The notes beneath the pieces are model-generated. The model made no database searches and was not told the DNA's origin. It worked only from the letters and a program-made list of their open reading frames with translations. Below, one piece after another: positions 1 through 64,000 of a stretch of DNA of 64,000 bases. The position numbers were made by a program, and so were the translations under genes. The stretch spans positions 186,001 to 250,000 of the forward strand of contig VMSX01000009.1 of NCBI GenBank assembly GCA_013791905.1, written 5' to 3'. This DNA comes from Rhodocyclaceae bacterium (GTDB lineage Bacteria > Pseudomonadota > Gammaproteobacteria > Burkholderiales > Rhodocyclaceae). Positions within the stretch are counted from its first letter, which is position 1, and each line of letters starts with the position of its first letter.

Positions 1-387
1 AGCATCGAAGCACCGCTGCGGCTGGCCGAAACGCTGGGTGCGCAAGCGGCGCCCGACACCTGCCTGCTGGTCGATTGCCTGACGCTGTGGCTGTCCAACC
101 TCTTCTTCGCCGGCAGTGCGGCACGCCAGGCCGAAGCGGACGAGGCCATCGCCTGCCCGCTGCTCGCCGGCGAGACGCAGGCCCTGCTCGACGCGCTGCC
201 GGCGTTGCCCGGCCGCATCATCCTCGTCAGCAACGAAGTCGGCTGGGGCATCGTGCCCATGCACCCCGTCTCGCGGTTGTTCGCCGACGAGCAGGGGCGG
301 CTCAACCAGCGCGTCGCCGCAGTCAGCGACCGCGTCACCCTGGTCGTGGCAGGGCTGCCGCTGGAACTTAAATCGACCCGGATTTGA
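1..387 (+). CDS. cobU: Adenosylcobinamide kinase / adenosylcobinamide-phosphate guanylyltransferase, 3' part
   Basis: Bifunctional enzyme of the cobalamin nucleotide-loop pathway: phosphorylates adenosylcobinamide and transfers GMP to it. Only the last 128 codons are present, and the P-loop half lies upstream of the window. Visible family features are the segment LLVDCLTLWLSN (residues ~22-33 of the fragment) and the strand LVSNEVGWGIVP that follows. The frame is open from base 1 and ends at TGA 385-387 with an unusual STRI tail after the expected LELK end. The last codons may have been altered when the downstream restriction island arrived; that is inference. Cobalamin genes resume at 7476 on the other side of the island. 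Confidence 0.9.
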   Translation, partial: SIEAPLRLAETLGAQAAPDTCLLVDCLTLWLSNLFFAGSAARQAEADEAIACPLLAGETQALLDALPALPGRIILVSNEVGWGIVPMHPVSRLFADEQGRLNQRVAAVSDRVTLVVAGLPLELKSTRI

Positions 388-451
388 AAACGGGTCCGGG
401 CAAGGTACTTGGGGCGGCTTACTGAGTCCACCAGCCGTTCCAGCTTGTAGA

Positions 452-598
452 TTAAGCCCCGGACTGCGGAAGGAACTCGGCCAGAATTGGCGGTTGGAAA
501 ACTTGGTGCTTGATCCGCTGGATGATCTTGGCTGGGATCGCTGAATCTGTTTCGCAAAACAGATAAGTCGGCGCTGGCATGACACCGGCAAAATCCAT
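452..598 (-). CDS. Small ORF, 48 aa, hypothetical
   Basis: An ATG-to-TAA frame fills much of the gap between cobU and hsdM on the minus strand. Its N-terminal part, MPAPTYLF, reads through a partial copy (565-578) of the 23-bp dispersed repeat in the same frame that gives PPAPTF elsewhere. The remainder (PAKIIQRIKHQVF and following) looks protein-like, but I recognise no family. It could be the tail of a decayed island gene. No convincing ribosome binding site was seen. Confidence 0.25.
   Translation of the reverse strand: MDFAGVMPAPTYLFCETDSAIPAKIIQRIKHQVFQPPILAEFLPQSGA
565..578 (+). repeat. Partial copy of the 23-bp dispersed repeat
   Basis: AAGTCGGCGCTGGC matches 14 consecutive bases of the 23-bp repeat and then diverges. 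Too short to be certain on its own. Listed because seven full or near-full copies occur elsewhere in the window. Confidence 0.4.
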
Positions 599-666
599 CT
601 TTGTCCGGGAAGGTGTTTCCAGTAGAGTAGCGGGTTTGGCAATGCCAACCTAAAAAGCGCCAGCCC

Positions 667-2133
667 ATGTTTGAACAAGCCTTCAAGAATATCGACAATG
701 ACCTGCGCAACGAAGCCGGGTGCACCACCGAACTTGACTACACCGAGCAGACCTCCTGGCTGCTGTTTCTCAAGTATCTCGACGGGCTGGAGCAGGACAA
801 GGCGATGGAGGCGGAACTGGAGGGGAAGCTCAGTGGCAAACCCTACGCTTTCATCCTCGACGAAGCCTACCGCTGGTCATCCTGGGCCGCGCCCAAGGAC
901 AAAGACGGCAAGCTCGACCACAACAAGGCCCTGACCGGCGACGACCTGCGCGAGTTTGTCGATCGCAAGCTTTTCCCCTACCTGCACGGCTTCAAGCAGA
1001 AGGCCACTGGCCCGAACACCATCGAATACAAGATCGGCGAGATCTTCGGCGAGATCAAGAACAAGATTCAAAGCGGCTACAGCCTGCGCGAGATCATCGA
1101 CCACATCGACGAACTGCGTTTCCGTTCGCAGGCCGAGAAGCACGAACTCTCACACCTCTACGAAGCCAAGATCAAGAACATGGGCAACGCCGGGCGCAAC
1201 GGCGGCGAGTACTACACCCCGCGCCCGCTGATCCGCGCGATGGTGCAGGTGGTGCAGCCCAAGGTTGGCGAACGCATCTACGACGGTGCCTGCGGCTCGG
1301 CCGGCTTCCTTTGCGAATCCTTCGACTACCTGCGCGGCCAAGCCGGGCTGACCGCCGGCAATCTCAAGACACTTCAGGAGCGCACCTTCTACGGCAAGGA
1401 AAAGAAGCCGCTGGCCTATGTGATAGCGATCATGAACATGATCCTGCATGGCATCGAAGCGCCGAACATCATCCACACCAACACGCTGACCGAGAACCTG
1501 GCCGACATTCAGGACAAGGACCGGATGGACGTGATCCTCGCCAATCCCCCCTTCGGCGGCGGCGAGCGCAAGGAAGTGCAGCAGAACTTCCCCATCCGCA
1601 CCGGCGAGACGGCCTTCCTGTTCCTGCAACACTTCATCAAGATGCTCAAGGCCGGCGGCCGCGCCGGGGTGGTCATCAAGAACACCTTCCTGTCGAATAC
1701 CGACAACGCCTCGGTGAGCCTGCGCAAACTGCTGCTGGAAAGCTGCAACCTGCACACCGTCCTCGACTGCCCCGGCGGCACCTTCCAGGGCGCCGGCGTC
1801 AAGACCGTGGTGCTGTTCTTCGAGAAGGGAACAAAGACGCGCACGATCTGGTACTACCAGCTCGACCCCGGCCGCAACATGGGCAAGACCAACCCGCTCA
1901 ACGATGCCGACCTCGCCGAGTTTGTCGAACTGCAAAAGACCAAGGCCGACTCGGAGAAAAGCTGGAGCGTCGATGCCGCGACGATAGCCACCGCAACCTA
2001 CGACCTGTCGGTCAAGAACCCGAATGGTGGCGAAGAAGTCATCCACCGCAGCCCGCAAGCCATCATGGACGAGATCGCCGCGCTGGATGCCGAGAGCGCG
2101 GAGGTGCTGGCGAATATCAGGGCGCTGTTATGA
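667..2133 (+). CDS. hsdM: Type I restriction-modification system, DNA methyltransferase subunit
   Basis: N6-adenine methyltransferase subunit. With HsdS it recognises and methylates the target; with HsdR it forms the nuclease. Residues ~8-150 form the helical HsdM N-terminal domain. The SAM-binding motif I is DGACGSAGF (206-214) and catalytic motif IV is NPPF (293-296), so the enzyme looks intact at 488 aa, a usual length. The ATG at 667 has no obvious Shine-Dalgarno sequence. The TGA stop overlaps the ATG of hsdS (ATGA), indicating translational coupling in an hsdM-hsdS-ATPase-hsdR operon. Confidence 0.96.
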   Translation: MFEQAFKNIDNDLRNEAGCTTELDYTEQTSWLLFLKYLDGLEQDKAMEAELEGKLSGKPYAFILDEAYRWSSWAAPKDKDGKLDHNKALTGDDLREFVDRKLFPYLHGFKQKATGPNTIEYKIGEIFGEIKNKIQSGYSLREIIDHIDELRFRSQAEKHELSHLYEAKIKNMGNAGRNGGEYYTPRPLIRAMVQVVQPKVGERIYDGACGSAGFLCESFDYLRGQAGLTAGNLKTLQERTFYGKEKKPLAYVIAIMNMILHGIEAPNIIHTNTLTENLADIQDKDRMDVILANPPFGGGERKEVQQNFPIRTGETAFLFLQHFIKMLKAGGRAGVVIKNTFLSNTDNASVSLRKLLLESCNLHTVLDCPGGTFQGAGVKTVVLFFEKGTKTRTIWYYQLDPGRNMGKTNPLNDADLAEFVELQKTKADSEKSWSVDAATIATATYDLSVKNPNGGEEVIHRSPQAIMDEIAALDAESAEVLANIRALL

Positions 2134-3362
2134 CTGCACAAACGCTTGCGCTCGGAGAGTTGTTCCAGATCGGCTCTAGCAAGCGAGTCTTGAAGTCGCA
2201 ATGGGAATCGGATGGTGTCCCGTTTTACCGGGGGCGCGAGATCACTCGCTTGGCTGCGGACGGGTTTGTCGATAACGAACTTTTCATTTCTGAAGAGCAC
2301 TTCGCGGAACTGGCCGCACAGTCCGGAGTCCCCAAGACTGGCGATATTGTTATTACCGCTATCGGAACCATTGGTAATGCCCATATCGTCCGTGAAAGTG
2401 ATAGGTTCTACTTCAAGGATGCTAGTGTTCTTTGGATGAAGCGGGTTGCGGATGTGAGCAGTGAGTTCATTCATCTGTGGCTGAAGTCGCCGCTGTTTTT
2501 CGATCAACTGGACAAAGGTAATGGCGCAACGGTTGATACGCTGACTATCCAAAAACTTCAAAGCGTGCGACTTAGCGTACCCCCGCACCCCGAACAGCAC
2601 CGCATCGTCGCCATCCTCGACGAAGCCTTCGACGGCATCGCCACCGCCAAAGCCAACGCAGAAAAGAACCTCCAGAACGCCCGCGCCTTGTTTGAAAGCC
2701 ACCTGCAATCCGTTTTCACGGAGCGGGGTGAGGGGTGGGTAGAGAAACCCGTTGGGGAACTCGTTGCAGAAGGACTGTTGACCAAGCCGTTCGATGGAAA
2801 TCACGGAGAAATTCATCCCCGAAAAGCTGACTACGTTGAGTCTGGTGTGCCGTTTATTATGGCCTGCGACCTTCAGAACGGTGGCGTTGATACGGAGAGC
2901 TGCAAATTTATTCCGAGGAAGCTGGCTGACTCGCTGCGTGTTGGTTTCGCAAAGGATGGGGACGTATTGATTTCCCATAAGGGAACGATCGGAAGATCCG
3001 CTGTGCTTAATACCGAGCTTGACTACATCATGCTCACGCCACAGGTAACTTCCTATCGAATCAAAGACAGCGGCACGTTGCTGAACAGATTTGTCCGCTA
3101 CTACTTCATGAGTCCAGTCTTTCAGCGCGAAATGATTGCGGGTGCGGCAGATGGTGCGACCCGCGCGTACATTGGGATCACAAAGCAGCTTTCGCTTCAT
3201 TTCCTGTTCCCGTCGCTTGCAGAGCAGAAGCAAATTGTGGCGAAACTTGATGTTCTTGACCCAGACACACAGCGCCTCGAATCCCTCTACCAGCAAAAGC
3301 TCACCGCCCTCGACGACCTGAAAAAATCCCTTCTGCACCAAGCCTTCTCCGGAGCGTTATAG
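2130..3362 (+). CDS. hsdS: Type I restriction-modification system, specificity subunit
   Basis: Determines the DNA sequence recognised by the methyltransferase and nuclease. 410 aa with the expected architecture: target-recognition domain 1 (~1-150), a central conserved helical spacer beginning HPEQHRIVAILDEAF, target-recognition domain 2 (~200-350) and a C-terminal spacer beginning LAEQKQIVAKLD. Start chosen at ATG 2130 because it overlaps the hsdM stop. The frame is open further upstream inside hsdM, but that is a shadow. Codon use in the recognition domains is visibly more AT-rich than in the flanking subunits, as usual for recombining specificity genes. Confidence 0.95.
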   Translation: MTAQTLALGELFQIGSSKRVLKSQWESDGVPFYRGREITRLAADGFVDNELFISEEHFAELAAQSGVPKTGDIVITAIGTIGNAHIVRESDRFYFKDASVLWMKRVADVSSEFIHLWLKSPLFFDQLDKGNGATVDTLTIQKLQSVRLSVPPHPEQHRIVAILDEAFDGIATAKANAEKNLQNARALFESHLQSVFTERGEGWVEKPVGELVAEGLLTKPFDGNHGEIHPRKADYVESGVPFIMACDLQNGGVDTESCKFIPRKLADSLRVGFAKDGDVLISHKGTIGRSAVLNTELDYIMLTPQVTSYRIKDSGTLLNRFVRYYFMSPVFQREMIAGAADGATRAYIGITKQLSLHFLFPSLAEQKQIVAKLDVLDPDTQRLESLYQQKLTALDDLKKSLLHQAFSGAL

Positions 3363-3374
3363 GATGTCGGCACC

Positions 3375-4793
3375 ATGATTACTCTCGATACTCTGTCCAC
3401 CTGGCTCTTGGCTCCCGCTGAATCCGAACACCTGGAATTCAAGGAGGCCAAGCAGCAGTTCGATACCACCAAGCTGCTGCGCTACTGCGTGGCGCTGGCC
3501 AACGAGGGTGGCGGGCATCTGGTGCTGGGCGTGTCGGACAAATTGCCGCGCCAAGTGGTGGGGACGCAGGCATTCGCGGCGGCCACCGCTCTCAACGACA
3601 TCAAGTCGCGGATTGTCGACAAGCTTCGTATCCGGGTGGATGCGGTGGAACTGGCCCATGTCGATGGCCGGGTGCTGGTGTTCGGCATTCCCTCGCGTCC
3701 GGTGGGGCAGCCGCTGGATTTCGACGGGGCCTACCTGATGCGGGCCGGCGAGGATCTGGTGCCGATGACGCCGGATCAGTTGCGACGCATCTTTGCCGAA
3801 GGCCTGCCGGATTGGTTCGCTCAAGTCGCGAAGGAAAGGGCCAGCGCCGACGAAGTCATCGCACTGCTCGACACGCAGACTTATTTCGACTTGTCGCGCC
3901 TGCCGTATCCGACGACCCGAGAGGGTGTGTTGTCTCGCCTGTCGGGCGAAGGCTTGATTGTGCAGATGGCGACAGGATGGGCGATCACGAATTTGGCGGC
4001 GATTCTGCTGGCGAAGCGGCTCGACGGGTTTTCGCCCGCGCTGGCGCGCAAGGCGCCCCGCGTGGTGATTTACGAAGGTTTGGACAAGACCCATACCCGC
4101 GAGGACAAGCCGGGCAACCGGGGCTATGCGGTGGGGTTCGAGAGTCTCGTCGATTTCGTTCATTCGGCCGCACCGCAAAATCGCAGCATCGAGCAGGTGG
4201 TGCGTGAGGAAGTGAAGATGTTCCCCAAGCAGGCGCTACGCGAGTTGATCGCCAATGCGCTGGTGCATCAGGACTTCGATGCGACTGGGGCATCGGTAAT
4301 GATCGAGATGTACGCGGATCGTGTTGAGGTCTCGAATCCCGGCAAGCCGCCGATCAGTGTCGAGCGTTTCATCGACGAATTTCGTTCCCGCAATGAGCGG
4401 CTGGCGGACTTCATGCGCCGGTTGGGCATCTGCGAGGAAAAGGGTAGCGGCGTCGATAAGGTGGTTAAAGCGGCCGAGGTATTCCAGTTGCCGGCGCCGG
4501 ATTTTCGCGTTGGCGAGTTGCGCACGACGGCGGTGTTGTTTGCCCATCAGGACTTTGCGGCGATGTCGAGGACGGATCGGGTGCGGGCGTGTTATCAGCA
4601 TTGCTGCCTGATGTATGTGAGCAACCAGCGCATGTCGAACCAGTCGCTGCGTGAGCGCTTCGGTTTGCCAGAGTCAAAGGCGGCGACCGTATCGCTGGTC
4701 ATTGGCGCGGCAAAGGAGGCCGGCGCAATCAAGGCCGACGAGTCGGAAACCAGTTCAACCCGCTATGCCCGGTACCTGCCGTTTTGGGCTTGA
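3375..4793 (+). CDS. AlbA_2 (Schlafen-type) DNA-binding and HATPase-like domain protein
   Basis: 472 aa. The N-terminus (about residues 16-55) has the AlbA_2 pattern: ESEHLEFKEAK, then ALANEGGGHLVLGV. The C-terminal half carries LRELIANALVHQDF and VEVSNPGKPP, the HATPase_c_4 signature of this family (formerly 'divergent AAA-4'). It lies 12 bp after hsdS and 95 bp before hsdR, so it is part of the restriction operon. Such proteins often accompany type I systems, with proposed regulatory or accessory roles, but no fixed biochemical function is established. I assign none. Confidence 0.88.
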   Translation: MITLDTLSTWLLAPAESEHLEFKEAKQQFDTTKLLRYCVALANEGGGHLVLGVSDKLPRQVVGTQAFAAATALNDIKSRIVDKLRIRVDAVELAHVDGRVLVFGIPSRPVGQPLDFDGAYLMRAGEDLVPMTPDQLRRIFAEGLPDWFAQVAKERASADEVIALLDTQTYFDLSRLPYPTTREGVLSRLSGEGLIVQMATGWAITNLAAILLAKRLDGFSPALARKAPRVVIYEGLDKTHTREDKPGNRGYAVGFESLVDFVHSAAPQNRSIEQVVREEVKMFPKQALRELIANALVHQDFDATGASVMIEMYADRVEVSNPGKPPISVERFIDEFRSRNERLADFMRRLGICEEKGSGVDKVVKAAEVFQLPAPDFRVGELRTTAVLFAHQDFAAMSRTDRVRACYQHCCLMYVSNQRMSNQSLRERFGLPESKAATVSLVIGAAKEAGAIKADESETSSTRYARYLPFWA

Positions 4794-4794
4794 G

Positions 4795-4812
4795 AGTGCT
4801 TTAACGCAAACC
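4795..4812 (+). repeat. Direct repeat copy 1 upstream of hsdR
   Basis: AGTGCTTTAACGCAAACC, repeated 66 bp downstream with one mismatch. It begins one base after the stop of the AlbA_2 gene, in the only sizeable gap of the operon. Possible operator pair or a short duplication. Confidence 0.6.
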
Positions 4813-4860
4813 CGGCATGACCGGTGGCAGTCCAAAAAATGTCAATACATCAATGAATTA

Positions 4861-4878
4861 AGTGCTTTAAGGCAAACC
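4861..4878 (+). repeat. Direct repeat copy 2 upstream of hsdR
   Basis: AGTGCTTTAAGGCAAACC, 17 of 18 bases identical to 4795-4812. It ends 10 bp before the hsdR start codon, where a bound protein would overlap the translation initiation region. Confidence 0.6.
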
Positions 4879-4888
4879 AAAACCGACC

Positions 4889-7219
4889 ATGAACGAAGCC
4901 GAAACCCGTCTTCTGCACATTGACCCCGCGCTAAAGGCAGCGGGGTGGGGCGTAGTGGAGGGCAGCCGCATCCGGCCCGAATATCCGATCACGCTCGGTC
5001 GCCTGGAAGGCGCTGGCAAGCGCGGCAAGCCGCTGACTGCGGATTACGTTCTGGAGTACCGCAACACCAAGCTGGCGGTGGTCGAGGCCAAGGCATGGGA
5101 CAAGGAACTGACGGAGGGGGTGGCGCAGGCCAAGAATTACGCCGGCAAGCTGACGGTACGCTTCACCTATTCCACCAACGGCCAAGGCATCTACAGCATC
5201 GACATGCAGACCGCCGCAGAGGGCGAGATTGCGAAGTATCCGTCGCCGGATGAATTGTGGCATAGGACGTTCACCACCAAGAGCGCGTGGCGGGATCGTT
5301 TCGCATCCGTACCGTTCGAGGACAAGGGCGGCTTCTTTCAGGGGCGTTACTACCAGGACATCGCCATCGAGCGAGTACTGGCGGCTATTGCAGCCGGGCA
5401 AGAACGCATCCTGCTGACGTTGGCGACCGGGACGGGCAAGACCTTCATCGCCTTCCAGATCGCTTGGAAGCTGTTTCAGAGCCGCTGGAATCTGGGGGAT
5501 GGGAAGAGCGAGAGCGAGCCGACGCGGCGCCCGCGCATTCTGTTCCTGGCTGATCGCAACATTCTGGCCGACCAGGCCTACAACGCCTTCTCAGCGTTCG
5601 ATGACAAGGCGCTGGTGCGCATCGACCCAGCGGACATCCGCAAGAAGGGCAAGGTGCCGAAAAACGGCAGCATCTTCTTCACCATCTTTCAGACCTTCAT
5701 GAGCGGGCCACCGAAGGATGGACATCCCTCGCCCTACTTTGGCGAGTATCCACCGGACTTCTTCGACTTCATCGTCATCGACGAGTGCCACCGGGGCGGG
5801 GCCAACGACGAGAGCAACTGGCGCGACATCCTCGACTACTTCGCCCCGGCGGTGCAGCTTGGCCTGACGGCCACCCCGAAGCGCAAGGACAACGTCGACA
5901 CCTATGCCTACTTTGGCGAGCCGGTATTCATCTACTCACTCAAGGAAGGCATCAACGACGGCTACCTGACGCCGTTTCGCGTCAAGCAGGTCACGACGAG
6001 CCTCGATGAGTACGTCTATACATCCGACGACACGGTGGTGGAAGGCGAGGTCGAAACCGGCAAGCGCTACGAGGAAAATGACTTCAACCGCATCATTGAA
6101 ATCAGGGAGCGGGAGAAGAAGCGGGTCGAGCTCCTCATGGCACAGATCGACCAGCGGGAGAAGACACTGGTCTTCTGTGCCAACCAGGCTCATGCACTAG
6201 TAATTCGAGACTTGATCAATCAGAGCAAGACCAGCACCGATCCGAACTATTGCCATCGGGTGACGGCCAATGACGGCAAGATAGGCGAACAGTGGCTGCG
6301 CGATTTTCAGGACAATGAGAAGAGCACCCCGACCATCCTGACCACCTCGCAGAAGCTCTCAACCGGCGTGGATGCCCGCAACGTGCGCAACATCGTCCTG
6401 CTGCGGCCGATCAATTCCATGATCGAGTTCAAGCAAATCATCGGGCGCGGCACCCGGCTCTACGATGGCAAGGATTACTTCACGATTTACGACTTCGTGA
6501 AGGCCCACCACCATTTCAGCGACCCCGAGTGGGATGGCGAGCCTATTGAACCCGATGTGCCCTACCCACCGCCCGCGCCCCGCCCGCCACCGGAAGTGCG
6601 CGAACCGCGCCCGGACGATCCGCCGCTACTGCGCAAGGCGAAGGTAAAGCTCGCCGATGGCAAATCGCGCCATATCCAGCACATGGTGGTCACCAGCTTC
6701 TGGCACCCGGACGGCACCCCCATGTCGGCGCAGCAGTTCATGGAGGCGCTGTTCGGCAATCTGCCGGACTTCTTTACGGATGAAGACGAACTGCGGGCGT
6801 TATGGAGCGCGCCGGATACCCGCAAGAAGTTGCTGGACGGATTGGCCGAAAAGGGTTTCGGCAAGGATCAACTGACCGAAATGCAGAAAATCATCGCCGC
6901 CGAGAAGAGCGACCTGTTCGATGTGCTGGCACATGTGGCCTACGCACTGGAACCTCTGACCCGCGAAGAGCGAGCGGATCGGGCGATGGCGGTCATCAGC
7001 GAAAACTTCAACCCAAAGCAGAAGGTGTTTCTCGACTTCGTGTTGTCGCACTATGTGGCGCTCGGGGTCGAGGAACTGGATCAGGCGAAGCTGACACCGC
7101 TCTTGAAGCTGAAGTATCACGATTCAATCCCGGACGCGGTGGCTGATCTCGGCCGGCCGGATGAGATCGGGAAGGTGTTTAGTGGGTTTCAGCGGTATTT
7201 GTACGTTGAAGCGGCGTAG
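4889..7219 (+). CDS. hsdR: Type I restriction endonuclease, R subunit (EcoEI type)
   Basis: ATP-dependent translocase and nuclease subunit, 776 aa. Order: HsdR_N nuclease region (~1-130, with VVEAKAWD resembling the catalytic E-x-K strand), helicase Walker A LATGTGKTF (~178-186), DECH Walker B (~298-301), TATPKR motif III (~327), motif VI QIIGRGTRLYDG (~515), then the EcoEI_R_C-type C-terminal domain. All key motifs are intact. Last gene of the island operon; a pair of direct repeats precedes it. After the stop, 256 bp without a recognisable gene lead to the end of cobQ. Confidence 0.95.
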   Translation: MNEAETRLLHIDPALKAAGWGVVEGSRIRPEYPITLGRLEGAGKRGKPLTADYVLEYRNTKLAVVEAKAWDKELTEGVAQAKNYAGKLTVRFTYSTNGQGIYSIDMQTAAEGEIAKYPSPDELWHRTFTTKSAWRDRFASVPFEDKGGFFQGRYYQDIAIERVLAAIAAGQERILLTLATGTGKTFIAFQIAWKLFQSRWNLGDGKSESEPTRRPRILFLADRNILADQAYNAFSAFDDKALVRIDPADIRKKGKVPKNGSIFFTIFQTFMSGPPKDGHPSPYFGEYPPDFFDFIVIDECHRGGANDESNWRDILDYFAPAVQLGLTATPKRKDNVDTYAYFGEPVFIYSLKEGINDGYLTPFRVKQVTTSLDEYVYTSDDTVVEGEVETGKRYEENDFNRIIEIREREKKRVELLMAQIDQREKTLVFCANQAHALVIRDLINQSKTSTDPNYCHRVTANDGKIGEQWLRDFQDNEKSTPTILTTSQKLSTGVDARNVRNIVLLRPINSMIEFKQIIGRGTRLYDGKDYFTIYDFVKAHHHFSDPEWDGEPIEPDVPYPPPAPRPPPEVREPRPDDPPLLRKAKVKLADGKSRHIQHMVVTSFWHPDGTPMSAQQFMEALFGNLPDFFTDEDELRALWSAPDTRKKLLDGLAEKGFGKDQLTEMQKIIAAEKSDLFDVLAHVAYALEPLTREERADRAMAVISENFNPKQKVFLDFVLSHYVALGVEELDQAKLTPLLKLKYHDSIPDAVADLGRPDEIGKVFSGFQRYLYVEAA

Positions 7220-7475
7220 CTTGGTTGGCTGCTGCAACTTGCGACCCTGATAGAGAAGCGCCAACGGAGCGAAGCAATGCACTTGCGCCATGCAGTGAAG
7301 GTGCGGACGCGCTGAATAGCGGGGTGAGCGGCAAACCGAGTGGACCGGCCAGTGGGTATGCCATTGTCAGTAGGTAGCAATCAGTCTGAAGCTGCCCTCT
7401 TAAAGCTGCGCTTTGACCGGTAGGTATTGACCGATCAGAGACATGAAGCGCAGCGCGGCTGCTTCGCGTACCGCT
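7220..7475. other. Gap between hsdR and the end of cobQ
   Basis: 256 bp with no supportable gene. On the minus strand the last ~90 bp can be read as a peptide ending RFMSLIGQYLPVKAQL in a frame different from cobQ, which may be a remnant of a lost gene. TTGACCG occurs twice within 25 bp near 7412-7433. This is the right-hand junction of the restriction island. No integrase, tRNA or clear terminal repeat is visible. Confidence 0.5.
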
Positions 7476-8945
7476 TCAAATCCACCGGTTAAGCAGTTCC
7501 CAATCCAGTGCTGCCTCGACCGCATCGGCCAGGCGGTCGATGTCGGCCTCGCGGCGGGCGGCGAAGTCGACGGGGGCGATGTCCTTCGCGCCGGCCCAGG
7601 CGAGCAGGGCGGCGAGCGCCTGCGGATGATCGAACAGGCCGTGGCAGTAGCTGCCGATGATCTGGTCATCCGCGGACAGCGCGCCCTCGGCGCGTCCGTC
7701 GTCGAGGCGCACGGCGGGGCGGGCCAGCGCGGGGCCACGGGTGACGCCCATGTGGATTTCGTAACCGGCCATGGCGGGCGATCCGTCGAGCGCCAGGCGA
7801 CCCGTGACGTTCTTCAGCTGCTTTTCGGATTCGAGCGTGGTTTCGCAGTCGAGGAAGCCGAGGCCCGCGACGGTCGTTGCGGCACTCTCGATCCCCGCTG
7901 GGTCGTGCAGGCGGCGGCCGAGCATCTGGTAGCCGCCGCACAGGCCGGCCAGTTTGCCGCCGTAACGCAGGTGGCGCCGCAGGTAGGGTTCCCAGCCGCC
8001 ATCGTTCTGCTGGCGCAGCCAGGCGAGGTCGGCGGCGACGCTCTTCGAGCCGGGCAGCACGACGAGATCGGCGGGCGGCGGCAGCTGGCCCGGCCCGATC
8101 CAGCGGAAGTCGACCTCGGGGTGCAGGCGCAGCGGGTCGAGGTCGTTGGCGTTGGAAATGCGCGGGAAGACCGGGGCGATCACCGTGAGTTTGGTTTCGC
8201 CGGCGCGTTCCATGTGGTGTGCGAGCGCATCTTCGGCGTCGAGGAAGAGGCCGTGCAGGTAGGGCAGGGTGCCGAGTACCGGCTTGCCGGTGTGCTTGGC
8301 CAGCCAGTCGAGGCCGGGCTGCAGGAGGCCGATGTCGCCGCGAAAGCGGTTGATGACGAGGCCATGGGTGCGTGCCCGCTCGGAGGGCGACAGCAGGTCG
8401 AGTGTGCCGGCAAGATGGGCGAGCACGCCGCCGCGGTCGATGTCGCCGACGAGGATCACCGGGATGTCCACGGCCTCGGCGAAGCCCATGTTGGCGATGT
8501 CCCGGTCGCGCAGATTGACCTCGGCCGGGCTGCCGGCGCCCTCGATCAGCACGCAGTCGAATTCGGCGGTGAGGCGCGCCCAGGATTCGAGCACGGCGGC
8601 CATCGCGGTGGTCTTGTAGTCGTGATAGGCGCGGGCATCCAGGTCGGCGATGGCGTGGCCGTGGATGATGATCTGCGCGCGGCGGTCGGTGTTGGGCTTG
8701 AGCAGCACCGGATTGAAGTCGATGCGCGGCGGCAGCCCGGCGGCCTGCGCCTGCAGCGCCTGGGCGCGGCCGATCTCGCCGCCGTCGACGGTGACTGCCG
8801 AGTTGAGCGCCATGTTCTGCGGCTTGAAGGGGGCGACCTTGACGCCGCGGCGCTGCAGGATGCGGCACAGCGCGGCGACCAGCGTGCTCTTGCCGGCGTC
8901 GGAGGTGCAGCCTTGCACCATCAACGCCTTGGTCTGGTTCGGCAT
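7476..8945 (-). CDS. cobQ: Cobyric acid synthase (glutamine-hydrolysing)
   Basis: Amidates adenosylcobyrinic acid a,c-diamide at positions b, d, e and g using glutamine and ATP. 489 aa. The N-terminal ATPase domain opens [17 protein letters not shown] (P-loop-like). The C-terminal class I glutamine amidotransferase domain has the nucleophile Cys in [10 protein letters not shown] and the catalytic His in YCHGLFD. Start chosen at ATG 8945; longer upstream reading would run into the MscS gene. Its start lies 11 bp after that gene's stop, so the two are probably co-transcribed. Confidence 0.95.
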
Positions 8946-8956
8946 CGCGCTTACCG

Positions 8957-10045
8957 TCAACCGGCTTGCGCCGGCGTGTTCTCGATGTGCAGCGTGCGCG
9001 TCGGAAAGGCAATCTCGGCGCCGTGGCGGGCGATGATGTCCGCCACCTGCAGGAGGATGTCCTGCTTGACTGCGTGGAAATGCACCCACAGCGTGGTCTT
9101 GGTGAAGGTGTAGATCATGAAGTTGAGCGACGAGTCGGCGAATTCGTTGAAGTTCACGATCAGCGTCTGCGTGGCGTCGATTTCCGGGTGGGCTTGCAGC
9201 ATGGCCTTCACGTCGGCGACGATCGCCGCCATCTTGCCGATATCTGCATAGCGGATGCCGATGGTTTCCTTGATGCGGCGATTGCTCATGCGTGACGGGT
9301 TTTCGACGACGATGGTGGTGAACAGGGCGTTCGGCACGTAAATCGGATTTTTGTTGAAGGCGCGGATGCGCGTGTGGCGCCAACTGATGGCTTCGACGGT
9401 GCCTTCGATCTGCTTGTCCGGTGAACGAATCCATTCGCCGACCGAGAATGGCCGGTCAAGATAGATCGTCAGGCCGCCGAAGAAGTTGGCCAGTAGATCC
9501 TTCGCGGCGAAACCGATGGCGATGCCACCGATGCCGCCGGCGGCGAGCACGCCGGAAACGCTGAAGCCCAGGGTTTGCAGGATCACCAGTCCGGCGGAGA
9601 TCAGCACCGTCAGGCGCCCCAATTTCGAGAGGGCGTCGACGGTGGTGCGATCGACCTCCTCGCCTTCCCGAATCCGCGCTGCCACGTAATGGTCGCCGGC
9701 CAGGCGGATGACGCAAAATACGAACCAGGCCAGGCAGACCATCACACCAATGTCGCGCAGCGGCGCCACCATGTCGAACCATGGGTCGTCGGCATGGGGG
9801 CGCACGAGGCCGGCGGCGAAGGCGAGACCGACCACCCAGATCAGTGCCGGCAGCGGCCGTCTGGCGGCGTTGAACAGGATGTCATCCCAGGCGTTCGGGG
9901 TTTTCTTCGTCGCGAGTGCCAGCCGCCGCAACAGCCGGTCAGCGACAAAGTTGAGAACCACGGTGGCGAAGATGGCGAGCAGTGCCTTCGACAGCCAAGG
10001 TTCGGCCAGGAAGGACAGACCGAAACTATCGGCAAGTTCTTTCAT
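8957..10045 (-). CDS. MscS-family mechanosensitive ion channel
   Basis: Inner-membrane small-conductance mechanosensitive channel homologue, 362 aa. There are hydrophobic segments near residues 15-30, 60-80, 95-120 and 145-170. The pore helix region reads [28 protein letters not shown] in segments, the Gly/Ala-rich MscS TM3 signature, followed by the beta domain ([19 protein letters not shown]). Start placed at ATG 10045; an in-frame ATG 11 codons upstream is possible. Position between cobQ and cbiB is odd for a channel gene and may simply reflect shared transcription. Confidence 0.92.
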
Positions 10046-10163
10046 GGCAGCAATTCCTTGCGCGCGGGGCGCAGGCAATGAAATGGCGCCATGCCCGGCA
10101 TGCGCTTGTCCGTGCCCGGCGGGCTACCCTGTAACATTGGCGTCTTCATCCAGTAATTATCCC

Positions 10164-11072
10164 ATGCTCGCTACCCCTCTGTTGGCCATCGCCGGCGTGG
10201 TTCTCGACCGCCTGCTCGGTGAACCGCGCCGTTTTCATCCGCTGGTCGGCTTCGGCCGGCTCGCCGATGCGGCCGAGCGGATCTGGCGGCGGGGCGTGCC
10301 GGGCCACCCGATAGGCAACCGGCTGCGCGGTTTGGCGGCCTGGGGCATGATCGTCATGCCGTTTGTCGCGCTGGCGGCGTGGTTCGCGCATCCGCTGGTC
10401 GATGTAGTGCTGCTCTGGCTCGTGCTCGGCGGCAAGAGCCTCAGCGAGCACGCGCGGGCGGTGGCCGTGCCGCTTGCGGCGGGCGACCTGGCCATGGCGC
10501 GCGCGCAAGTTGGCCGCATCGTTTCGCGCGACACGACGCAGCTCGACGAGGCTGCGGTGGCGACGGCTGCCGTGGAATCGGTGCTGGAAAACGGTAACGA
10601 TGCGGTGTTCGGCTCACTGTTCTGGTTTTTCCTGTTGGGCGGCGCGGGCGCCGTGCTCTACCGGCTCGCCAACACGCTCGATGCGATGTGGGGTTACAAG
10701 GATGCGCGGCGCATCCATTTCGGCTGGGCGGCGGCGAAGATCGACGATGGTCTGAATTACGTTCCGGCGCGCCTGACCGCGCTGACCTATGCGCTGCTCG
10801 GTCGAGCCAGTGTTGCCTTCGCCTGCTGGCGCACGCAGGCGGGTGCGTGGAGCAGCCCCAACGCCGGCCCGGTGATGGCGGCGGGTGCCGGCGCACTGGG
10901 CGTGCAGATTGGCGGCGCGGCGATTTACCACGGCCAGGTCGAGCAGCGACCGATACTCGGCGCTGGCGGGACGGCGACCGCCGCCGACATTGGGCGCGCC
11001 GTGGCGCTGGTCGAGCGCGGAACGTGGCTGTGGCTCGCAGCGTTTGCGCTCTGGAGCTTTGCGCGTGCTTGA
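10164..11072 (+). CDS. cbiB: Adenosylcobinamide-phosphate synthase
   Basis: Integral membrane enzyme joining the aminopropanol arm to adenosylcobyric acid, 302 aa (CobD in aerobic nomenclature). Family landmarks: N-terminal [18 protein letters not shown], central [17 protein letters not shown] and [11 protein letters not shown], and several hydrophobic helices. First gene of a plus-strand operon cbiB-cobC-btuF. Its TGA lies inside the next gene, which starts at GTG 11065. Bases 10957-10975 match 19 bases of the 23-bp repeat, but the family alignment has the same length there, so this may be chance or conversion. Confidence 0.95.
10957..10975 (+). repeat. 19-base match to the 23-bp dispersed repeat inside cbiB
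   Basis: TCGGCGCTGGCGGGACGGC, exact over 19 bases, encoding part of LGAGGTA. The first four bases of the repeat are absent. It may be a true copy or convergent codon use in a Gly/Ala-rich loop. Confidence 0.5.
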
Positions 11073-12018
11073 GCATGGTGGCCGGCTCGGAGAGGCCGCG
11101 GCGCGTTGGGGCATTCCGCGCGCCGACTGGCTCGACCTCTCGACCGGCATCGCGCCCTGGCCTTACCCCGTGCCCGCAGTGCCCGCCGAAGTCTGGCAGC
11201 GGCTGCCCGAGGATGAGGACGGCCTCGAAGCCGCCGCGCGGGATTACTACGGCGCCGGCCATTTGCTCGCCCTGCCCGGCTCGCAGTCAGGCATCCAGTT
11301 GCTGCCGCGCTTGCTTGCACCGGGCCGGGTGGCGCTGCCCGCGCCGATCTACGCCGAACATCCGGCGGCGTGGCGCGCCGCCGGACACCAGATCGTCGCC
11401 TGGGACGCGGGGACGACAATGCGCGCCGACTATGCGGTGCTGTGCAATCCGAACAATCCGACCGGGCAACGCTTCACGCGCGCCGAGTTGCTCGAGCGGG
11501 CGCGCGCCTTGCGCCTGCTGGTCGTCGACGAAGCTTTTATCGACGCGGCACCGGAGGAGTCATTGGCCGACCATGCCACGGACAACATCGTCGTGTTGCG
11601 CTCGCTCGGCAAGTTCTTCGGCCTCGCCGGCGCCCGCGTCGGCTTCGCCATCGCCGCCCCGGAACTGCTGACGCGCCTCGCCGTGGCCTTGGGTCCTTGG
11701 GCTGTCGGGCACCCCGCGCGCTGGGCTGCGCGGCACGCCCTGGCCGACCGCGCCTGGCCGGCCGGGCAGCGCGAACGCCTGCGCGGCGCCGCCGCGCGTC
11801 TCGACGCTCTGCTGAGTCAGGCAGGATTCGCCGCGACGACCGGTACGGCTTTCTTTCGTTACCTGCCGACGCCGCGCGCCGCCGCACTGCACGCGGCACT
11901 GGCGCGCCGCGGCATTCTGGTGCGCCGTTTCGACGATCCCGGCGCTCTGCGCTTTGGCCTGCCGGGTAGCGAAAACGCATGGCAGCGCCTCACCGATACC
12001 TTGAAGGAGTTCGCATGA
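11065..12018 (+). CDS. cobC: Threonine-phosphate decarboxylase, PLP-dependent
   Basis: Makes (R)-1-amino-2-propanol O-2-phosphate, the aminopropanol precursor used by CbiB (called CobD in Salmonella). 317 aa, aminotransferase class I/II fold. Visible: CNPNNPTG cofactor-binding segment (~129-136), VVDEAFID, and the PLP lysine in [15 protein letters not shown]. Start taken as GTG 11065, giving [12 protein letters not shown], which matches how these proteins begin; it overlaps the cbiB stop by 8 bp. The TGA overlaps the ATG of btuF. Confidence 0.93.
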
Positions 12019-12893
12019 AGCACCTGCTTTGCGCCCTGGCGCTGTGCGCCGCCCTGCCCGTCCGCGCTGATGTAGTGGTCCAGGACGACACCGGCACGAC
12101 AGTGCGCCTCAAAAACCCGGCGCGGCGCATCGTCAGCCTGGCGCCGCACGTCACCGAAACGCTGTTCGCCGCCGGGGCCGGCGCGCAGATTGTCGGCACG
12201 GTCGATTTCAGCGATTTCCCCGAGGCGGCGCGGCGCGTGCCGCGCGTGGGCGGCTATTCGAAACTCGACCTCGAGGCCATCGCCGCGCTGAAGCCCGACT
12301 TGGCGATCGGCTGGGCCAGTGGCAACAGTCAGGCGCATATCGAGAAAATTCGCGCGCTGGGCATCCCCGTCTATCTCGCGCAACCGGAGCGCATCGAGGA
12401 CGTGGCAAGGAATCTTGAACGCTACGGCGAACTGGCCGGCACGCCGGAAGCGGCCCGCGCGGCCGCCGCCGGTTTCCGCGCCCGCCTGCAAGCGCTGCGC
12501 GCGCAATACGGCATGCGGCCGAAGGTGCGCACCTTCTACCAGATCTGGAAGCAACCACTGATGACCGTGGGTGGCGCGCAGGTGATCACCGATGTCATTC
12601 ACCTGTGCGGCGGCGAAAACGTCTTTGCCGACCTGAAACCCCTCGCACCCAAGGTGACGGTGGAAGCGGTGCTTGCCGTCGACCCGGAAGTCATCGTCGC
12701 CAGCGGCATGGGCGAGGCGCGCCCTGAATGGCTCGACGACTGGCGGCAATGGAAGGCGGTGACGGCCGTGAAGCGCGACAATCTTTTCTTCATTCCTCCC
12801 GACCTCATCCAGCGCCACACGCCGCGCCTCGTCGAAGGCGCGGCACGGCTGTGCGCGCATCTCGAAACCGCGCGCGGCAGGCGGGGTCAGTAA
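12015..12893 (+). CDS. btuF: Cobalamin ABC transporter periplasmic binding protein
   Basis: Periplasmic substrate-binding protein of the TroA/BtuF type, 292 aa. A signal peptide is evident ([19 protein letters not shown]), followed by RIVSLAPHVTETLFAAGAG, the usual start of the mature binding fold, and VGGYSKLDLEAIAALKPDL. Starts at ATG 12015, overlapping the cobC stop. Likely delivers vitamin B12 or another corrinoid to the BtuCD genes on the opposite strand nearby; substrate is inferred from context. Convergent with bluB, with a 7-bp overlap of the two 3' ends. Confidence 0.92.
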   Translation: MKHLLCALALCAALPVRADVVVQDDTGTTVRLKNPARRIVSLAPHVTETLFAAGAGAQIVGTVDFSDFPEAARRVPRVGGYSKLDLEAIAALKPDLAIGWASGNSQAHIEKIRALGIPVYLAQPERIEDVARNLERYGELAGTPEAARAAAAGFRARLQALRAQYGMRPKVRTFYQIWKQPLMTVGGAQVITDVIHLCGGENVFADLKPLAPKVTVEAVLAVDPEVIVASGMGEARPEWLDDWRQWKAVTAVKRDNLFFIPPDLIQRHTPRLVEGAARLCAHLETARGRRGQ

Positions 12894-13558
12894 GCGGGCG
12901 CCGTCCCGCCAGCGCCGACTTTCCAGGTGTTCTCGAACAGCACGTCCTCGATCGGCAGGCGGGTGCCCCAGCCGGCGTCCTCGAACATGGGACGTGGATA
13001 GAAGGCCGGCACCCGACCGATGCAGAGGATAGCCACGGGACGTGCGCCCGCGGGCATTTCCAGCAGGGCGGCAAGCTTGTCCGGATCAAAGAAGGATACC
13101 CAGCCGAGTCCGATGCCTTCGGCGCGCGCGAGCAGCCACATGTTCTGGATGGCGCAGGCGACGGAGGCGATATCCATTTCGGGCAGTGTGCGGCGGCCGA
13201 CGATATGCGCAGCGCGGTCCGGCATCAGGCTGGCGACCAGCACCTCGGCGCAGTCGCGGATGCCCTCGATCTTTACTTGCAGAAACTCTTCGTTGCGCGA
13301 AGGCAGGGCGGCGGCCGTGGCGAGCCGCTCCGCCTCGACCAGGGCATGGATGCGGCAGCGCAGAGCGCCATCGGTGATGCGCAGGAAGCGCCAGGGCTGC
13401 ATGAATCCCACCGAGGGCGCGAGATGGGCAGCTGCCACCAGTCGTAACAGCAGGCCATCGGGCAGCGGGTCGGGCAGGAAGTGGCGCATGTCGCGTCGCT
13501 CGCGGATGACACGCTCAATGGCGGCAATGTCCTGGTCGGAATAGCGTTGCTCGGTCAT
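12887..13558 (-). CDS. bluB: 5,6-dimethylbenzimidazole synthase
   Basis: Flavin-destructase that converts reduced FMN to the lower ligand of B12. 223 aa, nitroreductase fold. Typical landmarks: RERRDMRHFLPDPLP near residues 16-30, HLAPSVGFMQPWRF, and GLGWVSFFDP. ATG 13558 gives the usual N-terminus; an ATG ten codons upstream (13588) overlaps the cobO stop and is an alternative. The last ~10 residues (KVGAGGTAPAY) are encoded by an exact copy of the 23-bp dispersed repeat, so the tail seems acquired. Last gene of the btuB operon. Confidence 0.93.
   Translation of the reverse strand: MTEQRYSDQDIAAIERVIRERRDMRHFLPDPLPDGLLLRLVAAAHLAPSVGFMQPWRFLRITDGALRCRIHALVEAERLATAAALPSRNEEFLQVKIEGIRDCAEVLVASLMPDRAAHIVGRRTLPEMDIASVACAIQNMWLLARAEGIGLGWVSFFDPDKLAALLEMPAGARPVAILCIGRVPAFYPRPMFEDAGWGTRLPIEDVLFENTWKVGAGGTAPAY
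12900..12922 (-). repeat. 23-bp dispersed repeat, exact copy, in the bluB 3' end
   Basis: Minus-strand AAA plus GTCGGCGCTGGCGGGACGGC, all 23 bases, read in frame as KVGAGGTA at residues ~213-220 of BluB. Confidence 0.85.
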
Positions 13559-13581
13559 GGGCTGGACGGGTGCGGCGCGGA

Positions 13582-14166
13582 CTACCATTCGATTCCCGGC
13601 ATGGCTTGCACGCCGGCCTGGAAGGCATGTTTCACCAGCGCCATTTCCGTGACAGTGTCGGCGGTCTCGATTAACTCTGGCGGCGCGGCGCGGCCGGTGA
13701 CGACGAGGTGCTGCATGGGTGGCCGGGCGGCTATCGCTGCGAGCACCGCGTCGATTTCCAGCCAGCGATATTTCAGCGCATAGGTGAATTCGTCGAGCAC
13801 GACGAGGTCGACGGCGGGATCGGCCAGCGCCTGACGCGCCACGGCCCATGCCGCCTGCGCGGCGGCGGCATCGCGCGCCGCGTCCTGCGTTTCCCAGGTG
13901 AAGCCCGCGCCCATCACATGCCAGCTCACCCCCGGCTGGCGCCGGAAGAAGGCTTCCTCGCCGGTGTCGGAACGGCTCTTGACGAATTGGATCACCGCCG
14001 CCGTCATGCCGTGGCCGAGTGCGCGCGCCAGCAGGCCGAAAGCGGCGGAAGACTTGCCCTTGCCGTTGCCGGTGTGGATGAGGAAGATGCCACGCGCCGT
14101 ATTGGCAGCGCCGACTTTTTGATCCACCACCGCCTTCTTGCGCTGCATGCGTTCCTTGTGTTCCAT
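13582..14166 (-). CDS. cobO: Corrinoid adenosyltransferase, CobA/CobO type
   Basis: Transfers the adenosyl group from ATP to cob(I)alamin. 194 aa. The ATP-binding P-loop reads HTGNGKGKSSAAFG, followed by the conserved VVLDEFTYALKY later in the chain and VVTGRAAPPELIE near the end. It starts two bases after the btuD stop on the same strand, inside the riboswitch-led operon, linking import of corrinoids with their adenosylation. Bases 14106-14118 resemble 13 bases of the 23-bp repeat. Confidence 0.95.
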   Translation of the reverse strand: MEHKERMQRKKAVVDQKVGAANTARGIFLIHTGNGKGKSSAAFGLLARALGHGMTAAVIQFVKSRSDTGEEAFFRRQPGVSWHVMGAGFTWETQDAARDAAAAQAAWAVARQALADPAVDLVVLDEFTYALKYRWLEIDAVLAAIAARPPMQHLVVTGRAAPPELIETADTVTEMALVKHAFQAGVQAMPGIEW

Positions 14167-14168
14167 AT

Positions 14169-15005
14169 TTACTCCGGAATAAAAACGTTTTCGACGCGCC
14201 GCAACGGGTGGCCGTAGAGGCGGGAGAGGCTGTCCACGTCCAGCACCGCCGCGACGGGGCCTTCGACATGGCAGCCATCGCCGAACAACAATAGAGCGCG
14301 GTCGCAGAAGCGCAGCGCGAAATTCGGGTCGTGCAGCACCATCGCAACGGCGACGCTTTCCCTCCGCGCGCAGCTTGATTCCCCCCCGAGAACGCCGCTC
14401 TGCGGCGTTCTCCCCCCAGGGGGCCGAGAAACACTTGGGGCGGCCCGGCGTGTTTCTTGCGCGAACAGTTCGAGCGTGGCAATCTGGTGGTTGAGGTCGA
14501 GGTGGGCGAGCGGCTCGTCGAGCAGGTAGAGACGCGGTTGTTGCGCCAGCAAGGTGGCGATGGCGGCGCGCTGCCGCTCGCCGCCGGAGAGCGTCTGGAT
14601 CGCGCGTTCTTCCATGCCGGCCAGTCCCAGCGACTGTAACGCGGCGCGGGCGATGTCTTTGTCAATGGACGATTCCCAGGCCCAGCGGTCCAGGTGCGGG
14701 TGGCGACCGGTCAGCACGGTTTCCAGCACGGTGCTGGCGAAGGGGTCGCCGCGCTCCTGCCCGAGCCAGCCGCGCAGGCGGGCGGCCGTTTTGATGCCGA
14801 GTTCCGCATACGTGCGACCGTCGAGCCGGATCTCGCCGGCATCCGGCGCGCGCAGGCCGGCCAGGGTGGCGAGCAAGGTCGATTTGCCGACGCCGTTCCT
14901 GCCGAGGATCGCCAGCCGTTCGCCGGCGGCCAGATCGAGGTCGAGCCCAGCGCACACGCGATGCGGTCCGATGCTGACAGTGAGTGCGCGGGCCTGGAGG
15001 ATCAT
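14169..15005 (-). CDS. btuD: Cobalamin-type ABC transporter ATP-binding protein with an inserted repeat segment
   Basis: Cytoplasmic ATPase of a BtuCDF-type importer, 278 aa. Walker A GRNGVGKST, signature LSGGERQR, Walker B LYLLDEPLAHLD and the H-loop LHDPN are all present. Between the Walker B helix (LFAQE) and the strand leading to the H-loop (VAVAMVLHDPN) lie about 30 extra residues rich in Pro, Gly, Ser and Arg. They are encoded by a palindromic repeat element (~14355-14456). The insertion keeps frame, so the protein is probably still made. ATG 15005 overlaps the btuC stop. Confidence 0.92.
   Translation of the reverse strand: MILQARALTVSIGPHRVCAGLDLDLAAGERLAILGRNGVGKSTLLATLAGLRAPDAGEIRLDGRTYAELGIKTAARLRGWLGQERGDPFASTVLETVLTGRHPHLDRWAWESSIDKDIARAALQSLGLAGMEERAIQTLSGGERQRAAIATLLAQQPRLYLLDEPLAHLDLNHQIATLELFAQETRRAAPSVSRPPGGRTPQSGVLGGESSCARRESVAVAMVLHDPNFALRFCDRALLLFGDGCHVEGPVAAVLDVDSLSRLYGHPLRRVENVFIPE
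14428..14456 (+). repeat. Variable-arm hairpin 1, inside btuD
   Basis: Arms GAAACAC and GTGTTTC (7 bp, perfect) around core TTGGGGCGGCCCGGC. Next to it (14369-14425) is a second palindromic part with GAGAACGCCG/CGGCGTTCTC arms and C runs. The whole is read in frame in btuD. Confidence 0.85.
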
Positions 15006-15982
15006 GCTTTCGCGCTGCGGGAAAGCAGATAAAGAAACACCGGCACGCCGATCAGCGCGGTGAGCACGCCGACCGGCAACTGGAGCGGCGCGACGATGGT
15101 GCGCGCCAGCGTGTCGGCCAGCACCAGCAGGCTGCCGCCGGCCAGGACGACGGCCGGCAGCAACAGGCGCTGGTCGTTGCCGATGGCGAGCCGCACCAGA
15201 TGCGGCACGATCAGGCCGATGAAACCGATGGAACCGGCGGTCGTCACCGCGGCGGCGGTGGCCAGCGCCGCGACAAAGTAGACCAGCCGGCGCAACGTCG
15301 GGACGCTCACGCCCAGCGCCAGGGCCTGCTCGGCACCGCGCGCCAGCAGGTTGAGTTCGCGGGCGAAGGGCAGGGCGACGGCCAGCGCTAGCGCCAGCAC
15401 GGCGAGTGTTGGGGCGACCGTGGTGGCTTGCGAAAGGTCGCCCATCAGCCAGAACAGCATGCCGTGGATTTTTTGCTCCGGGGCGAGGGTGAGGATCAGT
15501 GCCACGACGGCACCACAACCGGCGGCGACGACGACGCCGGTCAGCAGCAGGCGCGTCTGCGTCCAGCTGCCGTCGCCGTGGGCCAGGCCGAATACCAGCA
15601 GCATGGCGGCGAGCGCCCCGACGAAAGAGAAGCCGGCAATGCCGATGCCGGCCAGGCCGAGCAGCATGGCGCCAAGCGCCCCCACCCCGGCGCCGCCGGA
15701 AATGCCCAGCACATAGGGATCGGCCAGCGGGTTACGCAGCAGCACCTGCATCAATGCGCCGGCCAGCGCCAGCAGCCCGCCGCAGGCGAAGCCGGCCAGC
15801 GCGCGCGGCAGGCGCAGATCGACGACGATCTGGCGGGCCGGAGTATCAGCGCCCGCCAGAGCGCCAAGAACCTCACCCAAGGCGACCGGCACGCTGCCGA
15901 CCGCCAGCGCCACCGCCAGGCTCGCCATGCTCAGAAGTACGAGCAGGGCGAGGACCAGCAGGGCACGGCGGCGCGTGGGCAT
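15002..15982 (-). CDS. btuC: Cobalamin-type ABC transporter permease, FecCD family
   Basis: Inner-membrane permease, 326 aa, with about ten hydrophobic segments. Family landmarks are LRLPRALAGFACGGLLALAG (residues ~56-75), NPLADPYVLGISGGAGVGA, and GSIGFIGLIVPHLVR toward the end. Forms the translocation channel with BtuD; the binding protein BtuF is encoded convergently 2 kb away. Its stop overlaps the btuD start, and its own start lies 10 bp after btuB. Confidence 0.93.
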   Translation of the reverse strand: MPTRRRALLVLALLVLLSMASLAVALAVGSVPVALGEVLGALAGADTPARQIVVDLRLPRALAGFACGGLLALAGALMQVLLRNPLADPYVLGISGGAGVGALGAMLLGLAGIGIAGFSFVGALAAMLLVFGLAHGDGSWTQTRLLLTGVVVAAGCGAVVALILTLAPEQKIHGMLFWLMGDLSQATTVAPTLAVLALALAVALPFARELNLLARGAEQALALGVSVPTLRRLVYFVAALATAAAVTTAGSIGFIGLIVPHLVRLAIGNDQRLLLPAVVLAGGSLLVLADTLARTIVAPLQLPVGVLTALIGVPVFLYLLSRSAKA

Positions 15983-15992
15983 GTCGGCTACC

Positions 15993-17912
15993 TCAGAACG
16001 CCGCCTTCATCCCGAAACGCCAGTTGCGGGTGAAGTTGACCGGATAGATGGCGTCGTCACGGATCCACAGACCATTCTTGCGCTCAAACAGGTTTTCCAC
16101 GGCGGCGAACCATTCGACGTTGTTGTGGCGATAGCGGTAGGCGACATCGGTGGACTGGTAGGCGGCCTGCTTCTGGGTGAAGGTGTTGGCGAAATCATTC
16201 GCGGCATAGGCGGTGCTGCGCCAGGCGTGGGACAGATTCAGGCTGCTTGCCTTGTCGATCGCGTAGGCCAGGCCCAGCGTGACGCCGTGTCGGGGCACGC
16301 CAGGCAAATCCTTGCCGTTGTAGGCGCCGCCGCCGTCGTTTTCACGGTCGATGATGGCGCGGGTATAGGCATAGTTGAGGCTGACGGAGAGCGGCTCGGC
16401 AACCCGCCAGGTGTCCTGCAACTCCAGGCCGTATTTGCGCGACTTGTCGATGTTGGTGTTGTAGCTCGTCAAAAAGTCACCGGAGTTGTAGTAGTAAATT
16501 TCGTTATCCAGCTTTGCGCGGAAGACGGTGAGTTTCAGCCGGTTTGCGGGGGTGACGTGATTGAGGCCGATATTCAGGGTGCGGCTCCTGGCCGGATTGA
16601 TGAAGCCGTTGAACGCGCCGCTGCTGAAGAAGCGGTCGATATCCGGAGCCTGGAACCCCCGATTGTAGTTGGCAAACAGGCTCAGGCGCTCATCCAGTCG
16701 ATGGTTCATGCCGATGTCCCAGGCATTGAGGTCGTGATCCGCCTTGAGCGCGGCGCCTGCGTTGGGCGCGTAGGTATATTCGACGTTCTCGGCGCGCACG
16801 CCGGCGGAGAGTGTCGTGCCACCAAGACGATACTGGCCCAGGGCGTACCAGCCCGTGTTGTCCTTGCGGGTGTGGTTGGTGGCGTTGATGCGGGTGCCGT
16901 CGAAGGTCTGCACCCCCGCCGTGAAGTCGAGCGCCTCACCCCGGTATTGCAGGGCCACATCGTCGGAGAGGTAGTCGTAATTGGATTTCCAACCGCTGGA
17001 AAACTTGGACAGCTTGTCCTCCTTGCCGTGGCTGGCGGTGAGATTCCAGCTCTGGTTCAGTTCCAGCCCCGCATGCGCACGCCACACGTCCGACTCGAAA
17101 TTTTGCTGGGTGTAGCCTCTGCCGCCGTTCTGTTTTGGGTCGGCATTGAATTGAGCAAGCGTCAATCTGTTTCCGTAGCGCGTGTCGATGCGCGTGCTGG
17201 ACAGGTCCAGGCCGAGCTTCAGCCTGTCCACCGGGCGCAATTCCAGCCCGCCGCGCCAGGTCTGATTGCTGGATGCGTCCTGATAGCCATTTATGTCGGG
17301 AGCGCGGTAGCCATCATGACGAGCGTCATCGGCGCTGACACTGAGGCTGACCTTCTCGTTGATTAGCCCGGCCGTGACCGTGGCATTGCGGGACCCGAAA
17401 TTGCCCGCCGCTACCTGCACCGAAACCCCTTGATGGGCGCGGGTGACGATCTGGATCGTGCCGGCGGTGGCACCGTCGCCGAACAGCACCGAGCCGCTGC
17501 CCTTGGTGATTTCGATGCGCTCGATGTCGGCCAGCGGAATTGAGCCGATGAGCTGGGAAACCATGTCGACGTTGTTGAGTCGGCGACCATCCACGGTGAC
17601 GACAATATTCTGGTAGCCGTCGCCGATGCCATAGCCGCGCATATCGATCTTTGGCGTGGCCTTGTTGCCGAAAGCGGGCAGGACTTGCACGGAGGTGTTC
17701 TGGCCAAGATAGTCATACAGCGTGGCCGCGCCGGATTGCTCGATCATGCGGCGGGTATGCACCTCTGAGGCGTAAGGCGCCAATACGTCAAGCGTGGGTA
17801 GCCGCGTGGCGGTGACGACAACGGCCGCTTCGTCCTCGACAGCGGCAAAGGCGGGTTGAAAAGCAATTGAAAGCGCGACGGCGATGGCCGTGCGTGAAAG
17901 GCGGATAGTCAT
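15993..17912 (-). CDS. btuB: TonB-dependent outer-membrane cobalamin receptor
   Basis: Outer-membrane beta-barrel for TonB-driven corrinoid uptake, 639 aa. Signal peptide from MTIRLSRTAIAVALSIAFQ to AFA, a TonB-box-like stretch EAAVVVTATR, plug-domain motifs IERIEITKGSGSVLFGDGA and a C-terminal Phe expected for an outer-membrane barrel. ATG 17912 is preceded by GGGAG at a good distance, which decides the start. Directly downstream of the cobalamin riboswitch and first gene of btuB-btuC-btuD-cobO-bluB. Substrate assignment rests on the riboswitch and neighbours. Confidence 0.94.
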   Translation of the reverse strand: MTIRLSRTAIAVALSIAFQPAFAAVEDEAAVVVTATRLPTLDVLAPYASEVHTRRMIEQSGAATLYDYLGQNTSVQVLPAFGNKATPKIDMRGYGIGDGYQNIVVTVDGRRLNNVDMVSQLIGSIPLADIERIEITKGSGSVLFGDGATAGTIQIVTRAHQGVSVQVAAGNFGSRNATVTAGLINEKVSLSVSADDARHDGYRAPDINGYQDASSNQTWRGGLELRPVDRLKLGLDLSSTRIDTRYGNRLTLAQFNADPKQNGGRGYTQQNFESDVWRAHAGLELNQSWNLTASHGKEDKLSKFSSGWKSNYDYLSDDVALQYRGEALDFTAGVQTFDGTRINATNHTRKDNTGWYALGQYRLGGTTLSAGVRAENVEYTYAPNAGAALKADHDLNAWDIGMNHRLDERLSLFANYNRGFQAPDIDRFFSSGAFNGFINPARSRTLNIGLNHVTPANRLKLTVFRAKLDNEIYYYNSGDFLTSYNTNIDKSRKYGLELQDTWRVAEPLSVSLNYAYTRAIIDRENDGGGAYNGKDLPGVPRHGVTLGLAYAIDKASSLNLSHAWRSTAYAANDFANTFTQKQAAYQSTDVAYRYRHNNVEWFAAVENLFERKNGLWIRDDAIYPVNFTRNWRFGMKAAF

Positions 17913-18027
17913 TGAAATACTCCCGGTGCGGCCAGCGTCCCCGCAGGCCGTGGTAACGGAACACGCCAAGGGAGAGTCGCGACGGAAGAACCCGACGCGC
18001 CGCCCCCCGCAGCGCAGTTATGGATTG

Positions 18028-18226
18028 TCCGTGGCCGGTCTCCGGGCTCGGAAGTCTTGCTGCTCCGCCTTCCCGGGATGAATCCCAGTGGCCAATTGGA
18101 GCAGCCGCACTTCCCTACCGTTGCGGGGGCAGCCGAGGTATTGCGTGGCGGATGCTGGTCGCGCGCACCTCATTCCCGTTTCACCTGTGGGTCAGATAAA
18201 AATTGACCCGACAGACACCACGGACA
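18028..18226 (-). ncRNA. Cobalamin riboswitch (AdoCbl element)
   Basis: Read on the minus strand, the region has the conserved parts in order. A perfect 8-bp closing stem P1 joins GTCCGTGG (18226-18219) to CCACGGAC (18035-18028). It also has CAGGTGAAACGGGAATGAGG (about 18168-18187), CCCCGCAACGGTAGGGAAG, the B12 box region GCCACTGGG...GGGAAGGC (about 18067-18092), and GACTTCCGAGCCCGGAGACC. It lies 115 bp upstream of btuB and should repress the btuB-btuC-btuD-cobO-bluB transcript when coenzyme B12 is plentiful. Confidence 0.95.
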
Positions 18227-18247
18227 AAGCGGACGAATTATAGGCGC

Positions 18248-18270
18248 GCCGTATCGCCAGCGCCGACTTT
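18248..18270 (-). repeat. 23-bp dispersed repeat, 21 of 23 bases
   Basis: Intergenic copy just upstream of the riboswitch on its transcribed strand. Two adjacent substitutions (GAT for GGG) within the conserved run. Confidence 0.7.
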
Positions 18271-18397
18271 TGGTTTTAGACGTGCGACAGGCGGGTTATC
18301 TGCTGCACCAGGTTTTACTCATGCTGTTGCTGTGATACCTTCACAAGTCACCCGAACTACTTGACTGGTAATTGTTTTTATAACAAACTCCGCGCCC

Positions 18398-18589
18398 ATG
18401 AATGATGAGTTTGGCGGACTCGAAAACAAGGTGAATCAGGTCATAGCCCTGTGCGATGCCTTGCGTGCTGAAAATCATCGGCTGCGCGACCTTGTCAGCA
18501 CGATCGAAAATGAAAAAACGGAACTCACCGAGCGCATGGCGACTGCCCGTACGCGCCTTGAAGATCTGATGGACAGGCTGCCGGAATAA
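18398..18589 (+). CDS. ZapB-like small coiled-coil protein (TIGR02449 type)
   Basis: 63 aa, almost entirely predicted coiled coil with heptad spacing (LENKVNQVIALCDALRAEN, then RLRDLVSTIENEKTELTERM). It sits immediately before zapA and the 6S RNA gene, the usual place of the small TIGR02449/ZapB-like family in Proteobacteria. A cell-division role is likely by association. Start ATG 18398 gives the expected length. Confidence 0.8.
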   Translation: MNDEFGGLENKVNQVIALCDALRAENHRLRDLVSTIENEKTELTERMATARTRLEDLMDRLPE

Positions 18590-18659
18590 TGCCCCCCCAC
18601 GCTCGCAAATTCAGCTCGCTGCCCCCCATGAAATCACCCGAAGCGGTGACAGGAGGGCG

Positions 18660-18692
18660 TCTGCCTCCTTGGGGCGGCCCGGCGGAGGCAGA
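18660..18692 (+). repeat. Variable-arm hairpin 2, covering the zapA ribosome binding site
   Basis: Arms TCTGCCTCC and GGAGGCAGA (9 bp, perfect) around TTGGGGCGGCCCGGC. The right arm contains the GGAG Shine-Dalgarno sequence and ends one base before the zapA ATG. A further block at 18594-18628 is a near copy, inverted, of 49813-49847 in mltA, so the whole element spans about 18594-18692. Confidence 0.88.
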
Positions 18693-19040
18693 ATGAGTTC
18701 GACTCTCGACATCAAACTGCAGGGCCGCGAATACCGGGTCGCCTGTGCACCCGAAGAATTCGATACGCTTAGCGCCGCAGCTGTGTTGCTTGATGCCCGG
18801 ATGGGCGAAGCCGCCCGCACTACCCGCAGTACCGGTGAACGCCTGGCCGTGGTGGCAGCCCTGAATCTTGCGTATGAATTGAATGCCCTGCGCCAGACTG
18901 GCCAGTCCGGGGCGATCCCATCGTCATCTGCTGCCCTTTCAGCCGAAAAAGCCATTGACGCGGAAGACCTGCGGCGTAGAATAAAAAATATGGAAGCGCG
19001 GCTGGATGAGGCGCTCGCCCGGCAGGACGAACTGTTCTGA
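18693..19040 (+). CDS. zapA: Cell division protein ZapA
   Basis: Cytoplasmic protein that cross-links FtsZ filaments. 115 aa. The N-terminal beta-rich domain begins SSTLDIKLQGREYRVACAP and the chain ends in a coiled coil (DAEDLRRRIKNMEARLDEA), as usual for ZapA. Start ATG 18693 is set by the conserved N-terminus. The ribosome binding site is inside the arm of hairpin 2. Followed by the 6S RNA gene, the common proteobacterial arrangement. Confidence 0.92.
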   Translation: MSSTLDIKLQGREYRVACAPEEFDTLSAAAVLLDARMGEAARTTRSTGERLAVVAALNLAYELNALRQTGQSGAIPSSSAALSAEKAIDAEDLRRRIKNMEARLDEALARQDELF

Positions 19041-19084
19041 CAATGTTGGCAAGCTGTTCCGGGCGACGCAGCAAACGGCAGGTT

Positions 19085-19272
19085 GGTCGTCAGCCGGGCT
19101 CACGGAATTCCCTGCAGTGTTCGTCAAGGCCATATATTCCTTGAACCAATACGCATTTGCATCGGCCGCCGCCCATAGACGCTGCTGTTGTGAGCACTCC
19201 TCGTCGAGTGCACCTGAAGCGGCAGGAACGCGGCCCATCTGAACCAAGGTTCAGGATGCCGGCTTAAACGGC
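19085..19272 (+). ncRNA. ssrS: 6S RNA
   Basis: Directly downstream of zapA, where 6S RNA is usually found. Terminal pairing AGCCGG (19092-19097) with CCGGCT (19259-19264) closes a structure of about 188 nt. Motifs resembling known 6S sequences are CCCTGCAGTG then ATATATTCCTTGAACC on the 5' side, GTGAGCA near the apical part, and CTGAACCAAGGTTCAG on the 3' side. Ends are approximate. A strong terminator follows. 6S RNA binds housekeeping RNA polymerase in stationary phase. Confidence 0.8.
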
Positions 19273-19295
19273 ACAGGCGGGGAACCCAGCAAGGC

Positions 19296-19332
19296 ACGGC
19301 CGTCCAAGGAAACCTTGGACGGCCGTTTTTTT
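19296..19332 (+). terminator. Rho-independent terminator after 6S RNA
   Basis: Perfect stem CGGCCGTCCAAGG / CCTTGGACGGCCG with an AAA loop, followed by seven T residues. Confidence 0.93.
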
Positions 19333-19365
19333 GATCTCGCGCCTTCGCGCTGGTAGGATACTGGC

Positions 19366-20637
19366 ATGGACGCACCCCCTTCCCCCTCCACGCTCGCGAG
19401 CCTGTTCCTGGGGCGCCAGCCAATTCTCGACTCGACCCAGGCCCTGGTCGGCTATCAGTTGTTGTTCCGCGATTCGAGTGTGAACCGTGCGGCGCAGGTC
19501 CAGCCAGGCATGGCCACGGCAGATGTGATCTGCAAGGCTTTCGCCGAGCTTGGCCTGAGCAGTGCGCTGGGTTCCAACAAGGTTTTTATCATCGTCGATG
19601 AGATAGCGCTCGGCGCCGATTCCATTGAACTCCTGCCTGCCAATGGCGTGGTGTTCGATCTGCCCGCCAGTGTGGCTGCCGACCCGGCTGTGGCGGCGCG
19701 CTGCCAGTCGCTCGGTCAGCGGGGTTATACCTTCTGCCTGAACGATCTCACCGCGATTACCGAGGAGTTGGTGCCGCTCCTGAAGCAGGCCATGTTTGCC
19801 AAGCTCAATTTGCATAGTTTGCCTGACGGCATCCTGCGCCCGCTACTGTCGCAATTGGCCGATTTTCGCCCCTTGCCGATCGCCAGCCACGTCGAAACCC
19901 ATGCCGATTATGAGCGGGCGGCGGCACTCGGTTTTCACTTCTTTCAGGGTTATTATTTTGCCGAACCGACTGTTGTCGAAGGCAAGCAGCTCGACACGGC
20001 CACACAAGGGCTGATTCGTCTCATCCAGCGCCTGAACGCCGATGCCGAACTCGACGAGATCGAGCAAATCTTCAAACGCGAAGCCGCGCTCACCGTGAAT
20101 TTGCTGCGGCTCACCAACTCCGCCGCCGTGGGGCTGCGCACCCGAGTCACCTCTGTCCGGCAGGCGATTACCGTGCTGGGCCGTCGCCAGATTTTGCGCT
20201 GGTTGCAACTGCTGCTTTACAGTCGCCCAAGCGGCCAGCAATCTGGTATCGAACACAATCCATTGATGCAGTTGGCGGCGTTCAAGGGCAATTTCATGGA
20301 GCGACTGGCGCGGCGTTGTTACGCCGATCAGCGCACATTGCCCGAGGCAGCCTTTCTCTGTGGCCTGATGTCGCTGATGCCAACAGCTCTAGGCCTGCCA
20401 ATGGCCGAAATAATCGAACAGATTGCCATCGGCCCGCAGTTGAGCCTCGCGCTGCTGACCCGTGAGGGCGAATTGGGGCTATTGCTGGATATCACGGACT
20501 GCTACGACAATGACGATCCGGAAGGCGCCGAACGTGTCTTGACACAGTTGGGTGGGCGCATCAGCCGCGAAACGCTGAATCAGTGCCTGGCCGAATCGAT
20601 TGCCTGGGTTCAGACACTGGCGACCGAAGTTGCTTAG
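19366..20637 (+). CDS. EAL-HDOD signalling protein (YuxH type)
   Basis: 423 aa. The N-terminal part (about 15-200) is a degenerate EAL domain: it starts LFLGRQPILDSTQALVGYQL and ends GFHFFQGYYFAEP, but lacks the EAL and other metal-binding residues, so c-di-GMP hydrolysis is unlikely. The C-terminal HDOD domain (about 205-400) contains LLRLTNSAAVGLRTRVTSVR. Family members such as CdgJ act in motility and signalling as non-catalytic regulators. ATG 19366 has an AGGA-like site upstream. It overlaps the convergent gene at 20634 by 4 bp. Confidence 0.9.
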   Translation: MDAPPSPSTLASLFLGRQPILDSTQALVGYQLLFRDSSVNRAAQVQPGMATADVICKAFAELGLSSALGSNKVFIIVDEIALGADSIELLPANGVVFDLPASVAADPAVAARCQSLGQRGYTFCLNDLTAITEELVPLLKQAMFAKLNLHSLPDGILRPLLSQLADFRPLPIASHVETHADYERAAALGFHFFQGYYFAEPTVVEGKQLDTATQGLIRLIQRLNADAELDEIEQIFKREAALTVNLLRLTNSAAVGLRTRVTSVRQAITVLGRRQILRWLQLLLYSRPSGQQSGIEHNPLMQLAAFKGNFMERLARRCYADQRTLPEAAFLCGLMSLMPTALGLPMAEIIEQIAIGPQLSLALLTREGELGLLLDITDCYDNDDPEGAERVLTQLGGRISRETLNQCLAESIAWVQTLATEVA

Positions 20638-21254
20638 TTGCGGGGCGGTCCAACACTTTCAGTAGCTGCAGCGGCGTCGGTTTCTTCTGTTTCACACTGC
20701 TGCCGCAGGCGTTCCAGTCCCTGCCGAAATGCCTCGGCATCACCGTAATCGAAAAATTTCGGGTAGTGTTCATGGGTGGCCCGCAGGCGACGGGCGTGCT
20801 TGATCGGGCACCAGTATTGCTCGGTGCGCGCCGCCACTTCGCGCGTATAGGCGGCAATGCCGTTGCCGTAGGAGCAATAGAAGCAGTTGAGTTTTTCGAT
20901 GATGTTCAGATAGGGCAGATCATTGCGGTCGAACACCAGATAGTCGGCACGCCGCACTTTGGGAATGCGGTAAATCGGAAAGCAGATGGCTTGAAAAGTT
21001 GTGACGAACAGATCCATCACCAGAAACGGAATCCAGCCCAGATAAACCAGTGGTGAAGTCAGGACGACAAGCGGGCGCGTGCGCAGCAGGAAGCGCACCA
21101 GGCTCGCCTTGTAGCGCTTCTGCTGACGCAGAAAATCCTCTGCCAGTTCTGCACGCTTGTGCGCAAATTCCAGTTGCGCCCGGTGGTATTCCTCTTCAAG
21201 TTCGTCCTGCAGGGCGCGGATGCGCGCCATCAGTTCTTCAGCGTGCTGTTTCAT
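20634..21254 (-). CDS. Conserved hypothetical protein with N-terminal coiled coil and membrane segment
   Basis: 206 aa, family not recognised by name. The first ~45 residues are a charged helix (EELMARIRALQDELEEEY). A hydrophobic stretch follows around 60-90 (PLVVLTSPLVYLGWIPFLV), then a soluble region with conserved-looking Cys in CFYCSYGNG and YWCPIKHARR. Start at ATG 21254; the frame remains open 40 codons upstream, but that part looks non-coding. Ends by overlapping the EAL-HDOD stop. Confidence 0.75.
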   Translation of the reverse strand: MKQHAEELMARIRALQDELEEEYHRAQLEFAHKRAELAEDFLRQQKRYKASLVRFLLRTRPLVVLTSPLVYLGWIPFLVMDLFVTTFQAICFPIYRIPKVRRADYLVFDRNDLPYLNIIEKLNCFYCSYGNGIAAYTREVAARTEQYWCPIKHARRLRATHEHYPKFFDYGDAEAFRQGLERLRQQCETEETDAAAATESVGPPRN

Positions 21255-21391
21255 GGGCGGTCGGGGCCAGTGTGCCTGCGGCGAGGTGGCGGTGCGAGGG
21301 GATTGTAGGTCGTGATGTGGTGTCGGCACGAGAATCTTTTCTGGCGCCGCCTGTAGAATGACTGTCTGGAGCAATCTTTTTCAGGCGGAAG

Positions 21392-21853
21392 ATGCGTTAC
21401 TGGTTAATGAAGAGCGAGCCCTCCGTCGTCGGTATCGACGACGTGCTGGCGATGCCGAATCAAACTGTGGACTGGTGGGGCGTGCGCAACTATCAGGCGC
21501 GCAATTTCATGCGCGACCAGATGAAGGTTGGTGACGGCGTGCTTTTCTATCATTCAAGCTGCCCGCAGCCCGGCATTGCCGGGCTGGCCGAGGTGGCCAA
21601 ACTGGCTTATCCCGACCGCACCCAGTTCGATCCCCAGAGTCCTTATTTCGATCCGAAAGCCACGCCGGAAACCCCGCGCTGGATGAATGTCGATGTGCGC
21701 ATTGTGCAGAAGACGCGGCTGCTTGAACTCGGCGAGTTGCGGTCCCACCCGGAACTCGCCAACATGCGCGTGCTGCAGCGCGGTAACCGTTTGTCGATCA
21801 CGCCGGTCGATCCGGCGGAGTGGCGCTTCATCACAGGGAGATTGCTGAAATGA
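21392..21853 (+). CDS. EVE domain protein
   Basis: 153 aa, single EVE (PUA-like) domain. Starts MRYWLMKSEPSVVGIDD and contains TVDWWGVRNYQARNFMRD and VLFYHSSCPQPGIAGLAEV, all typical of the thymocyte nuclear protein 1 family. EVE domains are proposed to read modified bases in nucleic acids; the target here is unknown. The stop overlaps the ATG of the TauE gene, suggesting co-translation. Confidence 0.93.
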   Translation: MRYWLMKSEPSVVGIDDVLAMPNQTVDWWGVRNYQARNFMRDQMKVGDGVLFYHSSCPQPGIAGLAEVAKLAYPDRTQFDPQSPYFDPKATPETPRWMNVDVRIVQKTRLLELGELRSHPELANMRVLQRGNRLSITPVDPAEWRFITGRLLK

Positions 21854-22644
21854 TTTGGCTGGTTGGGTATCTGGCGCTTGGCGCGGTGGCAGGGTTTTTT
21901 GCCGGATTGTTGGGCGTCGGCGGTGGCGCGATCTTGGTTCCGGTGCTGGCGTTGATGTTTGCCGCACAGGGCATGCCGGCCGAACATGTGATGCATCTTG
22001 CCCTCGGCACTTCGATGGCGGCCATCATCTTCACCTCGCTTTCCAGCCTGTATGCCCATCACCGCCATGGCGCGGTGATCTGGCCCATCGTCAAGGTCAT
22101 CACGCCGGGCGTGGTGATCGGTACCTTTGGCGGGGCGCAATTAGCCAGCCTGATCTCAACGCGGCCGTTGGCGATCTTTTTTGCGGTCTTCATGAGCTAT
22201 GTCTCCTTCCAGATGCTGGTGAACATCAAGCCCAAGCCGTCGCGGCAGTTGCCGGGGGTGCTCGGCATGTATGCCGTCGGTGGCGGCATCGGCCTGATTT
22301 CGGCCCTGGTTGCGATTGGCGGCGGCTCGCTCTCGGTGCCCTTCATGACCTGGTGCAACATCAAGATGCACCATGCCATCGGGACTTCGGCGGCGATCGG
22401 TTTACCCATCGCCGTGGCCGGTACGGCCGGCTATATGCTGGGCGGCTTCCGCGTTACCGACCTGCCCGCGGGCAGCTTCGGCTACATCTATCTGCAGGCG
22501 CTGGCGGCCTGCGTGGCGATGAGCATGTTGACTGCACCCTTGGGGGCAAAAGCCGCTCACAACTTGCCAGTGGGGACGCTGAAGAAAATATTTGCTGGTG
22601 TGATTCTGCTGTTGGTTGCCAAGATGGTGCATGGCCTGCTTTGA
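21850..22644 (+). CDS. Sulfite exporter TauE/SafE family protein
   Basis: 264-aa inner-membrane protein with about eight hydrophobic helices. Two inverted halves carry family motifs: AGFFAGLLGVGGGAILVPVL near the start, and ISALVAIGGGSLSVPFM in the second half. Likely transports a small sulfur or organic anion; the substrate cannot be read from sequence. ATG 21850 overlaps the EVE stop. Confidence 0.92.
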   Translation: MIWLVGYLALGAVAGFFAGLLGVGGGAILVPVLALMFAAQGMPAEHVMHLALGTSMAAIIFTSLSSLYAHHRHGAVIWPIVKVITPGVVIGTFGGAQLASLISTRPLAIFFAVFMSYVSFQMLVNIKPKPSRQLPGVLGMYAVGGGIGLISALVAIGGGSLSVPFMTWCNIKMHHAIGTSAAIGLPIAVAGTAGYMLGGFRVTDLPAGSFGYIYLQALAACVAMSMLTAPLGAKAAHNLPVGTLKKIFAGVILLLVAKMVHGLL

Positions 22645-22694
22645 GCGCCGCGCCCCAGCCAGGCGTGCCGGTATACTTGTTAGCGTGAAATACA

Positions 22695-22725
22695 GCGTTT
22701 GCGCCGGGCCGCCCCAAGCAAACGC
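22695..22725 (-). repeat. Variable-arm hairpin 3 with flanking subfamily-A repeat
   Basis: Arms GCGTTTGC and GCAAACGC (8 bp, perfect) around GCCGGGCCGCCCCAA. The flanking conserved part runs to about 22842 (GGCACGCGGCGCCAGCCGCA, GAGCGCAGCGAGCCGT, then a C/G-run hairpin). Fills most of the TauE-GGDEF gap. Confidence 0.87.
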
Positions 22726-22913
22726 GGCACGCGGCGCCAGCCGCAATCCGCGCCGACCCGAACCACCGCGCCCCATGATAGCCGAGCGCAGCGAGCCGTC
22801 TAGAACACCCCGCGAGGGGGGCGAAGGGGGGCGGGTGTCTTTCATGATCGGGGGCGTAGCTCACGCATCATGAAAGTTAACCTTGTGTTGGCATTTTCTT
22901 CCCCCTTTGCCTT

Positions 22914-23978
22914 GTGATCTCCCTGCTGCGTCACGTTGACCTGATTACCAACAGCCGCAAGCGCGGCGACGTTGAGGCGGCCGTGATCACGGCGGTCAAT
23001 GAGATGCTGGGGGCGCTGCGCACCGAGTTGCACAAGGTCTTCATGCCGCCGGGAGATGTACTGGTCGGGCTGGCTGCCGAAATCGGCGCGGGAGAATCGG
23101 CGCGGGCGATTACTTACGACGACGGGTTTTCCTGGCCCGAACAAATTGGCTCAATCGAAAGCAGCCCGCACTTCCAGATTTGTCTTGGCAATGACGCTCC
23201 GTTCCAGGAACAGCTGCCCGATGGCACTACGCGCATCGTTGTGCCGATTGATAACGAACTGCACGAACCTTATGCGTTCCTGCTGATTTTGCGCTCCGTG
23301 GCGTTGACGGCTTTCGAAGCCGAGATCGTCCTGGGATTTGTCAAGTTGTTGAAGAATTGCCTGTCGATGCTCGATTACAGCGAGACCGACACGCTCACCG
23401 GCTTGCTCAACCGCAAGACCTTCGATGAGTACCTGATCAGGATTCTGGCCAATATTCCCAAACAGGATGATGCCGCATCCGGCGCACTGTATCTGCCGCA
23501 CCGACGCCGGGCAAGTCCTGCGACACGCGATCACTGGCTGGGCGTGATGGATATTGATCGCTTCAAGTCGATCAATGACCGCTTTGGTCATCTTATCGGC
23601 GACGAGGCGCTGATTCTGGTGACCAACCTGATGCGCGAGAGCTTTCGGGTTCAGGACAAGCTGTTTCGCTTTGGCGGGGAGGAGTTCGTCGCCTTGTTAA
23701 GGCCTGCCGAGTTTTCCCACGCCAAGGCGACTTTCGAGCGGTTCCGCGCCAAGGTTGAAGCGTTCGACTTTCCCCAGGTCGGCAGGATTACCGTCAGCAT
23801 CGGCTTCACCCGCATCAAGCTCGGCGACACACCATCCGTCATCCTTGACAGTGCAGACGAGGCGCTCTACTGGGCCAAGGATCATGGCCGCAATCAGTGC
23901 CACGCTTACGAAAAACTGATCGCCGCGGGCAAGCTGAAACAGCATCCGGCGCCAAATTCGGACGCCGAAATATTTTAG
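22914..23978 (+). CDS. Diguanylate cyclase (GGDEF)
   Basis: 354 aa. The N-terminal ~145 residues form an uncharacterised sensory part without membrane segments. The GGDEF domain starts at TDTLTGLLNRKTFDEY and has the active-site motif GGEEF and an inhibitory I-site RVQD five residues before it, so product-inhibited c-di-GMP synthesis is expected. An insertion of about 20 residues after DEYLIRIL is slightly unusual. The start is uncertain: GTG 22914 lacks a Shine-Dalgarno sequence. Ends 7 bp from the convergent ParA gene. Confidence 0.9.
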   Translation: MISLLRHVDLITNSRKRGDVEAAVITAVNEMLGALRTELHKVFMPPGDVLVGLAAEIGAGESARAITYDDGFSWPEQIGSIESSPHFQICLGNDAPFQEQLPDGTTRIVVPIDNELHEPYAFLLILRSVALTAFEAEIVLGFVKLLKNCLSMLDYSETDTLTGLLNRKTFDEYLIRILANIPKQDDAASGALYLPHRRRASPATRDHWLGVMDIDRFKSINDRFGHLIGDEALILVTNLMRESFRVQDKLFRFGGEEFVALLRPAEFSHAKATFERFRAKVEAFDFPQVGRITVSIGFTRIKLGDTPSVILDSADEALYWAKDHGRNQCHAYEKLIAAGKLKQHPAPNSDAEIF

Positions 23979-23985
23979 TGCCAGC

Positions 23986-24612
23986 CTAGTCTGCCACGAC
24001 CCAGCGCAGAATCGGCGTCCACTGCTCCTGATCCTGCGCACCGCGCGCTGCGGGCAGGTCAAAGATCGTCATGCCATGCGCGGCGGCTTGCACATAGTTT
24101 TGCGTGTCACGCAGGTGGGCGATCACCGGCAGACCGGTATCCACCAGGAACCGTTCCAATTCGCCAGCGGCGCGGGTGCGCGCATCAACGCGCATGCCGA
24201 CCACGGCGATCTCGACATGATGTTTGCGCACCAGCTTTTCGGCCAATAGCGCGTCGAGAAAGTCGCGCGTGGCGAGGATGTCGAACAGCGATGGTTGTAC
24301 GGGCACGATGATGCGATCCACCAGTTTCAGCGCCTGGGCCAGTTTTTTGCCATGCAGACCTGCCGGCGTATCGAGCACGACATGCGTGGCATCGCGCGGC
24401 GGTCGTGCTGGCTGGCCGGGCTGGATGTCCCACGAGGCAATGTAAGGCAGCGCCGGCGCACGCAGTCGCAGCCATTCGCGCGAGGATTGCTGGCGGTCGA
24501 TGTCGCCCAGCATCACCTTTTGCCCGCTCTTGGCCAGCCATCCGGACAGATTGGTCGCCAGCGTACTCTTGCCGACGCCCCCCTTCGGGTTGGCGATCAT
24601 GTAGATCTTCAA
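23986..24612 (-). CDS. ParA-family ATPase (orphan)
   Basis: 208 aa. Deviant Walker A KGGVGKST near residues 10-17, then LGDIDRQQSS (Walker A' region) and HVVLDTPAGLHGKKL (Walker B region). Starts at TTG 24612 behind a clear GGAGG; an in-frame ATG is four codons inside. There is no ParB partner nearby, so it is probably an orphan positioning or regulatory ATPase rather than a chromosome partition gene. Twenty-eight bases separate it from the upstream oxidoreductase gene on the same strand. Confidence 0.9.
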   Translation of the reverse strand: MKIYMIANPKGGVGKSTLATNLSGWLAKSGQKVMLGDIDRQQSSREWLRLRAPALPYIASWDIQPGQPARPPRDATHVVLDTPAGLHGKKLAQALKLVDRIIVPVQPSLFDILATRDFLDALLAEKLVRKHHVEIAVVGMRVDARTRAAGELERFLVDTGLPVIAHLRDTQNYVQAAAHGMTIFDLPAARGAQDQEQWTPILRWVVAD

Positions 24613-24640
24613 GCGCCGCTCCCTCCTGCTGGTCGGGGCA

Positions 24641-25615
24641 TCATGGCAGCAATATTGTCGAGCCGGTGGTCTTGCGCGCTGCCAGATCGATGTGCGCCTG
24701 CGCCGCTTCTTTGAGAGCGTAGGTTTGGTTGACCCCGATCTTCACCGCGCCAGAAGTTACGACGTCAAACAGCTCGCCGGCGCTTTGCAGCAGGTCGGCG
24801 CGCTTGGCCATGTAGGTCGCGATCGTCGGGCGGGTGACGAATAGCGAGCCCTTCGGCGCCAGCGACTGCAGGTCAAAGGGAGGCACCGGGCCCGAGGCGC
24901 TGCCGAAGAGCACCATCATGCCAAGCGGGCGCAGACAGTCGAGTGATTTCGAGAAGGTGTCAGCGCCCACCGAGTCGTAAACCACAGGAACCCCGGCGCC
25001 GCCGGTGATTTCCTTGACGCGTTCGACGAAGTTCTCGCGCGTATAGACGATTGGATGATCGCAGCCGTGAGCCTTTGCCAAAGCTGCCTTTTCGTCCGAG
25101 CCGACTGTGCCGATCACCGTCGCCCCGAGCGCCTTGGCCCACTGGCAGGCGATCTGGCCGACGCCACCGGCGGCGGCATGGATCAGGATGCTGTCGCCCG
25201 GTTGCACGCGGTAGGTACGACGTAGCAGATATTGTGCGGTCAAGCCCTGCAGCATCATTGCCGCGCCGGTCTTGAAGTCGATCGCATCAGGCAGCTTCAC
25301 CAGCCGGTCGGCCGGCAGGTTGCGTGTTTCGGCATACGCGCCGGGCGGCCCGCCGGCATAGGCGACCCGGTCGCCAACCTGCACATCGGTCACCGCACTA
25401 CCGATGGCTTCGACGATGCCGGCACCCTCCAGCCCGATGCCCGAAGGCAGCGGCAGTGGATACAGGCCGGTGCGATGGTAGATGTCGATGAAATTTAGGC
25501 CGACCGCCTCTTGCCGCACACGCGCCTCGTGCGCCGCCGGTGCCGGCAGATCAACTTTCTCCCAGCGCAGCACTTCCGGTCCGCCGGTTGCGTGAATACG
25601 GATTGCGTGATTCAT
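24641..25615 (-). CDS. qor: NADPH:quinone oxidoreductase, zinc-independent MDR type
   Basis: 324 aa. GroES-like N-terminal half (HRTGLYPLPLPSGIGLEGAG) and Rossmann C-terminal half with IHAAAGGVGQIACQWAKALG, the quinone reductase signature. Likely reduces quinones or enals with NADPH. Start ATG 25615 follows GAGGAG. Probably co-transcribed with the ParA gene downstream. Confidence 0.93.
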   Translation of the reverse strand: MNHAIRIHATGGPEVLRWEKVDLPAPAAHEARVRQEAVGLNFIDIYHRTGLYPLPLPSGIGLEGAGIVEAIGSAVTDVQVGDRVAYAGGPPGAYAETRNLPADRLVKLPDAIDFKTGAAMMLQGLTAQYLLRRTYRVQPGDSILIHAAAGGVGQIACQWAKALGATVIGTVGSDEKAALAKAHGCDHPIVYTRENFVERVKEITGGAGVPVVYDSVGADTFSKSLDCLRPLGMMVLFGSASGPVPPFDLQSLAPKGSLFVTRPTIATYMAKRADLLQSAGELFDVVTSGAVKIGVNQTYALKEAAQAHIDLAARKTTGSTILLP

Positions 25616-25773
25616 GGTTTTCTCCTCGTTGGCTGATATTTATTATTCGCAGCGACGCAAGCTACCCTGCTTGCGGGAGAATTTCAAGATCAGACCGGCA
25701 TCCTCATGCGCTATTCACTTGCGGTGCGCCGTACCCCATGCGGGGCACTTCGTCCCGCCAGTCCCGAAAAGGG

Positions 25774-25806
25774 GATTTCCTTCGGTCACGCCGACTTCCG
25801 GAAATC
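25774..25806. terminator. Hairpin at the 3' end of the nucleotidyl cyclase-like gene
   Basis: Arms GATTTCC / GGAAATC with an inner TCGG / CCGA pairing. It overlaps the stop codon of the minus-strand gene. No strong U run, so a transcript-stabilising hairpin is as likely as a terminator. Confidence 0.4.
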
Positions 25807-26587
25807 AGGCGAACAGATTCTTGCCGTTTTTGAGGAAGTTGAAGGCATAAGCTTCCTGCCCTTCGGGATATTCCTTGGTCTGGACGCAGCACGGGGCAGC
25901 CTGGTAACGCAAGTCAGTTGCCAACTGCCCGCTATTGAGACTGGCTCCCTCGGTAAGGCGATTGCCAGGGTAGGCATTCATGAGCAGTTCGTAGGGTTTG
26001 CGTGCGGCATTGGCCATGCGTACAGCGCCGACAATCGGCAGGCCGACCAGTGTCAGATCGCCCGCGATCGGTGCGACATGGCATGGGCCGGCATCGATAC
26101 CGATGGAAAGCCCGACGCCGCTCGGCATATTGCGCAGGTTGGCGAGAAAGGCCGGGTAATAATAGCTGCGGAAGCTTTCCATGACGGTGGCCGAGAACGT
26201 CAGCGCCGTCTGCATCTGGGCGGCAAAGCCTTCATCAACCAGCCAATAGCAGATGAAGCCGTCGCCGGTGAACTTGTCGAACCAGCCGTTGTGATAGCAA
26301 AGCACGGTGCGGAATTCGCCGACGAAGTCGTCAAGGATGTTGGCGAATTGCAAGATATCGATCGACTCTTTCATGAGCGAACTGGAGCGGCGGATATCGG
26401 CCGTCATCACGATGGCCTCGACCGGCAGGCGCTCGGTGATGGCGCGCCGAATGCGCGGGGAAACGTCGGTGCGCGTCGGATCGAAGCGGTCACGCGGTGC
26501 ATGACGCTGTAGCTGGCGGTCGACCTGCGCGCCGTGGAGGTCATGGATGACCTCTTGCAGATGTTCAATGACGTTGATGCGATCCAT
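25805..26587 (-). CDS. Class III nucleotidyl cyclase-like protein, probably degenerate
   Basis: 260 aa with one cyclase homology domain (about 50-240). Metal-binding aspartates appear in TADIRRSSS and KFTGDGFICYW. The segment that normally reads VNxAxR, supplying the catalytic Asn and Arg, is here VRMANAARK, so activity is doubtful. No sensor domain or membrane segment. Downstream of and co-oriented with the cyclase-hemerythrin gene (116 bp apart), which suggests a regulatory partner or heterodimer; that is inference. Confidence 0.82.
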   Translation of the reverse strand: MDRINVIEHLQEVIHDLHGAQVDRQLQRHAPRDRFDPTRTDVSPRIRRAITERLPVEAIVMTADIRRSSSLMKESIDILQFANILDDFVGEFRTVLCYHNGWFDKFTGDGFICYWLVDEGFAAQMQTALTFSATVMESFRSYYYPAFLANLRNMPSGVGLSIGIDAGPCHVAPIAGDLTLVGLPIVGAVRMANAARKPYELLMNAYPGNRLTEGASLNSGQLATDLRYQAAPCCVQTKEYPEGQEAYAFNFLKNGKNLFA

Positions 26588-26703
26588 CGTTTGGGGGCGT
26601 CTTGATACCCACTCCGATAGCCAGGGGAAGGCTAGCTTAGCATTTTGGCGCTGGCTGTGTCGGCATTTAGGGATGCAGAGCGTGGTTCATCATCTGCCAG
26701 CGG

Positions 26704-28164
26704 TCAGGGCTGGGCGTCAGGTGTGATGCGGCCGGCCAGATAGCGCTCAAGGTGGCGGTCGGTGATATTGATATGGCTGATGAACCAGTCCAGCAGCAGG
26801 AACTGACAGCGAAAAGCCAGCCGCAGTGACGAAGTTTTACCACTTTGGATTTCTGCAGCGAGCGTGTTGAGAAATTCACGGAATTTTTCGTGCTGCTGAC
26901 GGTGCTCGGCAAATGGTGAGTGCGGGTAGCCATGCGCCTGCATCAGACGCTCTTCGGACTCGAAATGCTCGGCCGTCCACTCGACCAGGTTGTTGACCAT
27001 GTGTTCGGCGGTGTTGGCGGCATCCTGCTGCAGGGCTTCCGAAAGCGCGACGATCTGGCCGAAAATCGCCTGGTGCATGTCATCCAGTCCGGCCAGGCCA
27101 AGCAGATATTCCGGGCGCCAATGCGTGGCACTGTCGGTTTCGCCGGCCTCGCCCGTGTGGGCGCGATTGGCCTGGCGGCAACGCTGCCAATACACCGCCG
27201 CCGGCGTATCGCCCGGGTTGTGTTCCAGGCAGTCGCTGAATAATGTCAGCGCATCTTCCATGTGACGAAAGTGATAGTGGGCGAGCGCATCTTCAAAGGT
27301 GTCGCGACTGGCCAGCTTGGCCGCCTTGAGCGGCGCCGGATCGGCGTCGAAGACCTCGTAGATCGACTGTGCCAGATGTTTCCCGCGCACGCGCACGCGA
27401 TCGATGAAACGGATCGAGAAGGCTGCAGAGTTGCGGATGCTGTTGAGCGTGTGCTGGGTGATCAGGATCGGGGTCTGATAGGTCTTGGTCAATGTCTCGA
27501 CGCGTGACGCAAGATTCACCGCATCGCTGATCACCGTGACTTCCATGCGACTGGCGCCGCCGATGACACCCAGCATCAACAGGCCGGAATTCATGCCAAT
27601 ACCGATCTTGACGTCGGTAGCGGCGCGCCGTTCCGGGTGATCCGACGGCAGTTCTGTGAGTAGCAGGGCGCGCTGGGCATTGAACTGATTGAGTTCGGCC
27701 AGCATGGCGATCGCCGCATGCAAGGCATCATCGCCGCGCGCCGGGAAAAGCGCCATTACCGAATCGCCGATATATTTGTCAATGAACCCGCCGTGCGCCA
27801 GCACCACCGGCTCCATAAAGCTGAGATAGGCGTTGATAAAGTCGAAACACTGCTGTGGCGACATGCGCTCCGACATCGAGGCGAAGCCGCGAATGTCGGA
27901 GAACAGGATGGTCATTTTCTTTTCGGCCTGATTACCCCAGTCGACGTCGAGAATGCTTTCCTTGCCCAGCAGTTCAAGGAGTTGCGGAGGTACGAAGCGC
28001 GCATAGGCTGCTTGTACCTGGCCGAGTCGTTGTTCAATGCCCTGGCGGGTGGCAATCTCCGCCTCCAGGCGCGCGCGCTGACGCCGCAGTTCATCATCTG
28101 CGCGGGTGACCGTCGAGGAGTTGGCGTTGGTGCCGATGGCACCGAGCTTTGTCATTGCCTGCAT
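26704..28164 (-). CDS. Adenylate/guanylate cyclase fused to a bacteriohemerythrin domain
   Basis: 486 aa. Residues ~20-55 are coiled coil. The class III cyclase domain (~80-270) keeps both metal aspartates ([17 protein letters not shown]), the Lys of DKYIGD associated with adenine selection, and VNLASR, so it should be active. A TPR-like linker follows. The C-terminal ~120 residues are a hemerythrin domain with a complete di-iron ligand set: DDMHQ, HFESEE, HRQQH and HINITD. This suggests an O2-, NO- or redox-tuned cAMP synthase. Start taken at ATG 28164; a TTG three codons earlier and ATG 28155 are alternatives. Confidence 0.9.
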
Positions 28165-28223
28165 TGTATTCAAAGCTGGGGCGTAAGATGCGCGACGAGT
28201 CGAAGCAGAAAAGGACGTTTACT

Positions 28224-28251
28224 TTGACAATCAAAAAGAAACGGCTAAAAT
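28224..28251 (+). promoter_or_regulatory. Sigma-70 promoter for rpsU operon
   Basis: TTGACA (28224-28229), 16-bp spacer, TAAAAT (28246-28251), 42 bp before the rpsU ATG. A near-consensus promoter suitable for a ribosomal protein operon. Confidence 0.85.
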
Positions 28252-28292
28252 GCGCGCCTTTCCGCATCAACCAATCCATTCAGGAAATTCGC

Positions 28293-28505
28293 ATGCCCGG
28301 TATTCGTGTCAAGGAAAATGAGCCTTTCGAGGTTGCCATCCGTCGCTTCAAGCGCACCATCGAAAAGGCCGGTACGCTCACAGAATTGCGCTCCCGCGAG
28401 TTCTACGAGAAGCCTACCTCCGAGCGCAAGCGCAAGCTGTCTGCTGCCGTGAAACGTCATCACAAGCGTATCCGCAGCCAGCTACTGCCGCCCAAGATGT
28501 ATTGA
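28293..28505 (+). CDS. rpsU: 30S ribosomal protein S21
   Basis: 70 aa, highly basic, with the typical beginning [19 protein letters not shown] and the C-terminal Arg/Lys-rich helix. Start fixed by family length; the frame is open upstream. First gene of the rpsU-yqeY-dnaG-rpoD operon. A hairpin (28560-28587) between it and yqeY may lower downstream transcription, as the internal terminator does in the E. coli operon. Confidence 0.97.
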
Positions 28506-28559
28506 TTCTACTGGCTGCCCGTTCGATCAACGATTAGCGACGGGCACCAGCAGCCGATT

Positions 28560-28587
28560 CCGCCCCGGTGAACCCGTGGGCGGTTTT
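28560..28587 (+). terminator. Putative internal attenuator between rpsU and yqeY
   Basis: Stem CCGCCC (28560-28565) with GGGCGG (28578-28583), followed by TTTT. Weak by itself. Plausible as a partial terminator that gives S21 more transcript than the downstream genes. Confidence 0.5.
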
Positions 28588-28606
28588 GTCATTTCTGGAG
28601 AATTAC

Positions 28607-29050
28607 ATGTCGCTGAAAGCCCGTATCATCGAAGACATGAAACTCGCCATGAAGGCGAAGGAGCCTGCCCGCCTCGGCGCCATTCGTTTGATGCTGGCCG
28701 CCATCAAGCAACGTGAGGTGGATGAGCGTATCGAGCTGGACGATGCGGCGGTAATCGCCATCATCGAAAAGATGCTCAAGCAGCGCAAGGATTCGATTAC
28801 CCAGTTTGAGGCCGCCAAGCGTCAGGATCTGGCCGATGTCGAGAAGTTCGAGGTTGAAGTGCTGACGGCTTACATGCCACAGGCGCTCAGTGCCGCCGAG
28901 GTCGAGGCCATCGTCACTGCGGCGGTTGCCGCATCCGGTGCCACATCGCCGGCCGACATGGGCAAGGTGATGGCGCTGGTAAAGCCGCAGATCGCGGGAC
29001 GCGCCGACATGGGCGAAGTTTCGAAACTGGTCAAATCGCAGCTGGGCTGA
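28607..29050 (+). CDS. yqeY: GatB/YqeY domain protein
   Basis: 147 aa. Starts MSLKARIIEDMKLAMKAKE and ends with the GatB/YqeY tail GRADMGEVSKLVKSQLG, resembling the tRNA-binding C-terminal domain of GatB. Precise role unknown. It is characteristically found between rpsU and dnaG in Beta- and Gammaproteobacteria. ATG 28607 is preceded by GGAG. Confidence 0.95.
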   Translation: MSLKARIIEDMKLAMKAKEPARLGAIRLMLAAIKQREVDERIELDDAAVIAIIEKMLKQRKDSITQFEAAKRQDLADVEKFEVEVLTAYMPQALSAAEVEAIVTAAVAASGATSPADMGKVMALVKPQIAGRADMGEVSKLVKSQLG

Positions 29051-29075
29051 TTGTCCGGCGGCGCATAATTCGCCG

Positions 29076-30809
29076 ATGATCCCGGACAGCTTCATTCAGG
29101 AACTGCTGGCGCGCGTCGACATCGTCGACGTCGTCGAACGCTACGTCCAGCTGAAGAAGGCGGGCGCCAACTATCAGGCGTGCTGCCCATTCCATTCTGA
29201 AAAGACCCCCTCGTTTACCGTTAGTCCGGCCAAGCAGTTTTTTCACTGTTTCGGTTGTGGTGCCCATGGCAGCGCCGTTGGCTTTGTCATGCAATATGCC
29301 GGGCTTGGTTTTGTCGAGGCAGTGGAGGATCTCGCCAACAGCCTCGGCATGCCCGTGCCCCGCGAGGTTGGCGCTCACTCGCAACAAAAGGCCCAACAGG
29401 CACCATTGACAGAACGCATGGCGCGCGCCGCGCGTTTCTACAAGGACCAGCTCAAGGCGTCCCCCAAGGCTATTGACTATCTCAAGGGGCGTGGCCTGAC
29501 CGGGGAAATTGCCGCTCGCTATGGCCTGGGTTACGCGCCAGACGAGTGGCAAGGTCTGCAGCAGGTATTCGACGACTACGAAAGTCCGGCATTGGTGGAG
29601 TGCGGGTTGGTCATCGAAAACGAGCAAGGCCGGCGTTATGACCGCTTCCGCGACCGCGTGATGTTCCCGATCCAGGATCAGCGCGGCAACGTCATCGGTT
29701 TCGGTGGCCGGGTGCTTGGGCAGGGCGAGCCGAAGTACCTGAATTCACCGGAAACGCCGCTTTTCCACAAGGGCCAGGAACTCTACGGCCTGCCGCAGGC
29801 ACGCAAGGAAATCCAGCAGCAGAACATGGTCATTGTCGTCGAGGGCTACATGGATGTCGTCGGATTGGCACAAAACGGGGTCGTTAATGTTGTCGCCACC
29901 CTTGGTACAGCGGCGACCGGCATCAATGTGCAGCGGCTGGTAAGGCTCGCCGACCGCGTCGTATTCTGCTTCGATCGTGACAGCGCGGGTGACCGCGCCG
30001 CGCGGCGTGCCATGGAAGTCAGCCTGGAACATCTGGTGGACGGCAAGAGCGTTGAGATCCTCCAGTTGGACGGCACCCAGGATCCCGACGAATTCGTCCG
30101 GGAGTTTGGCAAGGAAGCGTTTATTAACCAGACAAAAGACGCAACGCGCCTCAGCGATTTTCTCGTTCGCAAGTTGATCCAGGACTGCAGCACGAGCACT
30201 GCGGAGGGGCGTGCCAAATTGGTCAGCGAAGCCAAGCCCTTGCTGCAGAAGATCTCCGCGCCTGTGCTGCGGGTGCAAATCACCAAGCAAATCGCCAAGC
30301 ACGCGCAACTATCGCAGGCAGAGCTTGAGGCGCAGTGTGGGATCAAGCCTCTGACGCGCAATCGCGCTGCGCCACCGCCCAGTCGCTTGCGGCCTGCGCC
30401 TAATGCCCTGGAGCGCACCCTTCTCGTTACCGTGCTGTGTCGTCCTGAACGTGCCGCCCGTCTGCCGCTGGATTTGCTGTCACGGGAAAATGCCGAGGGG
30501 GCAGCCCTGCTTGCAGTAGCCGAGGCAATCGACCATGCGGCTTTGGCGGGCGGCAACCATGGCTTGTTGATCGAGTACTTCCGCGACACCCCGCATGAGG
30601 AAGTGATTGCTGCGCTGTCAGGGCATATTGAGGAAAATGCAGGTGACGAAGGCGAGCAGGAAGATGTCTTCATCGATGCCATCGAACGACTGCGTGGCCG
30701 GGCGCTATCCCGGCAGATTGACGAATTGAATGCCAAGGCGCGCGCCAGAACGCTTTCCCCCGCTGAAATGCAGACCCTTAAGGGGCTGCTTGACCGAAAA
30801 AGAGCTTGA
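29076..30809 (+). CDS. dnaG: DNA primase
   Basis: Synthesises RNA primers for replication. 577 aa. The N-terminal CHC2 zinc finger reads CCPFHSEKTPSFTV and FHCFGCGAHG (residues ~33-65). The catalytic TOPRIM domain has VVVEGYMDVVGLAQ and CFDRDSAGDRAARR. The C-terminal helicase-binding domain is present. Start ATG 29076 gives the standard N-terminus IPDSFIQELLARVDIVDVV. Confidence 0.96.
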   Translation: MIPDSFIQELLARVDIVDVVERYVQLKKAGANYQACCPFHSEKTPSFTVSPAKQFFHCFGCGAHGSAVGFVMQYAGLGFVEAVEDLANSLGMPVPREVGAHSQQKAQQAPLTERMARAARFYKDQLKASPKAIDYLKGRGLTGEIAARYGLGYAPDEWQGLQQVFDDYESPALVECGLVIENEQGRRYDRFRDRVMFPIQDQRGNVIGFGGRVLGQGEPKYLNSPETPLFHKGQELYGLPQARKEIQQQNMVIVVEGYMDVVGLAQNGVVNVVATLGTAATGINVQRLVRLADRVVFCFDRDSAGDRAARRAMEVSLEHLVDGKSVEILQLDGTQDPDEFVREFGKEAFINQTKDATRLSDFLVRKLIQDCSTSTAEGRAKLVSEAKPLLQKISAPVLRVQITKQIAKHAQLSQAELEAQCGIKPLTRNRAAPPPSRLRPAPNALERTLLVTVLCRPERAARLPLDLLSRENAEGAALLAVAEAIDHAALAGGNHGLLIEYFRDTPHEEVIAALSGHIEENAGDEGEQEDVFIDAIERLRGRALSRQIDELNAKARARTLSPAEMQTLKGLLDRKRA

Positions 30810-30818
30810 TTAAATATG

Positions 30819-30824
30819 TATAAT
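30819..30824 (+). promoter_or_regulatory. Possible -10 element ahead of rpoD
   Basis: Perfect TATAAT just after the dnaG stop. TTGACC lies 23 bp upstream, too far for a standard promoter, so this is a weak call. Confidence 0.3.
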
Positions 30825-30861
30825 TACGGGTTCCGCCGTGATTCGAGCCGAGCCAGCGCCC

Positions 30862-33171
30862 ATGTCAAAATCAACTGCCACGCCACCCAAACCTTCCCGC
30901 AAACCCGCCGTAAAAGCGACCGCAACGAGTACTGTCGCGGCCAAAGCGCTATCGGCCAAGTCTGCCCCAAAGGTGGTGGCAAAACCCGCCCCGAAGGCTG
31001 TGGTCAAACCCGCCAATAAACTCGCCCACGCAAAATCTACAGCCAAACCAGCTGTGGCAACCAAGGCAGTCAAGGCGGGGCAGCATCCTGTCAAGCCCAC
31101 GCCTGTCGCGGCGCCGCCGGCCAAAGCCGGCAGCACACCCAAGGTTGTCGGAGTGGCCGCGCCAGAATCCATCCCGACGCCGGTGGTTCTTGATGCCGTC
31201 ATTGCCGCACTACCCGCAGACCGGACCGCCAAAACCAGAAGCAAGAAAACAAAAAAAGTAAAAGACATCCAGATGCTGGCAGCGCTTGAGCAGGCTCAGC
31301 CGGCGACGGTTGACCTGGAAGCTCGCCGCACCCGGCTGAAAACCCTGATTACGCTGGGTAAGGAGCGCGGTTTCCTGACCTATGGCGAGATCAACGATCA
31401 CCTGCCCGACGACCTGGTCGATGCCGAGCAGATCGAGTCGATCATCAGCACCTTCAGCGACATGGGCATCCAAGTCTTCGATCAGGCGCCCGCGCCCGAG
31501 GACATGCTGTTGAGTGAGCAGACCGCCTCGCCGGTCGATTCCGCCGAGGCCGAGGAAGAGGCCGAGCAAGCTTTGTCGTCGGTCGATTCGGAGTTTGGTC
31601 GCACGACCGACCCGGTGCGCATGTACATGCGCGAAATGGGCACGGTCGAACTGCTGACGCGCGAGGGCGAAATCGAGATCGCCAAGCGTATCGAAGAAGG
31701 TCTGCGGCATATGGTCCTGGCAATTTCCGCCTGCCCGACGACCATCATCGAAATCCTCGACATGGCCAACAAGGTTGCCCTTGAGGAAATGCGCATCGAT
31801 GAAGTAATCGATGGCCTGCTTGATCCCAGCGCACCGAATGAGGACATCGACGCCAAGGCCGGGGACGATGAAGATGAAGAAAGTAGCGATGAAGAAGAGG
31901 ACATCGACGAGGATGACGAGGAGGCGGCCGAAGCCAGGGTTACCGCGTCCTTGTTGCGCCTGAAACAGGATGCCCTCGAGCGCTTTGCCATCATCCATCA
32001 ACTATATGGCAAGCTGATGCCGGCGCTGGTCAAGCGCGGCTCGCAGGACAAAAGCTATCTGCGCATCCAGCGGCAGATTTCGGATGAATTGATGAACATC
32101 CGCTTTACCGCGCGGACCATCGAACGGCTGTGCGACTCGGTGCGCGGCATGGTCGAGGCGGTGCGCAACCATGAGCGCAAGATCCTGCACCTTTGCGTGG
32201 ATAAGACCCATATGCCGCGCGCGCACTTCATCAAGGTGTTTCCGGGCAACGAAACCAACATGGAATGGCTGAAAGGCGAGGTGCAGTCGGCCAAGCCCTA
32301 TGCGGCAGTACTGATGCGTCAGGCGCCGGCCATCCTCGAGGAGCAACAGGCCCTGATCGACCTGCAGGACCGCATCGGCATTTCGCTCAAGGAACTCAAG
32401 GACATCAACAAGAAGATGTCTACCGGCGAGGCCAAGGCGCGCCGCGCCAAACGCGAGATGACCGAAGCCAACCTGCGCCTGGTCATCTCGATCGCCAAGA
32501 AATACACCAACCGTGGTCTGCAGTTCCTCGACCTGATCCAGGAAGGCAACATCGGCCTGATGAAGGCCGTCGACAAATTCGAATATCGCCGCGGCTACAA
32601 GTTTTCGACCTACGCCACCTGGTGGATCCGCCAGGCCATCACCCGTTCGATCGCTGACCAGGCGCGCACCATCCGCATCCCGGTGCATATGATCGAGACC
32701 ATCAACAAGATGAACCGCATCAGCCGCCAGATCCTCCAGGAGACCGGCAGCGAGCCCGATCCGGCCACCCTGTCGCTGAAGATGGAAATGCCCGAGGACA
32801 AGATCCGCAAGATCCTCAAGATCAGCAAGGAGCCGATCTCGATGGAAACGCCGATCGGCGACGACGATGATTCGCATCTGGGTGACTTCATCGAGGATCA
32901 GTCGACGCTGGCGCCGGCCGATGCTGCGCTGTTTGCCAGCTTGCGCGAGATCACCAAGGATGTGCTCGACAGCCTGACGCCGCGCGAAGCCAAGGTGCTG
33001 CGCATGCGCTTTGGCATCGAGATGAACACCGACCATACGCTGGAAGAGGTGGGCAAGCAGTTCGATGTCACCCGTGAGCGGATCCGCCAGATTGAAGCCA
33101 AGGCGTTGCGCAAGCTGCGCCATCCGTCGCGCTCGGAGAAACTGCGCAGTTTTCTTGACGGCACCGAGTAA
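30862..33171 (+). CDS. rpoD: RNA polymerase primary sigma factor (sigma-70)
   Basis: 769 aa. Region 1.1 ([20 protein letters not shown]), region 1.2 ([11 protein letters not shown]), an acidic non-conserved region ([19 protein letters not shown]), region 2 ([20 protein letters not shown]) with region 2.3 [11 protein letters not shown], and region 4 with the helix-turn-helix [18 protein letters not shown] are all present. Unusual is an N-terminal extension of about 145 residues, rich in Ala, Lys and Pro and resembling histone H1-like tails, before region 1.1. Start ATG 30862 is chosen over GTG 30838; neither has a strong ribosome site. Confidence 0.96.
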
Positions 33172-33264
33172 GTTTCAACCGGGCCGTGCGGGCCACGAAG
33201 ACAAGTCGAAGGCAGTGCGAATAGCACGGCGCGGCGTAATCGACAAAGCCATGCACGGTTCCGC

Positions 33265-33341
33265 GGGCCTGTAGCTCAGTTGGTTAGAGCAGAGGACTCA
33301 TAATCCTTTGGTCCACGGTTCAAGTCCGTGCGGGCCCACCA
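33265..33341 (+). tRNA. tRNA with CAT anticodon, probably tRNA-Ile2 (k2C-modified) rather than elongator Met
   Basis: 77 nt including encoded CCA. Acceptor stem GGGCCTG/CGGGCCC (one G-U pair), D arm GCTC...GAGC, anticodon stem GGA/TCC with loop CTCATAA, T arm with TTCAAGT. The loop and G-C-rich arms resemble Ile2(CAU) more than elongator Met, but the distinction rests on lysidine modification. It stands at the edge of an accessory island with an integrase remnant. Confidence 0.95.
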
Positions 33342-33363
33342 ACATTATGTAGTACTTTCAAAA

Positions 33364-33393
33364 GGGTAGGTGATTATTCACCGCCTTTTTTTT
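33364..33393 (+). terminator. Rho-independent terminator after the tRNA
   Basis: Stem GGTGA/TCACC with loop TTAT, flanked by GGG and GCC, followed by eight T residues. Probably ends the rpoD/tRNA transcript. Confidence 0.75.
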
Positions 33394-33439
33394 CTTTGCC
33401 TTTTCTCTCCTGCTCAACGCATGCTCAAGGAGAGACCGT

Positions 33440-33640
33440 ATGGCGTCAATTGGTAAACGAGGCGACAAGTGGCAAGTCCGAATCTGTAGAAAGAACTCCC
33501 CCGCAGTCTGCAAGAGTTTCACACTCCTCAAAGATGCCCAGACGTGGGCAAGAAACGTGGAGTTGCAGATTGAGCGAGGAGAAGCACTGGGGCGGGAGAC
33601 AGTAATGAGTCTAGCTCTTTCCCCACTAACAGAAACCTAG
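33440..33640 (+). pseudogene. Tyrosine integrase, N-terminal fragment
   Basis: 66 codons. MASIGKRGDKWQVRICRKN and LLKDAQTWARNVELQIERG match the arm-type DNA-binding N-terminus of tyrosine site-specific recombinases. The catalytic domain is missing, and after about residue 50 the sequence (VMSLALSPLTET) is unrelated. A good Shine-Dalgarno (AAGGAG) precedes ATG 33440. Placed 98 bp after a tRNA, where such integrases insert, it marks a decayed island junction. Confidence 0.8.
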
Positions 33641-33756
33641 AAAAAGCAAGGTCTGCCAAGAGTTCATTTTCCATACACCAACCTCCATACATGGCTGCAA
33701 CTCAGAACATTCCGAATGAATCCCGCTAGGGATATCATGTTTAGACTGAACACTCA

Positions 33757-34239
33757 GTGCTTAATTACCAAATGAAACGAAGAGGAAAGGTGTTCGATTT
33801 TGACGGCAAGCAACTGGCAACCCTGCTGGACGGGGCGATCTACGGTCGACGCTTTGCCAAATACGTATTGCTGCGGCTGGAATACCTGCTGGCCAGCCAC
33901 GCAGCACCGCTAAATTTGCCCGATGAGATCAGCGTCGAGCACATCCTGCCGCAGACGCCGGGCAAAACCAGCCAGTGGATCAAGGATTTTAAGGAAGAGC
34001 AGCGGGAGGCGTGGCTCCATCGTCTGGGCAACCTGATGTTGCTGTCGCGGCGCAAAAACACATCCCTGGGCAATCTGGACTTTGCCGACAAGCGGGTGCG
34101 CTATTTCGAAGACCGTGTCGAAAGCTTGCCGAATTCGCAGCGCTTGCTTGCCACGACGACGTTTGCCCTGACCGACCTGGAGTTTCGTCACAAGGATCTC
34201 TTGGAGCGCCTGGCCGGGTCTTACGGTGCGAAGCCATGA
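33757..34239 (+). pseudogene. C-terminal DUF1524 (HNH) fragment of a GmrSD/DUF262-type restriction protein
   Basis: 160 codons. Contains VEHILPQTPGKTSQWI and LHRLGNLMLLSRRKNTSLGN, the His/Asn HNH nuclease pattern of DUF1524, which normally follows a DUF262 domain in type IV GmrSD modification-dependent nucleases. The N-terminal DUF262 half is absent here. Probably a truncated gene left when the island rearranged. Reading starts at GTG 33757 or ATG 33772; expression is unproven. Confidence 0.75.
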
Positions 34240-34269
34240 CAGCCCGCAAGTACGTTTGAGGGGGGATAA

Positions 34270-35355
34270 ATGAGCAAAAACAAACCACCGCGAGTAGCCA
34301 AGAAAAATGAGGTTTCTATCGTCCGTTCATCGGCTGCCGAGTATCTGACATTTGTCGCGGCTACGGGCAATGGCAACGCCAGCGTGGAAATGCGCTACGA
34401 GGATGAAAACCTCTGGCTGACACAGAAAATGATGGCCACGCTCTACGATGTGTCGGTGCCGGCTATCAGCCAGCATTTGAAACGCATCTATGCGGATAAC
34501 GAGCTTGAGCGCGAGGCAACTGTTAAGCAGTACTTAATGGTTCAAACCGAGGGCGACCGGGAGGTTCAGCGCAAGGTCGACCACTACAGCCTGCAGGCCA
34601 TTATTGCCGTCGGTTTCAAAATCGAAAACGAGCGCGCGGTGCAATTTCGCAAATGGGCCAACCAGATCGTCAAGGACTACACGATTCAGGGTTGGGTCAT
34701 GGATGCGGATCGCCTGAAGAGCGGCGGCAGCGTGCTGACCGAAGATTTCTTCGAGCGGCAGTTGGAGAAGATCCGGGAAATCCGGCTCTCCGAGCGCAAG
34801 TTCTATCAGAAGATCACCGATATTTACGCGACGGCACTGGATTACGACACGTCGGCCACGGCGACGAAGCGCTTTTTTGCTGCGGTTCAGAACAAGCTGC
34901 ACTACGCCATTCATGGACAGACGGCGGCCGAGGTGATCGTGGATCGGGCGGATCACCAGAAGGACAACATGGGTCTGACCCACTGGGAAAACGCGCCCCA
35001 CGGCAAGATCCACAAATACGATGTTTCCATCGCCAAAAACTACCTCTCCGAGTTCGAACTGGCGCAGATGCAGCGGATCGTTTCTGCCTATCTGGACATG
35101 GCCGAACTCCAGGCCATGCGCCGCATCCCCATGACCATGCAGGATTGGGAGGAGCGCCTCGGTGGTTTTCTGAAGCTATGGGATCGCGAAATTCTGAAAG
35201 ATGCAGGCAAGGTCTCGGCGGAAATCGCCAAGGCGCACGCCGAGAGCGAATTCGAAAAATATCGCATCGTGCAAGACCGGTTGTTTGAAAGCGATTTCGA
35301 CCGCTTGGTTAAGCAAATCGAGTCTGGCGGCAAGCCTGCCATCGACGAGAAATAG
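34270..35355 (+). CDS. RhuM-family protein
   Basis: 361 aa. Virulence RhuM family: WLTQKMMATLYDVSVPAISQHLKRIY is a helix-turn-helix-like segment, followed by VDHYSLQAIIAVGFKIENERAVQFRKWAN in two parts and ITDIYATALDYD. Found mostly in mobile and defence-rich regions. Function unknown; the Salmonella RhuM name reflects an infection phenotype and not a mechanism. ATG 34270 follows AGGGGGGA. Precedes the DUF6155-like and helicase genes in the same direction (4 bp gap). Confidence 0.88.
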   Translation: MSKNKPPRVAKKNEVSIVRSSAAEYLTFVAATGNGNASVEMRYEDENLWLTQKMMATLYDVSVPAISQHLKRIYADNELEREATVKQYLMVQTEGDREVQRKVDHYSLQAIIAVGFKIENERAVQFRKWANQIVKDYTIQGWVMDADRLKSGGSVLTEDFFERQLEKIREIRLSERKFYQKITDIYATALDYDTSATATKRFFAAVQNKLHYAIHGQTAAEVIVDRADHQKDNMGLTHWENAPHGKIHKYDVSIAKNYLSEFELAQMQRIVSAYLDMAELQAMRRIPMTMQDWEERLGGFLKLWDREILKDAGKVSAEIAKAHAESEFEKYRIVQDRLFESDFDRLVKQIESGGKPAIDEK

Positions 35356-35359
35356 CACG

Positions 35360-35905
35360 ATGGCCTCGAAGAAAAACACGCCCAGTTGGAGCGATGTCAA
35401 AACCAAGCTCGTGGACTTCGACCGCGCTGGCTTGCTCGGGCTGCTGCAAGACCTGTACTCAGCCAGCAAGGATAACCAAGCCTTTCTGCACGCCCGCCTC
35501 AGTCTTGGCGACGACGTGCTCAAGCCGTACGAGGTCACCATCGACCGCTGGCTATGGCCTGACGTTTTCAAGAATCAGGACACCTCGGTCGCCAAAGCCA
35601 AAAAGCCTATCGCCGATTACAAAAAAGCCATCGGCCAACCAGATGGTTTGGCCGAACTGATGGTGTTTTATTGCGAGCGGGCAGCGGGATTCAGCAATGA
35701 TGTCGGGCTGCAGGATGAGGGCTACTTCGACGCGCTGGTGCGAATGTTCGAGCAGGCATTAAAAACCATCGTCAGTTTGGCCGACGCGCAACGCCAACCG
35801 TTATGGGACAGGCTGGATACAGTGCGCAGCACCTGTCACGACTTCGGCTATGGCGTGGGCGACGATATGGACGACTTGCTTGTCGAGTACGGGGCCAATG
35901 ATTGA
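35360..35905 (+). CDS. DUF6155-like protein
   Basis: 181 aa, mostly helical. Sequence such as WSDVKTKLVDFDRAGLLGLL and DRWLWPDVFKNQDTSVAKAK is of the DUF6155 type as I recall it; I cannot confirm the assignment without a profile search. The gene lies between RhuM and a primase-helicase and overlaps the latter by 8 bp, suggesting a co-translated partner. No catalytic motif is evident. Confidence 0.7.
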   Translation: MASKKNTPSWSDVKTKLVDFDRAGLLGLLQDLYSASKDNQAFLHARLSLGDDVLKPYEVTIDRWLWPDVFKNQDTSVAKAKKPIADYKKAIGQPDGLAELMVFYCERAAGFSNDVGLQDEGYFDALVRMFEQALKTIVSLADAQRQPLWDRLDTVRSTCHDFGYGVGDDMDDLLVEYGAND

Positions 35906-38258
35906 ACGCGATCAGTTGGCCGCGTTGCAAGCTGAAAACGCCCGCCTGATCGCGCTGCTGGACGGTCACGGTATCGAATGGCGTTTGCCACCCGAGCCAA
36001 TCCCGCCTGAACCAGCGCCGCCCGCCACGGAGCCAGAATCATCCCGTTTTTCCACCGCCAAAAAAATGTCGATATTTCGTCGGTTGTTTCGAGGCCGCAC
36101 CGACGTCTACCCAATCCGCTGGGAAAGCAAAACAACCGGCAAATCCGGCTACGCACCGGCATGTGGCAACGAGTGGCTGGCAGGTGTTTGCGAAAAGCCG
36201 CGCATCAAATGCGGGGAATGCAATAACCGTTTGCTGATTCCCTTGTCAGATCAGGTGATCTACGAGCACCTTGCCGGTAAGCGGACGGTCGGCGTCTATC
36301 CACTATTGGCCGATGACACCTGCCATTTTCTCGCCGCTGATTTCGATGAGGCGGAATGGCGCGAGGATGCCAAGGCGTTTTACCAGTCATGTCACGAGTT
36401 GGGCGTGCCGGTCGCCCTTGAAATATCACGTTCCGGCAATGGTGCGCACGCTTGGGTCTTCTTCTCCGGCAGCGTATCGGCTCGGGATGCGCGCCGACTC
36501 GGCACGGCCATCATCAGCCACACTTGCGCCCGGACTCGCCAACTCAAACTCGAATCCTATGACCGCTTGTTTCCCAACCAGGATTCGATGCCCAAAGGCG
36601 GCTTTGGCAACCTGATCGCGCTGCCACTGCAGAAACATCCGCGTGAGAAGGGATTTAGTGTGTTCGTCGATGCTGACCTGCGACCGTACCGGGATCAGTG
36701 GGCGTTCCTGGCCTCCATCCTGCCAATGCCTGCACACGATATCGAACCCACTATCCTGCGGGCGACGGGCAATGCGCACCCACTCGATGTAACTTTCATC
36801 GATGAGGAAGATCAAAAGGAACCGTGGAAGCGATCCGCATCCGTCAGCAAGAAACTGGTCAGTGCAATGCCGAAGTCGCTCACCGTGACGATGGCCAACC
36901 TGATCTATTTCGAGAAGGCGCAACTGCCGCAGTCACTGGCCAACCGGCTGATTCGTTTGGCCGCGTTCCAGAACCCGGAGTTTTACAAAAAGCAGGCGAT
37001 GCGTTTCTCGGTGTGGGATGAACCGCGCGTCATCGGCTGCGCCGAAAACTATCCCAATCACATTGCATTGCCGCGTGGCTGCTTGGATGCTGCGCTGGAA
37101 CTCCTTCGGGACAACGCCATTGGCTGCGAACTGATCGACGAGCGATACACGGGGTCGCCGTTGGACGTAGCTTTTGAAGGTACTTTGCGGCTGGATCAAG
37201 AATTCGCTGTGGCCGCCATGTTGCATCACGACGCAGGCGTTCTGTGCGCACCGACGGCATTTGGCAAAACGGTTACCGCTGCTGTGATGATTGCGCGCCG
37301 TGGTGTGAACACGTTGGTGCTGGTGCATCGAACCGAACTGCTCAAGCAGTGGCAAGAACGCCTGCAATCATTCCTGGGCGTTGGCAAGGGAGTGGTCGGC
37401 ACCATCGGTGGCGGGAAGGCCAAACCGACAGGCAAAATCGACATTGCGGTGATGCAATCCTTGTCGCGGCAAGGTGAAGTGAATTCGCTGGTCGAAAACT
37501 ACGGTCACGTGATTGTGGATGAATGCCACCACGTCGGAGCGGCGTCGTTCGATGCGATTCTGAAGCAGGCCAAAGCCAAATACGTGCTCGGCTTGACTGC
37601 CACACCGATTCGCCGTGACGGTCAACAGCCGATAATTTTCATGCAATGCGGGCCAACTCGCCACACCGCCGCCAAGCCAATGGGTGCGCCGCACGATCTG
37701 GCCGTTACGCCCTGCACACTGCACTCGCGGATTGATTTGCCACAGGAGGCAGGGATTCAGGAGGTGTTCCGGCACTTGGCCATCGACCAGGCCCGAACCG
37801 ACGCGATTGCTGCCGAGGTCATCAACGCCTATGGTCAAGGCCGGAAGGTGCTGGTGCTGACCGAGCGCACCGAACATCTCGATGTCATCCAAACCGCACT
37901 GGACGGCAAGGTTCCTTCGTTGTTTGTCCTGCACGGGCGGGTAGCCAAGAAGCAGCGTGCCACATTGATTGCGGAACTCAACGCGCTGCCGCCCGACGCC
38001 CCGCGCGTTCTACTGGCGACCGGCAAGCTGGTGGGGGAAGGATTCGACCATCCACCGCTCGACACTTTGGTGCTGGCAATGCCGGTTTCGTGGAAGGGGA
38101 CGTTGCAGCAATACGCGGGCCGACTGCACCGCGAACACGCCACCAAGACCGACGTGCGCATCATCGACTTTGTCGATACCGGTCACCCGTCACTGCTGCG
38201 GATGTGGGACAAACGGCAGCGCGGCTACCGGGCGATGGGATACCGAATTGCGGAATGA
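35898..38258 (+). CDS. Primase-helicase of the TOTE conflict-system type
   Basis: 786 aa. A short N-terminal coiled coil (ERDQLAALQAENARLIALL) is followed by a Cys cluster (CGNEW, C, CGEC) near residues 92-114. Next comes an archaeo-eukaryotic primase-like domain with the metal motif ADFDE (~150) and SRSGNGAHAWVFFSG. The C-terminal half is a superfamily 2 helicase: Walker A APTAFGKTV, DECHH Walker B, GLTATPIRRDG and the arginine-finger motif QQYAGRLHRE. This layout is known from TOTE-type proteins placed in conflict or defence loci. ATG 35898 overlaps the previous stop. Confidence 0.87.
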   Translation: MIERDQLAALQAENARLIALLDGHGIEWRLPPEPIPPEPAPPATEPESSRFSTAKKMSIFRRLFRGRTDVYPIRWESKTTGKSGYAPACGNEWLAGVCEKPRIKCGECNNRLLIPLSDQVIYEHLAGKRTVGVYPLLADDTCHFLAADFDEAEWREDAKAFYQSCHELGVPVALEISRSGNGAHAWVFFSGSVSARDARRLGTAIISHTCARTRQLKLESYDRLFPNQDSMPKGGFGNLIALPLQKHPREKGFSVFVDADLRPYRDQWAFLASILPMPAHDIEPTILRATGNAHPLDVTFIDEEDQKEPWKRSASVSKKLVSAMPKSLTVTMANLIYFEKAQLPQSLANRLIRLAAFQNPEFYKKQAMRFSVWDEPRVIGCAENYPNHIALPRGCLDAALELLRDNAIGCELIDERYTGSPLDVAFEGTLRLDQEFAVAAMLHHDAGVLCAPTAFGKTVTAAVMIARRGVNTLVLVHRTELLKQWQERLQSFLGVGKGVVGTIGGGKAKPTGKIDIAVMQSLSRQGEVNSLVENYGHVIVDECHHVGAASFDAILKQAKAKYVLGLTATPIRRDGQQPIIFMQCGPTRHTAAKPMGAPHDLAVTPCTLHSRIDLPQEAGIQEVFRHLAIDQARTDAIAAEVINAYGQGRKVLVLTERTEHLDVIQTALDGKVPSLFVLHGRVAKKQRATLIAELNALPPDAPRVLLATGKLVGEGFDHPPLDTLVLAMPVSWKGTLQQYAGRLHREHATKTDVRIIDFVDTGHPSLLRMWDKRQRGYRAMGYRIAE

Positions 38259-38345
38259 TCGCAGCGAACCGCACACACCCGCAGCAGTGCTAATTTGCCC
38301 CAATAGAGAATACTTCGGTAGTAAACTGAGCACCACCAACAAATT

Positions 38346-38382
38346 AACAGGCTAGCGCTCGGCGACTAGCCTGTTTCCTTTG
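38346..38382 (+). terminator. Terminator-like hairpin at the right end of the island
   Basis: Perfect 10-bp arms AACAGGCTAG (38346-38355) and CTAGCCTGTT (38366-38375), followed by TTCCTTT. Likely ends the primase-helicase transcript. Confidence 0.75.
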
Positions 38383-38521
38383 GTGGTACGGTGTTTTGCT
38401 GTGGCAGTGCCTGCAGACCACCTCGCCTTAGGGACATTCCCAAGGTAATATTCAAAGCAAGGCCAGCGAATATGGCCGCTGATTTCCTCACCAATCTCAG
38501 ATTGAAGTTGCTTGGGTCAAT

Positions 38522-41161
38522 TTGAAGCCAAATTATTTCAGTGAGACGAAGGGCTATGAAAGAAAAGCCACTTCGCTGCGCAGGAGCCTTTTCCTGCGCT
38601 TTACGCTGCTCGTTACGGTAGCGGTGGTGTTGTTTGCGCTGGGCTATGCGCAGTTCGGCTTCCGTCCGGTAGTGGCGCGTATCGCGGAAAGCCATTTCAA
38701 TGCTGCGGTCGAGAAAGTGAACTCATCACTAGATCAATTATTTGGTCCGGTGGAGACCTGGATCGGCGTGGCACGCCAGTGGGTAGTATCCATGCCCTTC
38801 AATGAAGCAAATCCAGAGGAGTTCAACCGCCTCTTTTCCCCAGTGTTGCGGCAAACGGCGCATATGACCTCCATCGTGGCAGGGTCGAGCGATGGGCGGG
38901 GCTGGCTGTTGCTGCAAAAGTCTGACGGCGTCTGGATGAATCGCTTTACCAACATCCCCGAGCGCGGCAATCTGCAGCGATTCATTGACTGGGCTGACGA
39001 TGGCTCCAGAAAGGAGCGACTGGAGCGGCTTGATTACGATCCGCGCGAAAGACCTTGGTATAAGGGCGCCATCAAAGCCTTGGCGCTGGGCGAGACACTA
39101 TTCTGGACAGATCCTTATATATTTTTTACCACCGGGGATCCTGGCATTACCGCTTCAACAGCTATCGCCATGCCGGAAGTCGGGGTGGTGTTGGCTCTGG
39201 GTATCGATATCAAGCTGGTGGATATTTCCCGCATGACAGAAAAAATCACTGTCGGCTCGCGCGGTTACGTGTCGGTCATGACTGCTGATGGACGTTTGCT
39301 TGGTCTGCCGCGACAGCTGACCGCATCGAATGAGGGCTACATACGGGAAATGAGCCTGAAACCCATGGCCGCGCTCGACAATCCTGTGATGAATGACGGC
39401 GCGACGTTGTGGCAGCGGGAGGGACGGCCCAACGGGGGGGTACTGAGTTATGCCGTCAAGGGGGAGATCTGGTTGGCCTCTTTCAGGGAGTTTCGTCTCG
39501 GGGAACAGGCATTCTGGGTTTCCGTATTTGCCCCGGAGTCCGACTTCGTTCCGGCCTGGCAGCCCATGGCCAAAGCCTTGCTGGGAATTTTTGCGGCGGC
39601 ATTGATTCTCTCTTTTTTGCTGGCGTTGCGTTACACCCGGCGGTTCAGCGAGCCACTGGAAATGCTGGCAAGGTCGAGTGCCCGCATTGCCCAGCTTGAC
39701 TTCCATGATGGCCAGCCCGTGCGTACCGATATTGCCGAGATTCGGCAGCTCGCCAGTGCCCAGACAAAAATGCGCCACATGCTAAGTGAGTATAGGCGCA
39801 CCGTAGACTCCCAGGCCAAGGATCTGAAACAGCAAATCGCCGCATTGCGCGGCGCTGAAGCCAGATTGGAACACCTGAGCCAGCACGATCCACTTACCGG
39901 CCTGCCGAACCGAATGCTGTTGAATGATCGCCTGTCAACCTCAGTACCCAGGGCCGAGCGACGCGGCACCCAGCTTGCCGTACTGTTTCTCGATCTGGAC
40001 CGGTTTAAAGAGGTTAACGATTCCCAGGGACATCCGGTGGGAGACCAGCTACTGTGTGTCGTGGCTACACGGCTGGCTATGGGCTTGCGCAAATCCGACA
40101 CGCTGGCACGCTTGGGGGGTGACGAGTTCGTGTTGCTCGCAGAAGATATCGGTGGAGCGAGCGATGCGGAAAATCTGGCGCGCAAACTGTTGAAAGAGAT
40201 TGCCGCTCCGTTTGAGGTCGAAAATCGTGTATTTCATCTGACCGGCAGCGTTGGTATCAGCATGTTCCCGGCCGACGGCAACGAGCCGGTCGCCCTGATC
40301 CGCAATGCCGATTCGGCGATGTATCAGGCCAAGGCTCAGGGCCGGAATACCTTCCGCTTTTATTCAGAAGAAATGACATTGCGGGCAGTTGCGCGTCTGC
40401 AAATGGAAGAATCGCTGCATCGCGCAATTGAACGAAAAGAGTTCGAACTGCACTATCAGCCACAGGTGAATATGCGCGACGGACAACTGATCGGCGCTGA
40501 AGCGCTAGTCCGTTGGCGGCATCCGGAAAAGGGTCTGGTCGCGCCGTATGAGTTCATTCCGCTTGCCGAGGAAACCGGTTTGATTGGCCAGATCGGGGAA
40601 TGGGTACTTGAAGAAAGTTGCCGCCAATGGGCCGCATGGGCGCAGCAAGGATATGTGTTGCCGAGGATTTCTGTCAATTGGTCGGTAAAGCAACTGCAGT
40701 ACGGCAACCTTCTCGAAGTAGTGACTGGGATTCTGGAAAAGACGGGTGTGCCGAGTAATGTGCTGGAACTGGAGGTGACGGAATCGTTCTTCCTGGAGTC
40801 ACCCGAGGCCCTGAACATGTTGCTGTCGGTTGGCAAAACCGGCGTAAGTTTTGCTCTGGATGATTTCGGCACAGGCTATTCGTCGTTGGGCTATCTCAAG
40901 ACGCTTCCCTTGGCTCGCCTGAAGATCGACCGGGGTTTCACCTGGGATATCGGAAAAAATGCAGATGGCGAGGCGGTCGCGCGCGCCATCATCGGGCTGG
41001 CTGGCGCTTTGGGTCGGGATGTGCTTGCCGAAGGGGTGGAAACGCCCGCGCAAGTGGATTTCTTGCTGGCACACGGATGCGAGCACGCGCAGGGTTTTCA
41101 CTTTTCAAAGCCGTTGCCGGCTGCCGCGTTCATCGAATGGTGCTCCGCGCGAGGCATTTGA
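38522..41161 (+). CDS. Membrane-bound dual GGDEF-EAL protein with periplasmic sensor
   Basis: 879 aa. TM1 near residues 20-42, a dCACHE-like periplasmic domain (~45-330, with DYDPRERPWYKGA), TM2 around 350-370, HAMP-like linker, then GGDEF (LARLGGDEFVLL, with I-site RKSD) and EAL (GAEALVRWRHP, DDFGTGYSSLGYLK, AEGVET). Both catalytic motifs are intact, so the protein can in principle make and degrade c-di-GMP in response to an external ligand. The start is poorly defined; TTG 38522 opens the frame. Confidence 0.92.
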   Translation: MKPNYFSETKGYERKATSLRRSLFLRFTLLVTVAVVLFALGYAQFGFRPVVARIAESHFNAAVEKVNSSLDQLFGPVETWIGVARQWVVSMPFNEANPEEFNRLFSPVLRQTAHMTSIVAGSSDGRGWLLLQKSDGVWMNRFTNIPERGNLQRFIDWADDGSRKERLERLDYDPRERPWYKGAIKALALGETLFWTDPYIFFTTGDPGITASTAIAMPEVGVVLALGIDIKLVDISRMTEKITVGSRGYVSVMTADGRLLGLPRQLTASNEGYIREMSLKPMAALDNPVMNDGATLWQREGRPNGGVLSYAVKGEIWLASFREFRLGEQAFWVSVFAPESDFVPAWQPMAKALLGIFAAALILSFLLALRYTRRFSEPLEMLARSSARIAQLDFHDGQPVRTDIAEIRQLASAQTKMRHMLSEYRRTVDSQAKDLKQQIAALRGAEARLEHLSQHDPLTGLPNRMLLNDRLSTSVPRAERRGTQLAVLFLDLDRFKEVNDSQGHPVGDQLLCVVATRLAMGLRKSDTLARLGGDEFVLLAEDIGGASDAENLARKLLKEIAAPFEVENRVFHLTGSVGISMFPADGNEPVALIRNADSAMYQAKAQGRNTFRFYSEEMTLRAVARLQMEESLHRAIERKEFELHYQPQVNMRDGQLIGAEALVRWRHPEKGLVAPYEFIPLAEETGLIGQIGEWVLEESCRQWAAWAQQGYVLPRISVNWSVKQLQYGNLLEVVTGILEKTGVPSNVLELEVTESFFLESPEALNMLLSVGKTGVSFALDDFGTGYSSLGYLKTLPLARLKIDRGFTWDIGKNADGEAVARAIIGLAGALGRDVLAEGVETPAQVDFLLAHGCEHAQGFHFSKPLPAAAFIEWCSARGI

Positions 41162-41219
41162 ACGGAGTGGCGGCCGTTTTCGGGCTAGCTGGAACGTGTG
41201 CCTCCGGTATAGTCATGCC

Positions 41220-42008
41220 ATGTCAGTCGACCAGTTGCTAAATCTTCCCGGGCTTGCGCTTGCTTTGGGTGGCTGCGCACATCGTTTTGATGCCGACCTG
41301 TTGAGTGAATGCGATTCAACGAATGCCGTATTACTTGCCCGCGCTGAAGCGGGCGCACCGTCAGGCGCGGTTGTTATTGCTGGCACGCAAACAGCCGGAC
41401 GCGGCCGCCGCGGACGCACTTGGATTTCAGCGCCCGGCGACAGCTTGACCTTTTCCCTCTTGTGGCGCTTTGCGGCGGGTACCGCGCCGGCCGGACTGTC
41501 GCTGGCCGTTGGCGTGGCGTTGGCGGAGGCGCTGGAGAAAGTCGGCGCTGGCGGGACGGCGATCCAGCTCAAATGGCCAAACGATCTGCTGCTCGGTGGG
41601 CGCAAGCTGGGCGGAATCCTCGTTGAGCTGTTGCCAGGCGCGCCACATGCAGCAGTGATCGGCATCGGCCTGAATTTACACCTGCCGGATGCACTGCCGG
41701 ACGATCTGCAGACGCAAAGCGCGGCGCTGAACCACAGTGGCGATCCTAACGAATTGCTGGCCAGAATCCTGATCGAGCTGCTGTCGGTGCTCGAACGTTT
41801 TGCAGCGAGTGGATTTGCCGATCTGCGTAACGCATGGATGGCGCGCCATGCCTTCGCGGACGTGCCGATCCGACTGCTGTCGGATTTCGCCCCGCAGCGC
41901 ATCGGCATGTGCCGCGGCGTCGATGTCGATGGCGCGCTGCTGCTGGAGGAAGCCGGACAGGTCAAGCGGGTGCTGTCCGGTGAGGTATCGTTACGGGGGG
42001 TACCGTGA
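41220..42008 (+). CDS. birA: Biotin-[acetyl-CoA-carboxylase] ligase
   Basis: 262 aa, catalytic form without the N-terminal DNA-binding repressor domain. Contains DSTNAVLL, the biotinyl-AMP loop GRGRRGRTW (slightly altered from GRGRRGRxW) and LKWPNDLLLGGRKLGGILVE. Residues 107-114 (KVGAGGTA), immediately before the KWPND substrate loop, are encoded by an exact copy of the 23-bp dispersed repeat. The TGA overlaps the GTG of coaX (GTGA). Confidence 0.95.
   Translation: MSVDQLLNLPGLALALGGCAHRFDADLLSECDSTNAVLLARAEAGAPSGAVVIAGTQTAGRGRRGRTWISAPGDSLTFSLLWRFAAGTAPAGLSLAVGVALAEALEKVGAGGTAIQLKWPNDLLLGGRKLGGILVELLPGAPHAAVIGIGLNLHLPDALPDDLQTQSAALNHSGDPNELLARILIELLSVLERFAASGFADLRNAWMARHAFADVPIRLLSDFAPQRIGMCRGVDVDGALLLEEAGQVKRVLSGEVSLRGVP
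41538..41560 (+). repeat. 23-bp dispersed repeat, exact copy, inside birA
   Basis: AAA plus GTCGGCGCTGGCGGGACGGC, exact. Its flanks GCTGGA (left) and TCCAGC (right) are inverted complements, which may extend it into a small palindrome. Confidence 0.88.
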
Positions 42009-42772
42009 TTTTGTGCTTGGACTCCGGCAATACACGGCTCAAATGGGGTCTGTGGGATGGTCAGGGCTGGTGCGGGTGCGGTGCGCTTGAGCATGCAGAA
42101 ACCGGCCGGCTGCTCGACGGATTGCCGGAAAAACCATCCCGCATTTTGGCCTGCAATGTCGCCGGCGAGAAGGTCGCGGCAAGCATCGCGGGCTGGTCGG
42201 CAAGTCTGTCCGTGCCGCTTGAATGGTTTCGCAGCAGCGCTGCGGCGGGCGGGGTCAGCAATGGCTACGACAACCCCGCACAGCTTGGTGCCGACCGCTG
42301 GGCGGCGCTGATCGGCGCGCGGTCTGTGCATGGAGGTCCGGCGCTGGTCGTGATGTCGGGCACCGCGACGACCATTGATGTGCTCGGTGCGGATGGCGTG
42401 TTTCGCGGTGGCCTGATCCTGCCCGGGCTTGATTTGATGCGCCAGGCGCTGGCTCGCAGCACGGCAAATCTGCCCGCAGCCAGCGGTACTTTCAGCGCGC
42501 TGCCAACGAATACCGACGATGCAATTGTTAGTGGCTGTCTTGCCGCCACCCTCGGGGCCATTGAGCGCGTGGCCGGGCAGCCGGTCTGTAGTTCATCTGG
42601 CAATGCGTCCGGCGCCAACTTTCTCTGCCTTATTTCGGGGGGCGCGGCGGCCGCGCTGGTTCCGCACCTGACACTGCCCTTCAGGAAAATCGACAACCTC
42701 GTGCTGACCGGCCTGGCACACTTTGCCACCCCGGGTGGCCTGATGAGATCGCGCCATGGCAACCGCGCGTGA
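42005..42772 (+). CDS. coaX: Type III pantothenate kinase
   Basis: First step of coenzyme A synthesis. 255 aa. Begins MILCLDSGNTRLKWG (ATP-binding DSGNT), contains GADRWAALIGAR and MSGTATTIDVLG, all typical of CoaX. GTG 42005 start overlaps birA. Usual birA-coaX pairing in Betaproteobacteria. The following cyclase gene starts 17 bp inside it. Confidence 0.95.
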   Translation: MILCLDSGNTRLKWGLWDGQGWCGCGALEHAETGRLLDGLPEKPSRILACNVAGEKVAASIAGWSASLSVPLEWFRSSAAAGGVSNGYDNPAQLGADRWAALIGARSVHGGPALVVMSGTATTIDVLGADGVFRGGLILPGLDLMRQALARSTANLPAASGTFSALPTNTDDAIVSGCLAATLGAIERVAGQPVCSSSGNASGANFLCLISGGAAAALVPHLTLPFRKIDNLVLTGLAHFATPGGLMRSRHGNRA

Positions 42773-43652
42773 TGTCTGCATCGTGTTTGCCGATGTTTGC
42801 GGCAGCACGCAGCTGTATGAAACACTTGGCGATGCAGCAGCGCTAAGCGCGGTTGATCTGTGTGTCGGCAGCATGGCTCGCGCCACGCTGCTCAACCGGG
42901 GGCGGGTCGTCAAGACGCTGGGTGACGAAGTGATGGCGGTATTCGACAGTGCCGCGCAGGGCATGCAGACGGCCATTGAAATGCAGCAGCGCATCGACGC
43001 AATGCCTGCCCCCTTCCCCGGGGTCAAGCTGGCGATCCGCGCGGGGTTTTGTTTCGGCCCGGCCCTGCTTGATAACGACGACATCTTCGGCGATACAGTC
43101 AATACGGCGGCGCGCCTGGCCGGGCTGGCGAAGGCCGGCCAGATTATTACTACCGCCGAAACCGTGGCCGTCCTGCCCGAACTGCTGCGGCCATCCTGCC
43201 GGGCAATCGACGCCTGGGCAGTCAAGGGTAAGTCGGGCAAGGTGAATGTCTGCGAGGTAATCTGGCAGGAGGATGTCGATCTGACGATGATGAGCGCCCG
43301 GATGGCGCCAGCCACACCCACGAATCTGCACCTGAGGCTGCTGCATGGTGGCAATGAGCTGATTCTCAGCCCGGCGCACCCGCGAGTCATGCTGGGTCGC
43401 GATATGGCATGCGATATCGCGATTCGGGATCCACGCGCTTCGCGCAGCCATGCGCGGATCGAGTGCCGCCGCGATAAATTCGTGCTGGTCGACCTGAGCA
43501 GCAATGGCACTTTTGTCACGGTGCAGGGTGAGGTCGAGTTTTCACTGAGACGGGAAGAGGCGATCCTGCGCGGCTCGGGACGGATCGTTTTTGGTCATGC
43601 ATGGTCGGCGCTGGCAGACACTGAAATACTGGAATATTCGATCGAGTCCTGA
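42756..43652 (+). CDS. Class III adenylate cyclase fused to an FHA domain
   Basis: 298 aa. The cyclase domain (~5-175) has both metal aspartates (VFADVCGST; KTLGDEVMAVF) and the VNTAAR catalytic segment, so it should be active. The C-terminal FHA domain (~195-295) has the phosphothreonine-binding pattern VMLGRD, RASRSHARIE and LVDLSSNGTFV. Suggests cAMP synthesis controlled by a phosphorylated partner. It overlaps coaX by 17 bp and is probably co-transcribed with birA-coaX. Confidence 0.92.
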   Translation: MATARDVCIVFADVCGSTQLYETLGDAAALSAVDLCVGSMARATLLNRGRVVKTLGDEVMAVFDSAAQGMQTAIEMQQRIDAMPAPFPGVKLAIRAGFCFGPALLDNDDIFGDTVNTAARLAGLAKAGQIITTAETVAVLPELLRPSCRAIDAWAVKGKSGKVNVCEVIWQEDVDLTMMSARMAPATPTNLHLRLLHGGNELILSPAHPRVMLGRDMACDIAIRDPRASRSHARIECRRDKFVLVDLSSNGTFVTVQGEVEFSLRREEAILRGSGRIVFGHAWSALADTEILEYSIES

Positions 43653-43817
43653 GCGTGCAAGGGAAGGCAAGTTTGTTCGACTATGCAGTTTGTGGCGCTT
43701 TGCCGGTCTGCCGAACGGCGTATCCTGTTGGCATTTACAGGCGACACCGCTTGACCGTGAGCGCCGTTGCAGTATGGTTGCGGTTTTTCAACAATATCAA
43801 TTATGGGAGAGGGAAGC

Positions 43818-45182
43818 ATGAGCCAGACGCGTGTCATTCTTGACGAATCCGAAATTCCGACACATTGGTACAACATTGCCGCGGATTTGAGCACTCCGCC
43901 GGCACCGCCGCTGGGGCCGGATGGCCAGCCGGTGGGCCCGGAGCAGATGCTGGCCATTTTTCCCGGCCCCATCCTCGAACAGGAAATGTCGGCCGAGCGC
44001 TGGATACCCATTCCCGACGAAGTGCGAAAAATCTATGCGCTGTGGCGCCCCAGCCCGCTGTGTCGCGCCGAGCGGCTGGAACAGATGCTCGGTACGCCCG
44101 CCAAGATTTTCTACAAATACGAAGGTGTCTCGCCGGCCGGTTCGCACAAGCCCAACACCGCCGTTCCGCAGGCCTATTTCAACAAGATGGCCGGCACGAA
44201 ACGCTTGGTGACGGAGACCGGCGCCGGCCAATGGGGCTGCGCACTATCCTTCGCCGGCCAGATGTTCGGCCTGCCGGTGCGGGTGTATATGGTCAAGGTC
44301 AGCTATGACCAGAAACCCTACCGCCGCCTGATGATGCAGACTTGGGGTGGCGAGGTGTTGGCCAGCCCGAGCATGATGACCAAGACCGGTCGCGACATTC
44401 TGGAAAAAGACCCCGGCAACCCCGGCAGTTTGGGCATCGCGATTTCTGAAGCCGTCGAGGAAGTCGCCTGCACGCCCGGCAGCAAATACGCGCTGGGTTC
44501 GGTGCTGAATCACGTTATTCTGCACCAGACCGTCATCGGCCTCGAAGCCAAGAAGCAGTTCGAAAAGATCGGCGAATATCCGGACATGATCTTTGCGCCC
44601 TGCGGGGGTGGCAGCAACTTCGGTGGGGTTGCATTCCCCTTCCTTGGCGATGCGGCGGCGGGTGACAAACGCGCGCAGAAAATTCGCATGGTGGCGGTCG
44701 AACCGGCTTCCTGTCCGACGCTGACCAAAGGCGTTTATGCCTACGATTTCGGTGATGCTACGGGTTTCACGCCGCTGATGAAGATGTTTACGCTGGGTCA
44801 CGATTTCATGCCGCCGGGCATTCATGCCGGCGGTTTGCGTTACCACGGCGACAGTCCGCTGGTTTCGCAGTTGTTCCATGAAAAGCTGATCGAAGCGGTG
44901 GCGGTGCCGCAGACCGGGACCTTCGAGGCTGGCGTGATGTTCGCCCGCGCCGAAGGCATCATTCCGGCGCCGGAATCGGCCCACGGCATTCGCGCCTGCA
45001 TTGACGAGGCGCTGCGCTGCAAGGTGAGCGGCGAAGCGAAGACGCTGTTCTTCAACCTTTCCGGCCATGGTCACTTCGACATGAGTTCCTATGAAAGCTA
45101 TTTCGCCGGCAAACTGGAAGACTTCGAGTATCCGGCCGAGGCGATCCAGGCTTCGCTGGCCCATCTGCCCAAAGTCGGTTGA
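43818..45182 (+). CDS. trpB2: TrpB2-type tryptophan synthase beta-like enzyme
   Basis: 454 aa PLP enzyme, longer than canonical TrpB (about 400) and with the TrpB2 N-terminal extension ([12 protein letters not shown]). The PLP lysine is in [10 protein letters not shown]. Also present are TETGAGQWG and the phosphate cup [10 protein letters not shown]. TrpB2 enzymes act on free indole or serine without a tight TrpA partner; no trpA is nearby. ATG 43818 is preceded by a GGAGAGGGAA ribosome site. Confidence 0.94.
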
Positions 45183-45190
45183 TCGGTTTC

Positions 45191-45829
45191 ATGCGCCTCG
45201 CGTTTATTATTTTGCTGCTGGCCAATCTGGTGCTGTTTGCCTGGGGCCAGGGTTATCTGGGCGAGGCGGATGCGGGGCGTGAACCAGAGCGGCTGCAGCA
45301 GCAGATCGAACCGGGCAAACTGATCATTCTCCCGGCGGGGGTGGCATCTGCCGCTCCCGCAGTGGTGGAGTTCTGCCAGCGCATCGAAGGGCTTTCGGCC
45401 ACTGCGGCCGATACTTTCAAAAAGAGTGGCATAGCCGAGACACCGGGCTGGACGGTCACCCTGATTCCCGAGAAAGAAACGAGCGGTCATTGGGCGGTGA
45501 TTGCCCAGTTGCCGAGTCGGGTAGTGGCGGAAAAAAAGAAAGCGGAACTGCGTCAACTGGGCGTCAAGGAGGGGCAGGTCGTCGAGGATGCAGCTTTGGG
45601 ACCCTTCGCAATATCGCTCGCCATATTCCGCAGTCAGGCCCTAGCCGAAGAGTTCCTGCAATCGATTGTGCGCAAGGGCGTGCGCTCGGCGCAACTCGCC
45701 AAGCGCGAACTGCCACCGGAACGGATGGCGGTTGAATTGCGCGCCCCCAAGGACGAATTGACCCGCAAACTTCCCGAACTGCTGGCGCCCCTGACGGATG
45801 CCAGAGTTGCAGACTGCGCTACGCCATGA
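45191..45829 (+). CDS. SPOR-like domain membrane protein
   Basis: 212 aa. A single N-terminal membrane anchor (MRLAFIILLLANLVLFAWG) is followed by a periplasmic part that resembles a SPOR domain (HWAVIAQLPSRVVAEKKKAE, PFAISLAIFRSQALAEEFL). SPOR domains bind denuded peptidoglycan at septa. ATG 45191 is preferred to TTG 45179. The TGA overlaps the coaE start. Confidence 0.82.
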   Translation: MRLAFIILLLANLVLFAWGQGYLGEADAGREPERLQQQIEPGKLIILPAGVASAAPAVVEFCQRIEGLSATAADTFKKSGIAETPGWTVTLIPEKETSGHWAVIAQLPSRVVAEKKKAELRQLGVKEGQVVEDAALGPFAISLAIFRSQALAEEFLQSIVRKGVRSAQLAKRELPPERMAVELRAPKDELTRKLPELLAPLTDARVADCATP

Positions 45830-46542
45830 GCTTCAAGAAACTCGCCGGGGCGCCCCAAGAGTTTCTTGGCCCCCCGGGGGGAGGGCCGAGCGCAGCGAGA
45901 ACTTCGGGGGGGGGCTTTATTGTCGGACTGACCGGCGGCATTGGCAGCGGCAAAAGCGAGGCGGCAAATTGCTTTGCCGCGCTGGGTGCCGCTGTGGTCG
46001 ATACTGATGCTATTGCCCATGCCCTGACTGCGGCTGGTGGAGCTGCCATTGAGCCGATCAGGGCTGCGTTTGGTTCGGCCGTGCTGACTCCGGACGGTGC
46101 GCTCGACCGTGTTGCCATGCGCCAGCGTGTGTTTGCCGATCCCGCTGAGAGAGTTCGACTTGAGTCCATCCTGCACCCATTGATCCGCGCTGCCAGCGAG
46201 GAGCAGATACGCTGCTCATCTGACAAAACGGCCAGCGCCGACTTTCCCTATGTCGTTCTTGTCGTGCCGCTCCTGACCGAGTCGGGGGGCTACCGTGAGC
46301 GTGTCAACCGCGTGCTGACGGTCGACTGCCCGGAAGAGACCCAGATTGCGCGCACCATGGCGCGCAGTGCCATGTCACGCAGCGAAGTTGAGGCGATCAT
46401 GGCAGTCCAGGCGAAGCGGCAGGATCGTCTGGCGATAGCCGACGACGTGATTGTTAACGATGCGGGGCTGGACCGTTTGCGGGAGCAGACTGCCTTGCTG
46501 CACTCCCGTTATCTGCAACTGGCGCAGCGTGACGCCGAGTGA
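45826..46542 (+). CDS. coaE: Dephospho-CoA kinase with repeat-encoded N-terminal extension
   Basis: Last step of CoA synthesis. 238 aa versus about 200 usual. Walker A GGIGSGKS is at residues 37-44, whereas CoaE normally starts only ~7 residues before it. The extra ~28 residues (beginning SFKKLAGAPQEFLG) are encoded by hairpin 4 and its G/C-run partner inserted after the first codons; ATG 45826 still overlaps the upstream stop. A run of nine G bases (45906-45914) lies in this part. A second insertion-like segment (residues ~130-141) matches 15 bases of the 23-bp repeat. Confidence 0.93.
   Translation: MSFKKLAGAPQEFLGPPGGGPSAARTSGGGFIVGLTGGIGSGKSEAANCFAALGAAVVDTDAIAHALTAAGGAAIEPIRAAFGSAVLTPDGALDRVAMRQRVFADPAERVRLESILHPLIRAASEEQIRCSSDKTASADFPYVVLVVPLLTESGGYRERVNRVLTVDCPEETQIARTMARSAMSRSEVEAIMAVQAKRQDRLAIADDVIVNDAGLDRLREQTALLHSRYLQLAQRDAE
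45835..45867 (-). repeat. Variable-arm hairpin 4, inside coaE
   Basis: Arms AAGAAACTC and GAGTTTCTT (9 bp, perfect) around GCCGGGGCGCCCCAA (one apparent substitution in the core). Followed by a CCCCCC/GGGGGG palindrome and a G9 tract to about 45915. Read in frame. Confidence 0.86.
46231..46245 (-). repeat. Partial 23-bp dispersed repeat inside coaE
   Basis: Minus-strand AAAGTCGGCGCTGGC, 15 exact bases, then divergence. Encodes part of TASADF in CoaE, in a segment that looks longer than in typical family members. Confidence 0.55.
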
Positions 46543-46648
46543 GAAAAAGCGGCCAATATGACGATTGCGGGTGTTTTCCGGTTGAGCTCAAGTTGAGATT
46601 TGTGGGCAAATCAGTCAAAATTATGGCTACTTCAACCCGGGCCGGCGC

Positions 46649-47404
46649 GTGATTACCTACGAATACCCGCTGAATGAGCGCATCCGCACCTTGCTGCGGC
46701 TTGAGGATCTGTTCGATCGGGCGCTTTATTTCGCCGATCTCGATGGCCCCAACGAGCATCATGTCGCGATAGTGACCTTGTTCGAAATTCTTGAGATTGC
46801 CGGCCGGGCCGACCTCAAATTCGACTTGGTGCAGGAATTGGAGCGCCAGCGACAGATTTTGCTCTCCTTTCGCAATAATCCGGATATTTCCGAGGATGCC
46901 TTATCGGGTGCCCTGTACGAAATCGAGCAGTGTTCGTCGGCGCTGCTGGCCATGCAGGGGAAAACGGGCCAATACCTGCGCGAGAACGAATGGCTGATGG
47001 GCATCAAGAACCGCGCCGGCATTCCCGGTGGCGTCTGCGAATTCGACCTGCCTTCCTATCATTACTGGCTGAATTGCGATCCCGCGCAGCGCCGTGCCGA
47101 TCTCACCGGCTGGATCAAACCACTGCTGCCGATCCGCGCCGCCCTTGGCATTGTCTTGCGGCTGTTGCGTTCGTCTGGCCGCGCCGAGCGCCAGGTTGCC
47201 GTGCACGGCGCTTTCCAGTTGATGCTGTCCGGCCGCACCGCGCAGCTGGTGCGTCTGCGCCTGTCGGCTGAGTATGCCGCCGTGCCCGAAATCAGCGCCA
47301 ACAAATATGCATTGAACGTTCGTTTTACCGTCCCCGATATCGGCGGACGGCCGAAACAGTCGGAAGCGGATACCGAATTCGATCTGACCTTCTGCAATCT
47401 TTGA
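46649..47404 (+). CDS. zapD: Cell division protein ZapD
   Basis: Stabilises the FtsZ ring by bundling protofilaments. 251 aa, matching the DUF1342/ZapD family: [19 protein letters not shown] near the start and [14 protein letters not shown] in the middle. GTG 46649 is the start that fits the conserved N-terminus. Typical coaE-zapD-yacG order. TGA overlaps the yacG ATG. Confidence 0.95.
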
Positions 47405-47613
47405 TGCGCAGCGTCCGTTGCCCGATCTGCGGTGCCGCCGTGGTCTGGGGACTGCAGAGCAAGTTCCGCCCGTTTTGTTCGGAGCGCTGCCGGCAGATTG
47501 ACTTGGGCGCGTGGGCCAGCGATGGCTATTGCGTGCCGGGCGAGGCTTCGTCCGATTCCCCGCCAGACGACTTCAGCGAAGTACCCCCGAAGCCTGCCAC
47601 GTCGCGCGAATAG
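47404..47613 (+). CDS. yacG: DNA gyrase inhibitor YacG, zinc-binding
   Basis: 69 aa. Zinc motif CPIC...CSERC (two Cys pairs about 15 residues apart) and [15 protein letters not shown] are diagnostic. Known to bind GyrB in E. coli. Its 3' end overlaps the end of the convergent Nudix-ThiE gene by 41 bp. Confidence 0.93.
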
Positions 47614-48523
47614 CGGCGATGCCGTGAGCGCCACAGCCTTGTGCGGTGGCAAGGTCGGCGCCAGTCAGCCCGCCGATGGCATACACCGGTAGCGGAAAGC
47701 GGGCGATCAAGTCCCGGAAAGCGGACCAGCCCATACCCGATTGCTCCGGGTGGCTGGCGGTCGGCTGGACGGGGCCGAGCACGACAAAATCGAGACCGAG
47801 GCCTGCGGCCTGCGCCAGCTCTTCACGGTTGTGACAGGAGGCGGCAACCAAAGGCAGCGCCGGACGTGCTTGCAGCGCCATGAGCTGGCGGGCGGTGAGA
47901 TGCACGCCATCGGCTTGCGTGGCAATCGCCAGCGCGACATCGCCATTGACCAGTACGCGCGCGCTGTTGTCATGGCACAGGCTGACGGCAGCGGCGACGA
48001 ATGCATTGCGTTGTGCTTCTGGCAGGGCAGTTTCACGCAGTTGCACCAGGCGTAACCCACCCCGTAGCGCAGCAGCGAGTGCCGCCAGTTGTGCGTCGAC
48101 ACCGATCTGCCACGCGTGAGTGATGCCGTACTGCGCGGGCAGTCGCAGGGCGGCCAGAACCGGGGCATTGGCCGGCAGCATGGGGGTGACCGCCAGTGCG
48201 TCGGCGTGCTGCCAGACGAGCGCGGCATGCACATGGTCGCGCAACTCGCCACGCCAGCGGGTGACGCGGAAGAAGTGCAGCCGCACGTGCGCATGCTCAT
48301 ATACATGTTCGCGGACGATCCACGGCGTGGCCTGCAACACCTCAATTTCGAGCTCTTCGTGGAGTTCCCGGATCAAGGCTGAGTGCGGTGTTTCGCCGGC
48401 CTCAACCTTGCCGCCGGGGAATTCCCAGTAGCCGGGATAAAAGGTGTCGGCGGCGCGCTGGCCGAGCAGAAAGCTGCCATCCTCGCGCAAGATGACGGCG
48501 GCAGCGACATCGGTGATCTTCAC
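47573..48523 (-). CDS. Nudix hydrolase fused to a thiamine-phosphate synthase-like domain
   Basis: 316 aa. The N-terminal MutT-type Nudix domain has the box [23 protein letters not shown]. The C-terminal part (~140-316) has the TIM-barrel ThiE/TenI pattern ([38 protein letters not shown]). The fusion is common in Beta- and Gammaproteobacteria near yacG and the DUF815 ATPase. Likely sanitises oxidised nucleotides; whether the ThiE-like part is catalytic is unclear. GTG 48523 overlaps the upstream gene's stop. Confidence 0.92.
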
Positions 48524-49404
48524 TTGCTCATTCGACCGGCATAATCGCGGGCGAACTGCCAGGCCACGCGGCCACTCCGCCCACCGCGCTGCAAGGCCCA
48601 TTGCAGCGCCTCTTGATGCCAATGAGGCCGTCCCGCCAGCGCCGACTTTTGATCAAGGCCGAAAGTATTCAGCCAGTGCGCGCAGATTGCCAGGTAGAGA
48701 TCCTGGTCGAAGGGGTAGAAGGAGAGCCAGAGGCCAAAACGCTCCGACAGGGAAATCTTTTCCTCGGTGGTTTCGCCGGGATGGATCTCGCCGTCCGCCG
48801 TGTGCGTTGTCTCGAGATTCTCCGCCATGCGTTCGGGCATCAGGTGGCGCCGGTTGGAGGTGGCGTAGATCAGCAGGTTTTCCGGCGGGCCGGCGATGGA
48901 ACCGTCGAGCGCACTTTTCAGCGCCTTGTAGCCGGGTTCGGCAGCCTCGAAGGAGAGGTCGTCGCAAAACACGATGAAGCGCTCGGGGCGGTCGGCGATC
49001 AGGTCGATGATTTCCGGTAGGCTGACCAGGTCGTTGCGGTCGACCTCGATCAGGCGCAGGCCCCGCTTGGCGAACTTGGTCAGCACGCCCTTGACCAGCG
49101 AGGACTTGCCGGTGCCGCGCGCGCCGGTGAGCAGCACGTTGTTGGCGGGCCGCCCGGCGATGAACTGGCGGGTGTTGCGTTCGATGGCGGCCTTTTGCTC
49201 GGCGACGCCGAGCAGGTCGTCGAGCCGGATGCGGTGGGGGTGGCGAATCGGTTCCAGGAGCCCGTGCCGATGACCCGCCGGGCTGGTACGCCAACGGAAG
49301 GCGGTGGCCCGCCAGTCGGGTGGCGCGGGAGGCTGCGGCAACAGGGATTCGGCACGCCCTAGCAAACTTTCGAGGCGTGCCATTAATGTTTCGAGGGCTT
49401 GCAT
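48520..49404 (-). CDS. DUF815-family AAA ATPase
   Basis: 294 aa. Walker A GARGTGKSSLVKG near residues 93-105, Walker B VFCDDLSF, sensor segment YATSNRRHLMPE, and a C-terminal WALQRGGRSGRVAWQFARD. Role unknown; the family neighbours the Nudix-ThiE gene in many Betaproteobacteria. Residues ~252-259 (KSALAGRP) come from an exact 23-bp repeat copy, replacing a short loop. Divergent from mltA with only ~20 bp between starts. Confidence 0.9.
   Translation of the reverse strand: MQALETLMARLESLLGRAESLLPQPPAPPDWRATAFRWRTSPAGHRHGLLEPIRHPHRIRLDDLLGVAEQKAAIERNTRQFIAGRPANNVLLTGARGTGKSSLVKGVLTKFAKRGLRLIEVDRNDLVSLPEIIDLIADRPERFIVFCDDLSFEAAEPGYKALKSALDGSIAGPPENLLIYATSNRRHLMPERMAENLETTHTADGEIHPGETTEEKISLSERFGLWLSFYPFDQDLYLAICAHWLNTFGLDQKSALAGRPHWHQEALQWALQRGGRSGRVAWQFARDYAGRMSK
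48627..48649 (-). repeat. 23-bp dispersed repeat, exact copy, inside the DUF815 ATPase gene
   Basis: Exact on the minus strand. Read there in the frame KSALAGR, a different frame from the KVGAGGTA reading in birA and bluB. Confidence 0.87.
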
Positions 49405-49425
49405 GGGTTAAGCTTTCATTCCTTG

Positions 49426-50757
49426 ATGACCGTTCAATTTAGCAGATTCACCATGCCCACGATTCCAGCTGCCCTGATTTTCCTGATGACATTGGTACTG
49501 TCCGGCTGCGCCGCGCTGCCCCCCCCACCACCACCTGTGCCCTCCACCACTACCGCACCGACCTGCCCACCCTGCGCCGCCTGTCCAGTTTGTCCGGGCG
49601 TCGAGCCGGCCAAGCCGGAGGCCAAGCCCCTGCAGCCTGCCGCCTGGAGCGATCTGCCCGATTGGCTCAGTGATGACCCGCTGCCGGCTTTCGAGGCCTT
49701 TCGAGCGTCCTGCACCACGCTGGCAAAGCGGCCGCTCTGGCGCGCGAGTTGCGAGTCTGCACAAAATGTAAACATCGGCGCCGGGCCGTCCCAAGCCGAT
49801 GTCCCCCCTGTGGGGGGCAGCGAGCCGAATTTGCGAGCGCGGGGGGCCAGTAAAGTCGGCGTTGGCGGGACGGCTTCGGAAACGGCGCGCGCCTGGTTCG
49901 AAGGCCAATTCCAGCCATGGGCGCTGGTCCAGCCGGATGGCGACCGCTCCGGCCTGGTTACCGGCTATTACGAACCGGTGATCCGTGGCAGTCGCACCCG
50001 CAAGGCGCCTTACCTGACGCCGGTGTTCGCTCCGCCGGACGACCTGATCGTGGTCGAACTCGACTCGCTCTACCCAGAACTGAAACACATGCGCCTGCGG
50101 GGCCGCATCGAAGGCCGCAAGCTGGTGCCTTACCTGGATCGTGCCGGCTGGAATGCGCAGGAAATTTTGCGCACCGATGCTGCCCTGCTGTGGGTTGATG
50201 ACCAGCTCGACTTTTTCTTCCTGCAGATTCAGGGCTCGGGTCAGGTGGCGCTCGACGATGGCAGTCGCGTGCGCATCGGCTACGCTGACCAGAACGGCCA
50301 TCCCTATCGCTCGATCGGCCGCTGGCTGATCGACCAGAATGAGTTGCGCGCCCACGAAGCCTCGATGCAGGGCATCAAAGCCTGGGCGGTGGCGCATCCG
50401 CGCCGCCTGCAGGAACTGCTGAACGTTAATCCGAGCATGGTGTTCTTTCGCGAACTGCCCGCCACGGGCAGCGGGCCGCCTGGTGCGCTCGGCGTGCCGC
50501 TTACCCCAGAACGCTCGATTGCCGTAGACCCGCGCCATGTGCCGCTGGGCGCGCCGGTGTGGCTCGCCACCACGCAACCCAACAGCGAACAGGCGCTCAA
50601 ACGCCTGATGCTGGCGCAGGACACCGGCGGCGCCATCCGCGGCGCGGTGCGCGCGGATTTTTACTGGGGCAGCGGGGTTGCCGCCGGCAATCTGGCCGGC
50701 AAGATGAAACAGCGCGGCATGATGTGGGTGCTGCTGCCGCGCGGTCATGCACCATGA
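49426..50757 (+). CDS. mltA: Membrane-bound lytic murein transglycosylase A with repeat insertion
   Basis: Outer-membrane lipoprotein that cleaves peptidoglycan. 443 aa from ATG 49426 (49453 possible). Lipobox LVLSGC, then a Pro/Cys-rich linker. MltA domain: SGLVTGYYEPVIRGS, IQGSGQVALDDG, and the 3D domain with the catalytic-type LMLAQDTGGAIRGAVRADFYWG. Residues ~114-151 (from NVNIGAGPSQ to KVGVGGTAS) are encoded by a composite repeat: hairpin 5, a C/G palindrome, a block also found near zapA, and a 23-bp repeat. The insertion is in frame and lies before the catalytic core. Confidence 0.93.
   Translation: MTVQFSRFTMPTIPAALIFLMTLVLSGCAALPPPPPPVPSTTTAPTCPPCAACPVCPGVEPAKPEAKPLQPAAWSDLPDWLSDDPLPAFEAFRASCTTLAKRPLWRASCESAQNVNIGAGPSQADVPPVGGSEPNLRARGASKVGVGGTASETARAWFEGQFQPWALVQPDGDRSGLVTGYYEPVIRGSRTRKAPYLTPVFAPPDDLIVVELDSLYPELKHMRLRGRIEGRKLVPYLDRAGWNAQEILRTDAALLWVDDQLDFFFLQIQGSGQVALDDGSRVRIGYADQNGHPYRSIGRWLIDQNELRAHEASMQGIKAWAVAHPRRLQELLNVNPSMVFFRELPATGSGPPGALGVPLTPERSIAVDPRHVPLGAPVWLATTQPNSEQALKRLMLAQDTGGAIRGAVRADFYWGSGVAAGNLAGKMKQRGMMWVLLPRGHAP
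49772..49802 (-). repeat. Variable-arm hairpin 5, inside mltA
   Basis: Arms ACATCGGC and GCCGATGT (8 bp, perfect) around GCCGGGCCGTCCCAA (one core substitution in the loop position). Followed by CCCCCCTGTGGGGGG and by 49813-49847, near-identical to the inverse of 18594-18628. Confidence 0.87.
49852..49874 (+). repeat. 23-bp dispersed repeat, 22 of 23 bases, inside mltA
   Basis: One C-to-T change (GGCGTTGG). Encodes KVGVGGTA. Forms the right end of the composite element whose left end is hairpin 5. Confidence 0.85.
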
Positions 50758-50921
50758 ACCGCAATCTCCCGTCATCTTGTGGCATGACCTGAAGAGCAGT
50801 TTTTTCCTGAACCCTGTTTTTCTCCGTTTTCTCTGGGTTTGCCGGCCTCTGGCTGGCAGGATAATGCCGCTTTCGCAATACGGTTATCGGTTGCGATGTG
50901 CGCTATCGGGAGCGGATACCC

Positions 50922-52778
50922 ATGAGGCTAAAAAACAAGACTCAGTTGTTCTTCGTTGTCGTTATGGCGGCGTTGGTCGTGATACTGACCGCGTTTTCCG
51001 CCTTGGGTTTCCGTTACTTTGCGCTGTATGCCGCCGAGATGCATGCGCGCTCGGTGGCCGAAACGGTCAAGGTCGGCCTCACCGAAAGCATGATTCATGG
51101 CACCATCGACAAACGCCAGCAGTTTCTGTCCCGCCTGTCTGCAGTTCCCGGCGTGAAGCAGGTACGTGTTGTTCGTGGCCCCGCAGTGATTGCTCAGTTC
51201 GGGCCGGGCTTCGCTTTTGAGCGCGCCGAGCATCAGGATGCCGAGGTGGTGCTGGCCACGGGCAAGGAGCGCTTCGAGGTGCTTGACGTCAATGACGATT
51301 TGTTGTTCCGCGCGCGGATCCCCTATATCGCCAACGACCATGGCACGCCCAATTGCCTGCAATGTCATACCGTTAGCGCCGGCACCGTCCTGGGAGCGGT
51401 GGCCATTGACATTTCCCTGACCGAAATGCGCCGCCAGAGCCTCATCGCCGTGGCCCTGATCAGTCTGGCGGTTCTGCTCGCCGCCTTGGCCGCCCTGGCG
51501 GTCTTGCGCCGCATGATGAATCCGCTGACGAACACCGCTCTGGCCGTGAGCGACGTTACTTCGCAAGCGGTGGGTGGCAACTTCTCCGGCCGCATTCACC
51601 AGCGCAGCTCTGATGAACTTGGTGAAATCGCCCTGAACATCAATCATTTGATGGATTTTCTCGATCGCGAAGTGACCACCATTCGCAGCCGGGTTGGTGA
51701 GTTGATGGGACATCACATCAATGACGGCGGCAACCAGTTGGCGCTGACCGCCGAAATGGTCGAAAATCTGGTTACGGTTTCGCAGTTCAAACAGGCCATC
51801 GAAGAGGATCAGACCAAACTCGACATCTATCTGCGGATTGCTGAAGTGCTGGGTCAGAAATACGATTTCAAGCGCTTTTCGATTTACGAGGTGGCGGCGA
51901 GCAAGAACCGCATGACGCCCGTCCTGATTGATGGCGAACTCGGAACCACCTGCCGCTACTGCGACCCGCAGATTACGGTTGACTCATCATTCTGCCGCGC
52001 GCGCCGAACAGGCCATGAGGTGAATGCGGTCGAATATCCCGGGTTGTGCACCATGTTTCGACCGGCTGAGGCTGGCGATACCCATATCTGCCTGCCGATA
52101 AACCAGTCTGGCTCTGCTGGCTGCGTCGTGCAAATGGTGATTTCCGCCGAACACAGCCCGCTGGCGCGCCTGATGACGCCATTCGTCGCCGTCTATCTGC
52201 GCGAAGCGGGCCCCGTGCTGGAGGCCAAACGGCTGATGGAGCATCTGCGGGAAAATTCCCTGCGCGATGCGATGACCGGTCTCTATAACCGCCGCTTCCT
52301 TGAGGAATACATCGGCACCCTGGTCTCCGGTACGCAGCGGCGCAAGAGCACAATCACGGTGCTGATGCTTGACCTTGATTTCTTCAAACAGGTCAATGAC
52401 ACACATGGTCACGAAGTCGGCGACAAAGTGCTCAAGACCCTCGCCGATGTCCTGCTACGCAACGTGCGTAGTTCGGATATCGCAGTGCGCTATGGTGGCG
52501 AGGAGTTCCTGCTGGCATTGATGGACACCGGTGGGGATGTCGCGATGAAGGTCGCCGAAAAAATCCGCGCCGAAGTCGAGGCCACCAAGGTGCCCATCGC
52601 CGGGGGGATGCTGCAAAAAACCATCTCGATCGGGGTTGCCGAGTTTCCCACTGATTCAGACACCTTCTGGCAGATCGTCAAGTTCGCTGACGTCGCGCTA
52701 TACGCCGCCAAGTCGGCTGGCCGCAACCGCGTGGTGCGCTTCACACCGGAAATGTGGGACGTCAACGCGCACTATTGA
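50922..52778 (+). CDS. Membrane diguanylate cyclase with periplasmic CxxCH heme-type sensor
   Basis: 618 aa. TM1 near residues 10-32, a periplasmic domain (~35-165) containing CLQCH, a c-type heme attachment motif, TM2 (~170-195), HAMP (~200-255), a GAF-like cytoplasmic region with several Cys (CRYCDP, CRARR), then GGDEF with GGEEF and I-site RSSD. Suggests redox- or gas-responsive c-di-GMP synthesis. ATG 50922 is chosen because GGAG lies 9 bp upstream; a GTG 24 bp earlier is possible. Followed by inverted palindromic repeats. Confidence 0.92.
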   Translation: MRLKNKTQLFFVVVMAALVVILTAFSALGFRYFALYAAEMHARSVAETVKVGLTESMIHGTIDKRQQFLSRLSAVPGVKQVRVVRGPAVIAQFGPGFAFERAEHQDAEVVLATGKERFEVLDVNDDLLFRARIPYIANDHGTPNCLQCHTVSAGTVLGAVAIDISLTEMRRQSLIAVALISLAVLLAALAALAVLRRMMNPLTNTALAVSDVTSQAVGGNFSGRIHQRSSDELGEIALNINHLMDFLDREVTTIRSRVGELMGHHINDGGNQLALTAEMVENLVTVSQFKQAIEEDQTKLDIYLRIAEVLGQKYDFKRFSIYEVAASKNRMTPVLIDGELGTTCRYCDPQITVDSSFCRARRTGHEVNAVEYPGLCTMFRPAEAGDTHICLPINQSGSAGCVVQMVISAEHSPLARLMTPFVAVYLREAGPVLEAKRLMEHLRENSLRDAMTGLYNRRFLEEYIGTLVSGTQRRKSTITVLMLDLDFFKQVNDTHGHEVGDKVLKTLADVLLRNVRSSDIAVRYGGEEFLLALMDTGGDVAMKVAEKIRAEVEATKVPIAGGMLQKTISIGVAEFPTDSDTFWQIVKFADVALYAAKSAGRNRVVRFTPEMWDVNAHY

Positions 52779-52893
52779 AACCATCCCCCCAGCCCCCTTC
52801 CCTGGAAGGGGGTGACTGTTGCTCGCTGCGCTCGTCTATTACGGGGAGCCCCCACGCATGCTTGTGCGCGGATTGCGGCTTTCGCCGCGTGCC

Positions 52894-52924
52894 GTCCCGG
52901 CTTGGGGCGGCCCGGCGCCGGGAC
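52894..52924 (+). repeat. Variable-arm hairpin 6
   Basis: Arms GTCCCGGC and GCCGGGAC (8 bp, perfect) around TTGGGGCGGCCCGGC. Preceded by the conserved GCGGATTGCGGCTTTCGCCG and GGGGAGCCCC blocks. Confidence 0.88.
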
Positions 52925-52955
52925 TACGGTGTAGCTATCTTTGGCACACTTGTAG

Positions 52956-52978
52956 AAAGTCGGCGCTGGCGGGACGGC
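52956..52978 (+). repeat. 23-bp dispersed repeat, exact, intergenic
   Basis: Exact copy located between hairpins 6 and 7. Confidence 0.9.
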
Positions 52979-52999
52979 GTTAAATCCACCCCCGCAGCA

Positions 53000-53030
53000 G
53001 CCTTGCCGCCGGGCCGCCCCAAGGCAAGGC
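53000..53030 (-). repeat. Variable-arm hairpin 7
   Basis: Arms GCCTTGCC and GGCAAGGC (8 bp, perfect) around GCCGGGCCGCCCCAA. Inverted relative to hairpin 6. Followed by the subfamily-A flank up to the dsbC stop. Confidence 0.88.
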
Positions 53031-53147
53031 GGCACGCGGCGCCAGCCGCAACCCGCACCACTGTTAGATCAAAGCTCCCCGTAACAAACGAGCGGAGCGA
53101 GTCAACAGTCACCTCACCCGTGAGGGGGAGGTCGGGAGGGGGCGGGC

Positions 53148-53873
53148 CTATCGGTCTGCGCTGCCTTTGTCGAGCGCCTTCTCCAGCGTCGCCATGGGCA
53201 TGTAGCCCGGAACGCGGCTGCCGTCGGCGAAGAACATCGTCGGCGTGCCGCGAATATTGAGTTTGCGGCCCAGGGCCACCACCTTTTCGGTGGGGTGATT
53301 GCAATTCTTGCTGGCCGGCGCCTGATTGTTGACCATGAAATCGTTCCACGCCTTGACGCGGTCGGAGGCGCACCAGATGTTCTTGGCTTTTTCGGTTGAA
53401 TCAGGTGACAGGATCGGATAGACAAAGGTATAAATCGTCACGTCATTGACGCCCTGCAGCTCCTGTGCCAGCTTCTTGCAGTAGGAACAATTGGGATCCT
53501 CGAAGGTCGCCAGCAGACGCTTGCCGTTGCCTTTTACCTGTTTGATGGCCAGGTCGAGCGGCAGGTCGGAGAACTTGATCTGCGAAAGTTTTTGCTTGCG
53601 CTCCTCGGTAAGATTTTTGCGCGACTGGGCTTCAATAATCTGGCCGAGAATGAGGTGCGTGACTTTTTCGTCTGTATAGATCAGTTCGCCGTCGACCATC
53701 ACTTCGTAAAGGCCCAGCGCGCCCGCTTTGCGCACGGACTCAACCTTCGGCCCATTGCTGCCCAGCCAGGCCTCAACCCCCTTCTTGACCTGCGCTTCGT
53801 TGGCGAATGCGGCCTGGGACAAAAAAAGTGCGGCCAGGCCGCTGAGGAGGGCGAATCGGGAATTGAGTTTCAT
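53148..53873 (-). CDS. dsbC: Thiol:disulfide interchange protein DsbC
   Basis: Periplasmic disulfide isomerase, 241 aa. Signal peptide (MKLNSRFALLSGLAALFLS to AFA), N-terminal dimerisation domain, thioredoxin-fold domain with active-site CSYC and the cis-proline motif RGTPTMFF. ATG 53873 is preceded by GGAG. The stop codon abuts a palindromic repeat. Downstream of, and probably co-transcribed with, the UbiH-type gene (54-bp gap). Confidence 0.95.
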   Translation of the reverse strand: MKLNSRFALLSGLAALFLSQAAFANEAQVKKGVEAWLGSNGPKVESVRKAGALGLYEVMVDGELIYTDEKVTHLILGQIIEAQSRKNLTEERKQKLSQIKFSDLPLDLAIKQVKGNGKRLLATFEDPNCSYCKKLAQELQGVNDVTIYTFVYPILSPDSTEKAKNIWCASDRVKAWNDFMVNNQAPASKNCNHPTEKVVALGRKLNIRGTPTMFFADGSRVPGYMPMATLEKALDKGSADR

Positions 53874-53926
53874 GAAGACTCCGGAAGTGGATTGTGGCAA
53901 ATGAGGTCAAATGGGATCAGGCACGT

Positions 53927-55081
53927 TCAGCCCATGGCGTAGCGTACCAAAGCGTCCTTTATGACCGGCAAGCGATCGACGAAGTTCAGCCCAAAGTTGC
54001 GCAGGGCGGCCATCGGTGTTTGCTGAGCGCCAAACAATCGTTGCAGGCCATGGGTGGCGGATTGTAGCGCGACCACCTCCTCGCGGCGGGCGCGCTCATG
54101 CTGGCGCAGCCACTGTACAGTGCCGCAATCGATATGCTCCGGGCAGTCGGTGAGTGTTTTGGCGAGGCTGCGGGCATCCTGAAAGCCGAGATTGATGCCG
54201 TGTCCCGAGAGCGGGTGAATGGTGTGGGCGGCATCGCCAATCAAGGCCAGGCGGTGTAGAACGGTGCGCGGTGCGCGCATCAGGCGCAGGGGAAAGCCGG
54301 CCGGGGGGGTGACAAGCTCAAGTGTGCCGAGTTGCCCATTGCCGGCTGCGGCAACTCTTTCACAGAAGGCGGCGCTGTCCAGTGCCAGCAACTCCTGGGC
54401 ATGCAGCGTCGGTGTCGACCAGACCATTGACATCATTGCGCCCGGCAGCGGCAGCCAGGCCAGCACGCCGTCGGCACGAAACCACTGCCAGGCGGTGCCG
54501 TGGTGCGGCTGGCCAGTGGTGAAGTTGGCAACCACACCCAACTGGTCGTAGGGTGCGAAGTCGACGGCAATGCCTGCGGCCGTGCGCGTCCATGAGTCGG
54601 CGCCATCCGCGGCGACAATCAGCTTGGCCGTCAGGCTGCGCCGGTCGGCCAACTCCAGTAGCGCCGCATGAGCTCTGATGTCCAGTCGGGCTGGCGTTGC
54701 CGGGCAGATCAGGTCGAGATTGCCCTGGCGCTTGGCGGTCTCCCACAGCTCCCGATGCAGCAGTGCGCCCTCGACGATCCACGCCAGCTCCCCGATTCCG
54801 CTGGCATAGGCGGAAAAATCCAGTGCGCCGCCGCCATCGCCATGCACCGACATCTGATGTACCGGGGTTATGCGGCTGACGTCGAGATGTTGCCAGATGC
54901 CGATGCTGTCGAGAAACCGGGCATTGGCCGGGCTGATCGCGTAGATGCGGGCATCCCAGCCAGTCGGCTGCACGGGCGCGCGCGCCTCGACCACCGCCAC
55001 TTTGAGCCGGCTGCGGCGCAGTGCCACCGCCAGGGATAAGCCTGCCAAGCCGCCACCCACTATGATGAGATCGTAGTCCAT
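53927..55081 (-). CDS. UbiH/UbiF/VisC-family FAD monooxygenase (ubiquinone biosynthesis)
   Basis: 384 aa. FAD-binding GGGLAGLSLAVALRR at the N-terminus, DG-type motif in VAADGADSWTR, and the C-terminal ALIGDAAHTIHPLSGHGINL, diagnostic of ubiquinone hydroxylases. Hydroxylates an aromatic-ring intermediate of ubiquinone; which ring position (UbiH, UbiF or UbiI role) cannot be decided from sequence. Pairs with ubiB at 60918 in the pathway. Confidence 0.92.
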   Translation of the reverse strand: MDYDLIIVGGGLAGLSLAVALRRSRLKVAVVEARAPVQPTGWDARIYAISPANARFLDSIGIWQHLDVSRITPVHQMSVHGDGGGALDFSAYASGIGELAWIVEGALLHRELWETAKRQGNLDLICPATPARLDIRAHAALLELADRRSLTAKLIVAADGADSWTRTAAGIAVDFAPYDQLGVVANFTTGQPHHGTAWQWFRADGVLAWLPLPGAMMSMVWSTPTLHAQELLALDSAAFCERVAAAGNGQLGTLELVTPPAGFPLRLMRAPRTVLHRLALIGDAAHTIHPLSGHGINLGFQDARSLAKTLTDCPEHIDCGTVQWLRQHERARREEVVALQSATHGLQRLFGAQQTPMAALRNFGLNFVDRLPVIKDALVRYAMG

Positions 55082-55189
55082 GACCGCATTGTCGCGTTCG
55101 CCGGCAATCTTGACAAGTTAGCCCCTCCCGGACCCCCTAGGGGGAGGTGAATGTTTTTTGCCTTCGGCCGCCGCTGCGCGGCTTGCCGC

Positions 55190-55216
55190 CTTGCCTTGGG
55201 ACGGCCTGGCGGCAAG
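55190..55216 (+). repeat. Variable-arm hairpin 8
   Basis: Arms CTTGCC and GGCAAG (6 bp, perfect) around TTGGGACGGCCTGGC, two substitutions from the core. Degenerate copy upstream of the gene at 55257 and 109 bp from the UbiH start. Confidence 0.7.
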
Positions 55217-55256
55217 TCTATGAGCGTATGGGTTATTTGCGCAAAATCGGATTATC

Positions 55257-55613
55257 ATGGCGCTACTTATGGACCCGCTTACTGCAGCCATCGTTGGTTC
55301 TGTTATCAGTTCGGCCGCTCAGGGCTTGTTGATGCCTCCACCTGAAATGCCGGCGACGGGGATTGTTCGCACTCTGCCTGCCGAATCAAAGACGGGAGTC
55401 ATGCAGCCACTTTGGCAGGGGGAGGCGAAGATTGATGGAAAGACCTATATGCTTTCCCCCGGCGCGCAGATTCGCGATGAGCTCAATATGATCATTTTCC
55501 CAACAATGGTGCAAACCCCTGTGCGGGTCCGCTATCAGCTGGACTATGCCGGTGCGGTCCATCGAGTCTGGATTCTGTCCAGCGCCGAGGCGCGGCTGCC
55601 GGGAAACCGTTGA
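55257..55613 (+). CDS. Hypothetical protein, 118 aa
   Basis: Begins with a hydrophobic segment (DPLTAAIVGSVISSAAQGLL) that could be a signal anchor, followed by a small beta-rich region (GEAKIDGKTYMLSPGAQIRD, RVRYQLDYAGAVHRVWIL). Not recognised. Codon use is consistent with a real gene. The ATG is close to a degenerate repeat hairpin; it may be an exported small protein. Confidence 0.65.
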   Translation: MALLMDPLTAAIVGSVISSAAQGLLMPPPEMPATGIVRTLPAESKTGVMQPLWQGEAKIDGKTYMLSPGAQIRDELNMIIFPTMVQTPVRVRYQLDYAGAVHRVWILSSAEARLPGNR

Positions 55614-55654
55614 ATCCATGACGGGTCCGGTTATCAGGTAAAGCAGAGCTTGAT

Positions 55655-56635
55655 TTGAAGACCAAAAGTCTCTCGGTTGTTTTCGAACCGCTCGACAACG
55701 CCCAACTGGCGAACCTGTGTGGGGCGCTGGACGAAAATCTGCGGCAGATCGAGATGGCCTGCGACGTGACGATTTCGCGCCGCGGGGAGCATTGCCGCAT
55801 CGATGGTGTTCTGGCGCAGGCAAGGCTCGCGGCAGCGGCATTGCAGCACTTTTACTCACTGGCGATAGTGCCGCTGTCTGTCGATGACATTCAGCTTGGC
55901 CTGATCGAGCTGAGAAACAACAAGCGGGTGGCGCAGCCCGCCGCCGGCCTGCTGACGCGGAAGGCTGACTTGCATGGCCGTACCCTGCATCAGGTGCAGT
56001 ATCTGCGACAGGTTCAGGAGCACGACATCACCTTCGGCATCGGCCCGGCCGGTACTGGCAAGACCTATCTTGCCGTCGCCTCCGCCGTCGATGCCTACGA
56101 GCGCGACCATGTCCAGCGCATCGTGCTGACGCGGCCTGCGGTGGAAGCCGGCGAGCGGCTGGGTTTTCTGCCGGGCGATCTGACCCAGAAGGTCGATCCC
56201 TACCTGCGCCCGCTTTACGATGCGCTCTATGACCTGATGGGTTTCGATCAGGTGGCGCGTCTCTTCGAGCAGGGCAGCATCGAGGTCGCGCCGCTTGCTT
56301 ACATGCGCGGGCGCACCCTGAATCACGCCTTCATTATTCTCGACGAGGCGCAGAACACCACACCCGAGCAAATGAAGATGTTTTTGACCCGCATCGGCAT
56401 CGGCGCCAAGGCGGTGATTACCGGCGACATCACGCAAATCGATCTGCCCAAGGGCCAGAAGTCCGGTCTGATCGAGGCGCGGCGCATTCTGGCCGAAGTG
56501 CGTGGGCTGGCTTTCACGGATTTCGATGCCGGCGACGTGGTGCGCCATCCGCTGGTGGCGCGCATTGTCGAGGCGTATGAAAAGGAAGTCGCAGAGATGG
56601 CCAATGCCCACGGAGCGGGTGTTGGCCGGAACTAA
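55655..56635 (+). CDS. ybeZ: PhoH-family ATPase (YbeZ)
   Basis: 326 aa. Walker [16 protein letters not shown] near residues 129-143, Walker [12 protein letters not shown], and [10 protein letters not shown]. YbeZ acts with the YbeY RNase in ribosome maturation and RNA quality control. Start TTG 55655 fits the N-terminus; an internal start is less likely. The 3' end overlaps ybeY by 17 bp. Standard phoH-ybeY-corC order. Confidence 0.94.
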
Positions 56636-57080
56636 AAAGAAGTCCGGGCTTGAGCTTTCGTTGTCTGTGCAATATGCCTGCAAAGACGCGCGCTTGCCTG
56701 CGCGTCCGCAATTGCGTCGCTGGGTGCGCGCGGCGCAGGAACAGCCCTTGCAGGCAACCCTGCGGTTTGTCGATGCCGACGAAGGCCAAGCGCTGAATCG
56801 TACCTACCGTGGCAAGGATTACGCGACCAATGTACTGTCGTTTGTCTATGCCAGTGAACCGGCAGTCAGCGGTGATCTGGTGATCTGCCTGCCCGTCGTG
56901 CTGCGCGAGGCAGCGGAACAGGGCAAGCCGTTTTTGGCGCACCTGGCGCATCTGGTCGTGCATGGTATGCTCCACCTACAGGGATACGACCATGAGACCG
57001 GCAAGCGTGACGCCGCTCGCATGGAGGCGCGCGAGCGGGAAGTACTGGCGCGGTTCGACATTCCCGATCCTTATTGCTGA
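56619..57080 (+). CDS. ybeY: Endoribonuclease YbeY
   Basis: rRNA maturation metalloprotein, 153 aa from GTG 56619 (ATG 56604 or TTG 56622 also possible; GGAG at 56612-56615 fits the later codons best). The zinc-binding motif [12 protein letters not shown] carries all three His ligands. [11 protein letters not shown] is the other family signature. Confidence 0.94.
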
Positions 57081-57083
57081 TTT

Positions 57084-57932
57084 ATGGACCTAACCCCTAG
57101 TCGACCGACACTGCTTGAACGGCTCTCATCGCTATTGCTGAGAGAGCCGGAAGACTGCGAACAACTGCTGCAACTCCTGCGTAGCGCCCACGAACGCAAC
57201 CTGATGGATGCCGATGCCCTCTCGATCATCGAGGGCGCCTTGGCCGTTTCCGAAATGCAGGTACGCGACATCATGGTGCCGCGTGCCCAGATGGATGTCA
57301 TCTCGGTTGCCGAATCCCCGGAAAGGCTGGTGGATTTCGTGCTCGAAACCGCGCACTCGCGCTTCCCGGCATTCGGGGAAAGCCGGGATGACGTGATCGG
57401 CATCCTGCTGGCGAAAGACCTGCTGCGCCACTTTGCCGGCAAGGAATTCGATCTGCGCGACAGCCTGCGTCCGGCGGTATTCATCCCCGAATCGAAGCGC
57501 TTGAACGTGCTGTTGCGCGAGTTTCGCGCCTCGCACAATCACATGGCCATCGTGGTCGACGAATACGGCGGTGTCGCCGGTCTCGTCACCATCGAGGACG
57601 TGCTGGAACAGATCGTCGGCGACATCGAGGACGAATACGATTTCGACGAGGCTGCCGGCAACATCGTGCTCGACAACGCGGGTCATTACCGCGTCAAGGC
57701 CGCCACCGAAATCGAGGATTTCAACGCCGCTTTCGGCACGAATTTTTCCGATGAGGATTACGACACCGTCGGTGGCCTGGTGATCCACCAGCTCGGCCGG
57801 CTGCCCAAACGCAATGAAGTCGTGGTGGTCGACGGTCTGCACCTGCAAGTCTTGCGCGCCGACAGTCGGCGCGTCCATACCCTGCTGGTCGATCCGCAAC
57901 GCAGCCTGGCCCTGGCGCGGGAGAAAAGTTAA
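57084..57932 (+). CDS. corC: CBS and CorC_HlyC domain protein (YbeX/CorC)
   Basis: 282 aa. Two CBS repeats (VRDIMVPRAQMDVISVAE; VFIPESKRLNVLLREF) followed by VDEYGGVAGLVTIEDVLEQIVG and a CorC_HlyC domain. No membrane part. Linked to Mg/Co efflux by name and to ribosome assembly by its conserved linkage with ybeYZ. The lnt gene that usually follows is not present here; a palindromic repeat and a convergent transporter follow instead. Confidence 0.94.
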   Translation: MDLTPSRPTLLERLSSLLLREPEDCEQLLQLLRSAHERNLMDADALSIIEGALAVSEMQVRDIMVPRAQMDVISVAESPERLVDFVLETAHSRFPAFGESRDDVIGILLAKDLLRHFAGKEFDLRDSLRPAVFIPESKRLNVLLREFRASHNHMAIVVDEYGGVAGLVTIEDVLEQIVGDIEDEYDFDEAAGNIVLDNAGHYRVKAATEIEDFNAAFGTNFSDEDYDTVGGLVIHQLGRLPKRNEVVVVDGLHLQVLRADSRRVHTLLVDPQRSLALAREKS

Positions 57933-58006
57933 AAAACGCAGCGTTTCTGGTGGCTCCCTCTTCCCCCAGACTCTTCCCGCCAGTGGAGAAGAACACCACT
58001 GCCGCA

Positions 58007-58037
58007 GTCTCGCCGCCGGGCCGCCCCAAGGCGAGAC
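58007..58037 (-). repeat. Variable-arm hairpin 9 with subfamily-A flank
   Basis: Arms GTCTCGCC and GGCGAGAC (8 bp, perfect) around GCCGGGCCGCCCCAA. Conserved flank extends to about 58152, ending at the stop of the convergent transporter gene. Confidence 0.88.
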
Positions 58038-58152
58038 GGCACGCGGCGAAGCCGCAATCCGCTCCCAAGCATGAACGGGGGCGCCCCGTAACAGACGAGC
58101 GCAGCGAGCCGTTTAGAACCCCCCGCGCGGGGGGGCGAAGGGGGGCGGGCGT

Positions 58153-59643
58153 TTAATTGTTCAAGCCGGTGATTGCCGCGCGCATGCGCCACACCATCCA
58201 GATACCCGGCACCGCCGCCACCACCGAGAACAGGAAGAACGCCGGCCAGCCAATCGACTCCGACAGCACGCCAGAGAGTGGGCTGACGTAGATGCGGCCG
58301 ACCGCCGCGAGCGCCGACAGCAGGGCGTAATGCGTCGCCGAGAAGCGCTGGTTGCACAAGCTCATCAACAGCGCGACGAAAGCCGCCGTGCCCATGCCGC
58401 CGGAGATGTTCTCAAAGGCGATCACCGTCATCAGCAGGGAATCGATGTCCGCTGGTGCGGTGGTGGCGACAAAGCCGAGATCGAAGGGCTGCAAAGTGAA
58501 ACCGCCCCAAGCGCCCTTGCCGAGCACGGCAAGCACATAAAAGCCGAAATTTGACAGCAATTGCAGAATGCCGAAGATGAGCAGGGCCTTGTACAGGCTG
58601 ATGCGCAGCATGATGGCACCGGCGGCGAGGGCACCCAGGATGGTCAGCCAGATGCCGATGATCTTGTTGACGATGCCGACTTCCGCCTGCGAAAACGCCA
58701 TGCCCTTGATCAGGAACGGTGTGGTCAGCACCCCGGCGAAGGCGTCGCCCAGCTTGTACAGCACGATCAAAACCAGGAAGGCGATGGCGCCGGGTTTCAG
58801 CATGAAACTATCGAGCGAGCGGTTCAGCGTCTCGAAGCCGGCACGTCGTGCCGCCCAATAGCCCAGCGGCAGCGCGGCGACGATGCTGGCCATGATGAAC
58901 AGCAACTGAATCCACTTGTTCGCATCCTGCGGATCCAGGCCCAGGCCGATCAGCAGCCAGCGCGCGGCAAAGGCGCCACCAAGCACCCCTGCCAGCATGG
59001 CAAAGAAGCCGACCAACTCGCGGCTGGGTGCCGACGCCAGTGGTTTCAGCGCGCTGTTTACGCGCGGCAGGGTCAGCAGCGATACAACGGCGGCGACCAC
59101 GAAGATTGCGGCCATGACGCGGTAAACCTGCCCCCAACTGCCCCACTGATCCGCCCAGATCAGGCTGATGCCGCCGGACAGGATCATGGCAACGCGATAA
59201 CCGAACACAGACATCGATGCGCCCAGACCGCGCTCGCGTGCTTCCAGTACATCGGTACGGTAGGCATCCACCACCACATCCTGCGACGCCGACAGGAACG
59301 CCACCAACACCGCCGCCGCCGCGAACGGCAGCGGCCCGGTAGTGGGCGACAGGCCGGACATCAGGTACAGCATCGCCGCCAGCGCCAGTTGTGTCAGCAC
59401 CAGCCAACCGCGCCGCCGCCCAAGGAAGGGCGGCTCGAAGCGGTCCATCAGCGGTGCCCAGAGGAACTTGAAAGTGTAAGGAATACCCACCAGGCCAAGA
59501 AAGCCGATGGTGGCGATATCAACGCCGTCCACCGTTAGCCAGGCCTGCATGGCCTGACCGGTCAGCGCCAGTGGTAAACCGGAGGCGAAACCGAGAAACA
59601 GGACGGCGGCGATGCGGTGTGCGGAGGAAAGAGAGGAATTCAT
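58153..59643 (-). CDS. ampG: AmpG-family MFS transporter (muropeptide permease type)
   Basis: 496 aa with about 14 hydrophobic helices. Motifs: GFASGLPLALTGQAMQAWL in TM1, FLWAPLMDRF after TM2, SASQDVVVDAYRTD in TM4, all typical of AmpG. Imports anhydro-muropeptides for cell-wall recycling, consistent with MltA activity in the same region. ATG 59643. Confidence 0.9.
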   Translation of the reverse strand: MNSSLSSAHRIAAVLFLGFASGLPLALTGQAMQAWLTVDGVDIATIGFLGLVGIPYTFKFLWAPLMDRFEPPFLGRRRGWLVLTQLALAAMLYLMSGLSPTTGPLPFAAAAVLVAFLSASQDVVVDAYRTDVLEARERGLGASMSVFGYRVAMILSGGISLIWADQWGSWGQVYRVMAAIFVVAAVVSLLTLPRVNSALKPLASAPSRELVGFFAMLAGVLGGAFAARWLLIGLGLDPQDANKWIQLLFIMASIVAALPLGYWAARRAGFETLNRSLDSFMLKPGAIAFLVLIVLYKLGDAFAGVLTTPFLIKGMAFSQAEVGIVNKIIGIWLTILGALAAGAIMLRISLYKALLIFGILQLLSNFGFYVLAVLGKGAWGGFTLQPFDLGFVATTAPADIDSLLMTVIAFENISGGMGTAAFVALLMSLCNQRFSATHYALLSALAAVGRIYVSPLSGVLSESIGWPAFFLFSVVAAVPGIWMVWRMRAAITGLNN

Positions 59644-59741
59644 GATTCGGTCAAGGCGGCCGGTTTATGCGCCGCCGCTCATGCTAGCACCAAGGTTTAC
59701 AGTTGATTCATAATGACGGCTATCGAAAACCGCCTTTTCCC

Positions 59742-60641
59742 ATGTATCCGAGCCACCTCATCCGTTATGTCGATCCGGTGTTTCGCCCGCCGAGCGAAGC
59801 TGAGTCGCTGATCCTGCCCGTCACCGACGGCTGCTCGTGGAACCAGTGCACCTTCTGCGAGATGTATACCGCGCCGCAGAAGAAGTTCCGGGCGCGCGAC
59901 GAGGACGAGGTGCTGGACAGCATCCGCCGTTGCGGCGAGCGCCACGGGGCGGAGATCCGGCGGATTTTTCTCGCCGATGGCGATGCGCTGGTGCTGCCGA
60001 CGCGCCGTCTGCTGAATGTGCTGACGGCTATCCGCGAGCATCTGCCCGGCGTGCGCCGTGTCTCCAGCTATTGCCTGCCGCGCAATTTGCGCAAGAAATC
60101 CGTCGCCGAACTGAAAGAACTGGCCGATGCCGGGCTGAAGATCGCCTATGTGGGCGCCGAATCCGGCGATGATGAAGTGCTGGCGCACGTGAACAAGGGT
60201 GAAACCTATGCGTCCACGGTGGACGCGCTGCTGAAATTGGGCGAGGCCGGCATCACCCGCTCGGTGATGATCCTCAATGGCCTGGGCGGTCGTGAACTGT
60301 GGCGGCAGCATGCCGAAGATTCCGCCCGCCTCGCCAATGCCACGCAGCCTGAATATCTGGCGACGCTGGTGGTCAGCTTCCCTCAGGGGGAAGAGCGCTT
60401 GCGCGCCGGCTTTCCTGGCTGGGAGCCCCTGTCACAGCACGAGTTGTTCGTCGAGATGGAATGCTTCCTGTCCGGTCTGGAGCTCGAACGCACGGTGTTT
60501 CGCAGCGACCACGCCTCGAACTGGCTGATCCTCAAAGGAACGCTGGGCGCAGACAAGGCGCGCCTGCTCGCCCAGGTGCACAGCGCCATTGCCGCGCCGG
60601 AAAGCGTCAAGCTCAGGCCGGCCTGGGCGCGTGGGCTTTAA
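59742..60641 (+). CDS. Radical SAM protein
   Basis: 299 aa. Iron-sulfur motif CSWNQCTFC (C-x4-C-x2-C, slightly wider than the classic C-x3-C-x2-C), followed by a TIM-barrel-like fold (IRRIFLADGDALVLPTRRLL, KIAYVGAESGDDEVL). The variant Cys spacing and the YPSHLIRYVDP start are shared by an uncharacterised radical SAM subfamily. Reaction unknown. ATG 59742 is preferred to a codon 39 bp upstream. Confidence 0.88.
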   Translation: MYPSHLIRYVDPVFRPPSEAESLILPVTDGCSWNQCTFCEMYTAPQKKFRARDEDEVLDSIRRCGERHGAEIRRIFLADGDALVLPTRRLLNVLTAIREHLPGVRRVSSYCLPRNLRKKSVAELKELADAGLKIAYVGAESGDDEVLAHVNKGETYASTVDALLKLGEAGITRSVMILNGLGGRELWRQHAEDSARLANATQPEYLATLVVSFPQGEERLRAGFPGWEPLSQHELFVEMECFLSGLELERTVFRSDHASNWLILKGTLGADKARLLAQVHSAIAAPESVKLRPAWARGL

Positions 60642-60762
60642 TTCAGGCCCGCCCCCTCCCGACCTCCCCCTCGCGGGGGCGGTGACTGTGGCTCGCGTTG
60701 CTCGTTTGTTACGGGGAGCCCCATTCATGATTGGGAGCGGATTGCGGCTGGCGCCGCGTGCC

Positions 60763-60793
60763 GTCTCGCCTTGGGGCGGCCCGGCGGCGAGAC
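60763..60793 (+). repeat. Variable-arm hairpin 10
   Basis: Arms GTCTCGCC and GGCGAGAC (8 bp, perfect) around TTGGGGCGGCCCGGC. Same arms as hairpin 9 in opposite orientation, so the two may be recent copies. Confidence 0.88.
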
Positions 60794-60888
60794 TGCTGGG
60801 GTTGCCTTCCTCCCCTCGCCCCTTGCGGGAGAGGGGTCGGGGGAGAGGGGGAGCCAGCAGAATGCCCTTCACCCGCAAAGCGGGAGAA

Positions 60889-60908
60889 GGGCGGCCCGGC
60901 GGCGAGAC
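60889..60908 (+). repeat. Truncated copy of hairpin 10
   Basis: GGGCGGCCCGGC followed by the right arm GGCGAGAC; the left arm is missing. Looks like a recombined or partly deleted copy just before the ubiB stop. Confidence 0.7.
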
Positions 60909-60917
60909 TGCCGGGGG

Positions 60918-62471
60918 CTAGAAGTACAGCGTAGCCGCCAACAGCAGTGCTGCGGCGGCCAGTGCCAGTGCCAGACGGGCGTGGCGGCGGCTGGTGGCGG
61001 TTTCCTCGCGCAAACGGACAAGTTCTGCGGCGGCGCTGTCCTGTTGGGTTAACAGGGTCAATGCCTGGTGTGCCAGACGCGGCAGTTGCGGCAGCAGGGT
61101 CGCCCACTGCTGGCCTTCGCGTTTCATTTGCTTGATGAAGCCGCGCGGCCCGACCTTCTCACTCATCCAGCGTTCGAGAAACGGCTTGGCGGTTTGCCAC
61201 AGATCGAGGTCGGGATCGAGCTGGCGGCCGAGTCCTTCGATGTTGAGCAGGGTCTTCTGCAGCAGGACGAGTTGCGGCTGGATTTCGACGTTGAAGCGGC
61301 GCGAGGTCTGGAACAGCCGCAACAGCACCTTGCCGAAGGAAATCTCCTTGAGCGGTCGGTCGAAGATCGGCTCGCAGACCGTGCGCACTGCGGCTTCGAG
61401 CTCGTCGACACGCGTTTCGCGCGGCGCCCAGCCGGATTCGAGGTGCGACTCGGCGACGCGCTTGTAGTCGCGGCGGAAGAAGGCGAGGAAGTTGATCGCC
61501 ATGTAATTCTTGTCGGATTCTGTGAGCGTGCCGACGATGCCGAAGTCGAGCGCGATGTAGCTGCCGAAACTGGCCGGATCGGTGGATACCAGGATGTTGC
61601 CCGGGTGCATGTCGGCATGGAAGATGCCGTCGCGGAACACCTGGGTGAAAAAGATCTCGACGCCGGCGCGCGACAGCGCCTTCAGATCAACGCCGGCCTC
61701 GCGCAGGCGGCCGATCTGGCTGATCGGGATGCCATGCATACGCTCCATGGTCATCACGGAATGGTTGCAGAAGTCCCAATAGACTTCCGGCACCAGCAGC
61801 AGTTTCGAATCGACAAAGTTGCGCCGCAGCTGCGAACAGTTTGCTGCTTCGCACATCAGGTCCAGTTCGTCGTGAAGATGCTTGGCAAATTCCGCCACCA
61901 CCTCGCGCGGTTTCAGCCGCCGGCCATCTGACCAGAAGCGTTCGAGCAGGCCGGCGAAGGTGTTGAGCAGCGCAATGTCGTGGGCGATGATCGGCGCGAT
62001 GCCGGGCCGCAGCACCTTGACCGCGACCGCGTGCCCGCCATGTTCCGCCGGCAGGGTGGCGAAGTGGACTTGAGCGACAGAGGCCGAGGCGACCGGCGTG
62101 TGTTCGAAACTGCCGTAGATATCAGCCAGCGGCCGGCCGAAAGTGCGCTCGATTTCCGCTATGGCCTGGTCGGACGGGAAGGGCGGGACGTTGTCCTGCA
62201 ACTGGGCCAGCTCGTCCGCCAGATCGGCCGGCAGTAGATCGCGCCGGGTGGACAGCACCTGGCCAAATTTGACAAAGATCGGCCCGAGCGCCTCGAGCGC
62301 CTCGCGCAGACGCTGCCCGCGCGGGGCAGACACATCGCGCCAGAAACAAACCGCATCCAGCAGCCTGAGCGGCAACGCCAGCCGGCCGTCGGGGTCGTGT
62401 TCGAGAATCAGCCGGTCAAGGCCGAACCTGAGACCGACGCGGGCTATTTTGGCAAGACGGAAAATGCGCAC
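60918..62471 (-). CDS. ubiB: UbiB, ubiquinone biosynthesis ABC1/ADCK-family atypical kinase
   Basis: 517 aa. Family motifs: [19 protein letters not shown] (KxGQ), [33 protein letters not shown] and LDFGIVGTL; two C-terminal hydrophobic helices anchor it in the membrane. Needed for ubiquinone synthesis, proposed to move lipophilic intermediates. ATG 62471. Confidence 0.95.
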
Positions 62472-62793
62472 GGAGAGAACAGATAAAAAAGAGCCCGCAC
62501 TTTAGCATCGAACCTTGTTCAAGCGCCGTCCCCATGTTGGTGGCGGCCCGACTGTCGCCGTCCCGCCAGCGCCGACTTTTTCCGTCCTGCCACCTGATGT
62601 TTCGGCTTGCAAGCGGACAGCCGGAGGGGCGCAATCGCCCACAGCTTTGCTGCGTTCAATTCACGACATGATACGATCCTATGCGTTAGCCATGTCCGAG
62701 CCAGTGTTTGGGCTTGGGCTGGAGCACAAGAGGCGGGCACGAAATACCCAAGCTCGTACTGCCTGACGGATTTCATCTCACGCGGAGGTACTC
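62472..62793. other. Intergenic region between ubiB and the substrate-binding protein gene
   Basis: 322 bp with no supportable gene. Carries one exact 23-bp repeat. Both flanking genes are transcribed away from it, so it must contain both promoters, though I see no near-consensus -35/-10 pair. Confidence 0.7.
62557..62579 (-). repeat. 23-bp dispersed repeat, exact, intergenic
   Basis: Exact minus-strand copy in the divergent ubiB upstream region, about 85 bp before the ubiB start codon. Confidence 0.9.
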
Positions 62794-63810
62794 ATGTTCC
62801 TTAGGCGTACATCCCTTGTACTGCATGGGGACAGGCTTGCGAACGCTACTTTGCGCTGCTCTATCGGCCTGATTTCAGTGCTGGCAATCAGCCTGGCTTA
62901 TGCACAGAACGCCAGTGCTGCAAAGTGCTTGTATGTCTCTTCCTACCATAAGGGCTATGAGTGGAACGATGGCATTGAGCGGGGCCTGGAGGAAGGGCTG
63001 CAAGGGAAGTGCGAATTGTCCCGCTTCTATATGGACACCAACCGCAATACCACTCCGAAATTTGCACAACGCAAAGCCCTCGAAGCCAAGCAACTCATCG
63101 AGCAAACGCGTCCCGACGTGGTCATCGCCTGCGACGATGCCGCATCCCAATATCTGATCATGCCCTACTTCCGGAATGCAGCCGTTCCGATAGTATTTTG
63201 CGGCGTCAACTGGACGGTGAAAGCTTACGGTTACCCCTATTCGAACGTGACCGGAATGATCGAAATCGCCCCGATCAAGCCGCTGGTGAAGGAGGTGCGC
63301 AGCATTCTCCCGGCAGTCAGGTCAGGGATATATCTTGCGGCCGATGTGATGACCCAGCACAAGGAATTCGAAGAGAATCGCGAGGCGTACGCCCAGGCCA
63401 ACATCAAGCTGTCGCCGATTTTCGTCAAGACGTTGGCGACATGGCAAGCCGGCTTTGCCGCTGCACAAAAGGCCGATTTTGTCGTGCTGGGCACCAATGC
63501 GGGAATCACCGACTGGGACAATCGCCAGGCTTATCAGAGCGTCATGTCCAGCGTGCAGAAACTGATCGTCACAAACTACGACTGGATGGCCCCCTATGCC
63601 ATGCTGGCCATGACCAAGGCCGCCGAAGAGCAGGGTGAGTGGTCCGCGCATCTGGTACAAAGCATCTTGAGTGGCATCACACCGGACAAGCTCCCGATTG
63701 TCGCCAACCGGCGCTGGCAGACGTACGTCAACGTCGAACTCGCCGCGGCGGCGAAAATACAGCTTCCGCTCGGCCTTGTGCATAAGGCGGTAAGAGCCGT
63801 CAAGCCGTGA
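62794..63810 (+). CDS. ABC-type substrate-binding-like periplasmic protein (PF04392 type)
   Basis: 338 aa with a signal peptide (hydrophobic ~20-40, cleavage near ASA-AK). The mature part (KCLYVSSYHKGYEWNDGIE, DVVIACDDAASQYLI, VPIVFCGVNW) matches the ABC_sub_bind family seen upstream of sensor kinases or GGDEF proteins. ATG 62794 follows GGAGG. Its TGA overlaps the ATG of the next gene (TGATG), so it is probably the ligand-binding partner of that sensor. Confidence 0.9.
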   Translation: MFLRRTSLVLHGDRLANATLRCSIGLISVLAISLAYAQNASAAKCLYVSSYHKGYEWNDGIERGLEEGLQGKCELSRFYMDTNRNTTPKFAQRKALEAKQLIEQTRPDVVIACDDAASQYLIMPYFRNAAVPIVFCGVNWTVKAYGYPYSNVTGMIEIAPIKPLVKEVRSILPAVRSGIYLAADVMTQHKEFEENREAYAQANIKLSPIFVKTLATWQAGFAAAQKADFVVLGTNAGITDWDNRQAYQSVMSSVQKLIVTNYDWMAPYAMLAMTKAAEEQGEWSAHLVQSILSGITPDKLPIVANRRWQTYVNVELAAAAKIQLPLGLVHKAVRAVKP

Positions 63811-64000
63811 TGCAGTGGCGCATTCCGACGATCTTCTCGCTGGCAACCGCCGCGCTTGCCTTGGGATTCGTGATCACGGCTGCAGCGGTCAGCCTTGCCC
63901 TGATGACCATTATCCAGGATGAAGAGGCTGCCTTTGGCGTAGAAATTGGCGCAGTCAAGGACAATCTGGTACAGCGCCTGACCTCGGCGAACGAGGTGCT
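63810..64000 (+). CDS. Membrane sensor protein, 5' part
   Basis: First 63 codons only. MQWRIPTIFSLATAALALGF followed by VITAAAVSLALMTII forms a membrane segment, after which a periplasmic helix begins (VEIGAVKDNLVQRL). By position after a periplasmic binding protein it is likely a sensor histidine kinase or diguanylate cyclase; the deciding domains lie outside the window. Confidence 0.8.
   Translation, partial: MQWRIPTIFSLATAALALGFVITAAAVSLALMTIIQDEEAAFGVEIGAVKDNLVQRLTSANEV

Follow-up and report, generated by a model that had tools for sequence, protein, structure and literature searches.

The window analysed here, a 64,000-nucleotide stretch of a Rhodocyclaceae genome, contains a 15-nt core, TTGGGGCGGCCCGGC, which occurs with 0–2 changes at exactly ten places, each time between short arms that pair with one another. 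The question it raises is how a constant tip comes to stand on a stem that varies from site to site and yet stays paired: by selection on the structure, by copying of flanking bases on insertion, or in some other way. All ten of the sites in the original prediction were found. The core folds as TTGGG/CCCGG around a GCGG loop with a bulged C, as had been proposed, with the correction that two of the five pairs are T·G wobbles. This inner stem does not covary, its TT/GG wobbles and GGG/CCC pairs being nearly invariant. The ten elements, with the first core position as the core start, are the following.

14375–14458, plus strand: type C element of 84 bp; core 14435–14449; arms GAAACAC/GTGTTTC
18588–18692, plus strand: type B element, left boundary approximate; core from 18669, hairpin 18660–18692; arms TCTGCCTCC/GGAGGCAGA
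22679–22884, minus strand: type A element (body and hairpin); core 22703–22717; arms GCGTTTGC/GCAAACGC
45836–45914, minus strand: type C element; core 45844–45858 (one change); arms AAGAAACTC/GAGTTTCTT
49772–49878, minus strand: type B element, subgroup B2; core 49780–49794 (one change); arms ACATCGGC/GCCGATGT
52779–52935, plus strand: type A element, left member of a head-to-head pair, 3′ end approximate; core 52902–52916; arms GTCCCGGC/GCCGGGAC
52990–53156, minus strand: type A element, right member of the pair; core 53008–53022; arms GCCTTGCC/GGCAAGGC
55118–55242, plus strand: element with a mixed A/D-like body; core 55196–55210 (two changes); arms CTTGCC/GGCAAG (6 bp)
57933–58158, minus strand: type A element with extra 3′ sequence; core 58015–58029; arms GTCTCGCC/GGCGAGAC
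60646–60916, plus strand: type A element; core 60771–60785; arms GTCTCGCC/GGCGAGAC

The arms listed all pair as originally stated, but at 55196 the complementarity is exact over the inner 6 bp only. We note that the hairpin at 60771 is followed by a CT-rich repeat and then by a second half-core with a right arm at 60886–60908.

When up to three mismatches are allowed the window holds 20 core matches against 8.6 expected, a number reached in none of 100 shuffles; the ten matches with three mismatches, judged by eye, lack comparable arm pairing. The window's own genome (3.64 Mb) has 234 core matches with at most one mismatch and a reversed-pattern control has none. Counts in 60 relatives are very uneven (283 in G008, 153 in G015 and 100 in G009), and six genomes of the same genus have 0–3 matches, no more than the reversed control gives (0–8 across 61 genomes).

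Arm pairing was measured at 82 sites selected by the core alone (at most one mismatch), drawn from the window, 20 further stretches and 30 genome loci. Their flanking 9-mers form a mean of 7.73 Watson–Crick pairs out of 9, compared with 3.96 when right arms are swapped between sites (highest mean among 2000 swaps, 4.71). An unbroken run of at least eight pairs is present at 50 of the 82 sites, compared with 5.7 after swapping (15 at most), so the pairing, contrary to what had been supposed, is not perfect everywhere. Left 9-mers come in 43 different forms in this set, right 9-mers in 39. The impression that arms differ at nearly every site nevertheless does not extend to the whole genome, where a few types recur: GTCTCGCC, GCCTTGCC and GCGTTTGC with type A bodies, AAGAAACAC with type C and, less often, CATGCCTCC with type B. 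Among 30 loci from the order, one site each, the mean is 7.07 of 9 pairs, of which one is fixed by the search pattern, compared with 3.53 after swapping (highest of 1000 swaps, 4.57); weakly paired exceptions include L316 (two pairs) and L311 (four pairs). Shuffles, reversed control and arm swaps together rule out a chance origin of the core and its paired arms. The statistical test of arm covariation that had been suggested was made on 45 sequences with left arms that all differ, chosen partly by a pairing filter, and gave a score of 0.606 compared with 0.150 for shuffled and at most 0.156 for slid alignments. Two of the five measures stand weakly above the shuffles, pairs with two-sided changes being reached by 29 of 500 and further pair types by 27 of 500. 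The central claim, a constant core with covarying arms, thus holds far above chance both in this genome and in the 30 loci from the order.

The hairpin is the 3′ end of a larger mobile element and not the whole element, as the original prediction had taken it to be: it terminates insertions of about 80–160 bp, and at least four different bodies carry it. Comparison of occupied and empty sites in relatives, which had also been proposed, located empty sites and identifies the element as inserted; blocks are absent from relatives at 14435, 45844, 49780, 55196, 58015 and the 52902/53008 pair. The insertion at 14435 lengthens the product of an ABC transporter ATPase gene (ABC_tran match) on the opposite strand by 28 residues, in frame, and is missing in G008, G010, G011 and G015. 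The block 22647–22913 is missing in G009 and G015 (L117, L114), and the insertion of about 79 bp at 45844 is likewise missing in both (L089, L096). At 49780 the insertion is shared by G008 and G015, with empty sites in G009, G010 and G011; at 18669 G008 has an element and the same three genomes are empty. The head-to-head pair with its middle (52779–53156) is absent from G010 and largely absent from G015, the 55196 site is empty in G008, G010 and G015, and the element at 57933–58158, which lies between convergent genes, is lacking in G010 and G015. Across genomes, 289 same-place comparisons, in which redundant loci are counted more than once, gave the element hairpin in 73 and none by the script criterion in 216.

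Sorting of bodies by script rules in a sampled part of the genome, with approximate element ends, gave 48 copies of type A, 13 of B, 12 of C and 9 of D; six were unsorted, some of them C-like by eye. The type A body is about 155 bp long and begins CCCGCCCC. Of the 108 type A body ends found, 65 of them in loci that had been retrieved with the core, 104 run into the core and the remaining four into a variant-loop hairpin. Three of these are long-loop copies which keep TTGG…CCCGGC with about 100 nt between the halves, on three different stems with 8/8 paired arms, and this supports the importance of the structure itself; the fourth (L298, minus strand) has arms with one mismatch. By eye we saw no inverted ends, such as mark a MITE, shared across elements. 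There is no fixed short target to be seen and no consistent target duplication, an apparent 9-bp duplication of GCCGACTTT being confined to subgroup B2.

How the arms change was followed in 22 same-site genome pairs, which overlap (some loci enter two or three) and are not independent. The scripts demanded at least 6/9 arm pairs in the query and 5/9 in the partner, a filter that leaves the number of unpaired orthologues too low. In eight pairs the arms are identical and the 37 nt that follow the right arm on its 3′ side are 65–97% identical. Five pairs show a one-sided arm change, with the 3′ DNA kept in three and replaced in two (L010/L195, where the left arm is unchanged, and L130/L175). The remaining nine differ in both arms, with 8/8 pairing in either genome, and every one of them has also had its 3′ DNA replaced (24–46% identity). 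In L179/L183 the body is identical at 50 of 51 positions up to the arm while the arms and 3′ DNA differ; in a block exchange the break would have to lie within the last few tens of bases. At the 58015 site the G008 arms are GCCTCGCC/GGCGAGGC. The arm difference between 52902/53008 and G008 probably reflects inversion of the middle between the head-to-head copies, so that two of the nine double-sided changes may be a single event. Among the 11 pairs with downstream DNA kept there is no double-sided change at all, which speaks against base-by-base covariation in place; since double changes occur only with replaced 3′ DNA, the arms seem to change in blocks and not stepwise.

The reading that we favour, with about even confidence, is that these are short non-autonomous mobile elements which share one 3′-terminal recognition hairpin and whose arms are exchanged as blocks. 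A putative trans-acting enzyme would recognize the strand in its folded, single-stranded form, whether DNA or RNA, by the constant inner part. If a closed stem beneath that part is needed, any paired stem would serve, and subfamilies with varied stems could spread. Left arm, core, right arm and adjoining 3′ DNA would be swapped between copies as a block, which would keep the arms matched; at a minority of sites the left arm may have been rewritten to fit the old flank. Arms of inserted copies appear to decay no differently from other sequence. Against this reading, no mobilizing enzyme turned up in a search that covered Y1 transposases, and target duplication is not consistent. In two of the 22 same-site pairs, L010/L195 and L130/L175, a single arm changed although the 3′ DNA had been replaced.

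Placement relative to genes bears on a different explanation, in which the inserted hairpin has an mRNA role, as a 3′-end stabilizer (type A, behind stop codons) or in hiding the Shine–Dalgarno sequence (types B and D, before start codons), and arm covariation is ordinary compensatory selection. Placement was scored against our own crude codon-usage gene calls (396 genes in 450 kb), on which the orientation test rests, for 54 copies with at most two core mismatches and at least 5/9 arm pairs. Seven copies lie within called genes and 47 are intergenic, 37 of the latter with a co-directional gene on their 5′ side. Same-direction neighbours divide 18 to 6 by orientation (p = 0.023), and 19 copies lie at convergent and four at divergent junctions, where the same DNA offers 42 and 39, respectively. 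The top strand of the hairpin is the better fold in 49 of the 54 copies, and in most cases the best-folding strand has the sense of the gene on the element's 5′ side. Copies classed as type-A-like by the two bases before the arm have a co-directional 5′ gene in 28 of 31 cases; in 18 of these 28 the core lies 123–132 nt past the stop codon, a distance close to the body length, so the type-A-like element starts close to the stop codon. The element at 52779–52935 begins at the stop codon of its upstream gene. In nine same-strand cases a start codon is called 6–14 nt past the core, five of them with GGAGG in the right arm. The type B element at 18588–18692, whose left boundary varies by about 9 bp between relatives, has a short gene on one side and a zapA-like gene (ATG at 18693) on the other, and its right arm occupies the expected Shine–Dalgarno position. 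A replication-strand preference was considered and rejected: 31 of 54 copies have the G-rich strand, compared with 245 of 396 genes.

The sense-strand and gene-junction placement, the start codons past the core and the better fold of the top strand are what an mRNA role would lead one to expect. Against it, G·T mismatches in the arms are not in excess over A·C (G·T/A·C/other, 11/17/13, 10/10/19 and 9/12/24 in three sets), so there is no wobble preference; double-sided changes are lacking where the downstream DNA is kept; and turnover is high, as the 216 of 289 redundantly counted comparisons indicate. We therefore regard an mRNA role as the source of the covariation as unlikely. A described RNA family can also be set aside as the identity of the hairpin, an Rfam 15 scan of the window at the gathering threshold having returned cobalamin, tRNA and 6S matches only and none at the ten sites.

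The original prediction had offered inverted copying of flanking bases as an alternative, and here the sites divide. At 18669 the empty relative reads TTGCCGGCAGAATGAG, from which the outer right arm, GCAGA, is old gene flank; the left arm is its right arm's exact complement (9/9), and in G008 the same right arm faces a left arm that pairs at 7/9. B2 copies have as their right arm the target sequence GCCGACTTT, which is also the end of the left flank, and the left arm is complementary to it over 6–8 bp; at 49780 the right arm aligns with this old flank. At the type A and C junctions inspected, in contrast, the right arm is not present in the empty site, and there plain inverted flank copies are ruled out. 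Flank copying thus fits a minority (18669 and one B subgroup) and fails at the type A and C sites inspected.

One process that would produce such sites is fold-back copying, in which the core folds back on newly joined 3′ DNA and the left arm is then replicated from the neighbouring sequence. Besides 18669 and B2, the near-identical L179/L183 bodies beside different arms and 3′ DNA are consistent with it. However, most arms belong to a few recurring types, as inheritance would give; the left arm in L010/L195 is unchanged despite the replaced 3′ DNA; the type A and C junctions lack the right arm in the empty site; and the 18669 bodies differ between this genome and G008, so that the site may have undergone exchange between copies. 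As a general account we find fold-back copying as unlikely as an mRNA role. Its strongest form, that the core is a self-priming fold-back end whose left arm is rewritten to the exact complement whenever the 3′ sequence changes, we consider very slightly less likely still.

The favoured reading, block exchange among mobile elements, calls for a mobilizing enzyme, and the search for one was restricted to the Y1 transposase (PF01797). The genome contains one, with no element adjoining; the copy-rich genomes G009, G015, G005 and G024 have no match, and Y1 matches across 61 genomes do not track element number. Of 30 Y1 loci fetched from a longer list of matches, a single one contains a copy, at a distance of about 1.3 kb, which could be chance at the given copy density. 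A linked Y1 transposase was accordingly rejected. In IS200/IS605-type ends a subterminal hairpin includes a stretch which pairs with neighbouring DNA; the elements described here differ from them in that no linked transposase was found, the arms are 6–10 bp and no fixed target was seen.

The hairpin works like that of a hairpin-recognized mobile repeat, and the nearest known systems are BRE and REP elements, so the original view that no named family fits was too strong. BRE, a betaproteobacterial repeat that reaches no more than 29 copies in a genome (Hot et al., 2011; PMC3110155), resembles type B, in the part of that account available to us, in its 75–91-bp GC-rich units, which are mostly intergenic and sometimes intragenic, in its tandem arrays with few bases between units and in its hosts (Comamonadaceae, Azoarcus), which overlap those of type B. 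The same part of the account describes neither a hairpin with constant tip and covarying stem nor multiple bodies (PMC3110155). Type B is possibly of the same stock as BRE, the comparison being one of descriptions and not of BRE sequence. A literature search on the motif and on BRE follow-ups found nothing relevant.

Could these be true REP/REPIN elements, moved by a RAYT (Y1) transposase since lost from many lineages? The hundreds of dispersed palindromic copies and the head-to-head pairs (52902/53008, L067 and L078) would fit, and the sections available of two accounts (PMC2817692, PMC8266576) describe REP/REPINs as dispersed extragenic hairpins with a bulged base, strand asymmetry and head-to-head dimers. 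According to the portion available of PMC8266576, recognition by TnpA-REP is strand-specific and directed at a single-stranded hairpin that has a bulged C. However, the RAYT–REP tag GTAG/GTGG occurs near the 5′ foot at only one of 82 sites, Y1 loci and copies coincide as rarely as described above and several carriers have no Y1 match. The bodies are also larger (80–160 bp, not 20–40), and the constant apex with a free outer stem is unlike REP/REPINs as those partial accounts present them. By the defining tag and linkage the elements are not RAYT REPs, and we consider an origin as such very improbable. The CGTC-tagged REPs (Di Nocera, 2013; PMC3733652), in the part of that paper available, are alike in being abundant, without linked transposase and with stem variants within families, but there the foot is constant and here the apex; CGTC lies near the foot at two of 82 sites.

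Beyond close relatives, 43 of the 399 genomes sampled from the order contain the 17-mer C-core-G (reversed control, 1/399). A shallow scan with a covariance model, in which no more than 18 candidates were scored in each of 369 genomes from the class, matched three genomes including the window's own. Plasmids of Acidovorax temperans, Rhodoferax antarcticus, Azoarcus sp. KH32C and Burkholderia arboris carry copies, some with imperfect arms or an altered core, and one type B copy on a named plasmid lies within a Fic gene. Metagenome-assembled carriers among the matches listed bear the label Rhodocyclaceae, apart from a few under Gammaproteobacteria, Rhodobacteraceae or Proteobacteria. In G167, from another family, type B units of about 81 bp stand in tandem, and in both arrays seen the last unit has other arms. 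A type B unit query had no match in a phage collection, and a type A query gave a single plasmid match, in Phenylobacterium, without the hairpin.

These elements have remodelled gene starts and reading frames, as seen in the ribosome-binding region of the zapA-like gene and the frame of the ABC ATPase. The naturally occurring occupied, empty and arm-swapped sites could make block inheritance, RNA selection and fold-back copying separable by sequence data. A hairpin with a fixed tip and a free but paired stem, set on varied bodies in many genera of a single bacterial order, offers a handle on how orphan palindromic repeats move. If the fold-back end is real, it would be a re-programmable, flank-matched stem, by which the end of a mobile element reads its own location.

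Copies at three fetched loci (L298, L169 and L186) carry a CT-rich sequence of about 90 nt within the hairpin loop, with the arms still paired. There are also half-cores, GGGCGGCCCGGC, with a right arm but no left arm, some 70–200 nt 3' of a full hairpin; this second right arm sometimes differs from that of the hairpin. The relevant features, in window coordinates, are as follows.

10953, 12899, 18247, 41538, 48626, 49852, 52956 and 62556: 24-mer AAAGTCGGCGCTGGCGGGACGGCG
14169–15005: ABC transporter ATPase gene with an in-frame insertion made by an element
18016–18237, minus strand: cobalamin riboswitch
19106–19287, plus strand: 6S RNA, behind the zapA-like gene
60886–60908: half-core with right arm and without left arm (also in L079, L080, L121, L286, L292 and L294)

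In the ATPase gene the element adds 28 residues, which are absent from four relatives. Separately, we note that the zapA-like gene preceding the 6S RNA has an element within its ribosome-binding region.

The middle of the head-to-head pair of type A elements (52779–53156) is apparently inverted compared with a related genome (G008, locus L121), which suggests recombination between such inverted copies.

The end of the 24-mer is the insertion point of elements of the type B subgroup B2. Allowing up to three mismatches, it occurs 499 times in the window's genome, equally on both strands. Of 18 other genomes from this genus, 17 have between 184 and 660 copies; two further genera have 510 and 738 copies, and control counts were 0–1. 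Our guess is that the 24-mer is perhaps an uptake- or chromosome-type signal.
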